64,000 nt of DNA from Haloterrigena turkmenica DSM 5511 (GCF_000025325.1 NC_013744.1:124001-188000); one strand, 5' to 3'; numbered from the stretch's first letter, positions 1-64,000 are shown. Notes: generated from the letters alone by a model not told the origin. A program made the numbers and translations.

Positions 1-1616
1 GAGGGAACCACGACGGAAACGGTAGTGATCGCAAACCGGGACTGTCGAAGTCCGTCGAGGTGTGGGACGAGCAGTACACGGAAATCCCGCTGAACAAGCC
101 CGAGCCGATCGAGGGCGAGGACGGCGAGACGGTCACCTACCACGCGAACGACGCGAGCGTGGGCGACCTCACGGGTGATGGAACGCTCGATATCGTCCTC
201 AAATGGACCCCATCGGACGCGAAGAACAACGCCTTCGAGGGTCACACGAGCGACGTCCTGATCGACGGCTACACGATGGAGGGCGAACACCTCTGGCGAC
301 TCAACCTCGGGCAGAACATCCGCGCCGGCGCGGCCTACACGTCGTTCGCAGTCTACGACTTCGACGGCGACGGGACGGCGGAAGTAGCGATGCGGACGTC
401 CGACGGCGCCACGGACGGAATCGGGACGGTCATCGGTGATCCGGACGCCGATCACGCGAACGACGAGGGGCGTATCCTCGAGGGACCGGAGTACCTCACC
501 GTCTTCGACGGCGAGACGGGGGAAGCGCTCGCGACTGAAGACTTCGAGCCCGCACGTGGAGACGCTTGCGACTGGGGCGACTGTTACGGCCATCGCGTCG
601 ATCATTTCCTCCCCGCGCCCGCCTACCTCGACGGGGAGCGACCGAGCCTCGTTATGGGTCGGGGCTACTACGAAAAGACGATGCTGGCCGCGTGGGACTT
701 CCGTGACGGCGAACTCGAGACCCGCTGGATCTTCGACAGCACCGACGGCAACGAGGAGTACGAGAGCCAGGGCAACCACCAACTCTCCATCGCCGACGTC
801 GACGGCGACGGGAAAGACGAGATCGTTTACGGCGCGATGGTCGTCGACCACGACGGCACCGGACTGTACTCGACCGGCTGGGGCCACGGCGACGCCCTTC
901 ACGTGAGCGATTTCGTCCCGAATCGGGAGGGACTCGAGGTCTTTCAGCCCCACGAGTACGGGTCGTACGGAGCGACGCTCCGCGACGCCGGCACGGGCGA
1001 GTTACTGTGGAGCGAGGGCGAAGGGGACGCGGACATCGGCCGGGCCATGATCGCGGACATCGATCCCGACTACGAGGGCGCGGAGCTCTGGGCGGTGAAG
1101 CCCCTGACCACCGGCGGCCTCGGTACGTGGACCGCGCACGGTGAGCAGATACGCGAGAACGCCATCGAGTCGGTCAACTCCGCGCTCTGGTGGACGGGCG
1201 ATCTGCACCGGGAACTGCTCGATCACGACTGGGACTCGGAAGAGAACTACGGCGTCGGCAGACTCACGAAGTGGAACCCCGAGACGCAGGAACTCGAGCT
1301 GTTGAAGTCGTTCGAGGGAACTCGCTCGAACAACTGGACGAAGGGCAACCCGTGTTTCTCCGGGGACATCCTCGGCGACTGGCGCGAGGAGGTGATCTGG
1401 CGGACCGAAGACAGCGAGGCGCTGCGACTGTACGCGACGCCTCACGAGACCGACCACCGGCTGTACACGCTATTGCACGACCCGCAGTACCGGGTTGCAC
1501 TCTCTTGGCAGAACGTGATCTACAACCAGCCGCCGTGGCCGAGTTACTTCCTCGGACACGGGATGGACGACCCGCCGAAACCCGATATCGAACTCGTCTC
1601 CGCCGACGATGGCTGA
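1..1616 (+). CDS. Rhamnogalacturonan lyase, PL11 (5' end outside window)
   Basis: The gene is cut by the window edge: the frame is open from base 3 and reads GNHDGNGSDRKPGLSKSVEVWD, matching residues near 130-150 of the complete paralogue at 1902-3890, so the GTG at 60 is not the true start. The protein would cleave the rhamnose-galacturonate backbone of rhamnogalacturonan I by beta-elimination outside the cell. Visible features are the PL11 beta-propeller with calcium-type loops (DLTGDGTLDIV, DFDGDGTAEV, DVDGDGKDEI), the block GHTSDVLIDGY, and the family C-terminus PPWPSYFLGHGMDD. It is close to its downstream neighbour throughout, but around 1085-1170 has a different, slightly longer loop (KPLTTGGLGTWTAHGEQ). 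The missing N-terminus presumably carries a Tat signal, as in the paralogue. Endo- versus exo-action cannot be decided from sequence. Confidence 0.9.
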   Translation, partial: GNHDGNGSDRKPGLSKSVEVWDEQYTEIPLNKPEPIEGEDGETVTYHANDASVGDLTGDGTLDIVLKWTPSDAKNNAFEGHTSDVLIDGYTMEGEHLWRLNLGQNIRAGAAYTSFAVYDFDGDGTAEVAMRTSDGATDGIGTVIGDPDADHANDEGRILEGPEYLTVFDGETGEALATEDFEPARGDACDWGDCYGHRVDHFLPAPAYLDGERPSLVMGRGYYEKTMLAAWDFRDGELETRWIFDSTDGNEEYESQGNHQLSIADVDGDGKDEIVYGAMVVDHDGTGLYSTGWGHGDALHVSDFVPNREGLEVFQPHEYGSYGATLRDAGTGELLWSEGEGDADIGRAMIADIDPDYEGAELWAVKPLTTGGLGTWTAHGEQIRENAIESVNSALWWTGDLHRELLDHDWDSEENYGVGRLTKWNPETQELELLKSFEGTRSNNWTKGNPCFSGDILGDWREEVIWRTEDSEALRLYATPHETDHRLYTLLHDPQYRVALSWQNVIYNQPPWPSYFLGHGMDDPPKPDIELVSADDG

Positions 1617-1850
1617 ACGGGACGCGTACCGTAGCGTCGCGATCCACAGTCATCCGATGCCACGCGTCTGAGTGGCCAGTACGGTACACGAAGGGTGGGC
1701 CGCCAGCTCGGCCCCATTCAGCTATCGACGATTCGAGTCCGCGATCCCGACTCGCTCGAGTGTAGCGCGGGAGATCCCGACGTTGGCTACCAACAAAATC
1801 GGTGTTAGTACCGGTTTTGAAAGTTTCTACAGCAATTATATTCAACTTCA

Positions 1851-1866
1851 AAAATATTTATATAGT
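1851..1866 (+). promoter_or_regulatory. Promoter element of second PL11 gene
   Basis: AAAATATTTATATAGTA lies about 45 bases before the ATG at 1902, in a locally AT-rich stretch. It contains a haloarchaeal TATA-like core, predicting transcription start near 1885 and a short leader. The same block (AAAATATT, then WATATAGTA) recurs before the secreted GH2 gene at 35746-35761, and its AAATATTWAT core recurs before two beta-helix genes. Confidence 0.55.
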
Positions 1867-1901
1867 ACGATATGGACGAAGAAAGTGCGGTGTGAAAGAC
1901 A

Positions 1902-3890
1902 ATGACTAATCCAGACACGAATGAGACGCGACTGCGACGGTACCGACGCGAGATTCTGAGCGGAGTGGCGGCCGGGACGGCAGCGTTCGCGGCTAGCGGT
2001 GCGGCGACTGCCAGCGGTCGGAACGGCCGATCCACCGTTGGAAACGGAAAAGGCGACGAGAAGAACGAGTCGACGCGTCAGATGGAGGCACTCGGCCGGG
2101 GCCTCGTGGCCGTTCCGGCGGAAGATGGAGTGCTCGTCCGCTGGCGGCTGTTGGGAACCGAACCCGCCGATCTGGGATTCCACGTGTATCGCGACGGTGA
2201 ACGGGTGAACGACGAACCGATCACCGAGAGCACGAACTTCCTCGATCCCGAGGGAACGACGGACTCGACGTACGCGGTTCGAGCGGTCGGAAACGGTCGA
2301 GCCAGCGGCAGGAAAGACGGCGGCCGGAAACCCGGCATGTCGGAGTCTGTCGAAGTGTGGGACAACCAGTACACGGAAATCCCGCTGAACAAACCCGATC
2401 CGGTCGAAGGCGAGAACGGGGAGACGGTCACGTACCACGCGAACGACGCGAGCGTAGCCGATCTCACGGGCGACGGAACGCTCGACATCGTCCAGAAGTG
2501 GTCGCCGTCGAACGCGAAGGACAACGCCTTCGAGGGTCACACAAGCGACGTTCTGATCGACGGCTACACGATCGAGGGCGAGCACCTCTGGCGGATCAAC
2601 CTCGGGCAGAACATTCGCGCCGGCGCACACTACACGCCGTTTGCCGTCTACGACTTCGACGGCGACGGGAAGGCGGAGCTGGCCGTGCGGACGTCCGACG
2701 GCGCGACGGACGGAACCGGGGCGGTCATCGGCGATCCCGACGCCGACTACGCGAACGAAGCGGGACGGATCCTCGAGGGGCCGGAGTACCTCACCGTCTT
2801 CGACGGCGAAACGGGCGAGGAACTCGCGACGAAGGACTTCGAGCCCGCGCGCGGAGACGACTGCGACTGGGGAGACTGCTACGGGAATCGCGTCGATCGA
2901 TTCCTCGCCGGCGTCGCCTACCTCGACGGCGAGCGACCGAGCATCGTCATGACGCGGGGCTACTACGCGAAGTCGATGCTGGCCGCCTGGGACTTCCGCG
3001 ACGGCGACCTCGAGACCCGCTGGATCTTCGACAGCGACGACGGCAACGAGGAGTACGAGAGCCAGGGAAACCACCAGCTCGCCACTGCCGACGTCGACGG
3101 CGACGGGAAAGACGAGATCGTCTACGGCGCGATGGTCGTCGACCACGACGGTACCGGACTCTACTCGACCGGATGGAACCACGGCGACACGCTCCATGTG
3201 AGCGACTTCGTCCCGAGCCGGGAGGGACTCGAGGTCTTCCAGCCACACGAGTGGGGACCCCACGGGGCGACGCTCCGTGACGCCGGCACGGGCGAGTTAC
3301 TGTGGAGCGAGGAGGCGGACGCGGACGTCGGCAGAGGGATGATCGCGGACGTCGATCCCAACTACGAGGGCGCGGAGCTCTGGGCGTCCCACGGGGTCGG
3401 CTTCTGGTCTAACGAGGGCGACAGACTCGGACCGGCGCTCGACTCGATCAACTCCGCGCTCTGGTGGACGGGCGATCTGCACCGGGAACTGCTCGACCAC
3501 GACTGGGACTCGGAAGAGAACTACGGCGTCGGTCGACTCACGAAGTGGAACCCCGAGACGCAGGAACTCGACCTGCTGAAGTCCTTCGACGGCACGCGGT
3601 CGAACAACTGGACGAAGGGCAACCCGTGTCTCTCGGGAGACATCCTCGGGGACTGGCGCGAAGAGGTGATCTGGCGTCGAGAAGACGACGAAGCACTGCG
3701 ACTGTACGCGACGCCCCACGAGACCGACCACCGGCTGTACACGCTGTTGCACGACTCGCAGTACCGGACCGCGCTCGCGTGGCAGAACGCCGGCTACAAC
3801 CAGCCGCCGTGGCCGAGTTACTTCCTCGGACACGGGATGGACGACCCGCCGAAGCCAAACATCGACCCCGTCTCGGCGGATCGCGACTGA
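1902..3890 (+). CDS. Secreted rhamnogalacturonan lyase, PL11, Tat-exported
   Basis: This complete 662-residue protein should be exported folded and cleave rhamnogalacturonan I. The N-terminus has an arginine-rich n-region (LRRYRREIL) and an alanine-rich hydrophobic segment (residues 14-38) typical of Tat signals. A small beta-sandwich follows (about 60-130, ending TYAVRAVGNG), then the PL11 propeller from about 150 with repeated calcium loops (DLTGDGTLDI, DFDGDGKAEL, DVDGDGKDEI) and the end block PPWPSYFLGHGMDDPPKP. Its length matches Bacillus YesW/YesX plus signal. The ATG at 1902 is preceded by a TATA element at about 1856. It lies 285 bases after a near-duplicate PL11 gene. Glycine/lysine/arginine-rich tracts between signal and propeller are unusual in a halophile. 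Family assignment is firm; the exact cleavage mode is not visible. Confidence 0.93.
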   Translation: MTNPDTNETRLRRYRREILSGVAAGTAAFAASGAATASGRNGRSTVGNGKGDEKNESTRQMEALGRGLVAVPAEDGVLVRWRLLGTEPADLGFHVYRDGERVNDEPITESTNFLDPEGTTDSTYAVRAVGNGRASGRKDGGRKPGMSESVEVWDNQYTEIPLNKPDPVEGENGETVTYHANDASVADLTGDGTLDIVQKWSPSNAKDNAFEGHTSDVLIDGYTIEGEHLWRINLGQNIRAGAHYTPFAVYDFDGDGKAELAVRTSDGATDGTGAVIGDPDADYANEAGRILEGPEYLTVFDGETGEELATKDFEPARGDDCDWGDCYGNRVDRFLAGVAYLDGERPSIVMTRGYYAKSMLAAWDFRDGDLETRWIFDSDDGNEEYESQGNHQLATADVDGDGKDEIVYGAMVVDHDGTGLYSTGWNHGDTLHVSDFVPSREGLEVFQPHEWGPHGATLRDAGTGELLWSEEADADVGRGMIADVDPNYEGAELWASHGVGFWSNEGDRLGPALDSINSALWWTGDLHRELLDHDWDSEENYGVGRLTKWNPETQELDLLKSFDGTRSNNWTKGNPCLSGDILGDWREEVIWRREDDEALRLYATPHETDHRLYTLLHDSQYRTALAWQNAGYNQPPWPSYFLGHGMDDPPKPNIDPVSADRD

Positions 3891-3965
3891 TCGGTAGTTC
3901 CGCCGTGGGACCGCTACGGCGCCGTTCAACGTAACGCCCGACAGAACGAGGTGGTGGAGTTTGTG

Positions 3966-3983
3966 GTCCCGACCCCGGGACCC
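3966..3983 (+). terminator. Possible terminator hairpin after PL11
   Basis: GGTCCC and GGGACC form a perfect 6-bp inverted repeat around a 6-base loop, 75 bases after the PL11 stop and before the GH42 gene. There is no strong T-run, so this is only a candidate. Confidence 0.25.
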
Positions 3984-4182
3984 ACCGCCTGCAGCGATTC
4001 TATCGCGAAGGATTCGAGCGCGGAGACTCGAGTAGCGGTGTGATGCGTAAGACGAGGTCGCAAGCGGTGTCGCGGTTCAGTACTCGCTTCTGAATTGCGG
4101 AAACGAGAGCAGACGAACGTACCGGAGACAACGCCCCACCCTGCATGACAACGTTTACAACGGTCGGTGCGAACGTTGACCT

Positions 4183-6192
4183 ATGTCAATCGGAGTCTGT
4201 TACTTCCCGGAGCACTGGCCGCGCGAACAGTGGGAGACGGATGTTCGGCAGATGGCCGACGCTGGAATCGAGTACGTCCGGATGGCGGAGTTCTCGTGGC
4301 GGGTCCTCGAGCCCGAACGCGGCGCGTTCGACTTCGAGTGGCTCGACGAGATCGTCGAGCTGATTGGCGAGTACGGGATGCAGGCCGTCCTGTGTACGCC
4401 GACGGCGGCACCGCCGCGGTGGCTCGTCGAGGAACGCCCCGAGATCCGCCAGCGAGACCGTGACGGAACCGTCAGGGACGTCGGAAGCCGCCGGCACTAC
4501 TGTTTCAACTCCGCGGCCTATCGCGAGGAGACCGAACGCGTCGTCCGAGCGATGGCGGAGCGCTACGCCGACGATCCGCGCGTCGTCGGCTGGCAGACCG
4601 ACAACGAGTACGGCTGTCACGGCACGACACGGTGTTACTGCGACGACTGCGCTGACGCGTTCCGGGACTGGGTCCGCGAGGAGTACGAGACCGTCGACGA
4701 ACTCAACGAAGCGTGGGGAACGACGTTCTGGAGCCAACAGTACGACGACTTCGAACAGGTCGACCTCCCGCGGCCGACGCCCGCGCAGGACCATCCGGCG
4801 ATGCTGCTCGATTTCGCCCGATTCTCGAGCGACAGCGTCGTCAAGTACAATCGGCTGCAGGCGGACCTGCTTCGCGAGGCGAACGACGAGTGGTTCGTCA
4901 CGCACAACTTCATGAACCTGTTCGAGTCGGTGGACACCTACGACTTCGACGAGGACCTCGATCTGATTTCCTGGGACTCGTACCCGACAGGCCACGTCCA
5001 GCAGGCCGGCGGCGAGACGACGACCGACGAGCTCCGCGCGGGGAACCCCGATCTGCTCTCGTTCAACCACGACCTCTACCGGAGCGTACTCGACCGACCG
5101 TTCTGGGTGATGGAACAGCAACCGGGCGACGTTAACTGGCCGCCCCACTCGACCCAGCCCGCGGAGGGGGCGATGCGCCTCTGGGCCCACCACGCGACCG
5201 CCCACGGCGCCGACGCCGTCGTCTACTTCCGCTGGCGGCGCTGCCTCGAGGGCCAGGAGCAGTACCACGCCGGCCTCCGCAAGCAGGACGGGTCGGCGGA
5301 TCGGGGCTACGACGACGCGACGCGGGCCGCCGAGGAACTGTTCGACCTCGACCACGTCGACGCGCCCGTCGCCCTGCTTCACGACTACGAGAACGCGTGG
5401 GCGCTCGGCGAACAGCCCCACGCGCCCGACTTCGACTACTGGCAGCTGTTGCAGTCGTTCTACGCGTCGCTGCGAGCGCACGGCGTGCAGGTCGATATCG
5501 TCCATCCCGAGAGCGACCTCGAGTCCTACGACGCGGTCGTCGCGCCGACGCTCCACCTGGCGACCGAGTCGCTGGCCGACCACCTGACCGCGTACGTCGA
5601 ATCCGGCGGCGAACTGCTGCTCGGCCCGCGGACGGGGGTCAAAGACGCGCACAATAAGCTCCGTCCCGATCTCCAGCCCGGTCCGCTGTCGGAGCTCGTC
5701 GGCGCGAGCGTCGACCAACACGAGTCGCTCCCGACGCAGTTCGAGCCGACCGTCGCCGGAACCGACGGGACGAACGCCGAGTACGCGTTCCGAACGTGGG
5801 CCGAGTGGCTCGAGGCCGACGCGGCCGAGCCGCTACTCGAGTACGCGGGCGACGATATCGAAGGCGGACGGACGGCGGCCGTCCGAAACGCGGTCGGTGA
5901 GGGAAGCGTCGTCTACTGCGGTGTCTGGCCCGAGACCGACCTCGCGAACGACCTCGTCGGGTCGCTCCTCGACCGCGCCGGCGTCCGCCGGATGGACGTG
6001 CTCCCCGACGGCGTTCGCGTCGCCCGACGCGACGGCCACACCTGGGTGCTGAACTTCGGGAGCGACCCGATCGCGGTGACCCTCGAGGGGGACGCGTCGT
6101 GGCGACTCGGCGGTCCGGAAATCGGTCCGTTCGATCTCGCGATCGCCGAGACCAACGCGGTCGACGACCTCTCGGTACGGATCCGAGACTAG
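4183..6192 (+). CDS. GH42 beta-galactosidase
   Basis: This 669-residue protein has no signal peptide and should be cytoplasmic, releasing galactose from beta-galactosides such as galactan side-chain fragments of pectin. It starts with the GH42 pattern GVCYFPEHWP. The general acid/base is E142 in TDNEYGCHG and the nucleophile E311 in FWVMEQQPG. The structural zinc site has C145, C151, C153 and C156 in CHGTTRCYCDDC. The trimerisation-type domain follows (about 390-580), then a short C-terminal beta domain. Layout and length match the characterised Haloferax enzyme BgaH. The ATG at 4183 is at the conserved N-terminus. Its product, galactose, feeds the D-galactonate dehydratase encoded 820 bases downstream once oxidised elsewhere. 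Confidence 0.93.
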   Translation: MSIGVCYFPEHWPREQWETDVRQMADAGIEYVRMAEFSWRVLEPERGAFDFEWLDEIVELIGEYGMQAVLCTPTAAPPRWLVEERPEIRQRDRDGTVRDVGSRRHYCFNSAAYREETERVVRAMAERYADDPRVVGWQTDNEYGCHGTTRCYCDDCADAFRDWVREEYETVDELNEAWGTTFWSQQYDDFEQVDLPRPTPAQDHPAMLLDFARFSSDSVVKYNRLQADLLREANDEWFVTHNFMNLFESVDTYDFDEDLDLISWDSYPTGHVQQAGGETTTDELRAGNPDLLSFNHDLYRSVLDRPFWVMEQQPGDVNWPPHSTQPAEGAMRLWAHHATAHGADAVVYFRWRRCLEGQEQYHAGLRKQDGSADRGYDDATRAAEELFDLDHVDAPVALLHDYENAWALGEQPHAPDFDYWQLLQSFYASLRAHGVQVDIVHPESDLESYDAVVAPTLHLATESLADHLTAYVESGGELLLGPRTGVKDAHNKLRPDLQPGPLSELVGASVDQHESLPTQFEPTVAGTDGTNAEYAFRTWAEWLEADAAEPLLEYAGDDIEGGRTAAVRNAVGEGSVVYCGVWPETDLANDLVGSLLDRAGVRRMDVLPDGVRVARRDGHTWVLNFGSDPIAVTLEGDASWRLGGPEIGPFDLAIAETNAVDDLSVRIRD

Positions 6193-6366
6193 GGCATCGA
6201 GTGCGCGCGAAGGGCAGTGTCCGCTGCGCTCGTGCAGTTCTGTCCGGTGCTCGAGATTCGGCGATTTGAAGATTCGCGGTTCGACGATGCGAGACTTCCC
6301 TCGAGAACTCGAGACCGCGTGACGACCGCCGGGCCGTCGATCGCTGCGGCGGACCCGAACCCGCGA

Positions 6367-6852
6367 TCAGTCCATTTTCAGCGTGACGGTGCCGTCGAAG
6401 TTGAGCAGGATGCGCTGGGCGACGTCTCCGAACACCGCTTTGCCGGTCGGCGACCGCCGTCGACCGACGATGAAGACGTGGTCACAGCCCAGGCGCTCCG
6501 CGGCCTCGATGATCGCATCGGCGCGCTCGTTCTCTTTGGTGACGATCCCGTCGGCAGTGAACTCGACTGACTCGTCGAACGAGTCGAAGACGCCCTCGGC
6601 GAACTGTCGGGCGAACTGTGTCGCGGTGGCGGCCGGGTCGGGCTCGCTGTACGACGTCCCCTCGACCTGCTCGATCGCTTCGATGTTATCCGCCGTTTCG
6701 TCGACCTGATCCGGCGTGATCCATCCGAGGACGGTCAGTTTCGCGCCGGTATCGTGTGCGAGGCGGCCGGCTTCCGCGAGTAGTGTGCGGTGCGTCTCGG
6801 TGTCGTCGACGACGACGAGTGCGTTTTCCATGCCATCGGTTTGATCAGTCAT
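6367..6852 (-). CDS. Universal stress protein (UspA domain)
   Basis: A 161-residue single-domain UspA-type protein on the opposite strand between two sugar genes. The ATG at 6852 gives MTDQTDGMENALVVVDD, the expected first beta-strand; ATG 6831 is also possible, while the longer open frame upstream encodes non-homologous arginine-rich sequence. The C-terminal nucleotide-binding pattern G-2x-G-9x-G is loosely represented in VGRRRSPTGKAVFGDVAQRIL. Such proteins bind ATP or other nucleotides in stress responses; no specific link to pectin use can be shown. It is convergent with the GH42 gene and divergent from the dehydratase gene. Confidence 0.85.
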   Translation of the reverse strand: MTDQTDGMENALVVVDDTETHRTLLAEAGRLAHDTGAKLTVLGWITPDQVDETADNIEAIEQVEGTSYSEPDPAATATQFARQFAEGVFDSFDESVEFTADGIVTKENERADAIIEAAERLGCDHVFIVGRRRSPTGKAVFGDVAQRILLNFDGTVTLKMD

Positions 6853-7012
6853 CGAAATAAGTGTACTGTCTATCGCACCGTTTGCCTGGCGCGGAGCCGG
6901 ATCGATACGAGACCGTGCTCGGGGGGAGACGAAATGGTGCTCGCGGCCTCGACGGATCGAACGCGATCGAGGTCCCGCAATCACTAAATGAGACGGAGGG
7001 AAAGGGGCTACT

Positions 7013-8167
7013 ATGACAGAAATCGTCGACTACGAACTGTTCGAGGTTCCGCCGCGGTGGCTATTCCTGCGTCTCGAAACGAGCGACGGAACGGTCGGCT
7101 GGGGCGAACCGGTCGTGGAGGGGCGCGCGAAGACCGTTCGGACCGCAGTCGAGGAGCTTCTCGACAACTACCTACTGGGGGAGGATCCGGACCGAATCGA
7201 GGACCACTGGCAGGCGATGTATCGCGGCGGCTTCTATCGCGGCGGCCCGGTGCTGATGAGCGCTATCGCGGGGATCGACCAGGCCCTGTGGGACATCAAG
7301 GGTAAGCGACTGGGCGTTCCGGTCCACGAACTGCTCGGCGGTGCGACCCGGGACCGGATCCGGGTCTACCAGTGGATCGGCGGCGACCGCCCCTCCGACG
7401 TGGCCGAACAGGCTCGAGCGCAGGTCGAGGCGGGCTTTACGGCCCTCAAGATGAACGCGACGGAGGAGATCGAGCGTGTCGACGATCCCGCGACGATCGA
7501 GGCCGCGGTCACGCGGCTCCGCGAGGTCCGCGAGGCCGTCGGCGACGAGGTCGATATCGGCGTCGACTTCCACGGTCGCGTCTCGAAGCCGATGGCGAAA
7601 CGACTCGTCGAAAAGCTCGAACCCCACGAGCCGATGTTCGTCGAGGAGCCGGTCCTGCCCGAGCACAACGACGCGCTGCCGGAGATCGCGTCCCACACCA
7701 CGATCCCGATCGCCACCGGCGAGCGGATGTTCTCCCGGTGGGACTTCAAGCAGGTGTTCGAGAACGGGGCCGTCGACGTGATTCAGCCCGATCTCAGCCA
7801 CGCCGGCGGGATCACGGAGGTCAAGAAGATCGCCGCGATGGCCGAAGCGTACGACGTGGCGATGGCCCCCCACTGCCCGCTCGGGCCGATCGCGCTCGCC
7901 TCCTGTCTCCAGGTGGACGCGTGCTCGCACAACGCGTTCATTCAGGAACAGAGCCTGAACATCCACTACAACGAGACCAGCGACGTGCTCGAGTACCTGG
8001 CCGATCCGTCCGTCTTCGATTACGACGACGGCTACGTCCAGATCCCGGACGAGCCGGGACTCGGCATCGAGATCGACGAGGACCACGTCCGCGCCCAGGC
8101 CGACGTCGGCCACGACTGGCACAACCCCGTCTGGCGACACGACGACGGCAGCGTCGCCGAGTGGTAA
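7013..8167 (+). CDS. dgoD: D-galactonate dehydratase (enolase superfamily)
   Basis: This 384-residue cytosolic enzyme dehydrates D-galactonate to 2-keto-3-deoxy-galactonate in the De Ley-Doudoroff branch of galactose catabolism. It is very close to bacterial DgoD from end to end: PPRWLFLRLET at the start, RGGPVLMSAIAGIDQALWDIKGK, GVDFHGRVSKPMAK, MFVEEPVLPE, GERMFSRWDFK, APHCPLGPIA and the end WRHDDGSVAEW. Magnesium ligands are D185, E211 and E237; catalytic histidines are H187 and H287. The ATG at 7013 follows a purine-rich stretch (GGAGGGAAAGGGG). It fits with the GH42 and LacZ-like galactosidases nearby. A related sugar-acid dehydratase specificity cannot be excluded without assay, but the residue pattern is that of DgoD. 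Confidence 0.9.
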   Translation: MTEIVDYELFEVPPRWLFLRLETSDGTVGWGEPVVEGRAKTVRTAVEELLDNYLLGEDPDRIEDHWQAMYRGGFYRGGPVLMSAIAGIDQALWDIKGKRLGVPVHELLGGATRDRIRVYQWIGGDRPSDVAEQARAQVEAGFTALKMNATEEIERVDDPATIEAAVTRLREVREAVGDEVDIGVDFHGRVSKPMAKRLVEKLEPHEPMFVEEPVLPEHNDALPEIASHTTIPIATGERMFSRWDFKQVFENGAVDVIQPDLSHAGGITEVKKIAAMAEAYDVAMAPHCPLGPIALASCLQVDACSHNAFIQEQSLNIHYNETSDVLEYLADPSVFDYDDGYVQIPDEPGLGIEIDEDHVRAQADVGHDWHNPVWRHDDGSVAEW

Positions 8168-8690
8168 CGGACGGCGGTAGCGCGGCGGATATTTCTTCAG
8201 TGCACTGACGACGTGAGTGCGATCACTCGGTCTCAGCAGCGCCTCTCGGGGGGCGCGTAGACCGCGCTCAGCCGTGAATTCGCGCTTCGAAATCGATCCG
8301 AACGCTCGAGCGGTTCTGCCCTCGCGTCCGCTCTCACCGGAAATAGCTGTGAGACTGACACAGATGGATAATAGAGGACTATAGAGAGCGCTGCGCGACT
8401 CGTTTCACTGAGTGTTTAGAAAAGGCCGTCCGCCAGGACCGGACAGAATAGTGCGCCGATCGGCTGTCCGCGAGCACTGTGTTACGACCATACAGTTGTA
8501 AACTACCGCAGCTAATCGATCCGAATTCGATCAGGGAACTGAATTCGCCCGATACAGGGGAGAAGAGCCGTGTTTTGAAATCGTCCGGCCTCACCGAACG
8601 CTCCGTGCGTATCGCTGTCACAGTGAGAGCAAACCCCAAGCGGACGGTGCGATCACGCCGTCGGTAGCGGGCGGCAAACGACGCAACTAT
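8168..8690. other. Intergenic region without recognised gene
   Basis: About 520 bases between the dehydratase and GH4 genes. No frame here has convincing haloarchaeal coding character. I see no RNA gene; its only clear signal is the TATA element at its right end. Confidence 0.5.
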
Positions 8691-8697
8691 TTTATAT
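8691..8697 (+). promoter_or_regulatory. TATA box of GH4 gene
   Basis: TTTATAT is centred 25 bases upstream of the ATG at 8719, so the transcript is probably leaderless and starts at or next to that ATG. This supports 8719 over the in-frame GTG at 8764. Confidence 0.55.
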
Positions 8698-8718
8698 TTC
8701 GATCGTCGTACGCATCGT

Positions 8719-10146
8719 ATGCATCGACTCGAGGAGAGAGTGCCGTCGCGGTCGCGTTCGTCGGTGAAGATCGGCTACGTCGGCGGCGGCAGTCACGGCT
8801 GGGCGCACACGCTCATCAACGACCTGCTCCAGTGCGACGATCTCGCGGGGACGGTATCGCTCTACGACGTCGACTACGAAGCGGCCGAGCAGAACGCGAG
8901 GCTGGCGAACGGCCTCGCGGAGCGGTCGGACGCCAACGGGGCGTGGACGTTCGAGGCGCGTCGGGAGGTCGACGACGCGCTCGCGGACGCCGACTTCGTC
9001 ATCTGCTCGATTCAGGATCCGGTCGGGGAGACGTTCGTCCACGACATCGACGTCCCCCAGGAGTACGGCATTTACCAGACCGTCGCGGACACGGTCGGCC
9101 CCGGCGGCGTCCTGCGCTCGCTGCGAGCGATCCCGCAGTACCGCGAGATCGCGGCGACGGTCCGCGAACAGTGTCCCGACGCGTGGGTGATCAACTACAC
9201 GAACCCGATGACGGTCTGTACGCGGGCGCTCTACGAGGAGTTCCCCGACATCAACGCGATCGGGCTCTGCCACGAGGTGTTCGGTACCCAGCGGCTGCTG
9301 GCCGACATCGCCGAGCGCTACGTCGACGAGGCCGAAGACGTCGCGGCCGACGAGATCGACGTGAACGTCAAAGGGATCAACCACTTCACGTGGGTCGACG
9401 AGGCCTACTGGAACGGACACGACCTCTTCCAGTATCTCGATCGCGAACTCGAGGAGCGGAAACCGATTCCGGGGTTCGAACCCGGCGAACTGAACGACGA
9501 GTCCTACTGGACGAACCACCACCAGATCGCCTTCGATCTGTACGACCGGTTCGGGGTGCTCGGCGCGGCGGGCGACCGCCACCTCGCCGAGTTCGTCCCC
9601 TGGTATCTCGACATCGACGAGCCCGAGGAGATCCAGCGCTGGGGGATCCGGCTGACCCCCAGTTCCGCCCGGACCGGCGACAGCGAGGGGCCGGCGAAGA
9701 TGGAACGATACCTGTCCGGCGACGAGGAGTTCGAGTTCACCGAGTCCGGCGAGGAGGTCGTCGATATCATGCGCGCGCTCGAGGGACTCGAGCCGATCAA
9801 GACGCACGTCAACCACCCGAATCGGGGCCAGACGCCCGACCTGCCGACGGGCGCCGTCGTCGAGACCAACGCCGTCATCACCGGCGGCGGCGTCGCGCCG
9901 ATCACCGCCGGCGAACTCCCCCGCGAAGTGCGGTCGATGGTACTGACGGCCGTGCACAACCAGGAGACGCTTATCGAGGCCGGCTTCGCCGGTGATCTGG
10001 ACCTTGCCTTCCAGGCGTTCCTCAACGAACCGCTGGTCACCATTCAGCGCGACGAGGCCCGCGACCTGTTCGCCGACCTCGTCGCCCTCGAGCGCGACTA
10101 CCTCCGGGACTACGACCTCGAGAACGCCGACGTCCTCGAGGGCTGA
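8719..10146 (+). CDS. GH4 family alpha-glycosidase, possibly alpha-galacturonidase
   Basis: A 475-residue NAD- and Mn-dependent GH4 enzyme, cytoplasmic. The Rossmann loop is KIGYVGGGSHGW (about 17-28); the metal/active-site residues are C184-H185 in GLCHEVFGT and H222 in KGINHFTWV. The INYTNPM block near 158-164 is also typical. GH4 uses redox chemistry at C3 and cleaves alpha- or beta-glycosides. In a pectin locus the likeliest substrate is an alpha-linked galacturonide, as for Bacillus LplD. The CHE(V) motif has also been linked to alpha-glucosidases, so specificity is open. The predicted leaderless ATG gives a 15-residue basic extension before the conserved start; a GTG at 8764 would remove it. 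Confidence 0.85.
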   Translation: MHRLEERVPSRSRSSVKIGYVGGGSHGWAHTLINDLLQCDDLAGTVSLYDVDYEAAEQNARLANGLAERSDANGAWTFEARREVDDALADADFVICSIQDPVGETFVHDIDVPQEYGIYQTVADTVGPGGVLRSLRAIPQYREIAATVREQCPDAWVINYTNPMTVCTRALYEEFPDINAIGLCHEVFGTQRLLADIAERYVDEAEDVAADEIDVNVKGINHFTWVDEAYWNGHDLFQYLDRELEERKPIPGFEPGELNDESYWTNHHQIAFDLYDRFGVLGAAGDRHLAEFVPWYLDIDEPEEIQRWGIRLTPSSARTGDSEGPAKMERYLSGDEEFEFTESGEEVVDIMRALEGLEPIKTHVNHPNRGQTPDLPTGAVVETNAVITGGGVAPITAGELPREVRSMVLTAVHNQETLIEAGFAGDLDLAFQAFLNEPLVTIQRDEARDLFADLVALERDYLRDYDLENADVLEG

Positions 10147-10316
10147 CCGCAGAACGGTCGCGGAGGTCCAGGGGCGGGCCCGAACGCCGCTTCGCGTTCG
10201 TCGCTCGAGCGGCGTTCACCGTCACAATTCTCGTCGGAGATATCAGCACGTGGGGAACTCGATACTCGCTGAAACAGCGCCGCTACTGGCACTGAGGGGA
10301 TAGCTCGGGACAGCTG

Positions 10317-13145
10317 TCAGTTGCGTTCGACCCACGCGCCGGCGTCGTCCCCGTAGTCGCGTTCGTCGTCCCGTCCGGCGTTGAGGAGGCTGTCGAGGAC
10401 GCCGGTAGAGAGGGCGGAATCCGGATCGAACGCCTCGGACGCGAGGTAGGACTCGAGGCTGTGTCGAAACTGCCGGACGGCGGGAGCGTCCCCGGAGAGA
10501 TCCAGCGTGCAGACGGCGAGCGCTCCGTCGCCGACGGCGGTTTCGAAGTAGACGCCGAGTTTGTGGTTCCGGTAGATCGTATCGATTATCTGTACAGTGG
10601 GTTCGAAGTCGGCGGGCGCGTCGTCGAGAACGATCGGCCGCGAGTGACGCAGGAGGGGCCACCACTGCCAGTCGGCGTAGTCCTCGGTCGGGAAGGCGTC
10701 GAACAGCGGATGATCGGGGTCCGTCGTCATTCCGAGGGTCCCCGGCTTTCCGTTTTGCTTGAAGATCTCGTAGTTCCAGAAGTCCGGCTGGAACGAGCCC
10801 TCGAGACCGTACCGGAGCGCGCTCGGTTCCGGCAGTAAGAGGACCGTCTCGCCGTCCTCCAGTCGCGTGCGAGTTCGCTCGTCGAAGCGCCAGGAAACGT
10901 CGATATCGTCTGTGTTGGCGGCTATTTCGGGTGTCTCGGGATAGACCCAGATCGGGTAGGTCGTCCGGAGATCGACGGCGGAGCCGTCCTCGAGGTCCGC
11001 TCCCTCGACCGCGAGCGTTACCTCGAACCGGGCAGGCGCGTCGACGTCCTCGAGCGGGGCGTCGATCGTCCCGAGGGACGTCAGCTCCCCCTGCTCGAGG
11101 ACGTCTCGCTCGAGGGCTCCGGAAGCGGTTTCCGTGCCGTCGAGTTCGGCGATCGACCAGGTCGCGGTCGCGTCCGCGATCGGGCCGGGGCCGTAATTGG
11201 CGAGCAGCGACTCGGCCTCGAACGCGTCGTCGGTCGTGAAGGTGTACCGGTCGAACGAGAGGAGCGGGACGCGTGCGCTACAGAAGCGACGCCACTCGTG
11301 GGGCTCGATCAGTCCCTTCGACTCCATGAAGGAGTCGAGGATCCCGACCATCGCGGTCCCCTGGCCCGGAAAGTCGTCGAGGCCGAGCAATTGAAAGCCG
11401 CCGAAGCCCGCCGTTCGGAACGCGGCCTCGATCTCTTCGCGGTAACAGGTGACTGCGAGCGCGCCGGACGCGGCCCGAAAATCCGCGTCCGAGCCTTCGA
11501 GATAGCGATCGGCGAGCGAGCGCTCGAACCGTTCGAGGTTGCGAGCCCGGAGGACGCCGCGATACTTGCGCGTCTCGTCGTAGTCGGGATGGACCTGGTA
11601 CTGGCCGATCTCGTGACCGACGACGGGGAGATCGTAGGGCTCGAGTTCGTCCTCGTAGTCGACGGCCGTCGACGGCGGAGAATCGTTGACGTGTCCGGTC
11701 CCGCGGATGGGCGTTCGATCGACGTCCCAGTGACTGGCCTCGGCGTCTTCGGGGACGTTGGCGGTAACAAAGAAGTCGTCGGCGTCTCCCGGGTGCGGTG
11801 AGGTAAGAAAATTGTTCGCCCCGTAGGCGTACAGCCGTCGGTCGTCGAGCGCTCGACAGTGGCGAACGAGTTCGGTCATTCGCTCCTCGTCGCCCCGATT
11901 TTCGTTGCCGAGGGTGAAGCAGACGAACGAGGGGTGGTGTCCATAGGCGTCGAGAATGCGCTCGGCCTCCCGCTCGTAGTACTCGTAGTCGTCGGCGTCG
12001 GCGAGCGAGGTGCCGTTGTTCCACTGGGAACACTCCGGTTGCAGGTACATCCCGACGCGGTCGGCCGCCTCGAAGGCCGCCTCCGGCGGGCACCAGCTGT
12101 GGAACCGATAGTGGTTGATGCCGTACGCTCTGGCGGTCTCCATGTGATCGACCCATTCGGCGACCGTCGTCGGCGGGTACGCGGTGTCGGGGAAGACACA
12201 GCAGTCCGTCCGGCCGCGCAGGAAGATCGTCGTCCCGTTGATCGAGAACTGCGTGCCGTCGGCTTCGAACTCGCGGAGGCCGAACGCGGTCTCGAACTCG
12301 TGGCCGGCGGCGTTCTCGTCCCCTGCCGTCTCGAGCGAGACGGTCAACTCGTAGACCGCCGGCGAGAACTCGTCCCAGGTGAGCGCGTCGGATCCGAGAT
12401 CGTATGTGAACTCGAGAGTCGTTCGACCCGGCGCCGAGCCATCGCCGGCACTGACCGAGACGGGGCGATCGACGGTGTCCGCGACGTGGATCTCATCGGT
12501 GGTCGTACTCCGGGCAGCGGCAGAGACGGTTCCCTGAAAATCGGTCTCCGTGGCGTTCCCGAGGGTTATCTCGAGGTCGACGGCGTTCTCGCTCGGTTCC
12601 GGGAACGGGTCGACGCTCTCGATCCAGACGTTCGGTGTCGCCTCCAGCCGGAGGTCCCCGATGATGCCGTTCCAGTTGGTCTGCGTGTGTTCAGTGCTCG
12701 CGTGCGATCGCCTGACTCCCGGACGATCCATCGAGTCGTCGGCGTTGTCCACTCGAACGGCGATTTCGTGCTCGCCGGGGCCGATCGCCTCGGTGAGATC
12801 GTATACGTGCGGGGTGCTCAGGCACACTCGCGAGCCGATACGCTCCCCGTCGACCCAGACCTCGGTCGGTCTGGTTCGCTCGAGCGTTAGTGTCACGCGT
12901 TTGCCCGCCCAGGAATCGGGGACGGAGACGGTGCGCTGGTACCACGCCGACCCCTCGTATCGATGCGTCCGTTGGAGGTGGTCCCGCGGTCGATCGTCGA
13001 CGGTTGTCCCGTAGCCGTATTCGTCGGTGGATCCGGGAAGGTACATCGTCCCGTCGATAACGTCGTCAGGCGGATCAACGACGTGTCGGTCGCGGTCGGG
13101 ATTGAGCCGCAGAGCCCACGGTCCCGATAACGAGATCGATTGCAT
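10317..13145 (-). CDS. GH2 family glycoside hydrolase, specificity unknown
   Basis: A GH2-type enzyme of 942 residues without signal peptide. The N-terminal sugar-binding jelly-roll spans about 1-170 (GSAWYQRTVSVPDSW), an immunoglobulin-like domain follows to about 310, then the TIM barrel. The acid/base is E415 in CFTLGNENRG; the nucleophile is probably E512 in VVGHEIGQY. The C-terminal 300 residues are beta-rich. I chose ATG 13145 because GGAGAAAGG sits at SD spacing before it; GTG 13184 and ATG 13172 are alternatives. GH2 enzymes in pectin loci include beta-galactosidases, beta-glucuronidases and alpha-arabinopyranosidases; motifs here differ from the LacZ-like gene at 24514, implying another substrate. 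It is transcribed divergently from the first beta-helix gene. Confidence 0.85.
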   Translation of the reverse strand: MQSISLSGPWALRLNPDRDRHVVDPPDDVIDGTMYLPGSTDEYGYGTTVDDRPRDHLQRTHRYEGSAWYQRTVSVPDSWAGKRVTLTLERTRPTEVWVDGERIGSRVCLSTPHVYDLTEAIGPGEHEIAVRVDNADDSMDRPGVRRSHASTEHTQTNWNGIIGDLRLEATPNVWIESVDPFPEPSENAVDLEITLGNATETDFQGTVSAAARSTTTDEIHVADTVDRPVSVSAGDGSAPGRTTLEFTYDLGSDALTWDEFSPAVYELTVSLETAGDENAAGHEFETAFGLREFEADGTQFSINGTTIFLRGRTDCCVFPDTAYPPTTVAEWVDHMETARAYGINHYRFHSWCPPEAAFEAADRVGMYLQPECSQWNNGTSLADADDYEYYEREAERILDAYGHHPSFVCFTLGNENRGDEERMTELVRHCRALDDRRLYAYGANNFLTSPHPGDADDFFVTANVPEDAEASHWDVDRTPIRGTGHVNDSPPSTAVDYEDELEPYDLPVVGHEIGQYQVHPDYDETRKYRGVLRARNLERFERSLADRYLEGSDADFRAASGALAVTCYREEIEAAFRTAGFGGFQLLGLDDFPGQGTAMVGILDSFMESKGLIEPHEWRRFCSARVPLLSFDRYTFTTDDAFEAESLLANYGPGPIADATATWSIAELDGTETASGALERDVLEQGELTSLGTIDAPLEDVDAPARFEVTLAVEGADLEDGSAVDLRTTYPIWVYPETPEIAANTDDIDVSWRFDERTRTRLEDGETVLLLPEPSALRYGLEGSFQPDFWNYEIFKQNGKPGTLGMTTDPDHPLFDAFPTEDYADWQWWPLLRHSRPIVLDDAPADFEPTVQIIDTIYRNHKLGVYFETAVGDGALAVCTLDLSGDAPAVRQFRHSLESYLASEAFDPDSALSTGVLDSLLNAGRDDERDYGDDAGAWVERN

Positions 13146-13184
13146 GAGCACCCCTTTCTCCGGAGGACACATAGTATTGTTCAC

Positions 13185-13343
13185 CGGTTCCGGCAGTCCA
13201 CACTCGATCGAACGGAAACGCGTGCTCGCCTGAGAAAGTATATATTCGCTGTTCGAATCGGTTCGGATTTTACTATGGATATAATAATTATATTCTAGAA
13301 ATAAAGCTTAACAATACTGTCCACGATAGCTATCAGTGCAACC
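13185..13343. promoter_or_regulatory. Divergent promoter region with AT palindrome
   Basis: This spacer serves the GH2 gene (minus) and the beta-helix gene (plus). A minus-strand TATA candidate is GTATATATT at 13238-13246. At 13279-13293 lies ATATAAT-A-ATTATAT, a perfect 7-bp inverted repeat around one base. AAATAAAG at 13299-13306 could be the plus-strand TATA, giving a short leader before ATG 13344. The palindrome is a plausible operator for both genes. Confidence 0.45.
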
Positions 13344-14588
13344 ATGTCACAGGACGACACACGAGAGTGTACCAGCGAAGAGACCGAGTCCGCCGACTCG
13401 AGCACGCCGATGCCGAGCGTAACGCGCCGCCGGACGTTATCGCTCGCAGCCACGGGACTGGCAGCGGGTGCGGTCGGTACCGCGCAGGCGAGCGACCACG
13501 ACGCCGAGGTCTGGGAGACCGACGGCACCTGGTACGCCGCGAACGGCGGGACGGTGTACGAGGGGCCGGACCACATGGACGCGATCCAGGCGGCCGTCGA
13601 TAGCCTCACCACCGGTCGAACCTCGAAGGAGAAGGTGCTCGTCAAGAACTCCGGATCGGTCGGCCCCCACTCGTGGGACGGCGACGTCAAGGCCGTCGAT
13701 CTGCCCAGTTACACCGTCATCGAACACAACGGGACGATCTCCGTCGAAGATACCGGCGAGGATCTGATCGTGCCGTTTCGCGCACAGAGCGTCGAATCGA
13801 TCGAGATACAGAACGTCACCATCGAGGGGAATCCCCGCTACGGCATCTGGATCCAGAGCTGTTCCGACGTCCAGCTGGGGACCATCAACATGTCGCTGTG
13901 GGACACCGAGACCGTCGGAATCGGGGTTCGCATCGACGACAGCGACGGCGGCCGGAGTCAGAACGTCTCGCTCGAGTACGCCTCCGTCGAGGGATCCCAG
14001 CACCACGCGGTGGAGACCTACGGCGTCGACGACGTCACGATCGGCACCGTAGAGACCGTCGACACGGGTGGCTGCGGACTGCTGTTGAACGACACGGCCT
14101 ACGCGACGGTCGATTACGTCAATGCCACGCGAGCGGATCAGGGCGGCGGCTACGCCGGCTTCCGATGTGCGAACGGCGCCGGACCGGAGATCGTCGTCAA
14201 TCGAGTCGACGCCGTCGACTGCGGTCGCGGAATCTTCACCGTCTCCGGGAGCGAGGGCATCGAGATCTACGACGTCTATCTCGACGGCAACGGCGGGAAC
14301 CTCGTCCAGGACACTCGGTATCTGCTCATCGACGGTGGCACCGTCACGAACACCGGGAGCAGCGGCATCCGGATCGACTCGCGGGCCAGCGACGATCATC
14401 CGCACTCGAGCGACGTCACGGTCCGAAACCTCGAGATCACGGGCAACGCCGAGTACGGCGTCTACGAGACCGGACCCGACACGGAATCGAACGCGATCGT
14501 CGACAACCACTTCTGTGACAACGCCAGCGGAGCGGTCGAGACGTACGCGAACAGTACGGACGTCAGCGGGAACACCTACTGCAGCTAG
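13344..14588 (+). CDS. Secreted right-handed beta-helix protein 1
   Basis: A 414-residue Tat-exported protein: TRRRTLSLAATGLAAGAVGTAQA (about 26-49) is the signal. The rest is a single parallel beta-helix with short repeats of the type xxIxIxNVTIxGN. It is a shorter paralogue of the proteins at 18737 and 31622. All share QAAVDSLTxGRxxKExVLV near the N-terminus, LPSYTVIE, an H-A-[VF]-E-T-Y block (here HHAVETYGVDD), a YA[GT]FR-x-ANG block and a cysteine/glycine-rich coil. It lacks the lectin domain of the other two. Beta-helix folds in such loci are usually polysaccharide lyases, galacturonidases or pectin esterases, but I see no diagnostic catalytic motif of PL1, PL9 or GH28. Activity is therefore unassigned; pectin or side-chain processing is inferred from context. 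Confidence 0.88.
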   Translation: MSQDDTRECTSEETESADSSTPMPSVTRRRTLSLAATGLAAGAVGTAQASDHDAEVWETDGTWYAANGGTVYEGPDHMDAIQAAVDSLTTGRTSKEKVLVKNSGSVGPHSWDGDVKAVDLPSYTVIEHNGTISVEDTGEDLIVPFRAQSVESIEIQNVTIEGNPRYGIWIQSCSDVQLGTINMSLWDTETVGIGVRIDDSDGGRSQNVSLEYASVEGSQHHAVETYGVDDVTIGTVETVDTGGCGLLLNDTAYATVDYVNATRADQGGGYAGFRCANGAGPEIVVNRVDAVDCGRGIFTVSGSEGIEIYDVYLDGNGGNLVQDTRYLLIDGGTVTNTGSSGIRIDSRASDDHPHSSDVTVRNLEITGNAEYGVYETGPDTESNAIVDNHFCDNASGAVETYANSTDVSGNTYCS

Positions 14589-14772
14589 GACGAATCGATC
14601 GCGGCGGGCACGTCCCGGGTCGCGAACGTCGACGGCGGAGACCACCAGCGATCGACGTCCGAGTCGATCCGAGAGCGGTCCGCCTCGCTCGTATCGCACG
14701 AGCGCGAGAACGAACACGACCGCGACTCGAGCCACCACGTATTTGATATGGGATCGGGATAACGTGTCCGCC

Positions 14773-15798
14773 ATGCGCCACGACGGGATCCAGTTTCACA
14801 ACGTCGGCGACGTGCGATCGCTCGAGGGTCGAGACGGGAAACTGCTGCAACGGGTTCCCGAGGCCGTCAGAACGGAACTGAACGACGGCGCGCAGTCGCG
14901 GATGCGCCGCCCCGCGGGCGTCGAACTCCGGTTCGTCCCCGACGGCTCCGCGACGGTGACGCTCTCGATGATTCCCGACGAAAACGCCGAGGAAAGCACC
15001 GTCCGCGTCTTCTGGGGCCCGATTCAGGGTTCGACGGCCGTCGTCGATTCCGAGCCGACGGAAATCGAGATCTCGATGCCGGAGAAACTCGCCGACCTCG
15101 AGCCGTCGGCCGTCGAGGACCTCGCGTTCGATCCCCGCGTCTGTCGGATCCAGTTATCGGGCGAGCACCGCAGCGGGCCGATAGCCTATCACGGCCTCGA
15201 GGGCGACGTCCGGTCGCCCCGCGAGGACGAACTGCCCGATCGGCGCTACCTCGCGTACGGCACCTCGATCACCGAGGGCGCGGCGCCGCTGGCCGAGCAC
15301 CTGACCTACGTCAGCCAGACGGCCCGTCGGCTCGACGCCGATCCGATCAACCTCGGCTCCTGTGGCACCGCCTACTGCGACGCCGCGATGGCCGACCACA
15401 TCGCCGAGCGCGACGACTGGGATATCGCGACGCTCGCGATCTCGGTGAACATGGTCGGCACGTTCGACCCGGCGGAGTTTCACGCCCGCGCCGAGCGCAT
15501 GGTCGACCGAGTCGCGAGTGCCAATCCGGAGAAACCCGTCGTCGCCATCACCGTCTTCCCTCATTCTCGGGACGTCTGTCGGAGCAACGGCGAGACCGAA
15601 CGCTGCGAGCGGTTCCGCGAGGAACTCCGCGAGGTCGTCGCCGAAACGCCCCACGAGAACGTGTCACTGCTCGAGGGGGCAGACCTGCTGCCGACTATCG
15701 GCGGGCTCACCACTGATCTGGTCCATCCCGGCGACGACGCGATGATCACGATAGGCGAGAGCCTCGCCGCCGAACTCGAGCCGTTGCTCGAGGACTGA
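14773..15798 (+). CDS. SGNH/GDSL hydrolase, probable carbohydrate esterase
   Basis: A 341-residue protein with an N-terminal beta-sandwich (about 1-155) and a C-terminal SGNH hydrolase fold. Block I is YGTSITEGAAP with nucleophile S165; block II has GSCGTAY; block III has N in ISVNMVG; block V is TDLVHPGDD with D315 and H318. The two-domain layout resembles bacterial SGNH acyl-esterases. In this cluster it most likely removes acetyl groups from pectin or rhamnogalacturonan fragments, which would be needed before intracellular glycosidases act; that substrate is inference. No signal peptide is seen. The ATG at 14773 fits the conserved start; GTG 14764 is possible. The longer open frame upstream overlaps the beta-helix gene and is a shadow. 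It is convergent with the rhamnosidase gene. Confidence 0.82.
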   Translation: MRHDGIQFHNVGDVRSLEGRDGKLLQRVPEAVRTELNDGAQSRMRRPAGVELRFVPDGSATVTLSMIPDENAEESTVRVFWGPIQGSTAVVDSEPTEIEISMPEKLADLEPSAVEDLAFDPRVCRIQLSGEHRSGPIAYHGLEGDVRSPREDELPDRRYLAYGTSITEGAAPLAEHLTYVSQTARRLDADPINLGSCGTAYCDAAMADHIAERDDWDIATLAISVNMVGTFDPAEFHARAERMVDRVASANPEKPVVAITVFPHSRDVCRSNGETERCERFREELREVVAETPHENVSLLEGADLLPTIGGLTTDLVHPGDDAMITIGESLAAELEPLLED

Positions 15799-15857
15799 CG
15801 ACGGAAACGGCACCGAGCCGCTGGGTCCGACCCGTCTACTGCGGCGCGTCTACGAGG

Positions 15858-18590
15858 TCATTCGAGGGCGAACCGGTAGGTACCCGATTCGACGTCGATC
15901 TCGAGCCGATCGCCCTCCCGAACGGCCGAGACGCCGTCGGGTAACGTCGCCGCGCCCTCGTCGCCCCGAACCGGTTCGCCGTCGACGATCGCGACGGCAT
16001 CGCCGGTGCTCGTTGGGAGGACGACCGTCGCCGACGCGTTCCACGGGATCGTCGCCTCGAGTCGGAACGACGCGCCGTCCTCGCGGTCCTCGTCCGCTTC
16101 GCGACTCCACGAGACCTCGACGGTGCCCCGCTCAGTCGGGATCCGGCCGGACGCCGACTCGAGTCCCGCATCGGGCGGGCGGATCTCGAGGTGTTCGCCT
16201 GCGACGCCGTCGGGACGAACGCCCAGAAGCGTCCGCAGAATGTACACCAGCACCGTCGCGCCCATGGCGTGGGACTCGCTGCGATTGTGCCGCTGATCGT
16301 CCGGCAGGGAGGAGTCGCGGCAGTGCCAGGTCTCCCAAGTGAACGTGCCGCCCTGTGCGAGGATGTTCGCCCAGCCGTCGTCCGCGGCGTTCGTCAGCAG
16401 GTCGACGACTGCGTCAGGGCGACCGGCGGTCTCGAGGGCCTCGAGCAGCCACGGCACCATCATCGGTCCCATCGCCATTCCCTGCTCGGCCGCGTGCTCG
16501 GCGACGGCGTCGACGTGCGCGTCGGGAACGAGACCGAACGCCAGCGGCAGTGCGTTGGCGTGCTGGGAGGCTGAGTCGCTCGCCTCGGTCGCGTCACAGC
16601 CGTCGACGTAGTAGTCGCCCCGACGGAGACGGTCGTCGATCGCCGACTCGAGCGCGCGCTGGCGGTCGCGGTAGTGCGCCCGCTCGCGGTCCGGTCGGTC
16701 GAGTTCGGCCGCGATATCGGCCGCCCGCCCGAGCGCGCTCGTACAGAGGACGTTGACCGTGGTCCTGACGGGCCAGTCCCGATCGTAGCCGTAGCGCATC
16801 TCGGGCGGCCAGTCGACGATCCCCTCCTCGTAAGGGCCGCCCTCGCCGCCCGAGAGGTTCGCGACGAGTCCCGTCTCGCCGTCGACGTGGCGCTCGACGT
16901 ACGCCGCGATCGCCGTGATGACGGGATAGGCGCGCTCGAGGATCGTCCGGTCGCCGGTCGTGCGGTAGTACCGCCAGACCCACTCGGGGAACGAGACCGT
17001 GAAGTCGGGGATGTCGCGCTTGCCGTCGCCGTTCGGATAGACGGCGTTCAGCCGGCCCTCGCCCGCCCAGTACCGGTAGTGCGAGCGGAGGAACTCCTCG
17101 ATCGCCTGTCGGCTCAGCGCGCGCTCCGCGAACGCTCGCATCGTCGTCCGCGAGACGTTGAAGCCGTCCATCAGGAACTGGCCCTTCTCGCGAGTCGGCG
17201 TGTCGACGAACTGCCCCTGACAGCCGTACAGCGCCGAGTGGCGCGCGAGGTCGAAGACCGCGTCGACCGTCTCGTCGTCGGACTCGAACGTCGCCGCCCG
17301 CTCGTCGGGGACGGCGTTGCGCGTCGCCAGCAGCCCCACCTGTTCGGGCTCGAGTACCTCGCCCGGATCGTCGATCTGCAGGTAGCGGACGCCGAGGTAG
17401 TTGAACGGACGGAACCGACACTCGCCCTCGCGCTGGACGTACTCGTAGCGCATGTCCGTCCACTGGGTCCCCTCCGTCTCGTCGACCGAGCCGTCGTCCG
17501 CGAGCCGGTAACCCGCTCTGAGCGCGACCCGGTGTCCGTCGGTTCCGTCGGCAAAGTGCACCTCGGGGAGCCCGGCGTAGACGCGTCCGAAGTCGACCAC
17601 GTACGAGCCGTCCTCGAGTCGGTCCATCGAGACGGGCTCGATCGGCAACCGAACGACTTCGGATCGCTGGGCGACGAGCCGTTCCCACGGCTCGGTCGGA
17701 TGGGTGCCGACGACGGTCGCGGGATCCCACGCTCCGGCGTCGAATCCCGGTTCGTCCCACCCGTCCGGAGATCGACGGCCGTCGATTATCTCGATCGGCT
17801 CCGCGATCTCGTCGTTTCGAAGCGGCGCGTCCTCTCGCCATTCGGCCTCGCGAACGCGCCACGATTCGTCGGTGACGACAGTGCGCTCGGTCCCGTCGGC
17901 GAACGTCACCTCGAGCCGGCAGACGAACCCTGGTTCGGCGGCGGGTCGCCCCTGTCCGGCGCCGTTCCAGTTGCACAGCGCGCCGACCGCGTTCTCGCCC
18001 GTCTCGAGGTCGTCCGTGAGGTCGACGGTCCTGTAGTATTGGAAGTCCGGATAGGACGCCGACGGGCCGCAGTCGACCGTACGTCCGTTGACCGAGAGCT
18101 CGTACCGGTGGCTCGCGGAGACGTACGCTCTGGCTCGCTCGATTTCCCCCTCGAGGGAGACCTCACGGCGCAGGTAGGTGAATCGACCGCGCTCGAACGC
18201 GCCGTCTCCCGGCCGGCGGATCCAGGCGGCCTCCCAATCGGCGGGCTCGAGCAGCCCCGTCTCCCATCGGGCTGGCTCACTCCACTCGCTCGGTTCGTCG
18301 GCCTCGTCCCACACGCGAACCGCCCAGTGGTATTCGGTTCCGGACTCGAGCGGCTCGCCGTCGTAGGTCACCGCCGGCCGGTCCGACGGTCGCTTGCCGG
18401 TGTCCCAACAGTCGGCCTCGCCGGGCGAGAGCCGGTCGGGAGTCGACGCGACGAGCACTCTGAACGCGGTTTGTCCGGCTCCGCGGCGATCAGTATCGAC
18501 ACGCCAGCGTAGGTCCGGTGTCGGGGTATCGAGCCCGATCGGGTCCGACGCGTACTCGGTTCGCAGGTCTACTGGCTGGTCCCCTGACAT
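15858..18590 (-). CDS. GH78 alpha-L-rhamnosidase
   Basis: A 910-residue cytoplasmic enzyme with the full GH78 domain order: fibronectin-like N-domain (LRTEYASDPIGLDTPTPDLRWRV), rhamnose-binding N domain (about 120-320), concanavalin-like middle domain, (alpha/alpha)6 barrel (about 430-790) and C-terminal beta domain. The catalytic loop reads DTPTREKGQFLMDG, with E468 the likely general acid, although the usual RDER is replaced by TREK. The general base is E753 in GGTFTWETWHC, matching the family WERW block. It would remove terminal rhamnose from rhamnogalacturonan fragments produced by the PL11 lyases and PL22. Rhamnose catabolic genes are not in the window. The ATG at 18590 is at the conserved start; the spacer to the divergent beta-helix gene is 146 bases. 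Confidence 0.93.
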   Translation of the reverse strand: MSGDQPVDLRTEYASDPIGLDTPTPDLRWRVDTDRRGAGQTAFRVLVASTPDRLSPGEADCWDTGKRPSDRPAVTYDGEPLESGTEYHWAVRVWDEADEPSEWSEPARWETGLLEPADWEAAWIRRPGDGAFERGRFTYLRREVSLEGEIERARAYVSASHRYELSVNGRTVDCGPSASYPDFQYYRTVDLTDDLETGENAVGALCNWNGAGQGRPAAEPGFVCRLEVTFADGTERTVVTDESWRVREAEWREDAPLRNDEIAEPIEIIDGRRSPDGWDEPGFDAGAWDPATVVGTHPTEPWERLVAQRSEVVRLPIEPVSMDRLEDGSYVVDFGRVYAGLPEVHFADGTDGHRVALRAGYRLADDGSVDETEGTQWTDMRYEYVQREGECRFRPFNYLGVRYLQIDDPGEVLEPEQVGLLATRNAVPDERAATFESDDETVDAVFDLARHSALYGCQGQFVDTPTREKGQFLMDGFNVSRTTMRAFAERALSRQAIEEFLRSHYRYWAGEGRLNAVYPNGDGKRDIPDFTVSFPEWVWRYYRTTGDRTILERAYPVITAIAAYVERHVDGETGLVANLSGGEGGPYEEGIVDWPPEMRYGYDRDWPVRTTVNVLCTSALGRAADIAAELDRPDRERAHYRDRQRALESAIDDRLRRGDYYVDGCDATEASDSASQHANALPLAFGLVPDAHVDAVAEHAAEQGMAMGPMMVPWLLEALETAGRPDAVVDLLTNAADDGWANILAQGGTFTWETWHCRDSSLPDDQRHNRSESHAMGATVLVYILRTLLGVRPDGVAGEHLEIRPPDAGLESASGRIPTERGTVEVSWSREADEDREDGASFRLEATIPWNASATVVLPTSTGDAVAIVDGEPVRGDEGAATLPDGVSAVREGDRLEIDVESGTYRFALE

Positions 18591-18701
18591 CGTCGTGTTC
18601 GTGTGCTATCGCTTCGGAGGCCGTAAAAGCGTACCGGCGCGGCCGCGCCGACTCTCGAGATACCCCATTCATCACTGGCCATGATTGTGTATATTATTAC
18701 A

Positions 18702-18713
18702 ATAAATATTTAT
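18702..18713 (+). promoter_or_regulatory. Promoter element of lectin-beta-helix gene
   Basis: ATAAATATTTAT is a perfect 12-base palindrome centred about 29 bases before the GTG start at 18737, so it probably contains the TATA box of a leaderless transcript. Its core AAATATTTAT is shared with sites before the PL11, third beta-helix and secreted GH2 genes. Confidence 0.55.
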
Positions 18714-18736
18714 GAACGGGTGTCGACCACCGTGTT

Positions 18737-20932
18737 GTGGTACGAGATACCGAACCGCAAGGTAGTGGCAACGCGAGCGCACACGAGTCCGGCCTGACGT
18801 TCGACCGGCGAACGATCCTCGGCCTGTTGGGCGTCGGCGGTCTCGCCGCGGCGTACGGGAGCGGAACGGCGCGAGCCGACGGCGGCCGGGCCGACGGACG
18901 ACACGGCGAGTCGGGCCCGACACGCAAGTGGAACCAGGACATCGATGCGCAGGGACACGACCTCTCGAATCTGGGGTCGCTCGAGGTCGACCACGTCTAC
19001 ACGGCAGCGCGGAACGCGGACGTGATCGTCTGGAAGGACGACGACGGCGTCTTCCACGCCGACGGGACGGACGGACACGTCGCGAGCGGCGAGGACGTGA
19101 TCGAGGTCACGCAGGCGGCGGTCGACAGCCTGACCGACGGGCGCGACTGGAAGGAGACGGTCGCGGTGGTCTCGCCGAGCACCGTCGGTCCGGTCGAGGG
19201 AAGCGGCGACGTACCGACCTACGAGGGCTCGGACGACATCGAGAGCATCGAACTGCCGAGTTACACCGTGCTGGATATGCCCGCGACGATGCATGTCGAG
19301 GACGAGGGCGATCAGGCGCTCGTCGTTCCGGTCGCGGCCTACGACGCCGAACACATCGAGATTCCGAACTTCAGAGTCGTCGGAAATCCTCGGTTCGGAA
19401 TGTTCCTCCGGAGCGTTCGGAACCTCCGGCTCGGGAACGTGAACGTCGAGATGACCGGCGAGAGCCCCCGCGGCGGCATCGGCGTCCGCATCGACGGCTT
19501 CGCCCACGGCCGCGGCGAGGACACCGTCCGCTGTACGGATATCCAGGTCGATTCGGTCTACGTCGAGAACTCGGGCGGCCACGCCTTCGAGACGTACGCG
19601 GTCGACCGCCTCCAGGTCGGCCAGGTCATCGCGAACGGCGTCGAGTCTGGCTGTGGCGTCCTGCTCAACGAGACCACCGACGCGACGGTCGGCTCCGTCG
19701 TCGGGCGGGAGATCGACCCCGGCGGCGGCTACGCCGGATTCCGCGTGGCCAACGGCACGCACGACGTCACCTGCGATCAGGTGGTCGTCCGCGGCGGCGC
19801 CCGCGGGATCTTCGGCGTCTCGGGCTCCCACGACATCACCATCGGAGAGGTGAACATCTCGGAGATGGGCGGCGGCGTCTTCATCGAGGACAACCAGAAC
19901 TTCACCATCGAGGGCGGCGTCGTCAAGAACTGCGACTGGGAGGCCGTGCGCATCCACTCGCGGTCGGACTACCAGCACGATCCCACGAACGGCGTGACGA
20001 TACAGAACCTCCGCACCTACGACGACCGGCCGGAGGAAGACCGCGAACAGAGTTACGGCATCTACGTCTCCGGCGGGCAGACCTCGAACGTCCGGATCAT
20101 CGACTGCGACGTGCGCGGCGGCGGCACCGATCAGAACATCCGGGTCGATGCCGACGAGACGATCCTCCGGGGCAACCACGGCGGCGGACTCGCGAAGGGA
20201 ACCGTCACCCTCGAGTCCGGCGCCGACCCCGCCGCGACCGTCGGGGGCGTCAGTCCGTTCGGCTACCAACAGCCGTCGCTGCGGGCCGATCCCGTCGAGG
20301 CGACGGACGCGACGTTCGCCTTCGATCACTACTTCGTGTGGAACGCCGACGCGGAGGCGTGGGATCTCCACCTCGAGTGGAAGCGCGATCCCGGCCAGGA
20401 CGTGGACGTCCAGTACGTCGTCGACAATCCGCGGGCGAACCTCGGTGCCCGCGAGTCGATGGGCGGCGGTGGCGAGCTCACGGAACTCGAGGCGGGGACC
20501 TACCGGCTCACCTCGGCGCTCAACGGCGACGACATCGTGATGAGCGTCGACGGCGACCTCGCCGACGGCGCGAACGTCTACAACGATACCTGGGGCGAGG
20601 CGAGCGGCCAGGTGTGGGACGTGACGGAACTCGAGGACGGCGTCTTCCGCATCAGCCCGGCCGACGCCGGCGGGCTCGCGCTCGAGACGGCCGACGGCGG
20701 GACCGACACCGGCACGAACCTCGAACTGGGCGCGTGGGAGGACGCCGACCACCAGAAGTTCGAGGCGAATCCGATCGCGCCCGATCGCTACTCGCTCGAG
20801 CCGACCCACGCGGACGACCTCGCGGTCGACGTCTGGGAGGTCGACCCCGAACCGGGCGCCGACCTGCGCCACTGGAACGTGACGAACAGCAGCAACCAGC
20901 TCTGGAAGTTCCAGGATCCCGAGGACGGATAG
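18737..20932 (+). CDS. Secreted beta-helix protein 2 with ricin-type lectin domain
   Basis: A 731-residue protein. The Tat signal is DRRTILGLLGVGGLAAAYG (about 23-42). A beta-helix spans about 90-500, homologous to the proteins at 13344 and 31622: VTQAAVDSLTDGRDWKE, LPSYTVLDMP, VVGNPRFGMF, GGHAFETYAVD, GGYAGFRVANG and RGIFGVSGSHDI. A linker (about 500-575) leads to a ricin B-like beta-trefoil (about 580-728) with QxW-type repeats (GQVWDV, HQKFEAN, NQLWKFQ). The lectin would tether the enzyme to polysaccharide. The GTG start is supported by its spacing from the TATA element; no in-frame ATG lies upstream. The catalytic activity is unassigned; a lyase or hydrolase on pectin side-chains or backbone is inferred from neighbours. 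Confidence 0.88.
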   Translation: MVRDTEPQGSGNASAHESGLTFDRRTILGLLGVGGLAAAYGSGTARADGGRADGRHGESGPTRKWNQDIDAQGHDLSNLGSLEVDHVYTAARNADVIVWKDDDGVFHADGTDGHVASGEDVIEVTQAAVDSLTDGRDWKETVAVVSPSTVGPVEGSGDVPTYEGSDDIESIELPSYTVLDMPATMHVEDEGDQALVVPVAAYDAEHIEIPNFRVVGNPRFGMFLRSVRNLRLGNVNVEMTGESPRGGIGVRIDGFAHGRGEDTVRCTDIQVDSVYVENSGGHAFETYAVDRLQVGQVIANGVESGCGVLLNETTDATVGSVVGREIDPGGGYAGFRVANGTHDVTCDQVVVRGGARGIFGVSGSHDITIGEVNISEMGGGVFIEDNQNFTIEGGVVKNCDWEAVRIHSRSDYQHDPTNGVTIQNLRTYDDRPEEDREQSYGIYVSGGQTSNVRIIDCDVRGGGTDQNIRVDADETILRGNHGGGLAKGTVTLESGADPAATVGGVSPFGYQQPSLRADPVEATDATFAFDHYFVWNADAEAWDLHLEWKRDPGQDVDVQYVVDNPRANLGARESMGGGGELTELEAGTYRLTSALNGDDIVMSVDGDLADGANVYNDTWGEASGQVWDVTELEDGVFRISPADAGGLALETADGGTDTGTNLELGAWEDADHQKFEANPIAPDRYSLEPTHADDLAVDVWEVDPEPGADLRHWNVTNSSNQLWKFQDPEDG

Positions 20933-21051
20933 CGGAGTCCGTTTCGGCTCGAAACCGCTCGTCCGTTCGCGTCGATCGGCGACCGACTGCGAGACGGTGA
21001 TATGTTGTAACGACCCAAATCTTGATATTCGTCCATCGAGTACATCGATTT

Positions 21052-21148
21052 GCGCACTGAACGTGCGCGGTACACGGAATAGCCTCTGGCAAGCCTATTC
21101 TCGTACATCTCCCGCCAGTGGGGAACCCCCACTAAACCCACTGGCGGG
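21052..21148. terminator. Hairpin cluster between convergent genes
   Basis: Two hairpins lie between the convergent beta-helix and PL22 genes. GCGCAC (21052-21057) pairs with GTGCGC (21063-21068). CCCGCCAGTGGG (21111-21122) pairs perfectly with CCCACTGGCGGG (21137-21148). The loop also contains CCCCACT, which can pair with the AGTGGGG of the left arm, giving a competing fold. Bidirectional termination is the simplest role; a remnant of an insertion-element end is also possible. Confidence 0.4.
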
Positions 21149-21265
21149 GGAGATTTCGCGACGGACGAACCCTACAGCCGCGAGCGAGCAGTACGCACTC
21201 GAAAATTGCAGCGTATCCTCGAGCCCGTAGAACGACCGCGGACTGTTGTGGTCGCCGCAGATGGC

Positions 21266-22450
21266 CTACTCCGCTACGCCCTCGAATGCCGGGAGTTCGT
21301 CGAGGTCGTCGGGAACATCGACGAGGTAGACGTCGCTGCCGTCGCCGTCGCGAGCGCGGGAGCTATCGAAGACGATGCTGTCTCCGTCGGGACTCAACCT
21401 CGAGTGGGGGTGAACGTCATCGTCGCCGCTCCAGCCGTGGACGGCCAGTTTTCGCGGCGTCCGGTACCCGCCGGTGTCGTCGTCCCACTCCCAAAGAAGA
21501 TCGAACGGAGCGCCGCGGTACGTACCGTCTCCGACGACCAGGTCGCGAGAGTTGCTGTGGAAATGCGTGTAGATGTCCGGCGCCGGCCACTCGTACCGCT
21601 CCGTGCCGTTGTATCGAACGTGCCCGAAGAACGCCGCCGGATCGTCGCGGCGACCCCGCCAGCCGTGGTAGCCGATCGTCTCGCCGTCGGCGAGCCAGTA
21701 CTCGTGGCCGACGGCCTCGTCCTCTCCGGTCTGTCGGACCGGCCACGTCTCGTCCGTCTCGAGGTTCAACACCCGGATTCGATCGACGTCCTCCCACGTT
21801 CCCTCCTCGCAGTACGTGACGAGTTCGGGCCGGGTCGGCGACGCGTTGACGTGGTTGAGCCACCGATCGTCCTCGACGTGGACCGTCGGCTCGCCGCCGG
21901 AGAGCGGGATCGAGAGCACCTTCGAGTGGGGACCGGCGTCCATCCGGTCGGCGATCCACTGCTCGCGATCGGCCGACCGTCCCTCGATGTCGAGCTTCTC
22001 CGAGAGCGCGACAACGGCTCGTTCCCCATTGGCCGTCCCCGCGGCGATGCTCCCCGCGTAGCCGTCGGGGCGTTCGTACAGCGGCGTCACCTCGAGGGAC
22101 TCGAGATCGAGCGTGACGAGCCGATCGTCGCACCAGAACAGCGCCGTCGACTCGGTCGCGACGCGGGTGACGCCGCTGATCGCCGCGGGGAGGTCGGTCA
22201 GCTGCGTGATCTCGCCGGACTCGAGGGCGATCGAGTAGAGCTGCTGCGTTCCGTCGCGATCCGAGCGGACGAGCAGCTTACGGCCGTCGTCGTACCACCC
22301 CGGTTCGGTGAAGTACAGATGTCGGCTGTCGGCGTTCGAATCGCTCGTCAACCGCGTGACCCGCGCGCCGGTCTCCGGATCCGCGTATCGGTCGCACTCC
22401 GACGGTAGCGTTCGGCCGGCGTTCGGCCCCTGTCGTAACTCGTCTGCCAT
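21266..22450 (-). CDS. Oligogalacturonate lyase, PL22
   Basis: A 394-residue cytoplasmic lyase that would split digalacturonate and short oligogalacturonides into unsaturated galacturonate. The fold is a seven-bladed propeller with WD-like strands (HLYFTEPGWYDDGRKLLVRSDRDG, SIPLSGG). Metal-site histidines are visible in IGYHGW, DIYTHFHSNSRD and VHPHSRLSPDG, the last equivalent to the QVHPH motif of characterised enzymes, with D replacing the usual Q. The ATG at 22450 begins MADELRQGPNAG, next to the family start; the open frame upstream runs into the DUF2264 gene. The product should isomerise to 5-keto-4-deoxyuronate, whose KduI/KduD-type processing is not encoded here. It is probably co-transcribed with the upstream DUF2264 gene, 64 bases away. 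Confidence 0.92.
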   Translation of the reverse strand: MADELRQGPNAGRTLPSECDRYADPETGARVTRLTSDSNADSRHLYFTEPGWYDDGRKLLVRSDRDGTQQLYSIALESGEITQLTDLPAAISGVTRVATESTALFWCDDRLVTLDLESLEVTPLYERPDGYAGSIAAGTANGERAVVALSEKLDIEGRSADREQWIADRMDAGPHSKVLSIPLSGGEPTVHVEDDRWLNHVNASPTRPELVTYCEEGTWEDVDRIRVLNLETDETWPVRQTGEDEAVGHEYWLADGETIGYHGWRGRRDDPAAFFGHVRYNGTERYEWPAPDIYTHFHSNSRDLVVGDGTYRGAPFDLLWEWDDDTGGYRTPRKLAVHGWSGDDDVHPHSRLSPDGDSIVFDSSRARDGDGSDVYLVDVPDDLDELPAFEGVAE

Positions 22451-22514
22451 CTGGCTCAGGAGACGTAGTCGAAACGCAAAAAGATACTCGACGGTGCGAT
22501 CGACTCGAGTCCGA

Positions 22515-24374
22515 CTACTCCGTCCCGTCGGCCCCCGAAATATCGCCCGCAGAACACTCGAGGAGTCGGTCGCCGTCGGCCGTCTCGATCGCGACGCGGT
22601 CGTCGTCGGCCGCCACGAGTTCCGGCGTCCGGTCGAAATCGACCGGCCCCTCGGCCGTCGCTCGGACGGCAGTGGCCAGCCAGTGTTCACCGGCGTCGTA
22701 CCGCTTTCGGAGCGTCGGGACGACCGTGCGCGGGTGCATGAGGTTCGTGTTCGGTTCCTCCGGGACGATCTCCGGCCGGCGATCGCCGCACAGGTCGGTG
22801 ACGAGGGTCGTTCCGTTGGGATACGCGGCGCGGGCGGTCGCTCCCTCGGTCTCGTGGGTGAACCGCGTCGGATCGTCGTCGCCCGTCCGATCGAGCGCGA
22901 ATCCGCCCTCCTCGCTGTGAAGCGGTCGCGACGTCTCGAGGCGGTGAACTCGGACGTGCCAGGGGAGCGCCGGCGCCAGCCAGGTTTCGACGCGGACGTC
23001 GTCCCACGGGATCCAGAGCGATTTGAGGGTCGTCCCGTCGACTTCGGTCGCGGCGACCGACTCGGGGGCGGGGGTTTTGTACCGGTCGCCGTCCGGGCTG
23101 AGCGCGAGCGAGCTGTCGTGTCCCGCCTGCCCGAGGCCCACGTTCTGCCCGGCCATGGAGAACCCGAAGGTCGCGGAGTAGGCGAACTTCCCGTACTTCT
23201 CCGGCCCGTAGATGCTGTCCTGGGCGAGCGAGAGCGCGAACAGGTGGTCGTCGTCCCGACAGATGACCTTCCGAGGCTCGGACTGGACGACCGTCTCGGG
23301 TCGGTCGGGTAGCGGCTCCTCGTCGGCCTGCCAGAACGGGTGCGTCGGCTCGAGCGCGAGCGGCAGGAACGCCTTCGTCGCCCAGTACGGCGAGTTCGGC
23401 GAGTTGTACACTTCCGACGTCTTCAGCGTCGGATATCGGTAGCCGACCGACAGCAGGCCGCCGTCCGTGAAGATCGGCTGGTTCAGCCACCAGCGGACGT
23501 TCCGCGCCCAGAGCCCTCTGAGGACGCCCCACGGGAGCGGGTTCAGATCGGCGAACGCGAGCGCGCCCCAGAACCCGGCCTGTGCGAAGCGGTAGGTGAG
23601 GCTCCGTCCGTAGGGGAGCGCGCGCCCCTCGTCGTCGAACCAGTGGACGTGCTCGGTCGCGAACTCGGCGGCCCGCTCGCGAAACCGGCGAGCCCGCTCT
23701 GGGTCCTCGTCGCCGCAGACGGCGGCGTAGACGAGCCCGTAGAAGTGCATCGCCCACGGCAGGTAGTAGTCGATCGGGCTCCCGTCCCCTACCGGCCCGT
23801 CGGTGTACCAGCCCTCGCCCTGATAGAACGACTCGAGTCGATCCAGCGACGACTGCGTGCCCTCCCAGTCGTGGTCGGCCCCGACCGACCGGAGCCCCAT
23901 GTTGACCATGACCCGGAAGAACAGCCAGTTGCAGTCGTGGAGTTCGGCGTCGTTGATCTGGTTTAGCCAGCGGACGAGCCGTTCCCGCTCCGGTTCGGAG
24001 AGCGGATCCCAGATTCGGTCGGGCGTCAGCGCGAGTCCGAGCCCGATCGCGGCCATCTCGACGTGTTTCTGGGAGTAGTCGTCCGCCTCGCCCCAGTACT
24101 CCTCGTGGTCCGGATCCGTTCCGTTGACGAGGCCGCGTCGAACGAGGTCCCACTGATCGGACGTCCCGTGGACGCTCAGCGGGACGATCCCCCACAGCGG
24201 TCTCGCGAATCCCTCGAGTTCGGCGGCGGCGGCGGGGAAGTGAGCGCCGGTCGCCATCGGTCGCACCCGCGCGCCGCCGGGACTGGCGTGCTCGTACAGC
24301 GGTTCGACGAGGTCCTCGACGGCCCGTTCGAAATCGGCTCGCGTCCGAAGCGGATTCTCCGCGACTGGGTTCAT
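22515..24374 (-). CDS. DUF2264 family protein, probable exo-glycosidase
   Basis: A 619-residue cytoplasmic protein of the DUF2264 type. The N-terminal (alpha/alpha)-barrel half (about 1-370) has blocks such as GFARPLWGIVPL, NDAELHDCNWLFFRVMVN, PIDYYLPWAMHFYGLVYA and YRFAQAGFWGALA; the C-terminal half is beta-rich. The ATG at 24374 gives MNPVAENPLRTRADF; an ATG at 24413 is weaker. The family recurs in polysaccharide loci, and I recall at least one member acting on glucuronides, but that memory is not proof. Its place directly before PL22 on the same strand, in a locus for acidic polysaccharide, suggests action on a uronic-acid-containing oligosaccharide. No catalytic residues can be named with confidence. 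Confidence 0.8.
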   Translation of the reverse strand: MNPVAENPLRTRADFERAVEDLVEPLYEHASPGGARVRPMATGAHFPAAAAELEGFARPLWGIVPLSVHGTSDQWDLVRRGLVNGTDPDHEEYWGEADDYSQKHVEMAAIGLGLALTPDRIWDPLSEPERERLVRWLNQINDAELHDCNWLFFRVMVNMGLRSVGADHDWEGTQSSLDRLESFYQGEGWYTDGPVGDGSPIDYYLPWAMHFYGLVYAAVCGDEDPERARRFRERAAEFATEHVHWFDDEGRALPYGRSLTYRFAQAGFWGALAFADLNPLPWGVLRGLWARNVRWWLNQPIFTDGGLLSVGYRYPTLKTSEVYNSPNSPYWATKAFLPLALEPTHPFWQADEEPLPDRPETVVQSEPRKVICRDDDHLFALSLAQDSIYGPEKYGKFAYSATFGFSMAGQNVGLGQAGHDSSLALSPDGDRYKTPAPESVAATEVDGTTLKSLWIPWDDVRVETWLAPALPWHVRVHRLETSRPLHSEEGGFALDRTGDDDPTRFTHETEGATARAAYPNGTTLVTDLCGDRRPEIVPEEPNTNLMHPRTVVPTLRKRYDAGEHWLATAVRATAEGPVDFDRTPELVAADDDRVAIETADGDRLLECSAGDISGADGTE

Positions 24375-24507
24375 GGCTGAGATATACTGACACGGGTCCA
24401 AAACGATTGCCATACTGAATCCGTTTTGCTTCGAACCCGTGTCACGCTCGAGGCGACGGACTCGACCCGTCCCGACCGAGGATTGATGATGGTTCGTCGA
24501 ACACTAG

Positions 24508-27705
<3,198 letters not shown>

Positions 27706-27824
27706 GAGCTGCCAAGCCGTGCGGTCCAGTGCCGGTCGGTTCCGATATGGCGAACGACGCATGATTACGGTTCACCTGACGGAACGGTGGTTTTATGCCT
27801 CGATGCGACACACTGTGCGTCAAC

Positions 27825-28007
27825 ATGTCACGCACTCGGGACACGCTGGCGGCAACGACTGCGAATCGGGGAGTGCCCGATCGCGACACCGAACCGACGG
27901 CGGTCGACCGGATCGACGACGCGCTCGAGAAGTGTCGTATCTGGAGTGAGTACGTCTCCGTCGAGGGGCTCGTTCGGACGACTGAGCGCTGGTCCCGGTA
28001 CTGGTGA
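27825..28007 (+). CDS. Small protein coupled to GH115 gene
   Basis: A 60-residue frame beginning MSRTRDTLAATTANRGVPDR and ending TTERWSRYW. TTTTATG at about 27790-27796 is placed to start a leaderless transcript near the ATG at 27825. Its TGA overlaps the GTG/ATG start of the GH115 gene, so translation could be coupled. The C-terminal part is acidic and plausibly helical (DRIDDALEKCRIWSEYVSVEGL). I do not recognise a family. It could be a leader peptide or a genuine small protein. Confidence 0.4.
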   Translation: MSRTRDTLAATTANRGVPDRDTEPTAVDRIDDALEKCRIWSEYVSVEGLVRTTERWSRYW

Positions 28008-30904
28008 TGAACGTGGACACGATGATAACCGACAGCCCCGCAGACGGCGACGTCCCGATCGTCTCCAGGGACGCGATCGCCGATCTGTACGTCGACGGGG
28101 ACGATCACGAGGTCGCGACCGTCGCGGCGACCGATCTCGGTGACGATATCGAACGCGTCACCGGACACCGACCCGCGGTCACCGGTTCGCTCGCCGAACT
28201 CTCCGGGACCGCCGTGATCGTCGGAACGATCGGTCGCTCCGAGGGCGTTGACCGATGCCTGGAGTCGAGCGACGTCGACGTCGCGACGCTGGCGGACGAG
28301 CGGGAGAGTTTCGCCGTCGGAACGGTCGACGAACCGCTACCGGGCCTCGAGTCGTGCGTGCTGATCGCCGGGAGCGATCGCCGCGGGACGGCTTACGGAG
28401 CGTACGAGCTGTCGAAGCGGATCGGCGTCTCGCCGTGGTACTGGTGGGCCGACGTGCCGACGCCCGACCGCGACGCCCTTTACGTGACCGAGGGCCTCGA
28501 GCGGATGGGACCGCCGTCGGTTCGGTACCGCGGCGTGTTCATCAACGACGAGGACTTCGGGTTCCGCGAGTGGGCACAGGAGACGCACGATCCGGCCACG
28601 CCGGACGGCATCGGGCCGAAGACCTACGAACGGCTGTTCGAACTCCTCCTGCGACTCAGGGCGAACACGATCTGGCCCGCGATGCACGAGGGAACGACGG
28701 CGTTCTACCGGTGTGAGGGCAATCGCGAGGTCGCCGAGCGGTACGCCATCGTCGTCGGCACCTCCCACTGCGAGCCGATGCATCGCAACAACGTCGACGA
28801 GTGGGACCCGGAGACGGACGGCGAGTGGAACTACGCGACCAACGCAGAGCGGATCCGCGAGTACTGGACCGACCGCGTCGACGAGGTCGCCGACAGCGAG
28901 AATATCTTCACGGTTGGCATGCGCGGGATCCACGACTCGGGGATGCCCGGCGGCGACACCCTCGAGGAACGCGTCGACCTGCTCCAACGAGTGATCGACG
29001 TCCAGCGCGAGATCCTCGAGGAACATCACGAGTCGCCGGTCGAGGCCGTCCCGCAGATTTTCTGCCCGTACAAGGAGACGCTCGAGCTCTACCGGAACGG
29101 CCTCGAGGTGCCCGAAGACGTCTGCGTCGTCTGGCCCGACGACAACTTCGGCTACCTCCGGCGACTGCCGACCGGCGAGGAGCGCGCGCGGTCCGGCGGC
29201 CACGGCGTCTACTACCACCTCTCGTACTGGGGACGTCCGCACGACCACCAGTGGCTGTGTTCGATCCCGCCGGCGCTGATTCGCGAGGAACTGCACCGCG
29301 CCTATCGCCACGGCGTCGACACGCTCTGGATGGCGAACGTCGGCGATCTCAAGCCGGCGGAGAAAGAGGCGGAGTACTTCTTCAAGTTGGCCTGGGACGT
29401 CGAGGGCGTCGCGGAGCGATCGACGAGCGACTGGCTCGCCGAGTGGGCCGCCCGCAAATTTGGCCCTGCCCACGCGGACGATATCGCCGACGTCCTCGCC
29501 GAATACTACCGACTCGCGCTCGCCCGCAAGCCGGAACACGTGGGCTGGAACGCGGTGTACCCGAACACCGAGAAGAACGAACCGACGTTCAGCGCAGTCC
29601 GCGACGGCGACGAGGCCCGGCGACGCCTCGAGGCCTACGAGCGGATCGACGAGGCGGCCAGCGAGATCGGCGAGGCGCTGCCCGAGGAATCGCGAACGGC
29701 GTACTTCCACCTCGTCGAGTACCCGATCCGCTGTGCGCGGGCGATGAACGAGGGGGCCCTCGAGGCGATGCGGAGCCGGCTCTACGCGGGTCAGGGCCGG
29801 ACGAGCGCGGCGACGTACGCCGAACGATCACGGGCGGCGCTCGAGCGCATCGACGCGGCGACGACGCGGTACAACAACTCGTCGGACGGCAAGTGGCGCG
29901 GGATGATGTCCGCGAGCCCGCGGGAGTTGCCGGTGTTCGACCAGCCCGCGACCGGGCGCGTGACCGACGAGCAGGGTCCGACCCTCGAGATTGCCGTCGA
30001 AGGAACGCCGAGCGTCGCCGGAACCGGTCCGCGAATCCGTCGGGTGCCGACGATCGTGCAGGGCGTCGATCGGCGGCGGTTCGTCGACTGCTACAACCGC
30101 GGGACGGGCACGATCGAGTGGACGGCGACGACCGACGACTGGATCGACCTCGAGCGAACGTCGGGAACGTTCGAGGAAGACGAACGGCTGTGGGTCGGCG
30201 TCGACTGGGACGTTGCGCCGGACTCGCGGACGACCGGCCGTATTCGGATCGCGGGCGCCGGCCGGGAACTCGAGGTCGCGGTGCCGATCCGGCCGCGAGA
30301 GCGGCCGACGACGGACGAGGATCACGACGAGTTCGAGCCGGGAGTCGAGCGAGCGCCGGTCTTCGTCGAATCGAACGGACGCGTCGCGATCGAGGCCGAC
30401 CACCCGACAGCCGTTCAACAGGCGAAGACGCGCTGGGAACCGGTCGACGGCCTCAGTCGAACGACCGGGACCGCGATGGCCAGTCGACCGGTCAACGGCT
30501 TACGCATCGACGCCGATGCAGTGTGCGAGCGAGCGGCGCGCCTCGAGTACGATTTCGAGGCCGACGCCGACGAGGTTCGCGTCGAGGTCCAGTTGCTGCC
30601 GACGCACGCGCCGACCGAGTCGACGCCCCACCGGTACGCGGTCGCGATCGACAGCGCCGCGCCGACGGTCGTCGACTTCGACGCGAACGGCGGCGAACAC
30701 GACCCGCAATGGCAGCGGAACGTGCTCCGCTCGAGCGTTCATTCGACGACCGACCACGAACTCGATCGGTCCGGCCGTCACACGCTGTCGCTGTACGCGG
30801 TGGATCCGAGCGTTGTCGTCGATCGAGCGGTCGTCTACACCGATGGCGACGACCGCCGATCGTATCTTGGACCGCGAGAGACGCGGGATCGACGGCTCGA
30901 GTGA
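28007..30904 (+). CDS. GH115 alpha-glucuronidase
   Basis: A 965-residue protein (GTG at 28004 is an equally possible start) without signal peptide. It matches GH115 in VRYRGVFINDEDFGFREWA, LRLRANTIWPAMHEGTTAF, VGTSHCEPMHRNN, GMRGIHDSGMPGG, WPDDNFGYLRRLP and YYHLSYWGRPHDHQWLCS. The N-terminal carbohydrate-esterase-like domain covers about 1-165, the TIM barrel 165-470, a helical domain to about 630, and a C-terminal beta-sandwich from 690. GH115 enzymes remove (4-O-methyl-)glucuronic acid from xylan or arabinogalactan. Glucuronate released here would reach mannonate, the substrate of the dehydratase at 33917. Its presence shows that the locus targets glucuronate-decorated glycans as well as rhamnogalacturonan. 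Confidence 0.92.
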   Translation: MNVDTMITDSPADGDVPIVSRDAIADLYVDGDDHEVATVAATDLGDDIERVTGHRPAVTGSLAELSGTAVIVGTIGRSEGVDRCLESSDVDVATLADERESFAVGTVDEPLPGLESCVLIAGSDRRGTAYGAYELSKRIGVSPWYWWADVPTPDRDALYVTEGLERMGPPSVRYRGVFINDEDFGFREWAQETHDPATPDGIGPKTYERLFELLLRLRANTIWPAMHEGTTAFYRCEGNREVAERYAIVVGTSHCEPMHRNNVDEWDPETDGEWNYATNAERIREYWTDRVDEVADSENIFTVGMRGIHDSGMPGGDTLEERVDLLQRVIDVQREILEEHHESPVEAVPQIFCPYKETLELYRNGLEVPEDVCVVWPDDNFGYLRRLPTGEERARSGGHGVYYHLSYWGRPHDHQWLCSIPPALIREELHRAYRHGVDTLWMANVGDLKPAEKEAEYFFKLAWDVEGVAERSTSDWLAEWAARKFGPAHADDIADVLAEYYRLALARKPEHVGWNAVYPNTEKNEPTFSAVRDGDEARRRLEAYERIDEAASEIGEALPEESRTAYFHLVEYPIRCARAMNEGALEAMRSRLYAGQGRTSAATYAERSRAALERIDAATTRYNNSSDGKWRGMMSASPRELPVFDQPATGRVTDEQGPTLEIAVEGTPSVAGTGPRIRRVPTIVQGVDRRRFVDCYNRGTGTIEWTATTDDWIDLERTSGTFEEDERLWVGVDWDVAPDSRTTGRIRIAGAGRELEVAVPIRPRERPTTDEDHDEFEPGVERAPVFVESNGRVAIEADHPTAVQQAKTRWEPVDGLSRTTGTAMASRPVNGLRIDADAVCERAARLEYDFEADADEVRVEVQLLPTHAPTESTPHRYAVAIDSAAPTVVDFDANGGEHDPQWQRNVLRSSVHSTTDHELDRSGRHTLSLYAVDPSVVVDRAVVYTDGDDRRSYLGPRETRDRRLE

Positions 30905-31509
30905 CACCCGCGTCCGGTTCCGTCGAGAGACTCGAGATCCCAAGCCGGCGGAACGAGCGAGGATTACAGATAGCAGGGCCGTCGCGGACGTGGCCGGTCA
31001 GTAGCGATCGCAGATGGAACGCCTAATTCGGCCATAGCGGACGGATTTAGTCACAGGTAGCACGGTGTCGGTTCTATTTTTACAGCCATACGTTCGTATA
31101 CGAGGGGGCGGACGCTGTCGACATCGATCCGGATCACGGGCGGGAAACCGGTATGTGGGCCCGCTATATCGCGAACGGTGACGGCCGTCTCGGACCGCTG
31201 ATCGTCGGCCTCGAGATATCGAGCGACGATCCGGTGGGAGCGAACGAGAGTTCGAAAAGCGATGTCGCCGTCCCGGGCCCGACCGTCGTAGTACGGTCGG
31301 CTGTTACGTTCTACCTGATTTATCGATATTCACCTCGAGACGAGCATCCGGCTTCACCGAACGAATTCCGTCCGAAGGGTATAGCGAATTCCGTTCGGGG
31401 GAAAAACATGTCGGGATAGTCCGTCGATTACTGTGGCTGCTAATCGAACGGATTACCGTATCGAGCGGAGTGTCGAGACCTATATCAGTGTGCAGTCCGA
31501 TACTTCTAT
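30905..31509. other. Intergenic region without recognised gene
   Basis: About 600 bases between the GH115 and third beta-helix genes. A frame at 31153-31419 lacks halophile-like composition, ribosome site or family resemblance, so I do not call it. GC falls towards the right, where the promoter of the beta-helix gene lies. Confidence 0.45.
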
Positions 31510-31544
31510 ATAAATATTAATTCACGTACAAAAGTATTATATAA
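31510..31544 (+). promoter_or_regulatory. Promoter region of third beta-helix gene
   Basis: ATAAATATTAAT at 31510-31521 matches the AAATATTWAT element found before three other secreted-protein genes. A second TATA-like run, TATTATATAA, follows at 31535-31544, which would start transcription near 31565-31570. Having two AT cores suggests either two promoters or a regulator site plus a TATA box. Confidence 0.5.
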
Positions 31545-31621
31545 TGATGTATAGTGGAGTATGCTGTCGCGGGATTGCGACAGATAATATCATGAAAAAC
31601 GATAGCAAGGAGATCAAGTCG

Positions 31622-33826
31622 ATGGAACGCGATCACACAGACGAGGATCGAATCGCGAATACGAACACGTCCGACGCCACAGCGCTCTCGACGGGGCGAC
31701 GCGGTGCGCTGGCGATGCTCGGCGCGACCGGACTCGCCGGGCTACTCTCGGGGACCGCGGGCGGCAGGCAGGGGTCCGGCGATGAGCCGACGACAGGCAA
31801 CCAACCGTGGTACGAGTGGGACGCCGACGTCGACGCCGGCGACAACGGACTGTACGACCTCGAGCGGCTACAGACCGAACACGTCCACACGGCGGCGCGA
31901 GACCCAGAAGTCGTCGTCTGGGAGGACGACGAGGGCGTCTATCACGCCGATGCGGACGAGACGACCGTCTACAGCGGCGAGGACTACCTCGAGGCGATCC
32001 AGACGGCCGTCGATAGCCTGAGCGAGGGTCGAACGGAGAAAGAGCGCGTGCTGGTCGCCGCATCGGGAACGATCGGCCCGGCGGACGAACTCACGCAACT
32101 CGAAGTCCCGAGTTACACGGTCCTCGACGTCGCGGGCACGATTTACGTCGAGGACGACGGCGAACAACCGATGGTCATTCCGGTACGGGCCTTCGACGAG
32201 GAGGAGATCGAGATTCCGCGCCTCTCCATCGTCGGGAACCCGCGGTTCGGCATCTGGATTCAGGACACCGACTCCGTCAAATTGGGCGATATCGACATCC
32301 GGTTCGAGAACACCGAGGGGTTCGCCAACTACTGGGAGGTCGACGCCCCGGGCTGGCCGCCGACGTCGTTCGATCCCGACGCCAGTCGAGAGGAGATTCT
32401 GGCCGACCCGGGCTGGGTCGGCAAGTTCTGCGAGGGCGTCCGGGTCGACGCCCGCGCTCGAGACGAGTCAGCGTCGGACGTCTTCATCAGTTCGGTCTAC
32501 GTCGAGGGCGGTCGCCACCACGCCGTCGAAACGTACGATACCGAGCGCGTCGTGATCGATCAGGTGATCGGCGTCGGCATGGGCGGCTCCGCGGTCATCC
32601 TGAACGAGACCGAGAACGCGGCGGTCAACAACGTCGTCGGGGAGAACCCCGAGTCCGAGACCTGGTACGCGACCTTCCGCTGTGCGAACGGCTGCGAGAA
32701 CGTCTCAGTCGGTCAGGTCGTCAGTCGCGACGCCCCGCGCGGCATACACCTCACGACCGAATCGAACGAGATCACGGTCGGCGAGGTCAACATCATCGGC
32801 GCTCGGTACCACGGCATCAAGGTCGACAACGTCGAGAACATCACGATTCAGGGCGGCCTCGTCAAGAACGTCGTCCGATCGGGCGTGCTCTCGACGGCGA
32901 ACGGGTTCTCTTGCTCGAACCTGCACGTCGTCGACGACCTCACCGACGAGGAACGCGAGGAAATCAATTTGCCTGCCGGCGACGGTGCCCCGGACGATCC
33001 CACCCAGACCCACGGCATTCAGTTCTTCGGGCGGAACGGCCGGATCGTCAACAACGACGTCCGCGACGCCGGAACGGAGGCGAACGTCGAGGTCGAGGCG
33101 CTGAACACCATCGTCCGAGACAACCTCGGCGGCGGGTTCCGATCGGGCACGGTCACGCTCGAGAGCGGCGCGGACGAAGCCGCCCGCGTGACCGGGATCG
33201 CCGGCCGCTTCGATGCCGCGTTCGACCTGCGCGCCGGACTCGAGGAGGCGCCCGCCGGCCCGACGGCCTGGTCGCACCGCTTCGAGTGGACCGGCGACGG
33301 CTGGGACCTCGTCTTCGAGTGGGAGACGGACCCCGGCGAAGACGTCGCGCTGTCCTACATCGTCGACCAGACCCAGGCCAGCGAGAGTGGCGTCGAACTC
33401 GACCCCCTCGAGCCCGGGACCTACCGGATCGACGCCGGTCACACCGGAATGCCGCTGACGGATGCTGACGGCAACCTCGAGATGGACGCGTGGGACGGCG
33501 ACGACGATCAGCGCTGGATCGTCGAGGAAGACGGCGACGCCTACCGGATCGAACTCGCGGCGACCGGCGAGGTGCTCGAGGTCGAGGGCGGCGAGATCGA
33601 AGACGGCGCGAACGTGGGCGTCGGTACCGACAGCGGCGCCGACCACCAGCGCTGGGATATCAAGCCGATCTTCACCCCCTCCGGCGAGTTCCGCTACTCC
33701 GTCCACCCGGTCGGTGCCGATCAGGGGTTAGACGTCTCGGGCGCCGGCGAAGACCCCGGGACGAACGTGCTCCTGTGGGAGCACAGCGGCGTCGCCCACC
33801 AGCAGTTCACGTTCGAAGAACTGTAA
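31622..33826 (+). CDS. Secreted beta-helix protein 3 with ricin-type lectin domain
   Basis: I place the start at ATG 31622 because AAGGAG lies 9 bases before it; ATGs at 31544, 31547 and 31592 are in frame. This gives 734 residues. TGRRGALAMLGATGLAGLLSG is the Tat signal. The beta-helix (about 70-520) shares with its paralogues QTAVDSLSEGRTEKERVLV, LPSYTVLDV-like VPSYTVLDVAG, VGNPRFGIW, GGRHHAVETYDTE, WYATFRCANG and RGIHLTTESNEI. It alone has an insertion of about 35 residues near 240-275 (ANYWEVDAPGWPPTSFDPDA). A ricin B-like trefoil covers about 595-734 (DDQRWIV, DHQRWDI, AHQQFTF). Catalytic activity is unknown; binding and cleavage of pectic polysaccharide is inferred. Confidence 0.87.
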   Translation: MERDHTDEDRIANTNTSDATALSTGRRGALAMLGATGLAGLLSGTAGGRQGSGDEPTTGNQPWYEWDADVDAGDNGLYDLERLQTEHVHTAARDPEVVVWEDDEGVYHADADETTVYSGEDYLEAIQTAVDSLSEGRTEKERVLVAASGTIGPADELTQLEVPSYTVLDVAGTIYVEDDGEQPMVIPVRAFDEEEIEIPRLSIVGNPRFGIWIQDTDSVKLGDIDIRFENTEGFANYWEVDAPGWPPTSFDPDASREEILADPGWVGKFCEGVRVDARARDESASDVFISSVYVEGGRHHAVETYDTERVVIDQVIGVGMGGSAVILNETENAAVNNVVGENPESETWYATFRCANGCENVSVGQVVSRDAPRGIHLTTESNEITVGEVNIIGARYHGIKVDNVENITIQGGLVKNVVRSGVLSTANGFSCSNLHVVDDLTDEEREEINLPAGDGAPDDPTQTHGIQFFGRNGRIVNNDVRDAGTEANVEVEALNTIVRDNLGGGFRSGTVTLESGADEAARVTGIAGRFDAAFDLRAGLEEAPAGPTAWSHRFEWTGDGWDLVFEWETDPGEDVALSYIVDQTQASESGVELDPLEPGTYRIDAGHTGMPLTDADGNLEMDAWDGDDDQRWIVEEDGDAYRIELAATGEVLEVEGGEIEDGANVGVGTDSGADHQRWDIKPIFTPSGEFRYSVHPVGADQGLDVSGAGEDPGTNVLLWEHSGVAHQQFTFEEL

Positions 33827-33916
33827 CGGTCGCCGCCTCGAGTCGACGATCGCGTACTGGCTGATCCGCAACAGGCTGGGCGACCAACCGGTCTGAACGA
33901 TCGGTTCCGCGACTCG

Positions 33917-34960
33917 CTACGAGGAATCCGACTGAACGGTCTCGATGACGCCGCGGAGATAGCCGACGGTGTATCCTCGAGAGCGATGTCGCCAGTCGGT
34001 GTCGCCCGTCATCTCGGGGACGTGATCCGGGATCACGACGCCGTCGTAGCCGATCTCGTCTAACGTTTCGACGACCTCGGTCGTGTCGAAGTTCCCCTCG
34101 TCGACGAACGTCTCATGGAACCGCGGAACGGTCCCGACGACGTCGCGGAAGTGGATGAAGCCGATCTGATCGCGCTCGCCGAACGTCCGAAGGACGTCGG
34201 TGACGTCCTCGCCCATCTGCGAGAAGCACCCGAGACAGAGCTTCAGGCTGTGATTCTTGCTCGGAACGAGCCCCATCGCCTTCTCGAAGTTCTCCACGCT
34301 CCGGCAAAGGCGCGGAATCCCGCACATCGACTCGATGACCGGCGGATCGACCGGATGCAACGCCAACTCGACGCCGGCCTCTTCGGCGACCGGGAGCACC
34401 GTCTCGAGGAAGGCCTCGTAGTTGTCCCAGAACTTCGCTTCCGTGTACTCGCGCTCGAGGCCCGGCGCGAGTTCGTCGGGATCGTCGACCTCCTCGTAGT
34501 CGAACGCCGTCCCCTGCGCGCCGCCGCGGAGGTCGGCCGTGCCGGTCCGCATCGGTACGACGCCGCGCGGATTCCACTGGTACCCGAGGATCGGGATGTC
34601 CGCTTCGCCGAGGTTCCGAACGAGCGTCGTGATCTGCTCGAGGGCCGCGTCCGCTCCCTCGCGGTCGAACATGATGTCGCCGTACAGCGAGTACGGCAGC
34701 GACTGGATCCCGGTCAGCGTGAGACCGGCCGCCTCGACGCGGTCTCTCGCCGCCTCGAGGGCCGCGACCGAGGGGATCTCGTCGCGTCCGACCGCGAGCG
34801 TCGCGCCCGCGTCGCGGTCGTTAAACTCGTCGGGCTCCTCGTCGACGTCGGCGTGGTCGACGAAGATGTCCGTCGCGCCGAGCTGGCGGATATACTGGAG
34901 TCGCGGTCTCGAAAGGGAGCGCGTGCGGACGCCGGCCCTGATCGTCGTGTCGGTAGTCAT
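33917..34960 (-). CDS. uxuA: Mannonate dehydratase
   Basis: A 347-residue cytosolic TIM-barrel enzyme converting D-mannonate to 2-keto-3-deoxygluconate in glucuronate catabolism. Signature segments are PILGYQWNPRGVVPMRTGTA, LALHPVDPPV with H202 (the family usually has HPDDPP, so one D is V), KLCLGCFSQMGED with C242, and FIHFRDVVGTVPRFHETFVDEGNFD with H270. The end motif DHVPEMTGD also fits. Its product is the substrate of the KDG kinase at 41261. Length is close to the usual 350-390. The reductase making mannonate from fructuronate and a uronate isomerase are not in the window. It is convergent with the third beta-helix gene. Confidence 0.85.
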   Translation of the reverse strand: MTTDTTIRAGVRTRSLSRPRLQYIRQLGATDIFVDHADVDEEPDEFNDRDAGATLAVGRDEIPSVAALEAARDRVEAAGLTLTGIQSLPYSLYGDIMFDREGADAALEQITTLVRNLGEADIPILGYQWNPRGVVPMRTGTADLRGGAQGTAFDYEEVDDPDELAPGLEREYTEAKFWDNYEAFLETVLPVAEEAGVELALHPVDPPVIESMCGIPRLCRSVENFEKAMGLVPSKNHSLKLCLGCFSQMGEDVTDVLRTFGERDQIGFIHFRDVVGTVPRFHETFVDEGNFDTTEVVETLDEIGYDGVVIPDHVPEMTGDTDWRHRSRGYTVGYLRGVIETVQSDSS

Positions 34961-35125
34961 ATGGTACGTGTTGACGTAGCTCTATCTCCACGGCGACGGA
35001 GTATCGTTCTTACGGAATATTACTCAATGCTCGCCATTCTCGGGCTCTCACTGGCCACTCATGGCATAAATCCCAGAGTGACGCTGTTCGGATAAGATTT
35101 GAAAAACGAGGTGGAAGAGTTCTAT

Positions 35126-35590
35126 ATGTCCATACCGAAATTCGGCCGTCTCATCGACGCTATTAGCGGGATTGGATCAGATATTGGAGATCGAGAGGCG
35201 CTAGCGCGAGTTGAGACAGTTGAGTATCCGGCTCTATCTGCCCAGAGTGTCACTTTCGGATACTATTTTTGTTGCAGAGAGATTCGGTATCGATCGGGCG
35301 TGATCGACCATCCATCAGTAGGACCACTAAGCCGATTTGCAGCCGATAGTTGGGAACCGGCCGGATCACGTTGCGCTCGACGAGACGGTGATACCTGTTA
35401 TCCGTGTTTTTCGTCGCTTCAGCACCGTGGCTCGAAACTGCGCTTCACGACCGTGGACTCCGATTTCGATACGAAAACATGGAACTCAGGACACTGCCGA
35501 ACGTCTCTTTCAGGAGACAAAACGACGTACCTCTCAGTGTCAGAGATAACCAATTGGCGTTCGAGGAAGCGTCAACAAATCAGTGAAATC
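35126..35590 (+). pseudogene. Decayed transposase (IS6-like/ISH type)
   Basis: Pieces of one haloarchaeal DDE transposase are spread over two frames: MSIPKFGRLIDA at 35126, PDHVALDETVI near 35363 (first catalytic D block), FFVASAPWLETALHDRGLRFRYE near 35407 (D of the second block changed to A), and HGTQDTAERLFQETKRRTSQ near 35487 (E block). At least two frameshifts and a deletion separate them, so no functional protein is possible. GC is lower than in the flanking genes. A short related fragment lies at 41129-41160, on the far side of the GH2-LamG gene. Confidence 0.75.
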
Positions 35591-35745
35591 CTGGTATCGA
35601 GGGGTCCTCCGTCCGTCATGCACCCGCATCTACTCCATCCATTTATCATCATAAGTAAATGAGTCATGAGAGAACCCAAAGATTCGGCAGCAGACACCAA
35701 TAGTCGGTAGCGATCATCAACGTTCACACGTGATGAAAGTCTGGT

Positions 35746-35761
35746 AAAATATTAATATAGT
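35746..35761 (+). promoter_or_regulatory. Promoter element of secreted GH2 gene
   Basis: AAAATATTAATATAGTA lies 20-35 bases before ATG 35780 and aligns with AAAATATTTATATAGTA before the PL11 gene (1851). Spacing suits a TATA box for a leaderless transcript beginning at 35780. The inner ATATTAATAT is a perfect palindrome. Confidence 0.55.
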
Positions 35762-35779
35762 AAAGATAGTCACGATAGG

Positions 35780-38700
35780 ATGAGTGCGGTTCCACGATTG
35801 TGCGTTCAGCGAGATCAGCGAACACCGGCCGTGGGCTGCCCTAGCGATCATACTATCATCATGAGCGACTCACAGCAACGGGAGACAGAGACCGAACAGA
35901 CACCTCGCGGTCGGCTCTCACCGACGCGACGGAAGTTCCTGCAGGCGACCGGGATGGCCGCGCTGGCGACCGGGGTCAGCGCCCAGTCCGACGCCGCGGC
36001 ACCGTCCGAGGGACCGGGCGGCCCCGGTCGCATCTCGAACCTCGCGGCGTACCTGGAAGACCCCCAGACGGTCGCGGAGAACGTCGAGCCGACTCACGTC
36101 ACCACCGCGGTTCCCTACGGGTCGGTGCGAGCGGCTTGCCAGGCGGACGAACCGTTCACGGAACTCGAGTCGCGGTTCGCCGAGTCCGAGTACGTCCGGC
36201 TGCTCAACGGCGAGTGGCGGTTCGCGTTCCACGAGAGCCCCTCCGAACTCCCCGACTCGTACGATGACCTCGCGGCCGACGACTGGGGATCGATCGACGT
36301 CCCCGGCGTCTGGCAGACCCAGGGGCACGGCCAGCGGATCTACGCGAACAACTCGATCACGTGGCAACACTATGATCCGGGACAGGAGGGCGACCTCACG
36401 CCGGGCGAGGACGGCACGGTCGACGTCCCCGGCGTCGATGACGACGGGATCGACCCCGTCGGGACCTATCGGCGGACGTTCTCGGTACCGAGAGACTGGG
36501 ATGGCCGGCAGACGTTCCTGCACTTCGAGGCCGTCAAGCAGGCCTTCTTCGTCTGGATCGACGACGAGTACGTCGGCTTCCGAACGGGGTCGATGACGGC
36601 CGCCGAGTTCGACGTCACCGACCACGTCGAAGCCGGCGGCGACTACGAGGTCACGGTGCAGGTGTACCGCTGGAGCGACAGCGAAGCCCTGGAGACGATC
36701 GACATGTTCCGGTACGCCGGCATCTTCAGGAACGTCTACCTGTTCGCGACGCCGACGGTCCACCTCAGGGACTTCTACGCGCGGACCGACCTCGACGACG
36801 ACTACGAGGACGGCCGCCTCCGGATCGACGCCGAGATCGCGAACTACGGCGACGCTCCGGCGGGGAAGTACACCGTCCGCGCGCACCTCTACGAGACCGA
36901 TCGGACGAAGCCGGGTCGCGGTCCACCCCGTGGGAAGGGGAAAGAGAACGCGGAGGCGAAGGGCAATAGGAAAAAGAACGGCCGCGGCCCGGGCGACAAC
37001 CCGCCGCGCGGTCGCAAGGTGACGACAGTCGAGGCGACCGCGACCGTCGACGAGGACGGCGCCGTCGTCACTCTCGAGGCCGACGTCGACGACCCCGCGA
37101 AGTGGTCGGCCGAGCACCCGAACCTCTACCAGCTCGCGCTGGAACTCGTCGACGCTCGTGGCGAGACGGCCGAGGCGATGCTCGAGAAGGTCGGCTTCCG
37201 CACGTACGAGACGACTCGCGGGCAGCAGGGCGCCGAGGTCCTGGTCAACGGCGAGGCGGTCGACATCCAGGGCGTGAACCGCCACGAGACCGACCCCGAC
37301 TTCGGACGGACGGTACCGATCGATAGGGTCCGGGAGGACCTCGAGACGATGCAGCGGTTCAACGTCAACGCGATCCGGACCTCCCACTACCCGAACGACC
37401 CGTCGTTCTACCGGCTGGCCGACGAGTACGGGATCTACGTGCAAGACGAGGTCGGCGTCGAGACCCACTGGTGGGAGGGGCTGCTCGCGCACACCGACGC
37501 GTACCACGACCAGGCCGTCGAGCAGTTCCGGCGCATGGTGCTCCGGGACCGCAACCACGCGTCGATCTTCAGCTGGTCGACCGGTAACGAGGCCGGCACC
37601 GGCGCCGAGCACCTGGAGATGGCGTCGCTGGCGGCCGACTCCGACGAGTACATCCCCGACGACACCTCCGAGGTCAGCGGCGTCGAGAACGTCGAGTCCT
37701 TCGACGGCGAGGCCGAAGGGTTCGCGCCCGACCGCATCCTGTACCACCAACCCAACGGCGGCGGCTGGAACGTCGAGTACAGCGACATGCTCGGGCCGCG
37801 GTACCCCGACGTCGGGACCCTGCTGTCGGTCGCCGACGGCTCCTACATCGGCGACGGGCTCCGGCCCGTCGCGATGGGCGAGTACAATCACGCCATGGGC
37901 AACAGCCTGGGGCTGGTCCACGAGATGTGGAACGAGCACATCAAGCCGCCCGCGCGGGAGGCCACGGACCGCAGCGACGCAGACAATCCGGGCGTGCTCG
38001 TCGGCACGCCAGAGGTCGTCCCCGGACCGGACGTCGAACCGGGCGCCCCCGACGGCGCGGTCGTCCTCGGCGAGAGCGACGCGATCGAGATCCGGCGCGA
38101 CGAGAGCCTCGACGTCGACCCCGGATTCAGCGTCGGCGCCACCGTCTCGAACGTCGACGCGGACGCCGACGCGTCGCTGGTCGACGAGGGGCGCTACGCG
38201 CTCGAACTGTCCGACGGCGAACTCGTACTCTCGATCGGATCGGACTCGGTCTCGGCGTCGCTCCCCGCGGGCGGGGTCGACGACTGGACGACCGTCGTCG
38301 GCGTCGCGGACGCCGACGAACTCCGGCTCTACGTCGACGGCGAGCGGGTCGCCGCGACGAGCCACTCGGTCTCTGACCTCCCGTCGAGCGACGGGCCCGT
38401 CCGGATCGGTATCGACGGCGACGCCGAAATCACCGTCGACGGTATCGGTATCTACGACCGCGCCGTGAGCGACGACGAGGCGAGCGGCGCCGACGGCACG
38501 CTCTCCGACGGCGCCGTCGTCGCCTACGACTTCGCGGATCTGATCCGCGACCAGAGCCTCGTCGGCGGGTTCGTCTGGGACTGGGTCAACCAGGACCTCA
38601 ACGACGTCACCGAGGACGGCCAGGAGTTCCAGTTCTACCACAGCGACGGCCCCGACGGGGCGTTCTGCCTCAACGGCCTGGTCTGGTCCGACCGCGATCC

Positions 38701-40663
38701 CCAGCCCGAGATGTGGCAGCTCAAGCACAGCCACCAGCCGGTCGGCGTCGCCGACGCCGCCGTCGAGGACGGCGAGGTCTACGTCTCGAACCGCTACAAC
38801 TTCACCGGCCTCGACGCGCTGGAGGGGTCGTGGGAGCTGACCGCCGACGACGAGACCGTCAAATCCGGCGAGCTCGACCTCGACATCGAACCCGGCGAGA
38901 CGCGCCGCGTCGACGTCCCGGTCGGGGCGCCGTCCGATCCCGAACCGGGCGTCGAGTATCGGCTGAGCGTCTCGTTCGCGCTCGCAGAGGCGACCGACTA
39001 CGCCGACGCCGGCCACGAGGTCGCCTTCGAGCAGCTCGAGATCCCGGTCGACGCGCCAGAACCGGAGCCGGAGAGCCTCGACGCCATGGCACCGCTCTCG
39101 GTCGAGGAGGGCGACGACATCGTCATCTCCGGCGACGGCTTCGAGTACGTCGTCTCCGGCGACGCGGGGACGCTCTCTTCGATGCGGTACGGCGGGAGCG
39201 AACTCGTAGAGGACGGCCCGCTCTTTAACGCGTGGCGCGCGCCGATCATGAACGAACACCAGCAGTGGGGCTCGGCGCCCGCGTTCTCGTGGTACGAGGC
39301 CGGCCTCAACGACCTGACCCACTCCGTCGACTCCGTCGAGACGAACGCGGTCGATGATTCGCTGGTGCAGCTCACGGTCGACGGCTTCGCGGCGGGAACC
39401 GAAGTACCGCCGCCGCTGCTGACACCGGATGCCTCTGGTGAAGGGAACGACGGCGAGGTCGTCGGCGATCCGGACGTCGTCTCGGGCCAGAGCGGTCAGG
39501 CCGTCGCGCTCGACGGCGAGTCTCAGCACGTCAACGCGGGCAACGACGCCAGCGTCGACTTCGGTGAGCCGGGATTCACGATCCAGGTGCGGTTCAAGGG
39601 CGTGCCCGCGAACGGCGAACACAACCCGTTCGTCAGCAAGGGCGACCACCAGTACGCGCTGAAGATCTCCAGCAGCGACGAGTTCCAGTTCTTCATCTAT
39701 CAGGACACCTGGATCACGCACAACGCGCCGATACCGTCGGGTCTGGCGGAAGACGAGTGGCACACCCTGACGGGGGTAGCGACCGACGACGAACTGCAGC
39801 TGTACCTAGACGGGGAGACGCTGGGGAGTAGCGGCCACAGCGCGACCAGCGTCAATCAGTCGGCGTTCCCGGTTCATGTCGGTCACAACGCGGAGAACAC
39901 GAACCGGTACACGGAGACGGCGATCGACGAGGTGCGGATGTACGACCGGGCGCTGTCGCCGAGTGAAATCTCGTCCGGCTTCGACGAACCGCCGGAGAGC
40001 GCGGTGTTGTGGTACGAACTGGACACGTTCGAGGAGGGCGAGTCGACGGTGATGGGCTTCGAGACGCAGTATCGCTACCGGATCTACGGTAGCGGAGACG
40101 TGCGGATGAACGTCGAAGCCGTTCCGAACGAGCCACTGCGCAACACGGTGAGCGGCTGGCTCCCGAAGGTCGGCGTCCAGCTGGACCTGCCCGAGCGCTT
40201 CGACGCGTTCGAGTGGTACGGCCGCGGCGAGTTAGAGACCTACCCCGACCGCAAGTGGAGCGTCCCGGTCGGGCGCTACGCCGGGTCGGTCGACGAGCAG
40301 TACGTGCCGTACCTGCCGCCGACCGACAACGGCAACAAGGCCCAGACGCGCTGGGCGACGCTCTCTGACGGCGAAGTCTCGCTGCTCGGGATGCCCGGCG
40401 ACGAGGACGCCAACGTGAGTCTCGAGCAGTGGTCGAACCTCGACGAGGCCGAGCACCAGTACGAACTGGAGGAGCGCGGCTCGATCGGGTTCAATCTCGA
40501 CCACCGCGTGACCGGCGTCGGCGGGACGCCGACCGATCCGATCGACCGCTACCAGGTCGAGGTCGAGCCGACCGCATTCAGCGTGGTGCTCCGGCCGTTC
40601 GATCCCGACGACGCGGATCCGATGGAACTGGCGAACCGACGACTGCCAGACGCCGACGAGTAG
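35780..40663 (+). CDS. Secreted giant GH2 beta-galactosidase-like enzyme with two LamG-like insertions
   Basis: A 1627-residue Tat-exported protein (TRRKFLQATGMAALATG, about 49-65; ATG 35861 is an alternative start just before this signal). GH2 domains run in order: sugar-binding (about 130-330), immunoglobulin-like, then the barrel with acid/base E604 in WSTGNEAGTGAEH and nucleophile E701 in VAMGEYNHAMGN. Between there and the barrel strand GGFVWDWVNQ (about 929) sits a LamG-like domain (about 740-920). A second LamG-like domain (about 1211-1400, AVALDGESQHVNAG; TAIDEVRMYDRALSPSEI) splits the C-terminal small-chain domain. A basic low-complexity tract (about 374-414, rich in G, K, R, N, P) lies in the first immunoglobulin-like domain. 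It would trim galactosyl side-chains outside the cell, the LamG domains binding polysaccharide. Confidence 0.9.
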   Translation: MSAVPRLCVQRDQRTPAVGCPSDHTIIMSDSQQRETETEQTPRGRLSPTRRKFLQATGMAALATGVSAQSDAAAPSEGPGGPGRISNLAAYLEDPQTVAENVEPTHVTTAVPYGSVRAACQADEPFTELESRFAESEYVRLLNGEWRFAFHESPSELPDSYDDLAADDWGSIDVPGVWQTQGHGQRIYANNSITWQHYDPGQEGDLTPGEDGTVDVPGVDDDGIDPVGTYRRTFSVPRDWDGRQTFLHFEAVKQAFFVWIDDEYVGFRTGSMTAAEFDVTDHVEAGGDYEVTVQVYRWSDSEALETIDMFRYAGIFRNVYLFATPTVHLRDFYARTDLDDDYEDGRLRIDAEIANYGDAPAGKYTVRAHLYETDRTKPGRGPPRGKGKENAEAKGNRKKNGRGPGDNPPRGRKVTTVEATATVDEDGAVVTLEADVDDPAKWSAEHPNLYQLALELVDARGETAEAMLEKVGFRTYETTRGQQGAEVLVNGEAVDIQGVNRHETDPDFGRTVPIDRVREDLETMQRFNVNAIRTSHYPNDPSFYRLADEYGIYVQDEVGVETHWWEGLLAHTDAYHDQAVEQFRRMVLRDRNHASIFSWSTGNEAGTGAEHLEMASLAADSDEYIPDDTSEVSGVENVESFDGEAEGFAPDRILYHQPNGGGWNVEYSDMLGPRYPDVGTLLSVADGSYIGDGLRPVAMGEYNHAMGNSLGLVHEMWNEHIKPPAREATDRSDADNPGVLVGTPEVVPGPDVEPGAPDGAVVLGESDAIEIRRDESLDVDPGFSVGATVSNVDADADASLVDEGRYALELSDGELVLSIGSDSVSASLPAGGVDDWTTVVGVADADELRLYVDGERVAATSHSVSDLPSSDGPVRIGIDGDAEITVDGIGIYDRAVSDDEASGADGTLSDGAVVAYDFADLIRDQSLVGGFVWDWVNQDLNDVTEDGQEFQFYHSDGPDGAFCLNGLVWSDRDPQPEMWQLKHSHQPVGVADAAVEDGEVYVSNRYNFTGLDALEGSWELTADDETVKSGELDLDIEPGETRRVDVPVGAPSDPEPGVEYRLSVSFALAEATDYADAGHEVAFEQLEIPVDAPEPEPESLDAMAPLSVEEGDDIVISGDGFEYVVSGDAGTLSSMRYGGSELVEDGPLFNAWRAPIMNEHQQWGSAPAFSWYEAGLNDLTHSVDSVETNAVDDSLVQLTVDGFAAGTEVPPPLLTPDASGEGNDGEVVGDPDVVSGQSGQAVALDGESQHVNAGNDASVDFGEPGFTIQVRFKGVPANGEHNPFVSKGDHQYALKISSSDEFQFFIYQDTWITHNAPIPSGLAEDEWHTLTGVATDDELQLYLDGETLGSSGHSATSVNQSAFPVHVGHNAENTNRYTETAIDEVRMYDRALSPSEISSGFDEPPESAVLWYELDTFEEGESTVMGFETQYRYRIYGSGDVRMNVEAVPNEPLRNTVSGWLPKVGVQLDLPERFDAFEWYGRGELETYPDRKWSVPVGRYAGSVDEQYVPYLPPTDNGNKAQTRWATLSDGEVSLLGMPGDEDANVSLEQWSNLDEAEHQYELEERGSIGFNLDHRVTGVGGTPTDPIDRYQVEVEPTAFSVVLRPFDPDDADPMELANRRLPDADE

Positions 40664-40745
40664 GCTCTGACGCCGACTCCGCGCTGCCGTATTTTCTTTT
40701 CCCCGCCGGCCGAACGGTACGCCGCGGTCCCACGACGCACAGAGC

Positions 40746-40965
40746 GTGCATCGGGTTATCGACGAGCGAGATCTCGACGTGTCCGCGGACGCCGCGCTCG
40801 CGATCTACCGCGAGATGGTCCGAGCCCAGCGCTTCGACGAGCGCGCGCTCGCGCTCCAACAGCACGGCTAGGCAGTTCTCGTCTTCCTAGACGAAGGCAC
40901 CACCGGCGAGGTCAGCTTCCACGAGACCGCCAACTTCGCGGGCGCGTTCGACGCGCCGGAGCGGT
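40746..40965 (+). pseudogene. Relic of 2-oxoacid dehydrogenase E1 alpha subunit
   Basis: The frame from 40746 reads AIYREMVRAQRFDERALALQ, the N-terminal block of pyruvate/branched-chain 2-oxoacid dehydrogenase E1 alpha, then a TAG at 40869, then VFLDEGTTGEVSFHETANFAG, which corresponds to the thiamine-diphosphate block (family form FGDGATSEGDFHEAxNFA). About 100 codons between the blocks are missing and the C-terminus is absent. It is a non-functional internal-deletion remnant, probably stranded by transposition or recombination next to the transposase fragments. Confidence 0.75.
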
Positions 40966-41087
40966 CTATTTGCGCCAGTTCGAGAATGGCAAGGTATTTT
41001 ATGAATATCCCTAGATGCTCGTAGATCTACTCAGCGAGGGTTATGTGATGGATTTAAGAGAGTCTCAAGCGAACGGGTGGAGGTGCC

Positions 41088-41106
41088 GTTCAGATCTGAT
41101 CTGAAC
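41088..41106. repeat. 9-bp inverted repeat
   Basis: GTTCAGATC-T-GATCTGAAC is a perfect 9-bp inverted repeat around a single base, in the non-coding stretch between the dehydrogenase relic and the KDG kinase gene. It could be an operator or part of a mobile-element end. Confidence 0.4.
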
Positions 41107-41128
41107 AACCAGTGAGCAGAATTCTCGG

Positions 41129-41160
41129 TGTCCATACCAGAATGCAGCCGTCTCACTGAT
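41129..41160 (+). repeat. Fragment related to transposase start at 35125
   Basis: TGTCCATACC and GCCGTCTCA are shared, in the same order and orientation, with 35127-35155, where they encode MSIPKFGRLIDA. Here they encode SIPECSRLTDAS followed by a stop. It looks like a leftover of the same transposase family. Confidence 0.45.
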
Positions 41161-41260
41161 GCTAGTACACGGTTGCAAAGCTATGCATACTACTGGAACC
41201 AGCTAATCCGAACAATTCCCCAGAGTTATGTTCGTCGCCGGAAACTGCAAACTGTCCAGT

Positions 41261-42226
41261 ATGACGGATTCCACCGATAAGACGACGACCGAGATTACGA
41301 CGTTTGGCGAGACGATGCTCCGTCTGGCACCGGAACGCGGAGAGCGACTGGAAACGGCGGAGTCGCTCGACTTTCGGACTGCGGGTGCCGAGAGCAACGT
41401 CGCGATCGCGGCGAGTCGGCTCGGCGCCGACGCGGTCTGGATATCGAAGCTCCCCGAGACGTCGCTCGGCCGACGCGTGACGACCGAAGTACGGTCGCAC
41501 GGAGTGACGCCGGCGGTCGCCTGGAGCGACGAGGGGAGACAGGGAGCCTACTATATCGAGGAGGGCGGAGAACCGCGGGGAACGAACGTCATTTACGACC
41601 GGCACGACGCGGCGATAACGACGACGGAACCCGACGATGTGCCGCTCGACACGATTCGTTCGTCGGACGTCTTCTTTACCACGGGTATTACGCCGGCGCT
41701 GTCCGAAACGCTGTACGAGACGACCACCGAGCTCTTAGACGTCGACACCACGACCGCCTTCGATCTCAACTACCGGAGTAAACTCTGGTCGCAATCGACG
41801 GCACAGTCGGCGTACGAGGAGCTACTTCCGAAGGTCGATCTACTGTTCGCCCCCGAACGCGACGCGCGGTCGATCCTCGACGTCGACGGGACGGGCGAAG
41901 CGATCGCCGACGAACTCCGTACGACGTTCGACTGCGAGACGGTCGTCGTAACGCAGGGAGCGGACGGCGCCGTCGCGAGTACCGCCGAGGGAAGCGTGAG
42001 CCAGTCCGCGTTCGAAACCGAGACGCTCGATCCCATCGGAACCGGCGACGCGTTCGTCGGCGCGTTCCTCTCGCGGTACGTCCGCGATGCGTCCGTTTCG
42101 GAGGCGTTGACGTGGGCGGCGGCGACGGCGGCGTTGAAACGAACGATCACGGGCGATCTGGCGGTGATCACCGAAGAGGAAGTCGAAGCGGTCATCGCCG
42201 ACGGAGGGTCCGCGATCGATCGTTGA
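41261..42226 (+). CDS. kdgK: 2-keto-3-deoxygluconate kinase (PfkB family)
   Basis: A 321-residue sugar kinase phosphorylating KDG to KDPG with ATP. PfkB features: EITTFGETMLRLAP at the N-terminus, TAGAESNVAIAASRLG (substrate/ATP lid region), AFDLNYRSKLWS, VVVTQGADGA and the anion-hole/catalytic block DPIGTGDAFVGAF, whose D is the catalytic base. ATG 41261 is preferred over 41228 because the conserved protein begins there. It lies upstream of the KDPG aldolase gene on the same strand, the two being separated by a TnpB element whose end touches this gene's stop codon. It serves galacturonate, glucuronate and galactonate branches of the locus; the galacto-epimer may also be accepted, as in some archaeal kinases. 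Confidence 0.9.
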   Translation: MTDSTDKTTTEITTFGETMLRLAPERGERLETAESLDFRTAGAESNVAIAASRLGADAVWISKLPETSLGRRVTTEVRSHGVTPAVAWSDEGRQGAYYIEEGGEPRGTNVIYDRHDAAITTTEPDDVPLDTIRSSDVFFTTGITPALSETLYETTTELLDVDTTTAFDLNYRSKLWSQSTAQSAYEELLPKVDLLFAPERDARSILDVDGTGEAIADELRTTFDCETVVVTQGADGAVASTAEGSVSQSAFETETLDPIGTGDAFVGAFLSRYVRDASVSEALTWAAATAALKRTITGDLAVITEEEVEAVIADGGSAIDR

Positions 42227-42227
42227 C

Positions 42228-42254
42228 ATCCTCCCCGCCCTAAAGAGCGAGGAT
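42228..42254 (-). ncRNA. Right-end hairpin / possible omega-RNA scaffold of TnpB element
   Basis: ATCCTCCCCGCCCTAAAGAGCGAGGAT can fold with the ATCCTC/GAGGAT stem. It lies just past the tnpB stop and abuts the kdgK stop codon. In IS200/IS605 relatives the right end encodes the scaffold of the TnpB guide RNA, the guide coming from flanking DNA. By position that guide would read into the end of kdgK. RNA production is inferred only. Confidence 0.4.
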
Positions 42255-42271
42255 TCCCGAGCGTTGGGATA

Positions 42272-43540
42272 TTACGGTTTGCAATCCACCTGTTCGCTCG
42301 GTACGAAATGCCCCGAGGTTTGGTTGAACAGGTAGGCTACTGGCCGTGCCAAACGACCGTTACTCATATCCCCTGTTGGAGGATTCTGAGTTATCTTTCT
42401 GCGAATATTCACTGCACCATTCACGTCTGCATTCATCACTACGCCACACGATTCACAGACGTACAGGCCACGCTCCACCCTGTTCGCGTCTCGCTTCCGA
42501 CCGCAACACGAACACGTCTTCGACGTATCTCGCTCGCTCGTGCGGTCAACGAGAATACCGTGTTCCTCCGCCTTGTATTCGAGCAACGTGGTGAAACGGT
42601 CAAACTCCCACCCGTGGAGTTTCTTGTTCCCACGTTTGCCCCAGTTTCGAGACTCACCGTTCTCGTCCTCACGAATCTCGCTTAAATCACCGATAGCGAT
42701 GCGTCCGACCTTGTGGTCGATACATCGCTCAACGATGTGCTTAGCGAGCGCGTGCAGGAAGTGGTCTTTGCGCCGAGACAACTTCTGCCGAGCGCGAAGC
42801 GCGCGTTGTGACGGGCCGTTCTCGCCTTCAGTGTCGTACTCGTCTCGCGTGAAGTAGTGCTTGTCCTGTTTCAGCACGTTCCCCGGATACAACTCGGCGT
42901 TTCCATCGTCGTAGGCGATGGCGAGGTAGTTCTTGATTCCGAGGTCGATACCAGCGGTGTTGTCACCGGGGGCGTCCTCAACGGGGATTTCGACTTTGCA
43001 GACGAGGTGGAGTTCCCACTGGTCGCCGTTCCACACGACCCTGACCTGCTGGATGTTCTCCACGGTTACGTCTGGTCGGGTTTCGTATTCGACGAGGATG
43101 AAGTCCGACCGGTGCTGTTTGAGGTTGAAGCCTTTGCTCAGGCGGAGTTTGTTGTGCTTGGAATCGTGTTTGATGCCGTTTTGTTTCCACGTCACGGTGG
43201 AGCGTGGGTGGTTGTCGCCTCGTTTTCGGTAGCCGGGTGGATTCGCGTCTGTATCGCCGTTCTTGCGCTTTTTGAACCAGCCGTTGAACGACTCAGCAAG
43301 CTCTTCTAGAACTCGCTGACTTGACTGAGAATGTAAGTCATTGTATCGTTCGTGGTCTTTTAGCTCACGCTTGAGGTCGGCTTCAGACGGTATCTCGCCG
43401 GTATCATCCCATTCTTGTTGGGCGTGGTAGCGGGCGACGTTCCACAGTTTCGATGCTGAGTGCCCGCAGTTATCGAGGTCGTCACTCACTTGGGAGTGGT
43501 TACCGATTTTCGCTCGATAGGTGCGGGTTGTCTCCAGCAT
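42272..43540 (-). CDS. tnpB: TnpB-family RNA-guided nuclease homologue, RuvC-II Glu replaced
   Basis: A full-length 422-residue TnpB/IS1341-type protein. The N-terminal helical part (TRTYRAKIGNHSQVSDDLD; SQRVLEELAESFNGWFKKRK) leads into the RuvC-like domain. RuvC-I is AGIDLGIKNYLAIAY with D199; RuvC-III is NADVNGAVNIRR with D372. The zinc ribbon is CSCC...CESCG. At RuvC-II, where the family has I-E-D-L, this protein has I-G-D-L (G284-D285), so the usual catalytic glutamate is missing. It may be nuclease-dead or use another acidic residue. The ATG at 43540 fits the start of the family. It is transcribed against the flanking kdgK and aldolase genes. Confidence 0.88.
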   Translation of the reverse strand: MLETTRTYRAKIGNHSQVSDDLDNCGHSASKLWNVARYHAQQEWDDTGEIPSEADLKRELKDHERYNDLHSQSSQRVLEELAESFNGWFKKRKNGDTDANPPGYRKRGDNHPRSTVTWKQNGIKHDSKHNKLRLSKGFNLKQHRSDFILVEYETRPDVTVENIQQVRVVWNGDQWELHLVCKVEIPVEDAPGDNTAGIDLGIKNYLAIAYDDGNAELYPGNVLKQDKHYFTRDEYDTEGENGPSQRALRARQKLSRRKDHFLHALAKHIVERCIDHKVGRIAIGDLSEIREDENGESRNWGKRGNKKLHGWEFDRFTTLLEYKAEEHGILVDRTSERDTSKTCSCCGRKRDANRVERGLYVCESCGVVMNADVNGAVNIRRKITQNPPTGDMSNGRLARPVAYLFNQTSGHFVPSEQVDCKP

Positions 43541-43654
43541 CGAACTGTGTTCATAAGGACTTATAGAATCCTACATATTAAAGATAATGATTAGGAATAG
43601 AACATCCAGCACTGCTGTTGTCGGTGGGTTGCGTCATCAAGTGACGGCGCGTAT

Positions 43655-43674
43655 CCCCGCGCTAAAGCGCGAGG
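43655..43674. repeat. Hairpin repeat matching TnpB right end
   Basis: CCCCGCGCTAAAGCGCGAGG matches 42233-42252 (CCCCGCCCTAAAGAGCGAGG) at 18 of 20 positions in the same orientation. The inner CGCGCT-AA-AGCGCG forms a perfect stem. It may be the element's other boundary or a leftover end of a second, lost element. Confidence 0.55.
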
Positions 43675-43762
43675 TTTTGCGCCTGATCATCACATAAGTG
43701 TCCGTATCGGGGACTGCTCAACATCAGTGTGATTTAGTAGTTCCCGTCCGTGGACACTCAGT

Positions 43763-44401
43763 ATGAGTACACGAGAGATAGAGCAGATCGTCGATAGTGG
43801 TGTAATCGGAATCCTTCGAGGCGTTGAACCGGACGCGGCAGTCGACGTCGCTTCCGCCGTCGTCGACGGCGGCGTCACGGCGCTCGAGGTGACCGCGGAC
43901 ACGGAGAACGTCGTGGAAACGATCGACACGCTCTCGAGTCAGTTCGACGACGTACTCGTCGGTGCAGGGACCGTCCTGGACGCGGAAACGGCGCGGGCCG
44001 TGCAGTTAGCCGGTGCGGAGTTTCTGGTGACGCCGACCGTCGACACCGACGTCATCGAGGTGAGCAATCGCTACGGAACGCCCATCGCGTCGGGCGCGTT
44101 CACGCCGACCGAAGCGCTGAGAGCCTACGAAGCGGGCGCTGACTTCGTGAAGGTCTTCCCGGCGAAAACCGGCGGCCCGGAGCACGTCGCCGCGATCGGC
44201 GGCCCGCTCTCGCAGATCCCGCTCGTCCCGACCGGCGGCGTCGGTCCGTCGAATACAGAAGCGTACATCGAGGCGGGAGCCGTCGCCGTCGGCGCCGGCA
44301 GCGCGATCGTCGAGGACGAGACCGTCGCTAGCGAGGACTACGCGACGATCACCGAGAACGCGCGCCGAATGGTCGACGCCGTCGAATCGGCACGAAACTA
44401 G
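43763..44401 (+). CDS. eda: KDPG / KHG aldolase
   Basis: A 212-residue class I aldolase splitting 2-keto-3-deoxy-6-phosphogluconate into pyruvate and glyceraldehyde-3-phosphate. Family blocks: GVIGILRGVEPDAAV, GVTALEVTADTEN with E42, VGAGTVLDAE, FLVTPTVDTDVI, PIASGAFTPTEAL, and FVKVFPAKTGGP with K130 the Schiff-base lysine, then LVPTGGVGPSN as phosphate site. It completes the semi-phosphorylative pathway begun by the dehydratases and KDG kinase. The ATG at 43763 is at the family start. The TnpB element lies between it and kdgK, so if the two were an operon it is now disrupted and this gene needs its own promoter. Confidence 0.93.
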   Translation: MSTREIEQIVDSGVIGILRGVEPDAAVDVASAVVDGGVTALEVTADTENVVETIDTLSSQFDDVLVGAGTVLDAETARAVQLAGAEFLVTPTVDTDVIEVSNRYGTPIASGAFTPTEALRAYEAGADFVKVFPAKTGGPEHVAAIGGPLSQIPLVPTGGVGPSNTEAYIEAGAVAVGAGSAIVEDETVASEDYATITENARRMVDAVESARN

Positions 44402-44566
44402 CGTCGTACGCCGCGAGTACGGTACTGGTTCGGTATGATCCTCTTCTTCGTCAAGCGAGTTATCTATGGTTCAGGTCTAAGAATCAAAGATATGTATCGT
44501 AGATTTCTATCATAGACCCAGTCTTTATTCAGAATTAGCCGTGAAATTCATATCCGGTATCAATAC

Positions 44567-44574
44567 GATACACG
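44567..44574. repeat. Target-site duplication of IS6-like element, left copy
   Basis: GATACACG directly outside the left inverted repeat is repeated exactly at 45318-45325 outside the right one. Eight bases is the usual duplication length for IS6-family insertion. Confidence 0.8.
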
Positions 44575-45317
44575 GGCACTGTCTAGTTTAGCACCTCCGC
44601 TGGCGTTTGTCCGTTAAGTGACTGATGCGGGCGTTGCGTGTTATAGTAATGTACAAAATGTTCAAGCCATTCACTGACGCTCGTCCGACTGCCCACCCAC
44701 GAGTTATGGAAGCGGTCAACTCTCATCTTCAAGGTGTGAAACCACTTTTCGACCAGGTTTCGCTCAACGTAGTCGAGCTGACCGCTCAGCCCTAACCGAG
44801 AGAGGGCAGTCAGATAGCCGTAGCCATCAACGAGAAACACTGTTTCGGAGAGATCGTGTTTCTCGGTCAATCGATGCAGGAACGCAGCGGCTGGATCGGT
44901 GCCTCGTCGTCCGAACACTGCGACATCAAGAATGAGCCTCGAGCCTAGGTCTATTGCAGCATACACCCAAGACCAGTCACCGTTTATCTTGACAGCGGTT
45001 TCATCAATGGCGACCCGCGACGGCTGCGCCGTCGGCGGGTCTGACACGCTGTTAGCCAGCCGATGTACCCAGTGCCAGATTGCTTGATGAGAGCGGTCTA
45101 CGCCTATCAAGCGAAGAATCGATTGTGTCTCTCGGAGCGAACAACCGGTCGCGTGAAGGTGGACGGCGAACACCCTGACGGGCGTCGCCGTCCGCTCGCG
45201 CTCCCAAGATTCATCAAATTCCGCCGCGTAGCACTCGCTGAACAGGTCTGCGAGCGTCATGGCCAAATTAGCTCTACGACCTGTTCGCTTCTCAAACTGG
45301 CCTAACTAGACACTGCC
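44575..45317 (-). mobile_element. Complete IS6-like insertion sequence
   Basis: A 743-bp element bounded by 18-bp imperfect inverted repeats, GGCACTGTCTAGTTTAGC at 44575-44592 and the complement of GGCAGTGTCTAGTTAGGC at 45300-45317 (15 of 18 match). It is flanked by a perfect 8-bp direct repeat and holds one intact transposase gene, so it looks complete and recently inserted. Confidence 0.88.
44583..45260 (-). CDS. IS6-family DDE transposase
   Basis: A 225-residue transposase. The N-terminal DNA-binding part has CSLRETQSILRLIGVDRSHQAIWHWVHRL, a helix-turn-helix. The DDE catalytic core shows D in VAIDETAVKING, D in FLVDGYGYLTAL and E in NLVEKWFHTLKMRVDRFH, and ends with the usual HYYNTQRPHQSLNGQTP. 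ATG 45260 is preferred over the TTG at 45266. All catalytic residues are present and the frame is uninterrupted, so the element may be active. It should move by replicative cointegrate formation, as in the family. Confidence 0.9.
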   Translation of the reverse strand: MTLADLFSECYAAEFDESWERERTATPVRVFAVHLHATGCSLRETQSILRLIGVDRSHQAIWHWVHRLANSVSDPPTAQPSRVAIDETAVKINGDWSWVYAAIDLGSRLILDVAVFGRRGTDPAAAFLHRLTEKHDLSETVFLVDGYGYLTALSRLGLSGQLDYVERNLVEKWFHTLKMRVDRFHNSWVGSRTSVSEWLEHFVHYYNTQRPHQSLNGQTPAEVLN

Positions 45318-45325
45318 GATACACG
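45318..45325. repeat. Target-site duplication of IS6-like element, right copy
   Basis: GATACACG, identical to 44567-44574, directly adjoining the right inverted repeat. Confidence 0.8.
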
Positions 45326-46184
45326 CCATCTATCACATACACCTAGTGTAAATGTATCTTAATATAATATGACAGCTAACTGGTGATTGTTACGGACGTC
45401 CCTCGTCGTCATATTCTTGGTGGTCTTGGGATAGCACCCCTGGGAGGGGTATAGAGCGATTTGTATCCGATTCAGGAATCCAACTTGGGAGTCTTCGAGT
45501 CGTAAACAAGCGAGAGGAGACCCATACCGTAGACGTGGTAGTAGAAAGAGAGATGAGTCACGTGTCTATCAGTGGATGGTAGAAGTTGACGTAGATGATC
45601 ATGTATGGATAGATCCGGATTGGTCCTCTGAGGCAGTAGAATACGAGTTGTACTACACTGTCTCGGGGTCGGATGAGGTGTCTATTGCGCAACTCACCTC
45701 CAGTACTGTACCCAGCAAGAGTGAGGGAGAGTGCGTATTTACAGATCTACTACTGGTCGAAGGGCCCCATGGACCCACGGTATCACTCTCGAGCGTTGAT
45801 GAGGTTGAGGAGGCAGACTGTAACTCCTGAGTGGTCAGTACGCATATGTCCTCAGAACGCAGAGCGTTCTGATGGGCTGCACAAGACCTACGGTGTTGTG
45901 AACGTGAGATGAAGCCGACGACTGAGAAACAACCATGGCCGCGATGACCGGCGTGGATTTCCCACCTTAGCTCGCGTCGTCGACTCCCATCTGCCGCACC
46001 CCCTGCAACAGCATTCCCTTCCACGTCAGACCGTGCTTCCTCTCGGTTCGATTCAACTCTTCGTACTGCTAGAGGAAGAACAAAACTACCGACAGAGTGA
46101 CAACCGAGAGTACACTACATTAACAATAGAACGATACATGCTGTTGGAACAGTTCAGGAACGACTCGGCAAGAATCGAAACCGA
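45326..46184. other. Low-GC spacer with no secure gene
   Basis: About 860 bases between the IS element and the RNA ligase gene, lower in GC than the sugar locus. A 6-bp hairpin, ACCCCT-GGG-AGGGGT, lies near 45436-45451. The only frame with acidic, halophile-like composition is 45576-45830 (see separate entry). No RNA gene recognised. Confidence 0.4.
45576..45830 (+). CDS. Hypothetical small acidic protein (doubtful)
   Basis: An 84-residue frame, MVEVDVDDHVWIDPDWSSEA at the start and VDEVEEADCNS at the end, rich in D/E as expected for a haloarchaeal protein. No ribosome site, TATA element or family is recognised. Acidic frame continues out of phase upstream (VNKREETHTVDVVVEREM near 45500), so it could be the tail of a frameshifted older gene. 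Confidence 0.25.
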   Translation: MVEVDVDDHVWIDPDWSSEAVEYELYYTVSGSDEVSIAQLTSSTVPSKSEGECVFTDLLLVEGPHGPTVSLSSVDEVEEADCNS

Positions 46185-47021
46185 ATGAAGAGGTTTCCAT
46201 CGATACCACCAGTTGTAGACGCTGCCGACAGCTGCTTCGAGGAGGGACATCTCTGGCTCATCGAGAAAGTCGATGGCGCGCAGTTCCGCTTCCAACTCCA
46301 GGAGTCGGGATTGATTCGATTCGGCGATCGGAATCGCGTCTACGACGATCCGGACGCCGTCCCGGAGCCGTACCAGCACGCCGTCCGTCACGTACGAACG
46401 AACCTCGAGCGAGAAGCGCTTCGAGATGCCGTCGACGACGTCGAAGCCCTCGTCTTCTTCGGCGAAGCGATGCACCGACACACGATCGACTACGACTGGG
46501 AACGAACACCGTCGTTCCTCGGCTTCGACGTCTGGTCCGCCACGAAGGATCGGTTCCATCCAGTGGATACCGTCGAGCGAATCTTCGACCGACTCGGTCT
46601 CCAGTCGGTGAACGTCTTCGAGCGAGAACGGCGCGCTCGAGACTTCGATCCCGACTCGTATTCCGTTCCTCGGTCCGCGTGGTACGACGGACCCGCCGAG
46701 GGAGTGATCATTCGGAACAAACGAGGCCAGCGAGCGAAGCTCCTGCATCCGTCGTTTCACGAGGTCGAAGAAACGGCGCCAGTCGACGTATCCGCGGCAG
46801 AGCTAGCCGAAACGTATGCGACGCAACAACGGTTCGAAACTCTCTCGAGCGAACTCGAAGCGCAGGGTCGTCCCGTGACGTTCGAGACGCTATACGAGCG
46901 CGTCCTCGAGGATATCGGTCGCGAAGAACACAACCGATTGTATCACGATAGCGGTCCAATTGACATGAAGGCGTTTCGCTCCGAGGTCAGTGCGCTAACA
47001 TGCCGGTTTCTCGATGAGTGA
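46185..47021 (+). CDS. RNA ligase, T4 Rnl2-like nucleotidyltransferase
   Basis: A 278-residue ATP-dependent ligase. The covalent nucleotidyltransferase motifs are in order: motif I EKVDGAQFRF with lysine K28 the adenylation site; RFGDRNRVYDD after it; FFGEAM (motif III); SFLGFDVW (IIIa); AEGVIIRNKRG (IV); and RAKLLHPSF (V) with the second catalytic lysine. A helical C-terminal tail follows (about 205-278). This set is that of Rnl2-type enzymes, which seal nicks with a 3'-OH RNA end, rather than of replicative DNA ligases, which are larger. Its biological role in haloarchaea is unclear; RNA repair or tRNA/rRNA processing are options. It sits beside the origin and cdc6 gene but points away from no obvious operon partner. 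Confidence 0.85.
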   Translation: MKRFPSIPPVVDAADSCFEEGHLWLIEKVDGAQFRFQLQESGLIRFGDRNRVYDDPDAVPEPYQHAVRHVRTNLEREALRDAVDDVEALVFFGEAMHRHTIDYDWERTPSFLGFDVWSATKDRFHPVDTVERIFDRLGLQSVNVFERERRARDFDPDSYSVPRSAWYDGPAEGVIIRNKRGQRAKLLHPSFHEVEETAPVDVSAAELAETYATQQRFETLSSELEAQGRPVTFETLYERVLEDIGREEHNRLYHDSGPIDMKAFRSEVSALTCRFLDE

Positions 47022-47135
47022 TGAGAGAAATTGTAATCATCACTCACGTACGGTCCGTATAGTATTTACTCAAGGGAGGCTCCAGCGTGTGCATCGAGAA
47101 GAGGGGCCACTCTGTTGACGGTTCTCACAACTGTT

Positions 47136-47333
47136 CCCACCCCGTGTTTCCGTCGTACATTTCGACCCCCCTCGTTTCCGTCGTTTCCGTACACCCCACC
47201 CCTGACTTCCGTCGTTTCCGATGTAGTCTGCACTGCTGAACGAATCTCAGCACACCCCGTGTTTCCGTCGTCCGTTTCGACCCCCCTCGTTTCCGTCGTT
47301 TCCGGACGCCCCACCCCGGATTTCCGTCGTAGA
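47136..47333. repeat. ORB-like repeat cluster downstream of cdc6
   Basis: Six direct copies of a C-rich tract followed by TTTCCGTCGT: near 47136, 47166, 47193, 47252, 47281 and 47309. They fall into a duplicated block: 47137-47218 recurs at an offset of 115 bases (47252-47333). Example units are CACCCCGTGTTTCCGTCGT and CCCCCCTCGTTTCCGTCGT. The same motif recurs upstream of cdc6, so these are probably binding sites for that initiator. Not a CRISPR: repeats are too short, spacing is irregular and spacers are themselves related. Confidence 0.7.
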
Positions 47334-47355
47334 TTCGTGTTCAGGACTCTGAAAC

Positions 47356-48588
47356 TTATTCGCTGTCCCAGTTTTGCAGTCGGCTATCCTCGAGGATGGT
47401 CTCGCGGACGACTTGCGGATCCTCGATGAGCCGATTTTGCAGATGGATCCCGCCCGCACTCCCCTTATTGATCTTCTCGATCTCGACGACGCCGAGGAAC
47501 GCCTGCTCCTTCAGGATGTCTCGGAATCGACGAACCGAGAGAATGTCCATATCGAGGTGTTCACAGATGCGCTCGTACTGGTCGTATACGCGACTCGTGA
47601 GGAACGCGTCCTCGTCGGAATTGACGCTGAGTTCGGTCAACGCGAGCAGCGCGGCCTTCGCCTGGGTGGGCGCACCGTTGACGAGCTCTCGGAAGCGGTC
47701 CTTTTCGGCGTGCTGTTGGGCCTGTCGAACGTGTTTCTCCTGGACTATCTCGGCGCCGTCCTCGTAGGCGACCTCGCCGGCGTGGCGCAGAATATCGATC
47801 GCTTTCCGAGCGTCGCCGTGTTCTTGGGCGGCGAATGCGGCGGACAGCGGAATCACGTCGTCAGACAGAACCCCGTCCTGGAACGCGTCCGCACGGTTGA
47901 GCATGATCTCGCGAAGCTGGTTCGCGTCGTAGGGTTTGAAGAACAGTTCCTTGTGCTGGAAGCTGCTCTTGACGCGTTCGTTCGTGTTATCGACGTACTG
48001 AATCTTGTTGCTGATCGCGATGATGCCGATACTACAGTCGATCTTCCCCGCCTCCTCGGCTCTCGAGAGTTTCATGAGGAGGCTATCGTCGTTCATCAAA
48101 TCGATCTCGTCGAGGATGATGATCGCAGACTCGAACTGCGCGTCGAGCGTTTTCCAGAGCAGTTTGTAGTATTTCGACGTGCTGAGACCGGTATGCGGGA
48201 CGGTGATATCAGTGACGGATTCGTCGTTTAACTTCGCGGCGAGAGAAGAGATCGCCTGCGTTTCCGTATTATCTTCGGCACAGTCGATATACGCCGTTCC
48301 GATCGTCACCCCTTCCTGGGCCGCACTTTGTGCGCGTTGGCAGACGTGTCTCGAGACCAACGACTTCCCGGTTCCCGTCTTCCCGTAGATCATCACGTTT
48401 TCCGGAGAGTACCCGTGAACCGCGCCGTTCAGACGTTTCGCTAGCTTCGAGATTTCCTCATCGCGGCCGACGATCCGATCGGCTTCAGGAACGTGACCGA
48501 TTTTCAGGAGATCCTTGTTCGAGAAGATTCGATGCCCCGACTCGAAGAGTGGGTCGTCGACGGGACCGGACGAGGAGTCAGGCGTCAT
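47356..48588 (-). CDS. Orc1/Cdc6 replication initiator
   Basis: A 410-residue AAA+ initiator of an archaeal origin. Walker A is GKTGTGKS (69-76), Walker B IIILDEIDLM (about 154-163), sensor 1 IGIIAISNK, sensor 2 HGDARKAIDILRHAG, then a C-terminal winged helix (about 320-400). It should bind the ORB-like repeats on either side and load the MCM helicase. The start ATG 48588 lies about 30 bases after a minus-strand TATA element (AGTTTTATAC, 48617-48626), so its transcript is short-led or leaderless. One ORB-like repeat at 48635-48660 abuts this promoter, which suggests autoregulation. Its presence points to a self-replicating megaplasmid or secondary chromosome, or an integrated one. Confidence 0.93.
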   Translation of the reverse strand: MTPDSSSGPVDDPLFESGHRIFSNKDLLKIGHVPEADRIVGRDEEISKLAKRLNGAVHGYSPENVMIYGKTGTGKSLVSRHVCQRAQSAAQEGVTIGTAYIDCAEDNTETQAISSLAAKLNDESVTDITVPHTGLSTSKYYKLLWKTLDAQFESAIIILDEIDLMNDDSLLMKLSRAEEAGKIDCSIGIIAISNKIQYVDNTNERVKSSFQHKELFFKPYDANQLREIMLNRADAFQDGVLSDDVIPLSAAFAAQEHGDARKAIDILRHAGEVAYEDGAEIVQEKHVRQAQQHAEKDRFRELVNGAPTQAKAALLALTELSVNSDEDAFLTSRVYDQYERICEHLDMDILSVRRFRDILKEQAFLGVVEIEKINKGSAGGIHLQNRLIEDPQVVRETILEDSRLQNWDSE

Positions 48589-48634
48589 TTGCTAAGAGAT
48601 CATGTGAGCGGTGGGAGTATAAAACTAGTGGGAA

Positions 48635-49199
48635 GACCCACCCCATGTTTCCGTCGTAATTCCGGAGTATGTGTAGAATATAGGGATTGAAACGCCGGAA
48701 TAAGACAATTGATAGTATAACCGGATTTCCGACGTAGACCGGAATACCGCCGTTAACGGAACGTGAGAGACAAAAAAGAGTGAGAAGTATTCACCCCCAC
48801 ACCCCACGTTTCCGTCGTAATTCAGTGAGAGAGGGTGGGTGGAATTGAAGAGTTCGTTAGAGGAAGAGAGATCTCCATAGAGAGGTCACGTACCCAACTA
48901 GAACAGGTAGGGGAGAGACTATAGATAGACCTCTGTTTCAGCCGACGAAACGAAGTGAAATTGTTTCGTCAACAAACGAAGTTAGCTTAGTGGACTCTAC
49001 TCAATCTAACTCCTTTAATCTAGGTATTGGAACCAGCCATTTTCATCTTAGAAGCGGTAAAATAGGCCGTTATTTGGTACCCCTCCCCACCTTTCCTAGA
49101 GAAACGACGGAAACGTGGGGGGTGTGGGTTCAGCGAGTTCATCTACATCCTTCTGTTCATTCCTTGTCTCGATACGTCGGAAACGTGGGGTGAGTGTGT
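48635..49199. other. Candidate replication origin
   Basis: ORB-like repeats CACCCCACGTTTCCGTCGTAAT occur in plus orientation at 48637-48660 and 48798-48821, and inverted (ACGACGGAAACGTGGGG) at about 49104-49122 and 49174-49192, with a weaker copy near 48723. The inverted pairs enclose a lower-GC stretch (about 48840-49080) that would be the unwinding element. Within it GACGAAAC (48944-48951) pairs with GTTTCGTC (48963-48970). Placement next to orc1/cdc6 fits haloarchaeal origin architecture. No convincing gene lies between 48589 and 49436. Confidence 0.7.
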
Positions 49200-49413
49200 T
49201 CTCTCTTCTTTCGGTCTCCTATCCTATCTTATCTTCCCGCATCACGTAGCATCCTTCCGAAAGACCAATCGGTAACTGTGTGCACCTCCCGAGCAGCGTT
49301 CGATTGATCGTTCCAGCAATGGTTCTCTCACATATCTCCGTCTCGTCGTAATCGAATCGATCGAGGACTGTGGGAACGTCGACTGACGATAAAAAGAGTA
49401 TCTTAAGGCGAAA

Positions 49414-49426
49414 GCCCGCTTCGGGC
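49414..49426 (-). terminator. Terminator hairpin of eS17-like gene
   Basis: GCCCG-CTT-CGGGC forms a 5-bp stem directly downstream of the minus-strand stop at 49437. On the transcribed strand it is followed by TTT, as in a simple intrinsic terminator. Confidence 0.4.
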
Positions 49427-49436
49427 AGGGAGAATA

Positions 49437-49628
49437 TCAACGCGAGCTGCGGTCTTTTTGCTTTCTGGTTATGTATCCAGCTATGCGGTTTCTCACTCGT
49501 TTCGCTTCCACGCTAGTTAATTGTTCTACACGAACCTTATTCTCCTCGAAATCCTCTGTGAAAGAGTCTGGATATTGTTCGATGAGCGAATCGCCGATAG
49601 ATATAATCTCATTCGCGTTCGAGGACAT
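49437..49628 (-). CDS. Ribosomal protein eS17-like protein, copy 1
   Basis: A 63-residue protein, closely resembling archaeal/eukaryotic ribosomal protein S17e: [48 protein letters not shown]. The hallmark [12 protein letters not shown] is intact and the length is right for an archaeal eS17. ATG 49628 aligns with the start of the second copy at 50564; a GTG at 49670, suitably placed after a TATA-like ATTAAACT near 49705, would add 14 residues. Ribosomal protein genes normally sit on the main chromosome; this one is beside a cdc6-linked origin with a second copy about 1 kb away. It may be an alternative ribosomal subunit or a repurposed nucleic-acid-binding protein. Confidence 0.8.
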
Positions 49629-49925
49629 ACCGATAACACGGTTACGTTGACAATAGTTCTTCGGGAACACCTGGTTCTTGACACTAATTGGTCCGTTAGT
49701 TTAATAGCTTAGACCATAGGAAACATATAAAATAACATTACTTATCGATACTACCGAGAAGAATCCGTTAATTGTGACGGAAATCAAACAGCGTCATTGA
49801 ACAGCGGTAGATCACAGAGACACGTTGACGACCATCTTTGCGATCGATCAGCAATTCAGTGGATTTCCATGTGTCGCCGGTATATTGATAATCCTCGGTC
49901 CAGAAATCTTGTGTGAGGTGCTATC

Positions 49926-50168
49926 GTGACACAAAGAATCGCCGTAAATAGCAGCGAAGTTCCCAGCGAGCGGACGCATCTTTGTCACTTTGATGAGCTA
50001 TCGGAACAGGCGAAAGACTGTCTACTACGGGTAGTCGACAACGGGATCGTCGCCGGAGTTGATCCCGATATCGCCACAGAACTCGTCCAGTACGACTTGA
50101 TCAAGTTCGTGGAATATTACGACGTCCACTTCACTGATCACCGGGCCAGTGGCTCAGTCTCCGCTTAA
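49926..50168 (+). CDS. Hypothetical small protein between eS17-like genes
   Basis: An 80-residue protein starting at GTG 49926, with GAGGTG at good SD spacing (about 49914-49919). The core HFDELSEQAKDCLLRVVDNGIVAGVDPDIATELVQYDLIKFVEYYDV is predicted helical with a small hinge, compatible with a helix-turn-helix-like fold, and the composition is acidic. I do not recognise a named family. Its position between the two eS17-like genes suggests a role linked to them or to the replicon. Confidence 0.6.
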   Translation: MTQRIAVNSSEVPSERTHLCHFDELSEQAKDCLLRVVDNGIVAGVDPDIATELVQYDLIKFVEYYDVHFTDHRASGSVSA

Positions 50169-50536
50169 CGTCTCCCCCGTTTGCCGACCATCCCAACGCT
50201 ATCACCGTCTTCCGTTAGCAAATCTATCGACCTGTAGTAATTGAACTGCAGTCGTTGATCAGTTCCTACAGTACTACAAGGAGTTTCCCATCGTTTCCTC
50301 TCAGTTATTGTCTGTTCATTCCCAAACAGAATGTGTGTTGGCCGATCTCTCCTCGGTAATTGACTATGTGGTATTGTAATTTGTGGACGAACACGCCTTC
50401 CACGACTGACTTTCGTCACTATACATACCGGTAGGAATCCTCATTGCGAAAATGCAAAAGCGGAAGACTAACTTCGAATTTTCACAGATCAATACGATGT
50501 ATACCGGACGATGGATCCAACGATCAAAGCACTTAA
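50169..50536. other. Low-GC spacer, no gene called
   Basis: About 370 bases. A minus-strand frame at 50165-50419 has arginine-rich, non-halophilic composition and no start signal, so it is left out. No repeats of the ORB type seen here. Confidence 0.4.
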
Positions 50537-50546
50537 GAATATAATG
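50537..50546 (+). promoter_or_regulatory. TATA box of second eS17-like gene
   Basis: GAATATAATG is centred about 23 bases before ATG 50564, consistent with a leaderless transcript. Confidence 0.45.
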
Positions 50547-50563
50547 ATCGTATAACATAGTCG

Positions 50564-50746
50564 ATGACGGCAGAACCAGAAGACATCATTAGCCTCGGAG
50601 ATAGCTTACTGAAGCAGCATCCGGAGTCTTTCTCAAAGAATTTCAATAAGAATAAAGAACTGGTGAAGAAGATGACCAATGTCGGATCGACACGAATCCG
50701 AAACCGGATCGCGGGATATATAACTCGAAAGCGTCGCAAAACTTGA
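50564..50746 (+). CDS. Ribosomal protein eS17-like protein, copy 2
   Basis: A 60-residue S17e homologue: [46 protein letters not shown]. It aligns with copy 1 over its whole length but is much more basic (K/R-rich) and less acidic than usual for halophiles, and its middle (FNKNKELVKK) has lost the acidic residues of copy 1 ([10 protein letters not shown]). A TATA-like element 23 bases upstream supports expression. The two copies face each other in opposite orientation on either side of a small unknown gene. A ribosomal role, a role in plasmid maintenance, or regulation by binding rRNA or mRNA are all possible; none is shown. Confidence 0.8.
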   Translation: MTAEPEDIISLGDSLLKQHPESFSKNFNKNKELVKKMTNVGSTRIRNRIAGYITRKRRKT

Positions 50747-51107
50747 TTGGCTATCGATCGACCGTGAGAGTTCTTCTGCGATCGCGTACTCAGTGAGTCT
50801 ATCGCCAGCGCTAATTTCGTACACGGATACGCACGTCCTACTCGATCCACTCCATATTTCGAGTGATATATTGTCACTAGAGGTCCTCTTGCAACCTTCG
50901 TCAGGTTAACGAACTAAGGGTGTTAATAACGTCCTGACATTGCGGTCTCTCGAGCTGCATGGTGTCCACTCACAAACCTTCGAAACGCGATGTTCTCTCT
51001 CCGTACACATTCGATATAGGGACGCTCTCTCCCTAACTCGGTACTATCCCGTATCACTAAAAAGCGAAAGAAAGATTTTTGACGATTTAGGTGGTTCTCG
51101 TTAACGA
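50747..51107. other. Spacer before the purine region
   Basis: About 360 lower-GC bases between the eS17-like gene and the amidohydrolase gene. No open frame with coding character and no RNA gene recognised. It marks the shift from the replication module to GC-rich metabolic genes. Confidence 0.4.
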
Positions 51108-52436
51108 ATGTTACTCGCTGGCACCGTAATCGTCGACTCGAGCACCGTTATCAACGACGGTGCCGTCGTCGTGACCGATTCGATCATCGAAGCCGTCGGA
51201 GAATACGCGGTCCTCGCGGATCGATATCCGGATCACGATCAGCGGGAGTACGACGTCCTCCTACCTGGCCTCGTCGGTGGTCATATTCACTCCGTACAGA
51301 GTCTAGGCCGCGGTATCGCCGACGATACGGAGCTCCTCGACTGGTTGTTCGACTATATTCTACCGATGGAAGCGTCGCTTTCGGCAGAAGAGATGGAAGT
51401 GGCCGCGAAACTCGGATATCTAGAGATGATAGAGAGCGGGACGACGACGTGCGTGGACCATCTCTCCGTCGACCACGCGGATCGAGCGTTCCAGGCCGCG
51501 GGAGAAATCGGCATTCGCGGCGTCCTCGGAAAAGTGCTGATGGATCGCCGGTCACCGACGAATCTTCTGGAAGACACGTCGGATGCGCTGGCGGAAACGG
51601 AACGCCTGATCGAGGAGTACCACGGTTCGTTCGACGACCGAATCCGATACGCTGTTACTCCTCGGTTCGCCGTTTCTTGTACCGAGGAGTGTCTGCGCGG
51701 CGCTCGCGAACTCGCCGACGAGTACGAAGGCGTCAGAATCCACACGCACGCGAGCGAGAATCAGAGCGAAATCGAGACCGTCAAAGAAGACACCGGGATG
51801 CGAAATATCCACTGGCTCGACGAGGTCGGTCTCACTGGCGAGGATGTCGTCCTCGCTCACTGCGTTTGGACGGACGAGAGCGAACGGCAGGTCCTCGAAG
51901 AAACGGGGACACACGTCACCCACTGTCCGTCTTCGAATATGAAACTCGCGAGCGGTATCGCCCCCGTCTGGGACTACCTCGAGCGAGGTATCAACGTCGC
52001 GCTCGGCAACGACGGGCCACCCTGTAACAACACGCTCGACCCGTTCACCGAAATGCGACAGGCGAGCCTCCTGCAGAAAGTGGATCGACTCGATCCGACC
52101 GCGACCCCCGCGAGTGAGATATTCGAAATGGCCACGATAAACGGCGCGAAAGCGGCCGGGTTCGACCGTCTGGGAGCAATCCGCGAAGGATGGCGCGCCG
52201 ACATCGTGGGCATTCGAACGGATATCACGCGTGCGACTCCGCTTCACGACGTCCTCTCTCACCTCGTGTTCGGCGCTCACGGAGAGGACGTGGTGTTCTC
52301 GATGGTCGACGGGAACGTGCTCATGGAAGACGGCGAAGTAACGACGGTGGACGCGGAAACGGTTCGACGGAGGGCCGACGAGATCGGTCTCTCACTCGAG
52401 TCTCACCGCGAGGCGGCGAAGGAAGTGAAACCGTGA
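51108..52436 (+). CDS. Atz/Trz-type amidohydrolase (deaminase)
   Basis: A 442-residue metal-dependent deaminase of the amidohydrolase superfamily. The metal site has H59 and H61 in GGHIHSVQSLGRG, a histidine in VRIHTHASENQ, one in VLAHCVWTD, and D in ALGNDGPPCNN; THCPSSNMKLASG is also characteristic. The family covers methylthioadenosine/S-adenosylhomocysteine deaminase, guanine and 8-oxoguanine deaminases, and triazine hydrolases. Given adenine deaminase, two purine-type permeases, RidA and MoeA nearby, a purine-derived or related heterocycle is the likely substrate; the exact one cannot be read. The ATG at 51108 lies at the family start (MLLAGTVIVD). It is convergent with the PhnC-like gene. 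Confidence 0.87.
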   Translation: MLLAGTVIVDSSTVINDGAVVVTDSIIEAVGEYAVLADRYPDHDQREYDVLLPGLVGGHIHSVQSLGRGIADDTELLDWLFDYILPMEASLSAEEMEVAAKLGYLEMIESGTTTCVDHLSVDHADRAFQAAGEIGIRGVLGKVLMDRRSPTNLLEDTSDALAETERLIEEYHGSFDDRIRYAVTPRFAVSCTEECLRGARELADEYEGVRIHTHASENQSEIETVKEDTGMRNIHWLDEVGLTGEDVVLAHCVWTDESERQVLEETGTHVTHCPSSNMKLASGIAPVWDYLERGINVALGNDGPPCNNTLDPFTEMRQASLLQKVDRLDPTATPASEIFEMATINGAKAAGFDRLGAIREGWRADIVGIRTDITRATPLHDVLSHLVFGAHGEDVVFSMVDGNVLMEDGEVTTVDAETVRRRADEIGLSLESHREAAKEVKP

Positions 52437-52506
52437 CTCCGCCCGGCCGTTGTCGTCCCTCTGTGGATACGCTATCGGGTTTCGCGGAGACGATTCCATC
52501 GCACAT

Positions 52507-53340
52507 TCACTTTTGATGACCGGGCGTGTCGTACCAGAACCCCGTAACCCGTTCCGAAGCGTGGGTGCGTTCGAGCGATCGGTTCTCGGCAGCAGTGCGC
52601 GTTGCCGACGACTTCGCATAGACCCGGTCAAACGTTCCCTCCAGCTCGGCGACCGTCGTGCGTTCTGCGGGGCGATCGAACTGAACTGCGCCGTTGGCGA
52701 TTCCGACGATGCGGTCGTAGTGGGTGACCGCGAGGTCCATATCGTGGAGGACGGCGATCACCAGCCGGTCACCCGCAGCGTCATCGAGCACTTCGTGGAC
52801 GGTCGTGCTCGTCGACGGATCGAGATTGGCCGTCGGCTCGTCCGCGACGATGACGGGCGCGTCCTGCAATAACGCGCGAGCGAACGCGACCCGTTGTCGT
52901 TCTCCCGCACTGAGCGTGTCAGCCCGCGCATCGGCCTTGTCGACTATCCCCACGCGGTCGAGCAGTTCGAGCGCCCTGTCCGGATTCCGTGGAACGAGCG
53001 GTTCGATCAGCCCGCGCCACCAGGAGCGAGATGAACTGCCGCCGATCAGCACGTTGGACAACGCGGTACGCCGATCGACGAGCGTGGAACCGGGGTACGC
53101 GTGGGAGACGGCTGCGGACGTGAGTCGGGTCCCGTTGAGCAGAACGGTACCACTGTCCGGAGTCACTGCACCGCTTACGAGACGAAGGAGCGTCGTCTTT
53201 CCGGCGCCCGAGGGACCGACGATGGCGACCCGCTCGTCGGAAGCAATCCGGAGCGTCACGTCGTCTACCACGATGTCGCCGTCGAGCGTTTTGGTCAGAC
53301 CCTCGAGTTGCAACTCGTGGCGTCGCTCACTCATCGCCAT
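52507..53340 (-). CDS. ABC transporter ATP-binding protein, PhnC-like
   Basis: A 277-residue ATPase. Walker A is GPSGAGKTT; the signature is LSAGERQRVAFARAL; Walker B is VIVADEPTANLD; the switch histidine is in AVLHDMDLA. The TLVDRRTALSNVLIGG segment matches PhnC of phosphonate importers. The Q-loop glutamine expected after Walker A (family IFQxFNL) is absent: the sequence reads SHAYPGSTLVD. Its start overlaps the end of the PhnD-like gene by some 14 bases, so the two are translationally coupled (GTG 53343 and ATG 53334 are alternatives). No permease gene follows; a converging gene ends 70 bases beyond its stop. Function as an importer would need a permease from elsewhere. Confidence 0.88.
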   Translation of the reverse strand: MAMSERRHELQLEGLTKTLDGDIVVDDVTLRIASDERVAIVGPSGAGKTTLLRLVSGAVTPDSGTVLLNGTRLTSAAVSHAYPGSTLVDRRTALSNVLIGGSSSRSWWRGLIEPLVPRNPDRALELLDRVGIVDKADARADTLSAGERQRVAFARALLQDAPVIVADEPTANLDPSTSTTVHEVLDDAAGDRLVIAVLHDMDLAVTHYDRIVGIANGAVQFDRPAERTTVAELEGTFDRVYAKSSATRTAAENRSLERTHASERVTGFWYDTPGHQK

Positions 53341-54217
53341 CACTCCTGAGTCCCATCATCTCGACGGCGTCGTCCAGTTCCTCGAAATCCTCGTGCCGAA
53401 TCGAGACGTACTCGTTGACGTTCTGCTGTGCTAATATGTCTTCTCTTCCCTCCTCAGCTAAACTCGTGAAGGCATCTCTGAGCGATGAGACGGTTTCCTC
53501 GTCGAGCGCGGTACTGACGGCCCAGGGGTAGTCTGCGAACCCGGGCGTCCGCCAGATTTCGGAGATACTTCCTTCGACGGACTGATCCTCGACGATCCGC
53601 TCGTAAATACGAGCGTTCAGTGCACCGACATCGCTGTTCCTGCCGGCGACCGTTTCCATGACCGCGTCGTGCGCTCCGACGTGGGTGTGCGATTGGAACG
53701 CACGCTCCGGATACAGATCGTGACGCTGTCGCAGATAGTAGGTCGGCATCACCGTGCCGCTGGTACTGAGAGGGTCGCCGAAAACGATGTCTAACTCTCC
53801 GGCGTTGCGCTTCAGGTCGTCCACTGAGGATATCCCCGTCGACTCGTGCGCGATGAATACGGAGTGCCAGTCAGTGGACCCGTCTTTGCTGCCCACGACG
53901 ATCGGTTTCGCGTTTGCTCGATGGTGGGCGAGAATATACGAGACGCCACCGTAGTAGGCGAGATCGACCTGACCGGCCGTCATCGCTTGTATAAGTCCGG
54001 CGTAGTCCGTCGTCGTACGCAGGTCGACGGACGCGTTCAGTTCGGATTCGATGTATTCGGCTAATTCGGTGTTTTGTTCGATGGCCGTGTCGGGGTCGAC
54101 GTCGGGAATCACGCCCATGGTCAGTGACGTAGAGCGTCGCCCGTTCTGGAGGCAACCGCCGGCGAGGCCGATTCCGGCCACTCCGAGAAACGCACGTCTC
54201 GTCCTATTCACGGTCAT
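53327..54217 (-). CDS. Substrate-binding lipoprotein, PhnD-like
   Basis: A 296-residue binding protein. ATG 54217 gives MTVNRTRRAFLGVAGIGLAGGC: a Tat motif followed by a lipobox with cysteine at position 22, so it is a Tat-exported, lipid-anchored protein. The mature part shows PhnD family segments: LTMGVIPDVDPDTAIEQNTELAEYIE, VDLAYYGGVSYILAH, ELDIVFGDPLSTSGTVMPTYYL, SHTHVGAHDAVMETVAGRNSDVGAL. Relatives bind phosphonates, phosphite or other small anions. Purine-type ligands are possible from context but unproven. The longer frame upstream to 54511 has no family sequence and is ignored. Confidence 0.88.
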   Translation of the reverse strand: MTVNRTRRAFLGVAGIGLAGGCLQNGRRSTSLTMGVIPDVDPDTAIEQNTELAEYIESELNASVDLRTTTDYAGLIQAMTAGQVDLAYYGGVSYILAHHRANAKPIVVGSKDGSTDWHSVFIAHESTGISSVDDLKRNAGELDIVFGDPLSTSGTVMPTYYLRQRHDLYPERAFQSHTHVGAHDAVMETVAGRNSDVGALNARIYERIVEDQSVEGSISEIWRTPGFADYPWAVSTALDEETVSSLRDAFTSLAEEGREDILAQQNVNEYVSIRHEDFEELDDAVEMMGLRSDGDE

Positions 54218-54361
54218 TGTTACCGTGTATCTCGAGAGCGTATGAATAGCTTTCCGTGAAGGGGGTCCTTCGGTACAGACCTTGACGGGCGTGTGCCATC
54301 CCTCTTTGCGATATTTTGCCGCTGGATCAACGTTATGGTCGTGGGTGCGTTGTTGTGACAC

Positions 54362-54595
54362 ATGGAGATCGACGTGAGTGACACGGTCTGTCCCCAGACG
54401 GTGCTGATCGTGAAACGGTGTCTGGAGGAACTCGAGTCCGGCGACGAACTCACGGTCGTCGGAGATTATCCGCCCGCAGAGCGGAGTATTCGGCGGTCGT
54501 GTTACAAACACGGTTACGACATCTCGACGGCGTCGACGGACTCCGAGACGGAGTTCGCACTGCGGATCCGCGTGAACGAAGGAACGGAACCGTGA
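54362..54595 (+). CDS. TusA/SirA-like sulfur-carrier protein
   Basis: A 77-residue protein with the TusA fold pattern: IDVSDTVCPQTVLIVKRCLEELESGDELTVVGDYPPAERSIRRSCYKHGYD. The active cysteine is C10 in the CPxx loop; the second proline of the classic CPxP is T here. Such proteins carry persulfide sulfur for tRNA thiolation or molybdenum-cofactor enzymes. A molybdopterin gene (MoeA) lies 4 kb away, which makes a cofactor role conceivable. It is divergent from the PhnD-like gene and convergent with RidA. Confidence 0.78.
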   Translation: MEIDVSDTVCPQTVLIVKRCLEELESGDELTVVGDYPPAERSIRRSCYKHGYDISTASTDSETEFALRIRVNEGTEP

Positions 54596-54666
54596 CGATC
54601 CGCCGCAGAAGCGTCGCGAAGCCTCGGGCAGAAGACGTTGCTCGCTGAGCGATCTCGGTCCGGTCG

Positions 54667-55047
54667 TCAGTCACTCGCCGCGATCGCTTCGATCTCGACG
54701 CCGACTCCCTTCGGAAGATTCGCAACCTCCACGGCGCTACGGGCGGGCGGCTCGTCGTCGAAGAATTCGCTGTAGGTGTCGTTCATCTCCTCGAAATCAT
54801 CGATATCGTCCAAGAACACGGTCACTTTCAGGACGTCGCTCATATCCAGCCCTTCCGCCGACAGAACGCCCTCGATGTTCGAGAGCGACTGTTCGGCCTG
54901 CGCGGCGATCGATTCGTCGGAGAGCAGTTCTCCGTCGGGCGTCATCGGTATCTGACCGGCGGTGAACACGAGGTCGCCGTTCGACGTCGCCTGGCTGTAC
55001 GCACCGACCGCTTCCGGAGCATCGGTCGAGTTGATAACTCGCTTCAT
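54667..55047 (-). CDS. RidA family enamine/imine deaminase
   Basis: A 126-residue protein of the RidA/YjgF family that hydrolyses reactive enamine/imine intermediates. It shows the standard N-terminus (AVGAYSQATSNGDLVFTAGQIPMTPDG), the NIEGVLSAEGLDMSDVLKVTVFLDD middle, and the end PPARSAVEVANLPKGVGVEIEAIA with the substrate-binding arginine in PPARS. ATG 55047 matches the family start; the longer upstream frame is not homologous. Family members are common in purine and pyrimidine catabolic operons, in line with the neighbours. Confidence 0.92.
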   Translation of the reverse strand: MKRVINSTDAPEAVGAYSQATSNGDLVFTAGQIPMTPDGELLSDESIAAQAEQSLSNIEGVLSAEGLDMSDVLKVTVFLDDIDDFEEMNDTYSEFFDDEPPARSAVEVANLPKGVGVEIEAIAASD

Positions 55048-55479
55048 AGGGATGTACTCCGAATCTTGTCTCTTAATCGTTCTCCCGACAAGAGCGGCGA
55101 TCGATGGGTTGTCTCGCGTGCGACGCTTGTGAGTCGAACGGAACTGCGGACGGGTCCCGCTGCGAGTCGAACGCTCCGTCTGCGTGACCACGCGCTCGCA
55201 GTATCGCTCGCGAAAACGCTCTCAATTCGCCGTAATTTGGGTGATCCAATAGCCTCGTCTTCGGGTTCTGACCGGTAGGGAACGTCAACTCTCGTGAGAT
55301 CCGTTCTCTCTCTCGCTGTGCGATCACGTCGCGTTCTCTGCACTTCGACGCTACTTATACGACACACTCCGCAATGGGACTCGAGCTCGCCCCACAGATT
55401 TGGCAAATTATGGCGTTGATGGCACTGGTCGATCTTTCTGACCACTACGTATACTATCCGTAACTACTATCTAACCGTG
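55048..55479. other. Spacer with promoters for RidA and purine permease
   Basis: About 430 bases between divergent genes. No coding frame is convincing. It must contain the promoters for both directions; the plus-strand end holds the inverted repeat described at 55480-55499. Confidence 0.4.
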
Positions 55480-55499
55480 TCACACCACACCGTGTGTGA
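55480..55499. promoter_or_regulatory. Inverted repeat at the permease start
   Basis: TCACAC and GTGTGA form a 6-bp inverted repeat around 8 bases, overlapping the GTG start of the permease at 55496. It could be an operator or affect translation initiation. Confidence 0.3.
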
Positions 55500-56884
55500 T
55501 AGACTCTCCCGATAATCAGTCGAAGGTGGCGTCCTTCTTCGGCTACGAAGAGCACGGTACTGACACGAAAACGGAGGTAATCGCCGGGATAACGACGTTT
55601 CTGACGATGTCGTACATTATCGTCATCAACCCGGCGATCCTCTCGGAAGCCATCACTATCGACGGGTACTCCGACGGGCAGGTCTTTCAGATGATCGCGA
55701 TCACGACGATCCTCGCGGCAGTCGTCGGTACCGTCGTCATGGCCCTCTACGCCAATCGACCGTTCGGACTCGCACCCGGAATGGGACTGAACGCGTACTT
55801 CGCGTTCACCGTCGTCATCACGCTCGGCGTCCCGTGGCAAACCGCCCTCGCAGCGGTATTCGTCGAGGGTGTCATCTTCATGGCGATGTCATCGGTCGGC
55901 GCGCGCCGGTACATCATCGAGTTCTTCCCGAAACCGGTTAAGTTCGCCGTGGGTGCCGGTATCGGTCTCTTCCTTCTCCTCTTAGGACTCATAGAGATGA
56001 ACGTAGCGACCGCGCACGATTCCACGTTGGTTACCTTGGGGAACGTCGCCTCCGACCCGGTCGCACTCCTGTCTCTTCTGGGTCTGGCGTTTACCCTCGT
56101 ACTCTACTCGCGTGACGTGACCGGGTCGATTATCATCGGCATCCTCACCACGGCTCTGGCCGGATGGGGTCTGACGCTCGCCGGTGTAGTGAACGACGGG
56201 CTCCTCACCCCGGGTTCGGTTCCCGATCCGCACTTCGATATTACGCCGCTCGTCGGCGCGTTCATTCAAGGATTCCAGAACATCGAACCGGTGACGTTCG
56301 CGATCGTCGTGTTCACGTTCTTTTTCGTGGACTTCTTCGACACCGCCGGAACGCTCATCGGCGTCTCTCAGTTCGGCGGGTTTCTGGACGACGACGGGAA
56401 CCTTCCCGAGATGGAGAAACCGCTGATGGCGGACGCGGTCGCGACGACGTTCGGTGCGATAATCGGAACGACGACTGTCACGACCTACGTCGAGAGCTCC
56501 ACGGGGATCGAAGAAGGAGGTCGGACCGGGATGACCGCCCTCGTCGTCAGCCTCCTGTTTCTACTATCACTCGCCGTTATTCCGATCGTCGCTGCCATTC
56601 CGACGTACGCGTCCTACCTGGCGTTGGTCGTCGTCGGCCTGATCATGCTCGAGGGAATCACCGAGGTCAATTGGGAAGAGACCGATTGGCTCATTCCGGG
56701 CGGCCTGACGATGGTGATGATGCCGCTGACGGCGTCGATCGCGACCGGTATCGCTGCCGGGATTATCAGTTACCCGATCGTCAAGACGGCACAGGGGGAG
56801 TACGGAGACATCCATCTCGCACAGTGGATCCTCGCGGGAGCGTTCGTCCTCTACTTCTACGTGACCTCCGGTGGCGTGATATGA
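55496..56884 (+). CDS. Purine permease, AzgA/PbuG type
   Basis: A 462-residue membrane protein of the AzgA branch of the nucleobase-transporter superfamily, importing adenine, guanine or hypoxanthine. Characteristic segments: TEVIAGITTFLTMSYIIVINPAILSEA near the N-terminus, PFGLAPGMGLNAYFAFT (the substrate-site loop), FFVDFFDTAGTLIGVSQFGGFLDD and GTTTVTTYVESSTGIEEGGRTGMTALVV. About 12-14 hydrophobic segments are visible. The start is GTG 55496 (MIDSPDNQSKVASFFGYEEH). It supplies bases to the adenine deaminase and other deaminase in this region. Confidence 0.92.
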   Translation: MIDSPDNQSKVASFFGYEEHGTDTKTEVIAGITTFLTMSYIIVINPAILSEAITIDGYSDGQVFQMIAITTILAAVVGTVVMALYANRPFGLAPGMGLNAYFAFTVVITLGVPWQTALAAVFVEGVIFMAMSSVGARRYIIEFFPKPVKFAVGAGIGLFLLLLGLIEMNVATAHDSTLVTLGNVASDPVALLSLLGLAFTLVLYSRDVTGSIIIGILTTALAGWGLTLAGVVNDGLLTPGSVPDPHFDITPLVGAFIQGFQNIEPVTFAIVVFTFFFVDFFDTAGTLIGVSQFGGFLDDDGNLPEMEKPLMADAVATTFGAIIGTTTVTTYVESSTGIEEGGRTGMTALVVSLLFLLSLAVIPIVAAIPTYASYLALVVVGLIMLEGITEVNWEETDWLIPGGLTMVMMPLTASIATGIAAGIISYPIVKTAQGEYGDIHLAQWILAGAFVLYFYVTSGGVI

Positions 56885-56989
56885 TAACCACTGCGCCTCC
56901 ACTCTCGGCGGTTGAAAGCGATGCTGCCGTCCGAGAACACGACGCGCGAGCGACGACAGTTCGCTAGTGCGGATATCTCGCGTTCAACT

Positions 56990-58192
56990 ATGCCCGCACG
57001 ACGTGTACGAGGAGACGTTCCCTGGTCCTCCGCTCTCTTTCAGACGGTGCTGGCGTGTTCGCTCATCGGTGTGATGGGGGTGCCGCTGATCAGCCCTATT
57101 CTCCCGTCCCTCCGTTCGGTATTCGGAATTAGCGATGCGCAGATAGGACTCGTAATCACAGCGTATACGCTCCCAGGCGTGTTTCTGACGCCGTTTATCG
57201 GCCTGATATCCGATCGTCTGGGACGCCGAGCGGTCGTTCTTCCCCTCCTGACACTTTTCGGTCTGGCCGGAGGAGGTATCGCCCTCGGCCCGCCGTTTCG
57301 CGGCGTTCTGGCTCTTCGGTTCGTCCAAGGGATCGGCGGAAGCGGACTGATGGTACTGGCGATAACGCTCATCGGCGATTTCTACGCGGGAGAACGACGG
57401 AATACGGTGATGGGAATCAACGGAAGCGCAATCGGTATCGGTGCCGCCGCGTATCCTCTGCTCGGTGGCGTCTTAGCTGCCGTCCGCTGGAACGTTCCGT
57501 TCGCGTTCTTCGGTCTCAGTCTCGTCGTCGGTGCGATCGCTCTCTTCACGCTCGAGGAACCCGCGGTAGACGATCCGCCTGCGATTGGACCGTACGTATC
57601 ACGGGTGATTTCCGTCGTTCTCGTCCCGCGAGCGCTCGGTCTCTGGGCCGCAGCGTTTCTGACGTTTTTCCTGTTTTACGGGTGTATTCTAACCGTACTA
57701 TCGCTGCTTCTGAGCGACGTTTACGGCCTTTCTTCCGGGCAGATCGGCTTGTTATTCGGCGCGGTCTCTATCGCTAACGCGTCCATCGCGTCCCAGTACG
57801 GACGTGTCTCCCGTTACTTCGAGGCAGAGGAGCTGATCGCCCTCGGTTTCGTGGGATTCGGCATCAGCCTCCTCGGCGTCTGGGCGGCTTCCACGCCGGT
57901 ACTGATCGGCGTGATGTTGCTCTGTTTCGGTCTGGGATTCGGACTCGTGATGCCCTCGCTCGACACGACCGTCGTCGGCCTCGTCTCGGGTCAACTCCGC
58001 GCGAGCATGATGGGCGTCCTGACGAGTATGCTCTGGCTCGGGCAGACCGTCGGTCCGATCGCGTTCACCGGTTTCGCGGGCGTCGCTTTCGACGAACCGG
58101 TGACCGGATATCGGTTTCTACTGTTGTTCTGGGGGGTGGCCACGCTCGTCAGCGGCGGACTCGCGTTCCTGGCTCTCGATCGTCGATCCTGA
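56990..58192 (+). CDS. MFS transporter
   Basis: A 400-residue, 12-helix major facilitator protein. The first half has the loop motif GLISDRLGRRAVVLP between helices 2 and 3 and the RFVQGIGGSGLMVLAITLIGDFYAGERRNTVMG segment typical of drug-H+ antiporter-like members; a central loop (EEPAVDDPPAIGPYV) separates the halves. ATG 56990 gives MPARRVRGDVPWSS, a short cytoplasmic start; ATG 56921 or TTG 56912 would add an unlikely extension. The substrate is unknown: efflux of a drug-like compound, or export of a purine-pathway product. It follows the purine permease in the same direction after about 100 bases. Confidence 0.88.
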   Translation: MPARRVRGDVPWSSALFQTVLACSLIGVMGVPLISPILPSLRSVFGISDAQIGLVITAYTLPGVFLTPFIGLISDRLGRRAVVLPLLTLFGLAGGGIALGPPFRGVLALRFVQGIGGSGLMVLAITLIGDFYAGERRNTVMGINGSAIGIGAAAYPLLGGVLAAVRWNVPFAFFGLSLVVGAIALFTLEEPAVDDPPAIGPYVSRVISVVLVPRALGLWAAAFLTFFLFYGCILTVLSLLLSDVYGLSSGQIGLLFGAVSIANASIASQYGRVSRYFEAEELIALGFVGFGISLLGVWAASTPVLIGVMLLCFGLGFGLVMPSLDTTVVGLVSGQLRASMMGVLTSMLWLGQTVGPIAFTGFAGVAFDEPVTGYRFLLLFWGVATLVSGGLAFLALDRRS

Positions 58193-58234
58193 CGACGAAA
58201 TCGAACGCTTACCTCCGTTCGGTCACAGTACCGT

Positions 58235-59455
58235 TTACTCGAGGACCGGATACGGTATCACGCGAACCGACTCTCCGGCCGAGAGGTCCGACTCCGTGAT
58301 GACGATCCCGTCGGCCCGAGTCGCACGCGTGCTCGACGAGAGGACGCTCGGATCGAACGTCTCCTCGTACACTTCGAGCGGAGAATCGACGTGACCCAGG
58401 GGGACCGCGTTCCCGTCGTCTACCGTTACCGGTACTGCGTATTCGAACCCGGCCGTTCCGATACCGACGTCGCTCGTGATGGTCGCATCGATCGTCGGTA
58501 CCGGTCCCGTATCGCCGACGAAAAACGAGCGCATGACGAGCGTCGCCACCGTGTGCGCGCCGACCGGTTTCCCCGGGATCGCGAAGGCTACCGCATCGTG
58601 ATCGGGGAGCCGTGCGACCGCGATCGGTTTGCCGGGACGAATCCGGACGCGATGGAACCGGACCGTGCCCAACGCCTCGAGGGCCCGAATAACGTAATCC
58701 TTCTCGCCGACGCTCGTTCCGCCGGTCGTGATGACCACGTCGTGCTCGCGGGCCACCCGTTCGATCCGGTCTCTCGTCCTCTCGTACTCGTCGGGAACCG
58801 TTCCCTCGATCGTGGCGCTGTGTCCCCACGAGCGTACGAGCGCGGCCAGCATCGGCGAGTCGAGATCGGCGGTCGTCCCCTCGTGAATCTCGGACCCGGT
58901 CGCCAGTAACCCCGCGGAGAAGGGCTCGTACACGCTGACGCGTTCGATACCGAGGTCTCTGAGCAAGACTAGATCCTTCGCGGAGATCCGCTCACCGGCG
59001 CGGAACAGCGTTTCGCCGGCTGACACGTTACTGCCTCGCTCGTAGGTGTACGTTCCCGGCTCGAGGTCGCTCCCCCTGAGTTCATCCGATTCGACGGTCG
59101 CTTCCTCGATCTTGAGCACGGCGTTTGCGCGCTCCGGGAGCGGCGCCCCCGTTGCGATGTGGACGGCCTCCCCGTCTGCTAGCGACGGCGGCTCGTCCTC
59201 CGGGAAGATCTCCGCGTCGCTGACCGTCAACGGATACGACTCGGTCGCGTCGATGGCGAATCCGTCCATGGTCGCGTGGTCGTGAGCCGGAACATCTCGC
59301 GGAGCAGTTATCGATTCCGCGAGGAACCGTCCGGCTACGCCGTCTCCGACGCTCAACTCTCTCGTTCCGCGGTTCGACAGCACTCGGTCGAGGACGTCGA
59401 GAACCTCCCCCACGGCCTCGGAACGAGACAGCATCGATTCGTGGTCGTGGCCCAT
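58235..59455 (-). CDS. moeA: Molybdopterin molybdotransferase
   Basis: A 406-residue MoeA that inserts molybdate into adenylated molybdopterin, forming the molybdenum cofactor. It has the N-terminal segment HDHATMDGFAID, IATGAPLPERANAVLKIEEA, RGSNVSAGETLFRAGERI, the MoaB-like core GLLATGSEI and VITTGGTSVGEKDYV, then RIRPGKPIAVARL and IPGKPVGAHTVA (the family usually has PGNPVS, here PGKPVG), and a C-terminal beta-barrel. Cofactor-dependent xanthine or other purine oxidoreductases could use its product, which may explain its place here. It converges with the MFS gene. Confidence 0.92.
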   Translation of the reverse strand: MGHDHESMLSRSEAVGEVLDVLDRVLSNRGTRELSVGDGVAGRFLAESITAPRDVPAHDHATMDGFAIDATESYPLTVSDAEIFPEDEPPSLADGEAVHIATGAPLPERANAVLKIEEATVESDELRGSDLEPGTYTYERGSNVSAGETLFRAGERISAKDLVLLRDLGIERVSVYEPFSAGLLATGSEIHEGTTADLDSPMLAALVRSWGHSATIEGTVPDEYERTRDRIERVAREHDVVITTGGTSVGEKDYVIRALEALGTVRFHRVRIRPGKPIAVARLPDHDAVAFAIPGKPVGAHTVATLVMRSFFVGDTGPVPTIDATITSDVGIGTAGFEYAVPVTVDDGNAVPLGHVDSPLEVYEETFDPSVLSSSTRATRADGIVITESDLSAGESVRVIPYPVLE

Positions 59456-59588
59456 GATACCGGGTTATACATATTATCACAAACCCTTTTCGTCCGTTTT
59501 TCGGTCGAACAGAACTTCCGTCGGACGGGGAGTTTCCCATCGGAACGAGCTGAGAGACCGCTGATTTATCTGAATTGAGGTGCTAAGA

Positions 59589-59629
59589 CCCCTTCCTCAG
59601 CGAGCGCCGAAGGCGCGAGCAGGGAGGGG
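59589..59629. repeat. Left-end hairpin of second TnpB element
   Basis: CCCCTTCCT (59589-59597) pairs with AGGGAGGGG (59621-59629) with one mismatch, enclosing the perfect inner stem GCGCC-GAA-GGCGC (59604-59616). This is the sub-terminal hairpin expected at the left end of an IS200/IS605-type element and precedes the coupled small gene and tnpB. Confidence 0.6.
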
Positions 59630-59720
59630 ATACAGCGCCGCACAAGTTTCTTGCACTGTTCTGTTGCAGGCCAACAGTACCGGTAGTGTTTTACGCATAG
59701 CGTGCATTGTGTGCATTACG

Positions 59721-59840
59721 GTGAAACGGAAGACCATAACCATTCGGGAAGACCAAGACGAGTGGATTGAGGAGCAGCACCTCAGCCTCTCGTCGTTCGT
59801 CCAAGAGAAACTTGACGAACTCATCGAAGAACGTTCGTAG
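59721..59840 (+). CDS. Small ribbon-helix-helix-like protein coupled to TnpB
   Basis: A 39-residue protein starting at GTG 59721: KRKTITIREDQDEWIEEQ, then HLSLSSFVQEKLDELIEERS. The pattern, a beta-strand (KTITI) followed by two short helices separated by SLSSF, is that of ribbon-helix-helix DNA-binding proteins. Its TAG is immediately followed by the ATG of tnpB at 59841, so translation is coupled. A role in autoregulating the element is likely by analogy; it is not shown. Confidence 0.75.
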   Translation: MKRKTITIREDQDEWIEEQHLSLSSFVQEKLDELIEERS

Positions 59841-61070
59841 ATGAACTACAATTACCGGTACAGACTCGATCCGTCCGACGCCCTCCAAGAGACGTTGGAC
59901 CAACATCGTGATCTGTGTCGGCAAGTGTACAACCACTTCCTCCACCGCCTCAATCACAGTGACGGGGGAACGAAGTACGACGAGATCAACCTACTCCCGT
60001 CGATCAAGGAGTGGTGGACCGACCTCACCGACCTGTACTCTCGAACACTTCAGAACGTCGTTGAGCGGTTGTACGACAACCTCTCACGACTCAAAGACGC
60101 GGAGGATAATGGTCGTTCGGTTGGCCTGCTCAAGTGGAAAGCACCGAACGAGTACCGATCATTCACGTACCGACAGTCTGGCTTCGAGCTCAAGAACACG
60201 AGCGGTCAGACTGTCCTACGGCTTTCAAAGATCGGAGAAATACCCGTTCACTTCCACCGAGAGCTACCCGAAGACGCCACGATCAAGCAGGTGACGGTGA
60301 AAAAGGAGCCGACGGGCGAGTGGTTCGCTACGTTCGGTGTCGAAACGCCAGACGATCCGCCAAAGAAACCGGAGAACCCGGAGGGCGTTGTCGGCATCGA
60401 CGTGGGTATCCTGAAGTACGCCCACGATACTGACGGAACAGCCGTCGAATCGGTTGACCTCTCGGACGAACGCAACCGACTTGAGCGCGAGCAACGGAAA
60501 CTCTCACGCAAAGAGCACGGTTCGAACAACTACGAGAATCAACGCCGTCGCGTGGCCGAATGCCACGCCGACCTGAAGCGAAAGCGCCGGGACTTCTTGC
60601 ACAAGCTCTCGAACTACTACGCCCGAGAGTACGACCTCGTGGCCGTCGAAGACCTTGACGCGAAAGGTCTGGTCGAACTCGACGGGAACTCTCGGAACCG
60701 TGCCGGAGCGGCGTGGGGGACGTTCCTCCGAATGCTCGAGTACAAGTGCGAACGCGAAGGCACGCACTTCGTTGCTGTTAATCCGGCCGGAACGACCAAA
60801 GAGTGCGCGGCGTGCGGTGTCTCGACCGACAAACCGCTGTGGGTCCGCGAACACTCGTGTCCGTCGTGCGGCTTCACCGCCGACCGAGACTGGAACGCGG
60901 CCTGGAACATTCTTTCTCGCGGTATCAAGCAGTTAGGAGCGGGACGCTCCGAATCAACGCCTGTGGAGACTGCGCTCCCTACGGGGACCCATTCGGTTCC
61001 TGCAAAGCGCGTCGTGGAAACAGGAAGCCCCACCCTCAAGGAGCGAACGGCGTCAGCCGTGAGCGAGTAG
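59841..61070 (+). CDS. tnpB: TnpB RNA-guided nuclease, intact catalytic residues
   Basis: A 409-residue TnpB of the IS1341 type. The N-terminal part MNYNYRYRLDPSDALQETLDQHRDLCRQVYNHF is standard. RuvC-I has D187 in VGIDVGILKYAHD, RuvC-II has E270 in VAVEDLDAKGLVE, and RuvC-III has D348 in TADRDWNAAWNIL. The zinc ribbon is CAACG...CPSCG. All catalytic residues are present, in contrast to the TnpB at 42272. The coding region runs into the right-end hairpin, its TAG (61068-61070) lying inside the stem. No TnpA is present. It separates MoeA from the NAT permease. Confidence 0.93.
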   Translation: MNYNYRYRLDPSDALQETLDQHRDLCRQVYNHFLHRLNHSDGGTKYDEINLLPSIKEWWTDLTDLYSRTLQNVVERLYDNLSRLKDAEDNGRSVGLLKWKAPNEYRSFTYRQSGFELKNTSGQTVLRLSKIGEIPVHFHRELPEDATIKQVTVKKEPTGEWFATFGVETPDDPPKKPENPEGVVGIDVGILKYAHDTDGTAVESVDLSDERNRLEREQRKLSRKEHGSNNYENQRRRVAECHADLKRKRRDFLHKLSNYYAREYDLVAVEDLDAKGLVELDGNSRNRAGAAWGTFLRMLEYKCEREGTHFVAVNPAGTTKECAACGVSTDKPLWVREHSCPSCGFTADRDWNAAWNILSRGIKQLGAGRSESTPVETALPTGTHSVPAKRVVETGSPTLKERTASAVSE

Positions 61071-61077
61071 GGTGGGG
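61028..61077 (+). ncRNA. Right-end hairpin / possible omega-RNA of second TnpB element
   Basis: CCCCACCCT (61028-61036) pairs perfectly with AGGGTGGGG (61069-61077), enclosing an inner hairpin ACGGC-GTCA-GCCGT (61047-61060). It overlaps the 3' end of tnpB, as TnpB guide-RNA scaffolds do; the guide would come from sequence after about 61088. Transcription is inferred. Confidence 0.5.
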
Positions 61078-61258
61078 TAGTTCACCGACTGCTTGCCGTC
61101 GCGACCTCCTTGACCGTCACTCGACCCGGCGTACCGTTTTCGACCATCCGAACAATTCCGTCGTGCTCCCGAAGATATACGGGCGGGATAATATATAGGA
61201 AAGAATACACTCGACAAGCTATTTATAGTGAACCCATGTTTGTGTGACGTGACAGCAT

Positions 61259-62644
61259 ATGTCAGAGAGGGATGGATCCATCGAATTGGCGTACGGACTG
61301 GAAGACAAACCACCGGCAGTCGAGGCGCTCTTCCTGGGTGTCCAGCACGTAGCGGCCATGATCGTTCCGGCGACGGCGGTGGCACTCATCGTCGGAGGTA
61401 GCGTCGGGGTCGGTTCGGCCGACACGGCGTTCCTGGTTCAGATGGTGCTCGTGTTCTCGGGGCTCGCGACGCTCGTGCAGGTCTTCCCCATCGGTCCCGT
61501 CGGGTCCCGCTTACCCGTCGTGATGGGGACGAGCTTCGCGTTCGTCGGCGCGGCGATAGCCATCGGAAGCCAATACGGTCTCGACGCCGTCTTCGGCGCT
61601 ATCGTCGTCGCGGCGCTGGTCGAGGTGCTGATCGGATGGCAGTTCAAACGAGTCAAACGGTTCTTCCCACCGCTAGTGTCCGGTCTCATCGTTATGATCA
61701 TCGGTCTCTACCTGATTCCGGTGGGAATGGATTACCTCGCGGGTGGCGCCGGAGCCGCCGACTACGGCGCGTACCACAACCTCGGACTGGGACTGCTCGT
61801 AATAGCCGTAACCGTCGGACTGAACCTCTTCTCGGACGGCACCTTACGGATACTGAGTATCTTGATCGGCCTCATGGTCGGGTACGTAGCTGCGATCGCG
61901 ATCGGTATCGTCGACTTCTCCCCGGTCGCGGACGCGGGTTGGTTCGCCGTTCCCGTCCCGGGTCGATTCGGGTTCTCCTTCGAACCGGTGGCCATCCTGA
62001 CGTTCACCGCCATTCACATCACGGCGGCGATCGAATCCGTCGGGGACATCTCCGGCATCACGGCCGCCGAAGGGCGAACCCCGACCGAAGACGAGATGAC
62101 GGGCGGTCTCTTCGTCGACGGGATCGGCAGTTCGATCGGGGCCCTGTTCGGCGCGTTCCCGCTAACGACGTTCTCTCAGAACGTCGGCCTCATCAACTTC
62201 ACCGGCGTTATGAGTCGCTACGTCGTCGCCGTCAGCGGTGGCGTACTGCTGGTTCTCGGGTTCGTTCCGAAAATCAGCGCCGTCGTGACGACCATCCCCA
62301 GTGCGGTACTCGGCGGCGCCGTGCTGGTCATGTTCGGCATGGTGATGGCGAGCGGTCTCCGCCTCATCTTCCTGAACGAACGGATGAACCGACGGAACAT
62401 GGTAATCATGGCGACCTCGATCGGGGCCGGACTGGGCGTCGAGGTCCGCCCCGACGCGCTCAGCGCGTTGCCGGACCAGGCGACGATCTTCTTCGGAAAC
62501 GCGATCATCATGACCGCCATTACGGCGGTCCTGCTCAACACGCTGGCACCGCGCGAGACGGAGACCGATATCGAGGACGCAGTCGTGTCGGACGATCTCG
62601 ACGACGGTCTGGGTGCCGATGCCGTTGGGCCGTCCGAAGATTGA
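61259..62644 (+). CDS. Nucleobase permease, NCS2/NAT (UraA-like)
   Basis: A 461-residue membrane protein of the nucleobase-ascorbate transporter family, importing xanthine, uric acid or uracil. Hallmarks: LGVQHVAAMIVPATAVAL in the first helix, LPVVMGTSFAFVGAAIAIG in helix 3, AIHITAAIESVGDISGIT in helix 8 with the substrate-binding E, and the family signature SQNVGLINFTGV in helix 10. An acidic cytoplasmic tail (about 435-461) suits a halophile. The ATG at 61259 begins MSERDGSIELAYGLEDKPP. It is a different family branch from the AzgA-type permease at 55496, so the region handles at least two base classes. Confidence 0.92.
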   Translation: MSERDGSIELAYGLEDKPPAVEALFLGVQHVAAMIVPATAVALIVGGSVGVGSADTAFLVQMVLVFSGLATLVQVFPIGPVGSRLPVVMGTSFAFVGAAIAIGSQYGLDAVFGAIVVAALVEVLIGWQFKRVKRFFPPLVSGLIVMIIGLYLIPVGMDYLAGGAGAADYGAYHNLGLGLLVIAVTVGLNLFSDGTLRILSILIGLMVGYVAAIAIGIVDFSPVADAGWFAVPVPGRFGFSFEPVAILTFTAIHITAAIESVGDISGITAAEGRTPTEDEMTGGLFVDGIGSSIGALFGAFPLTTFSQNVGLINFTGVMSRYVVAVSGGVLLVLGFVPKISAVVTTIPSAVLGGAVLVMFGMVMASGLRLIFLNERMNRRNMVIMATSIGAGLGVEVRPDALSALPDQATIFFGNAIIMTAITAVLLNTLAPRETETDIEDAVVSDDLDDGLGADAVGPSED

Positions 62645-62811
62645 GACGGCAACTTCGATTTTTGGAGCGGAGGATCTGCCCTCTATCACCGTCTGGGTCC
62701 GGTCGCTCGCGTTCTCGACCGCCCGCCGTACGCGGACGTAGCGTTCGTCTCCAGAACCATGCCACGCCACACCATAACAATCTATTTGATGGTCGAACTG
62801 GACGGTACACT

Positions 62812-62913
62812 ATGCAGTTCGATCGCGTCGCAATCAGCGAACGGTCCTATCGCCGGTGCTGCGAAGATGCGGTGGGCGAGACGCTCTACGGCCGGGTGAT
62901 GTATCGTGACTGA
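62812..62913 (+). CDS. 33-residue small protein overlapping adenine deaminase start
   Basis: The frame reads MQFDRVAISERSYRRCCEDA then VGETLYGRVMYRD. A TATA-like CTATTTGA near 62784-62791 is placed to begin a leaderless transcript at this ATG. Its TGA (62911-62913) overlaps the GTG start of the adenine deaminase at 62906 by 8 bases, in another frame, so re-initiation coupling is likely. It may be a regulatory leader peptide or a small protein; no family recognised. Confidence 0.45.
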   Translation: MQFDRVAISERSYRRCCEDAVGETLYGRVMYRD

Positions 62914-64000
62914 ACGCGTCGACACCCTCGTTCGCGGAACGTTGGTCAACGTGAACACCGGGAACTTAGAGGATCGCGCCGTGGCGATCGATGACGGGAC
63001 CATCGTCGCGCTGGACGAACGTCCTGCCGAACGCGAACTGCGCGCGAACTACGTCGCACCCGGCCTCATCGACGCGCACATGCACGTCGAGTCGAGCATG
63101 GTGACGCTTCCACAGTACGCGGAAGCGGTCGTCCCGAACGGCGTAACGAGCGTCGTTCACGATCCACACGAGATCGCGAACGTTGTCGGAGCGGAGGGCG
63201 TCCGCGCCGTCATTCGGGACGCGGAACGGACGCCGTTGAAGGCCCGATTCACCGCCCCGTCCAGCGTCCCGGCGTCGGACCTGCAGGACTGCGGTGCGAC
63301 GCTCTCCGCCGAAATGGTGACCGATCTACTTGACGAGTCGACCGTCGTCGCACTCGGCGAAGTAATGGACGTTCCCGGGTTAGTCGCGGGAGACGGAGAA
63401 GTCCACGCCAAGGTTCGCGCCGCACGGGAGCGAGGACTGACCGTCGACGGCCACATGCCGCGGGTCACGGGCGACGACCTACAGGTAGCGGCGCGGTATC
63501 TGGACAACGATCACGAGAGTATCTCGCTCGCCGAGGCCCGAGAGAAAGTCGATGTCGGTCTTCGGGTGTACCTGCGCGAGGGCTCTTCCAGCAAGAACCT
63601 CGCCGAACTCCTCCCACTCGCGGAAGACGTCGATACGCGGCGCCTCTCGCTCTGTACGGACGACCGCGAGGTCACGGACATCGTCGACGAGGGTGGTGTC
63701 GACTTCGCCGTTCGGAAAGCGATCCGCGAGGGGATCGATCCGGTCGACGCCGTACAGATGGCGACGATAAACACGGCGGAGAGTTACGGTCTCCCGTTTG
63801 GCAGCGTACGACCGGGTGCGCCGGCCGATCTCGTGCTCCTCGAGGATCTGAAGACGTGGAGCGTCGACCGTGTGCTGATCGACGGCGAGCTGGACCCCAC
63901 GGACGACGGTACCGCCCCCGCCTCGACCGACCTCCCGACGGATACGGTCGAGTTCCCGTCGGTTTCGGTATCGGATCTCGCTATTACGGTCGCGGACGAC
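62906..64000 (+). CDS. ade: Adenine deaminase (3' end outside window)
   Basis: The frame is open from GTG 62906 to the window end, 365 codons of an expected 550-600. It would convert adenine to hypoxanthine and ammonia. Metal-site segments are GLIDAHMHVESSMV and VHDPHEIANVVG; other family blocks are VDGHMPRVTGDDLQVAARYLDNDHES, YLREGSSSKNL, LCTDDREVTDIVDEGGVDFAVRKAI and ATINTAESYGL. The start is set by VTERVDTLVRGTLVNVNTG, the expected N-terminal beta domain. It follows the NAT permease and the small overlapping frame. Confidence 0.93.
   Translation, partial: MTERVDTLVRGTLVNVNTGNLEDRAVAIDDGTIVALDERPAERELRANYVAPGLIDAHMHVESSMVTLPQYAEAVVPNGVTSVVHDPHEIANVVGAEGVRAVIRDAERTPLKARFTAPSSVPASDLQDCGATLSAEMVTDLLDESTVVALGEVMDVPGLVAGDGEVHAKVRAARERGLTVDGHMPRVTGDDLQVAARYLDNDHESISLAEAREKVDVGLRVYLREGSSSKNLAELLPLAEDVDTRRLSLCTDDREVTDIVDEGGVDFAVRKAIREGIDPVDAVQMATINTAESYGLPFGSVRPGAPADLVLLEDLKTWSVDRVLIDGELDPTDDGTAPASTDLPTDTVEFPSVSVSDLAITVADD

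Follow-up and report, generated by a model that had tools for sequence, protein, structure and literature searches.

Secreted beta-helix proteins of a haloarchaeal rhamnogalacturonan-type locus as candidate polysaccharide lyases

The window analyzed here, a 64,000-nucleotide stretch of Haloterrigena turkmenica DSM 5511 DNA, encodes three secreted right-handed beta-helix proteins that belong to a family without assignment in Pfam, NCBIfam, RefSeq naming, or, by sequence, the PDB. On balance, we favor a reading in which all three are polysaccharide lyases. Judging from the neighboring genes, its likely substrates are acidic polysaccharides of plant type, for instance rhamnogalacturonan, which the family would cut, probably as a lyase. 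A preliminary description of this DNA had proposed that the proteins are enzymes, leaving lyase, hydrolase, or esterase side by side; genomic context favors the first of these, and the proteins keep the status of candidates.

Three paralogs in a rhamnogalacturonan-type locus

The three genes and their lectin modules are placed as follows.

13344..14588, plus strand: protein 1 (P0001), 414 aa; Tat-type signal and beta-helix, without lectin
18737..20932, plus strand: protein 2 (P0002), 731 aa; Tat-type signal, beta-helix, linker module, ricin-type lectin
31622..33826, plus strand: protein 3 (P0003), 734 aa, or 760 aa from 31544, where the frame is open; Tat-type signal, beta-helix, linker module, ricin-type lectin
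20492..20917, plus strand: ricin-type beta-trefoil lectin of protein 2 (Pfam RicinB_lectin_2, 1e-16; ThreeFoil match, residues 586-727)
33506..33817, plus strand: ricin-type lectin of protein 3 (Pfam RicinB_lectin_2, 2e-27)

Pairwise BLAST similarity is far above chance (proteins 1 and 2: 38% identity, 395 columns, E 5e-61; proteins 2 and 3: 38%, 766 columns, E 2e-129; proteins 1 and 3: 37%, 335 columns, E 1e-50), and on this sequence evidence the proteins are paralogs with a common beta-helix core, as previously described. Across the whole genome (5.44 Mb), the beta-helix part occurs exactly three times. The motif blocks reported earlier largely stand: HA[VF]ETY and YA[GT]FRxANG occur in all three proteins, the first block is better written QxAVDSL[TS]xGR (protein 3 reads QTAVDSLSEGR), and the RGI placed near a [ST]xS turn is likewise common to all, followed by VSGS or TTES. 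Also borne out were the Tat signals, with a twin-arginine RR that 97% of 64 family members retain, and the presence of the lectin in two of the three. A full Pfam scan returned Beta_helix and NosD-type repeats on the three proteins, the lectin on proteins 2 and 3 only, and no catalytic model at its own cut-off. NCBIfam gave no further match on the helix part, and no curated PL, GH, or CE model in either scan claims the proteins.

Profile searches located the following neighbors.

60-1616 and 1902-3890, plus strand: two PL11 rhamnogalacturonan lyase genes (Pfam RGL11_C, 1e-229 and 1e-233)
4183..6192, plus strand: GH42
14770..15798 (start approximate), plus strand: GDSL-type esterase
15858..18590, minus strand: GH78 alpha-L-rhamnosidase
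21266..22690 (start uncertain), minus strand: PL22 oligogalacturonate lyase
22515..24413, minus strand: DUF2264 protein
28004..30904, plus strand: GH115 alpha-glucuronidase
33917..34960, minus strand: UxuA mannonate dehydratase

The locus also holds GH2, a GH4-type gene, a galactonate dehydratase, and a 2-dehydro-3-deoxygluconate/galactonate kinase. From this gene content, we read the window locus as one for rhamnogalacturonan-type degradation; the setting among PL11, GH78, and PL22 genes noted earlier is accurate. Orthologs elsewhere keep similar company. GH78 lies near protein 1 orthologs in all seven cases, mostly with PL22, GH4, and the esterase; protein 2 orthologs have GH78 and PL22 nearby; and protein 3 orthologs mostly have GH115 and UxuA. 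In Halopiger xanaduensis, the protein 2 ortholog sits between GH28 and PL22, with an annotated L-rhamnonate dehydratase and L-rhamnose mutarotase close by. A separate GDSL esterase stands beside many family members.

Family distribution and age

Of 391 haloarchaeal genomes searched, 41 encode a family member, and these span 20 of 86 genera; Natronoglomus mannanivorans AArc-m2/3/4 is among the carriers. Bacterial members are rarer and comprise relatives in Actinomycetota (Cellulosimicrobium, Nonomuraea), in Treponema saccharophilum, and in Verrucomicrobiota (one Opitutales MAG and a second genome). Verrucomicrobiota were ruled out as a main reservoir, with two positive genomes of 388. With E allowed up to 0.1, Pfam Beta_helix matches all 14 members scanned, and RefSeq names the relatives mostly "RICIN domain-containing protein" or "right-handed parallel beta-helix repeat-containing protein," in keeping with the earlier statement that the proteins have no assigned activity.

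In a maximum-likelihood tree of 64 members, the window proteins fall into three clades with supports of 100/100, 100/95, and 95/88, the protein 3 clade having a core supported at 100/98. As each clade holds orthologs from other genera, the copies are old paralogs. The tree rules out a recent tandem expansion and so corrects the notion of an expansion to three copies. Given their age, the copies may differ in substrate.

A conserved face predicted to point outward

Residues are numbered as in protein 1, and conservation is a weighted count over 64 aligned members. R92, R196, H221, E224, and N249 are invariant, Y270, R274, and R295 are 96-98% conserved, and Asp198 reaches 80%. AlphaFold2 modeled mature protein 1 from 14 sequences as a right-handed beta-helix (pLDDT 92), and a thinner alignment gave the same fold at pLDDT 81. 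Strands start on consecutive coils at GVRID (194-198), AVETY (222-226), GLLLN (245-249), GFR (272-274), and GIF (296-298). By strand alternation, the inward positions are mostly hydrophobic (V195/I197, V223/T225, L246/L248, F273/C275, I297/T299), R196, E224, N249, and R274 point outward, and H221, Y270, and R295 occupy the turn just before a strand. Judged from this register, the seven residues R196, H221, E224, N249, Y270, R274, and R295 would share one outward face across five consecutive coils, and they therefore do not look purely structural. The corresponding segments are listed below.

13929..14228, plus strand: candidate active face of protein 1, codons R196 to R295 with H221, E224, N249, Y270, and R274 within (conservation and strand register)
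19487..19804, plus strand: candidate face of protein 2, R251 to R356, including H282 and E285 (alignment to protein 1)
32441..32740, plus strand: candidate face of protein 3, R274 to R373, including H300 and E303 (alignment)

Seven of the 12 most conserved polar residues fall within 35 of 365 positions, with a hypergeometric P of 2e-5 that is descriptive only, the 35-position stretch having been picked after conservation was seen. The preliminary description had singled out the His and Glu of HAxETY as candidate catalytic residues, to be sought in one groove with the Arg of YAxFR. As far as strand register tells, these three do map to the same outward face, over three coils, and do not point into the core; the candidate site is larger, with seven residues. 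The His, the Glu, and the Arg are indeed among the most conserved residues, but H221 is replaced by Asn in Treponema, which counts against the lyase reading. Otherwise the bacterial relatives keep H221 and all of R196, E224, N249, Y270, R274, and R295, while Lys and the surface loops vary across phyla. Since Y226 is Phe in Cellulosimicrobium and Y270 is retained, any catalytic tyrosine is more likely to be Y270.

Relation to known beta-helix enzymes

The protein 1 model matches beta-helix structures over its full length, which places it in the right-handed parallel beta-helix superfamily. Its best structural matches are the mannuronan C5-epimerases AlgE6 and AlgE4 (Z 38.3 and 37.8, 15-17% identity), which superpose with an rmsd of 2.2 Å over about 330 residues; at Z 38 over 332 residues, the model has the fold of the AlgE A-module. 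Across AlgE4, AlgE6, and AlgE7 (PDB 2pyg, 5lw3, 8ja4), a set of C5-epimerases and an epimerase-lyase, rmsd values are 2.2-2.6 Å over 320-332 residues, AlgE7 scoring Z 30.7. Next in the structural list come phi29 gp12, tailspikes, AlgE7, K5 lyase, PL6 lyases, and inulin fructotransferases. A shared fold is no proof of function, and right-handed beta-helices are common.

Like the window family, the AlgE enzymes carry a polar site on one face of a right-handed beta-helix. They differ in context, which is biosynthetic for AlgE and catabolic here, and in their YGFDPHE motif: the AlgE consensus YG(F/I)DPH(D/E) (PMC8824271), part of a site with catalytic residues Y149, D152, H154, and D178 (PMC7385640, PMC8824271), is absent from all three window proteins. 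An equivalence between HxxExY and AlgE YxxDxH through a His/Tyr swap was dropped, as the register of profile alignments shifted by entire coils. When the coils are counted by eye, starting at either end, HxxExY comes one coil later than YxxDxH, a count that fits the full-length structural match (model residues 4-365 on AlgE chain residues 2-380).

Metal-independent beta-helix lyases offer a parallel in residue types. The phage K1 capsule lyase (PDB 7w1c; Z 28.8 to the protein 1 model) performs beta-elimination with Y311, H373, and R397 (PMC8822698), and the fucoidan lyase FdlA, which is not among the structural matches listed, likewise uses a His/Tyr/Arg site (PMC9410043). No sequence relation of either enzyme to the window family was found, and the likeness lies in the kinds of residues, not in matched positions. 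By analogy, a set of His, Tyr, Glu, Asn, and several Arg without a conserved acidic metal cluster would suit a metal-independent lyase site.

The PL1, PL6, and PL9 beta-helix lyases share the fold class (PL6 structures at Z about 30), but their profiles matched none of the three proteins in the full Pfam scan at E up to 1. GH28 polygalacturonases and rhamnogalacturonan hydrolases are alike in fold class and pectin context and show sub-threshold similarity, detected in six of 14 members (best 3e-6). In Pfam GH28, protein 1 reaches 15 bits against 22.9 needed, and proteins 2 and 3 are not listed. The family differs from GH28 at the site, built here on Arg/His/Glu/Asn/Tyr; the GH28 motifs NTD, DD, GHG, and RIK have no such conserved columns in 64 members, in line with the earlier remark that known GH28 motifs are missing. 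Profile alignment with neighboring GH28 proteins gave no usable residue correspondence. PL11 and PL22, which are beta-propeller folds, occupy the same loci and likely address the same substrate class and pathway, and are unrelated in sequence.

Association with enzymes for unsaturated uronates

The products of lyases are the substrates of GH88/105 unsaturated uronyl hydrolases. These hydrolases are present in 27 of the 41 genomes with the family versus 33 of the 350 others (Fisher P 2e-15), PL22 in 18 versus 4, and PL11 in 16 versus 4, the P values being indicative only because genomes are not independent. None of the three is found above cut-off in 11 family genomes. GH105 lies less than 15 kb from the family gene in 14 genomes and PL22 occurs in many loci, so that linked enzymes for unsaturated uronates, as expected of a lyase, accompany part of the members. 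Several Haloferacaceae have the family gene less than 8 kb from GH105 and a uronate oxidation pathway, and in one genome (G122) GH105 is the adjacent gene, with 285 bp between matched stretches. The G122 GH105 keeps seven of nine residues listed for the YteR active site (PMC4528949), namely H132, W141, D143, M147, H189, W211, and W217, the other two lying outside the alignment shown. Relatives within Pfam GH88 can differ in specificity, however, and the best NCBIfam match of the G122 protein is a beta-galactosidase model, well below cut-off.

Nine genomes (six Haloferax species, G122, G286, and G336) carry the family and GH105 within 15 kb, without PL11 or PL22. Searches of these nine for Hepar_II_III, PL1, PL9-like, and PL6-like profiles found none in the GH105 cluster; elsewhere they gave two Hepar_II_III matches on other contigs and, in G286, one marginal PL1-type match 18 kb away. 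A PL8 profile matched none of the nine and no control genome either, so it carries no weight. The rest of the clusters consists of an ABC transporter, a GDSL esterase, two dehydratases (one of the enolase superfamily, one KdgD-like), and a dehydrogenase resembling uronate dehydrogenase by size and context, with an additional 2,5-dioxovalerate dehydrogenase in Haloferax; we take these to be uronate and rhamnose pathway enzymes partly from general knowledge of haloarchaeal sugar catabolism. Some of these clusters also encode a second secreted protein without assignment (family c49). The G122 cluster has a single secreted candidate enzyme, the family protein.

In Haloferax species, the family gene fills one slot of the GH105/uronate cluster. 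Two Haloferax genomes keep the cluster with this slot lacking the gene, and tblastn found no gene remnant in them. GH105 therefore need not be the family's partner, and the family gene is an optional module, one that plausibly supplies substrate.

Proposed activity and alternatives

In the proposed mechanism, an acidic polysaccharide would lie along the face from R196 to R295; here it would most likely be rhamnogalacturonan-I-like, built of rhamnose and uronic acid, and for protein 3 perhaps a glucuronate-bearing polysaccharide. R196, R274, and R295 with N249 would hold and neutralize the uronate carboxylate, and Tyr270 and His221, tuned by Glu224, would abstract the proton at C5 and donate one to the glycosidic oxygen. 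Beta-elimination would thus proceed with no need for a conserved acidic metal site. The linked ABC transporter could then import the unsaturated oligosaccharides for opening by GH105 or PL22, and the released sugars would feed the oxidation pathways for rhamnose and uronate. In the members that have it, the lectin may keep the enzyme on galactose-type glycans.

We lean toward a lyase because the Arg/His/Glu/Asn/Tyr/Arg/Arg face persists in bacterial relatives (save H221 in Treponema), the fold group of the best match, AlgE, includes uronate epimerases and lyases, and His/Tyr/Arg beta-helix lyases exist (PMC8822698, PMC9410043). The genomic reasons are the co-occurrence of PL22 and PL11, the GH88/105 linkage with YteR residues kept in G122, the nine GH105 genomes whose clusters hold no searched PL profile, and the G122 cluster with its single secreted candidate. 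We hold this preference to a modest level because of the 11 genomes without markers, the presence of c49 in clusters, and a search that covered a subset of PL families. Those 11 genomes would sit more easily with a glycoside hydrolase, a distant GH28-like beta-helix in which Glu224 and another acid, for example Asp198, would cleave a rhamnose/uronate bond. The sub-threshold GH28 similarity points the same way, and the uronate oxidation genes alongside in Haloferacaceae would accept free uronates. We nevertheless consider a hydrolase the less likely reading: the site has one invariant carboxylate only, with Asp198 at 80%, three invariant Arg with Tyr/His would be unusual for a hydrolase, and the GH105 linkage argues against it.

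A non-catalytic, secreted polysaccharide-binding or surface-display protein, its conserved face serving as a binding groove, seems to us quite improbable. Many members do carry the lectin, beta-helices also serve as adhesins (PfbA is in the structural list), and two Haloferax clusters persist without the gene; yet the His/Glu/Tyr/Arg/Asn set stays constant across several phyla as Lys and surface loops vary, and the G122 cluster would lose its only secreted candidate enzyme. An AlgE-type uronate C5-epimerase is very improbable despite being the best fold match, given the missing motif and the catabolic context. Pectin methylesterases (CE8) are likewise beta-helices, but an esterase removing acetyl or methyl groups from pectin is the reading to which we give least credence, since the site lacks an invariant Ser or Asp pair and a GDSL esterase already lies beside many members.

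Significance

We found no description of a haloarchaeal beta-helix lyase family in the literature. If the proteins are lyases, their mechanism would vary on one already known from beta-helix lyases, using residues that match the set of none of those examined. Only tentatively do we propose a new polysaccharide lyase family: metal-independent beta-helix enzymes with an invariant Arg-His-Glu-Asn-Tyr-Arg-Arg face that cut polymers of rhamnose and uronate in hypersaline habitats and have relatives scattered among bacteria. Should this be true, the family would fill one of the gaps in the haloarchaeal enzyme set for acidic polysaccharides. Once its activity is named, it would be easier to explain what such loci digest, proteins known in RefSeq only as "RICIN domain" or "beta-helix repeat" would gain a function, and a salt-tolerant enzyme family would become available whose site is defined well enough for mutagenesis.

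The syntenic cluster of GH105 and uronate oxidation genes is kept in two Haloferax genomes, G152 and G189, with no beta-helix family gene in the slot that such a gene occupies in other Haloferax (L105:1711-1791 and L106), and tblastn found no remnant of the gene in either genome. In G191, the ortholog of window protein 1 is divided between two ORFs (L063:9400-9906 and 9925-10644) and is apparently a broken gene.

Three ORFs judged transposon-associated-like by eye alone, two TnpB-like and one transposase-like, lie downstream of the window's catabolic locus:
window 42272-43540
window 44583-45266
window 59841-61070

Relatives of the beta-helix family also occur in bacteria. An Opitutales MAG (G391, contig C121) carries a 2036-aa open frame in which several stretches match the family profile (L097, L098, L100-L103). 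A PL8 lyase gene is located some 3.5 kb away from the Nonomuraea relative (L126:18502-21228), and the interval contains a GH3 gene.

A second unassigned family, c49, comprises Tat-type secreted proteins of about 500-700 aa, with further relatives detected by BLAST in L107 and L124. Its members are:
L085:2008-4110
L086:823-2364
L087:7317-8813

The N-terminal motif PWYDWDGDVDA...L..LGSL is common to c49 and window proteins 2 and 3, and the beta-helix family profile matches c49 weakly (E 3e-6 to 3e-5). GH105 clusters, both with and without a beta-helix family gene, are found near c49 genes.
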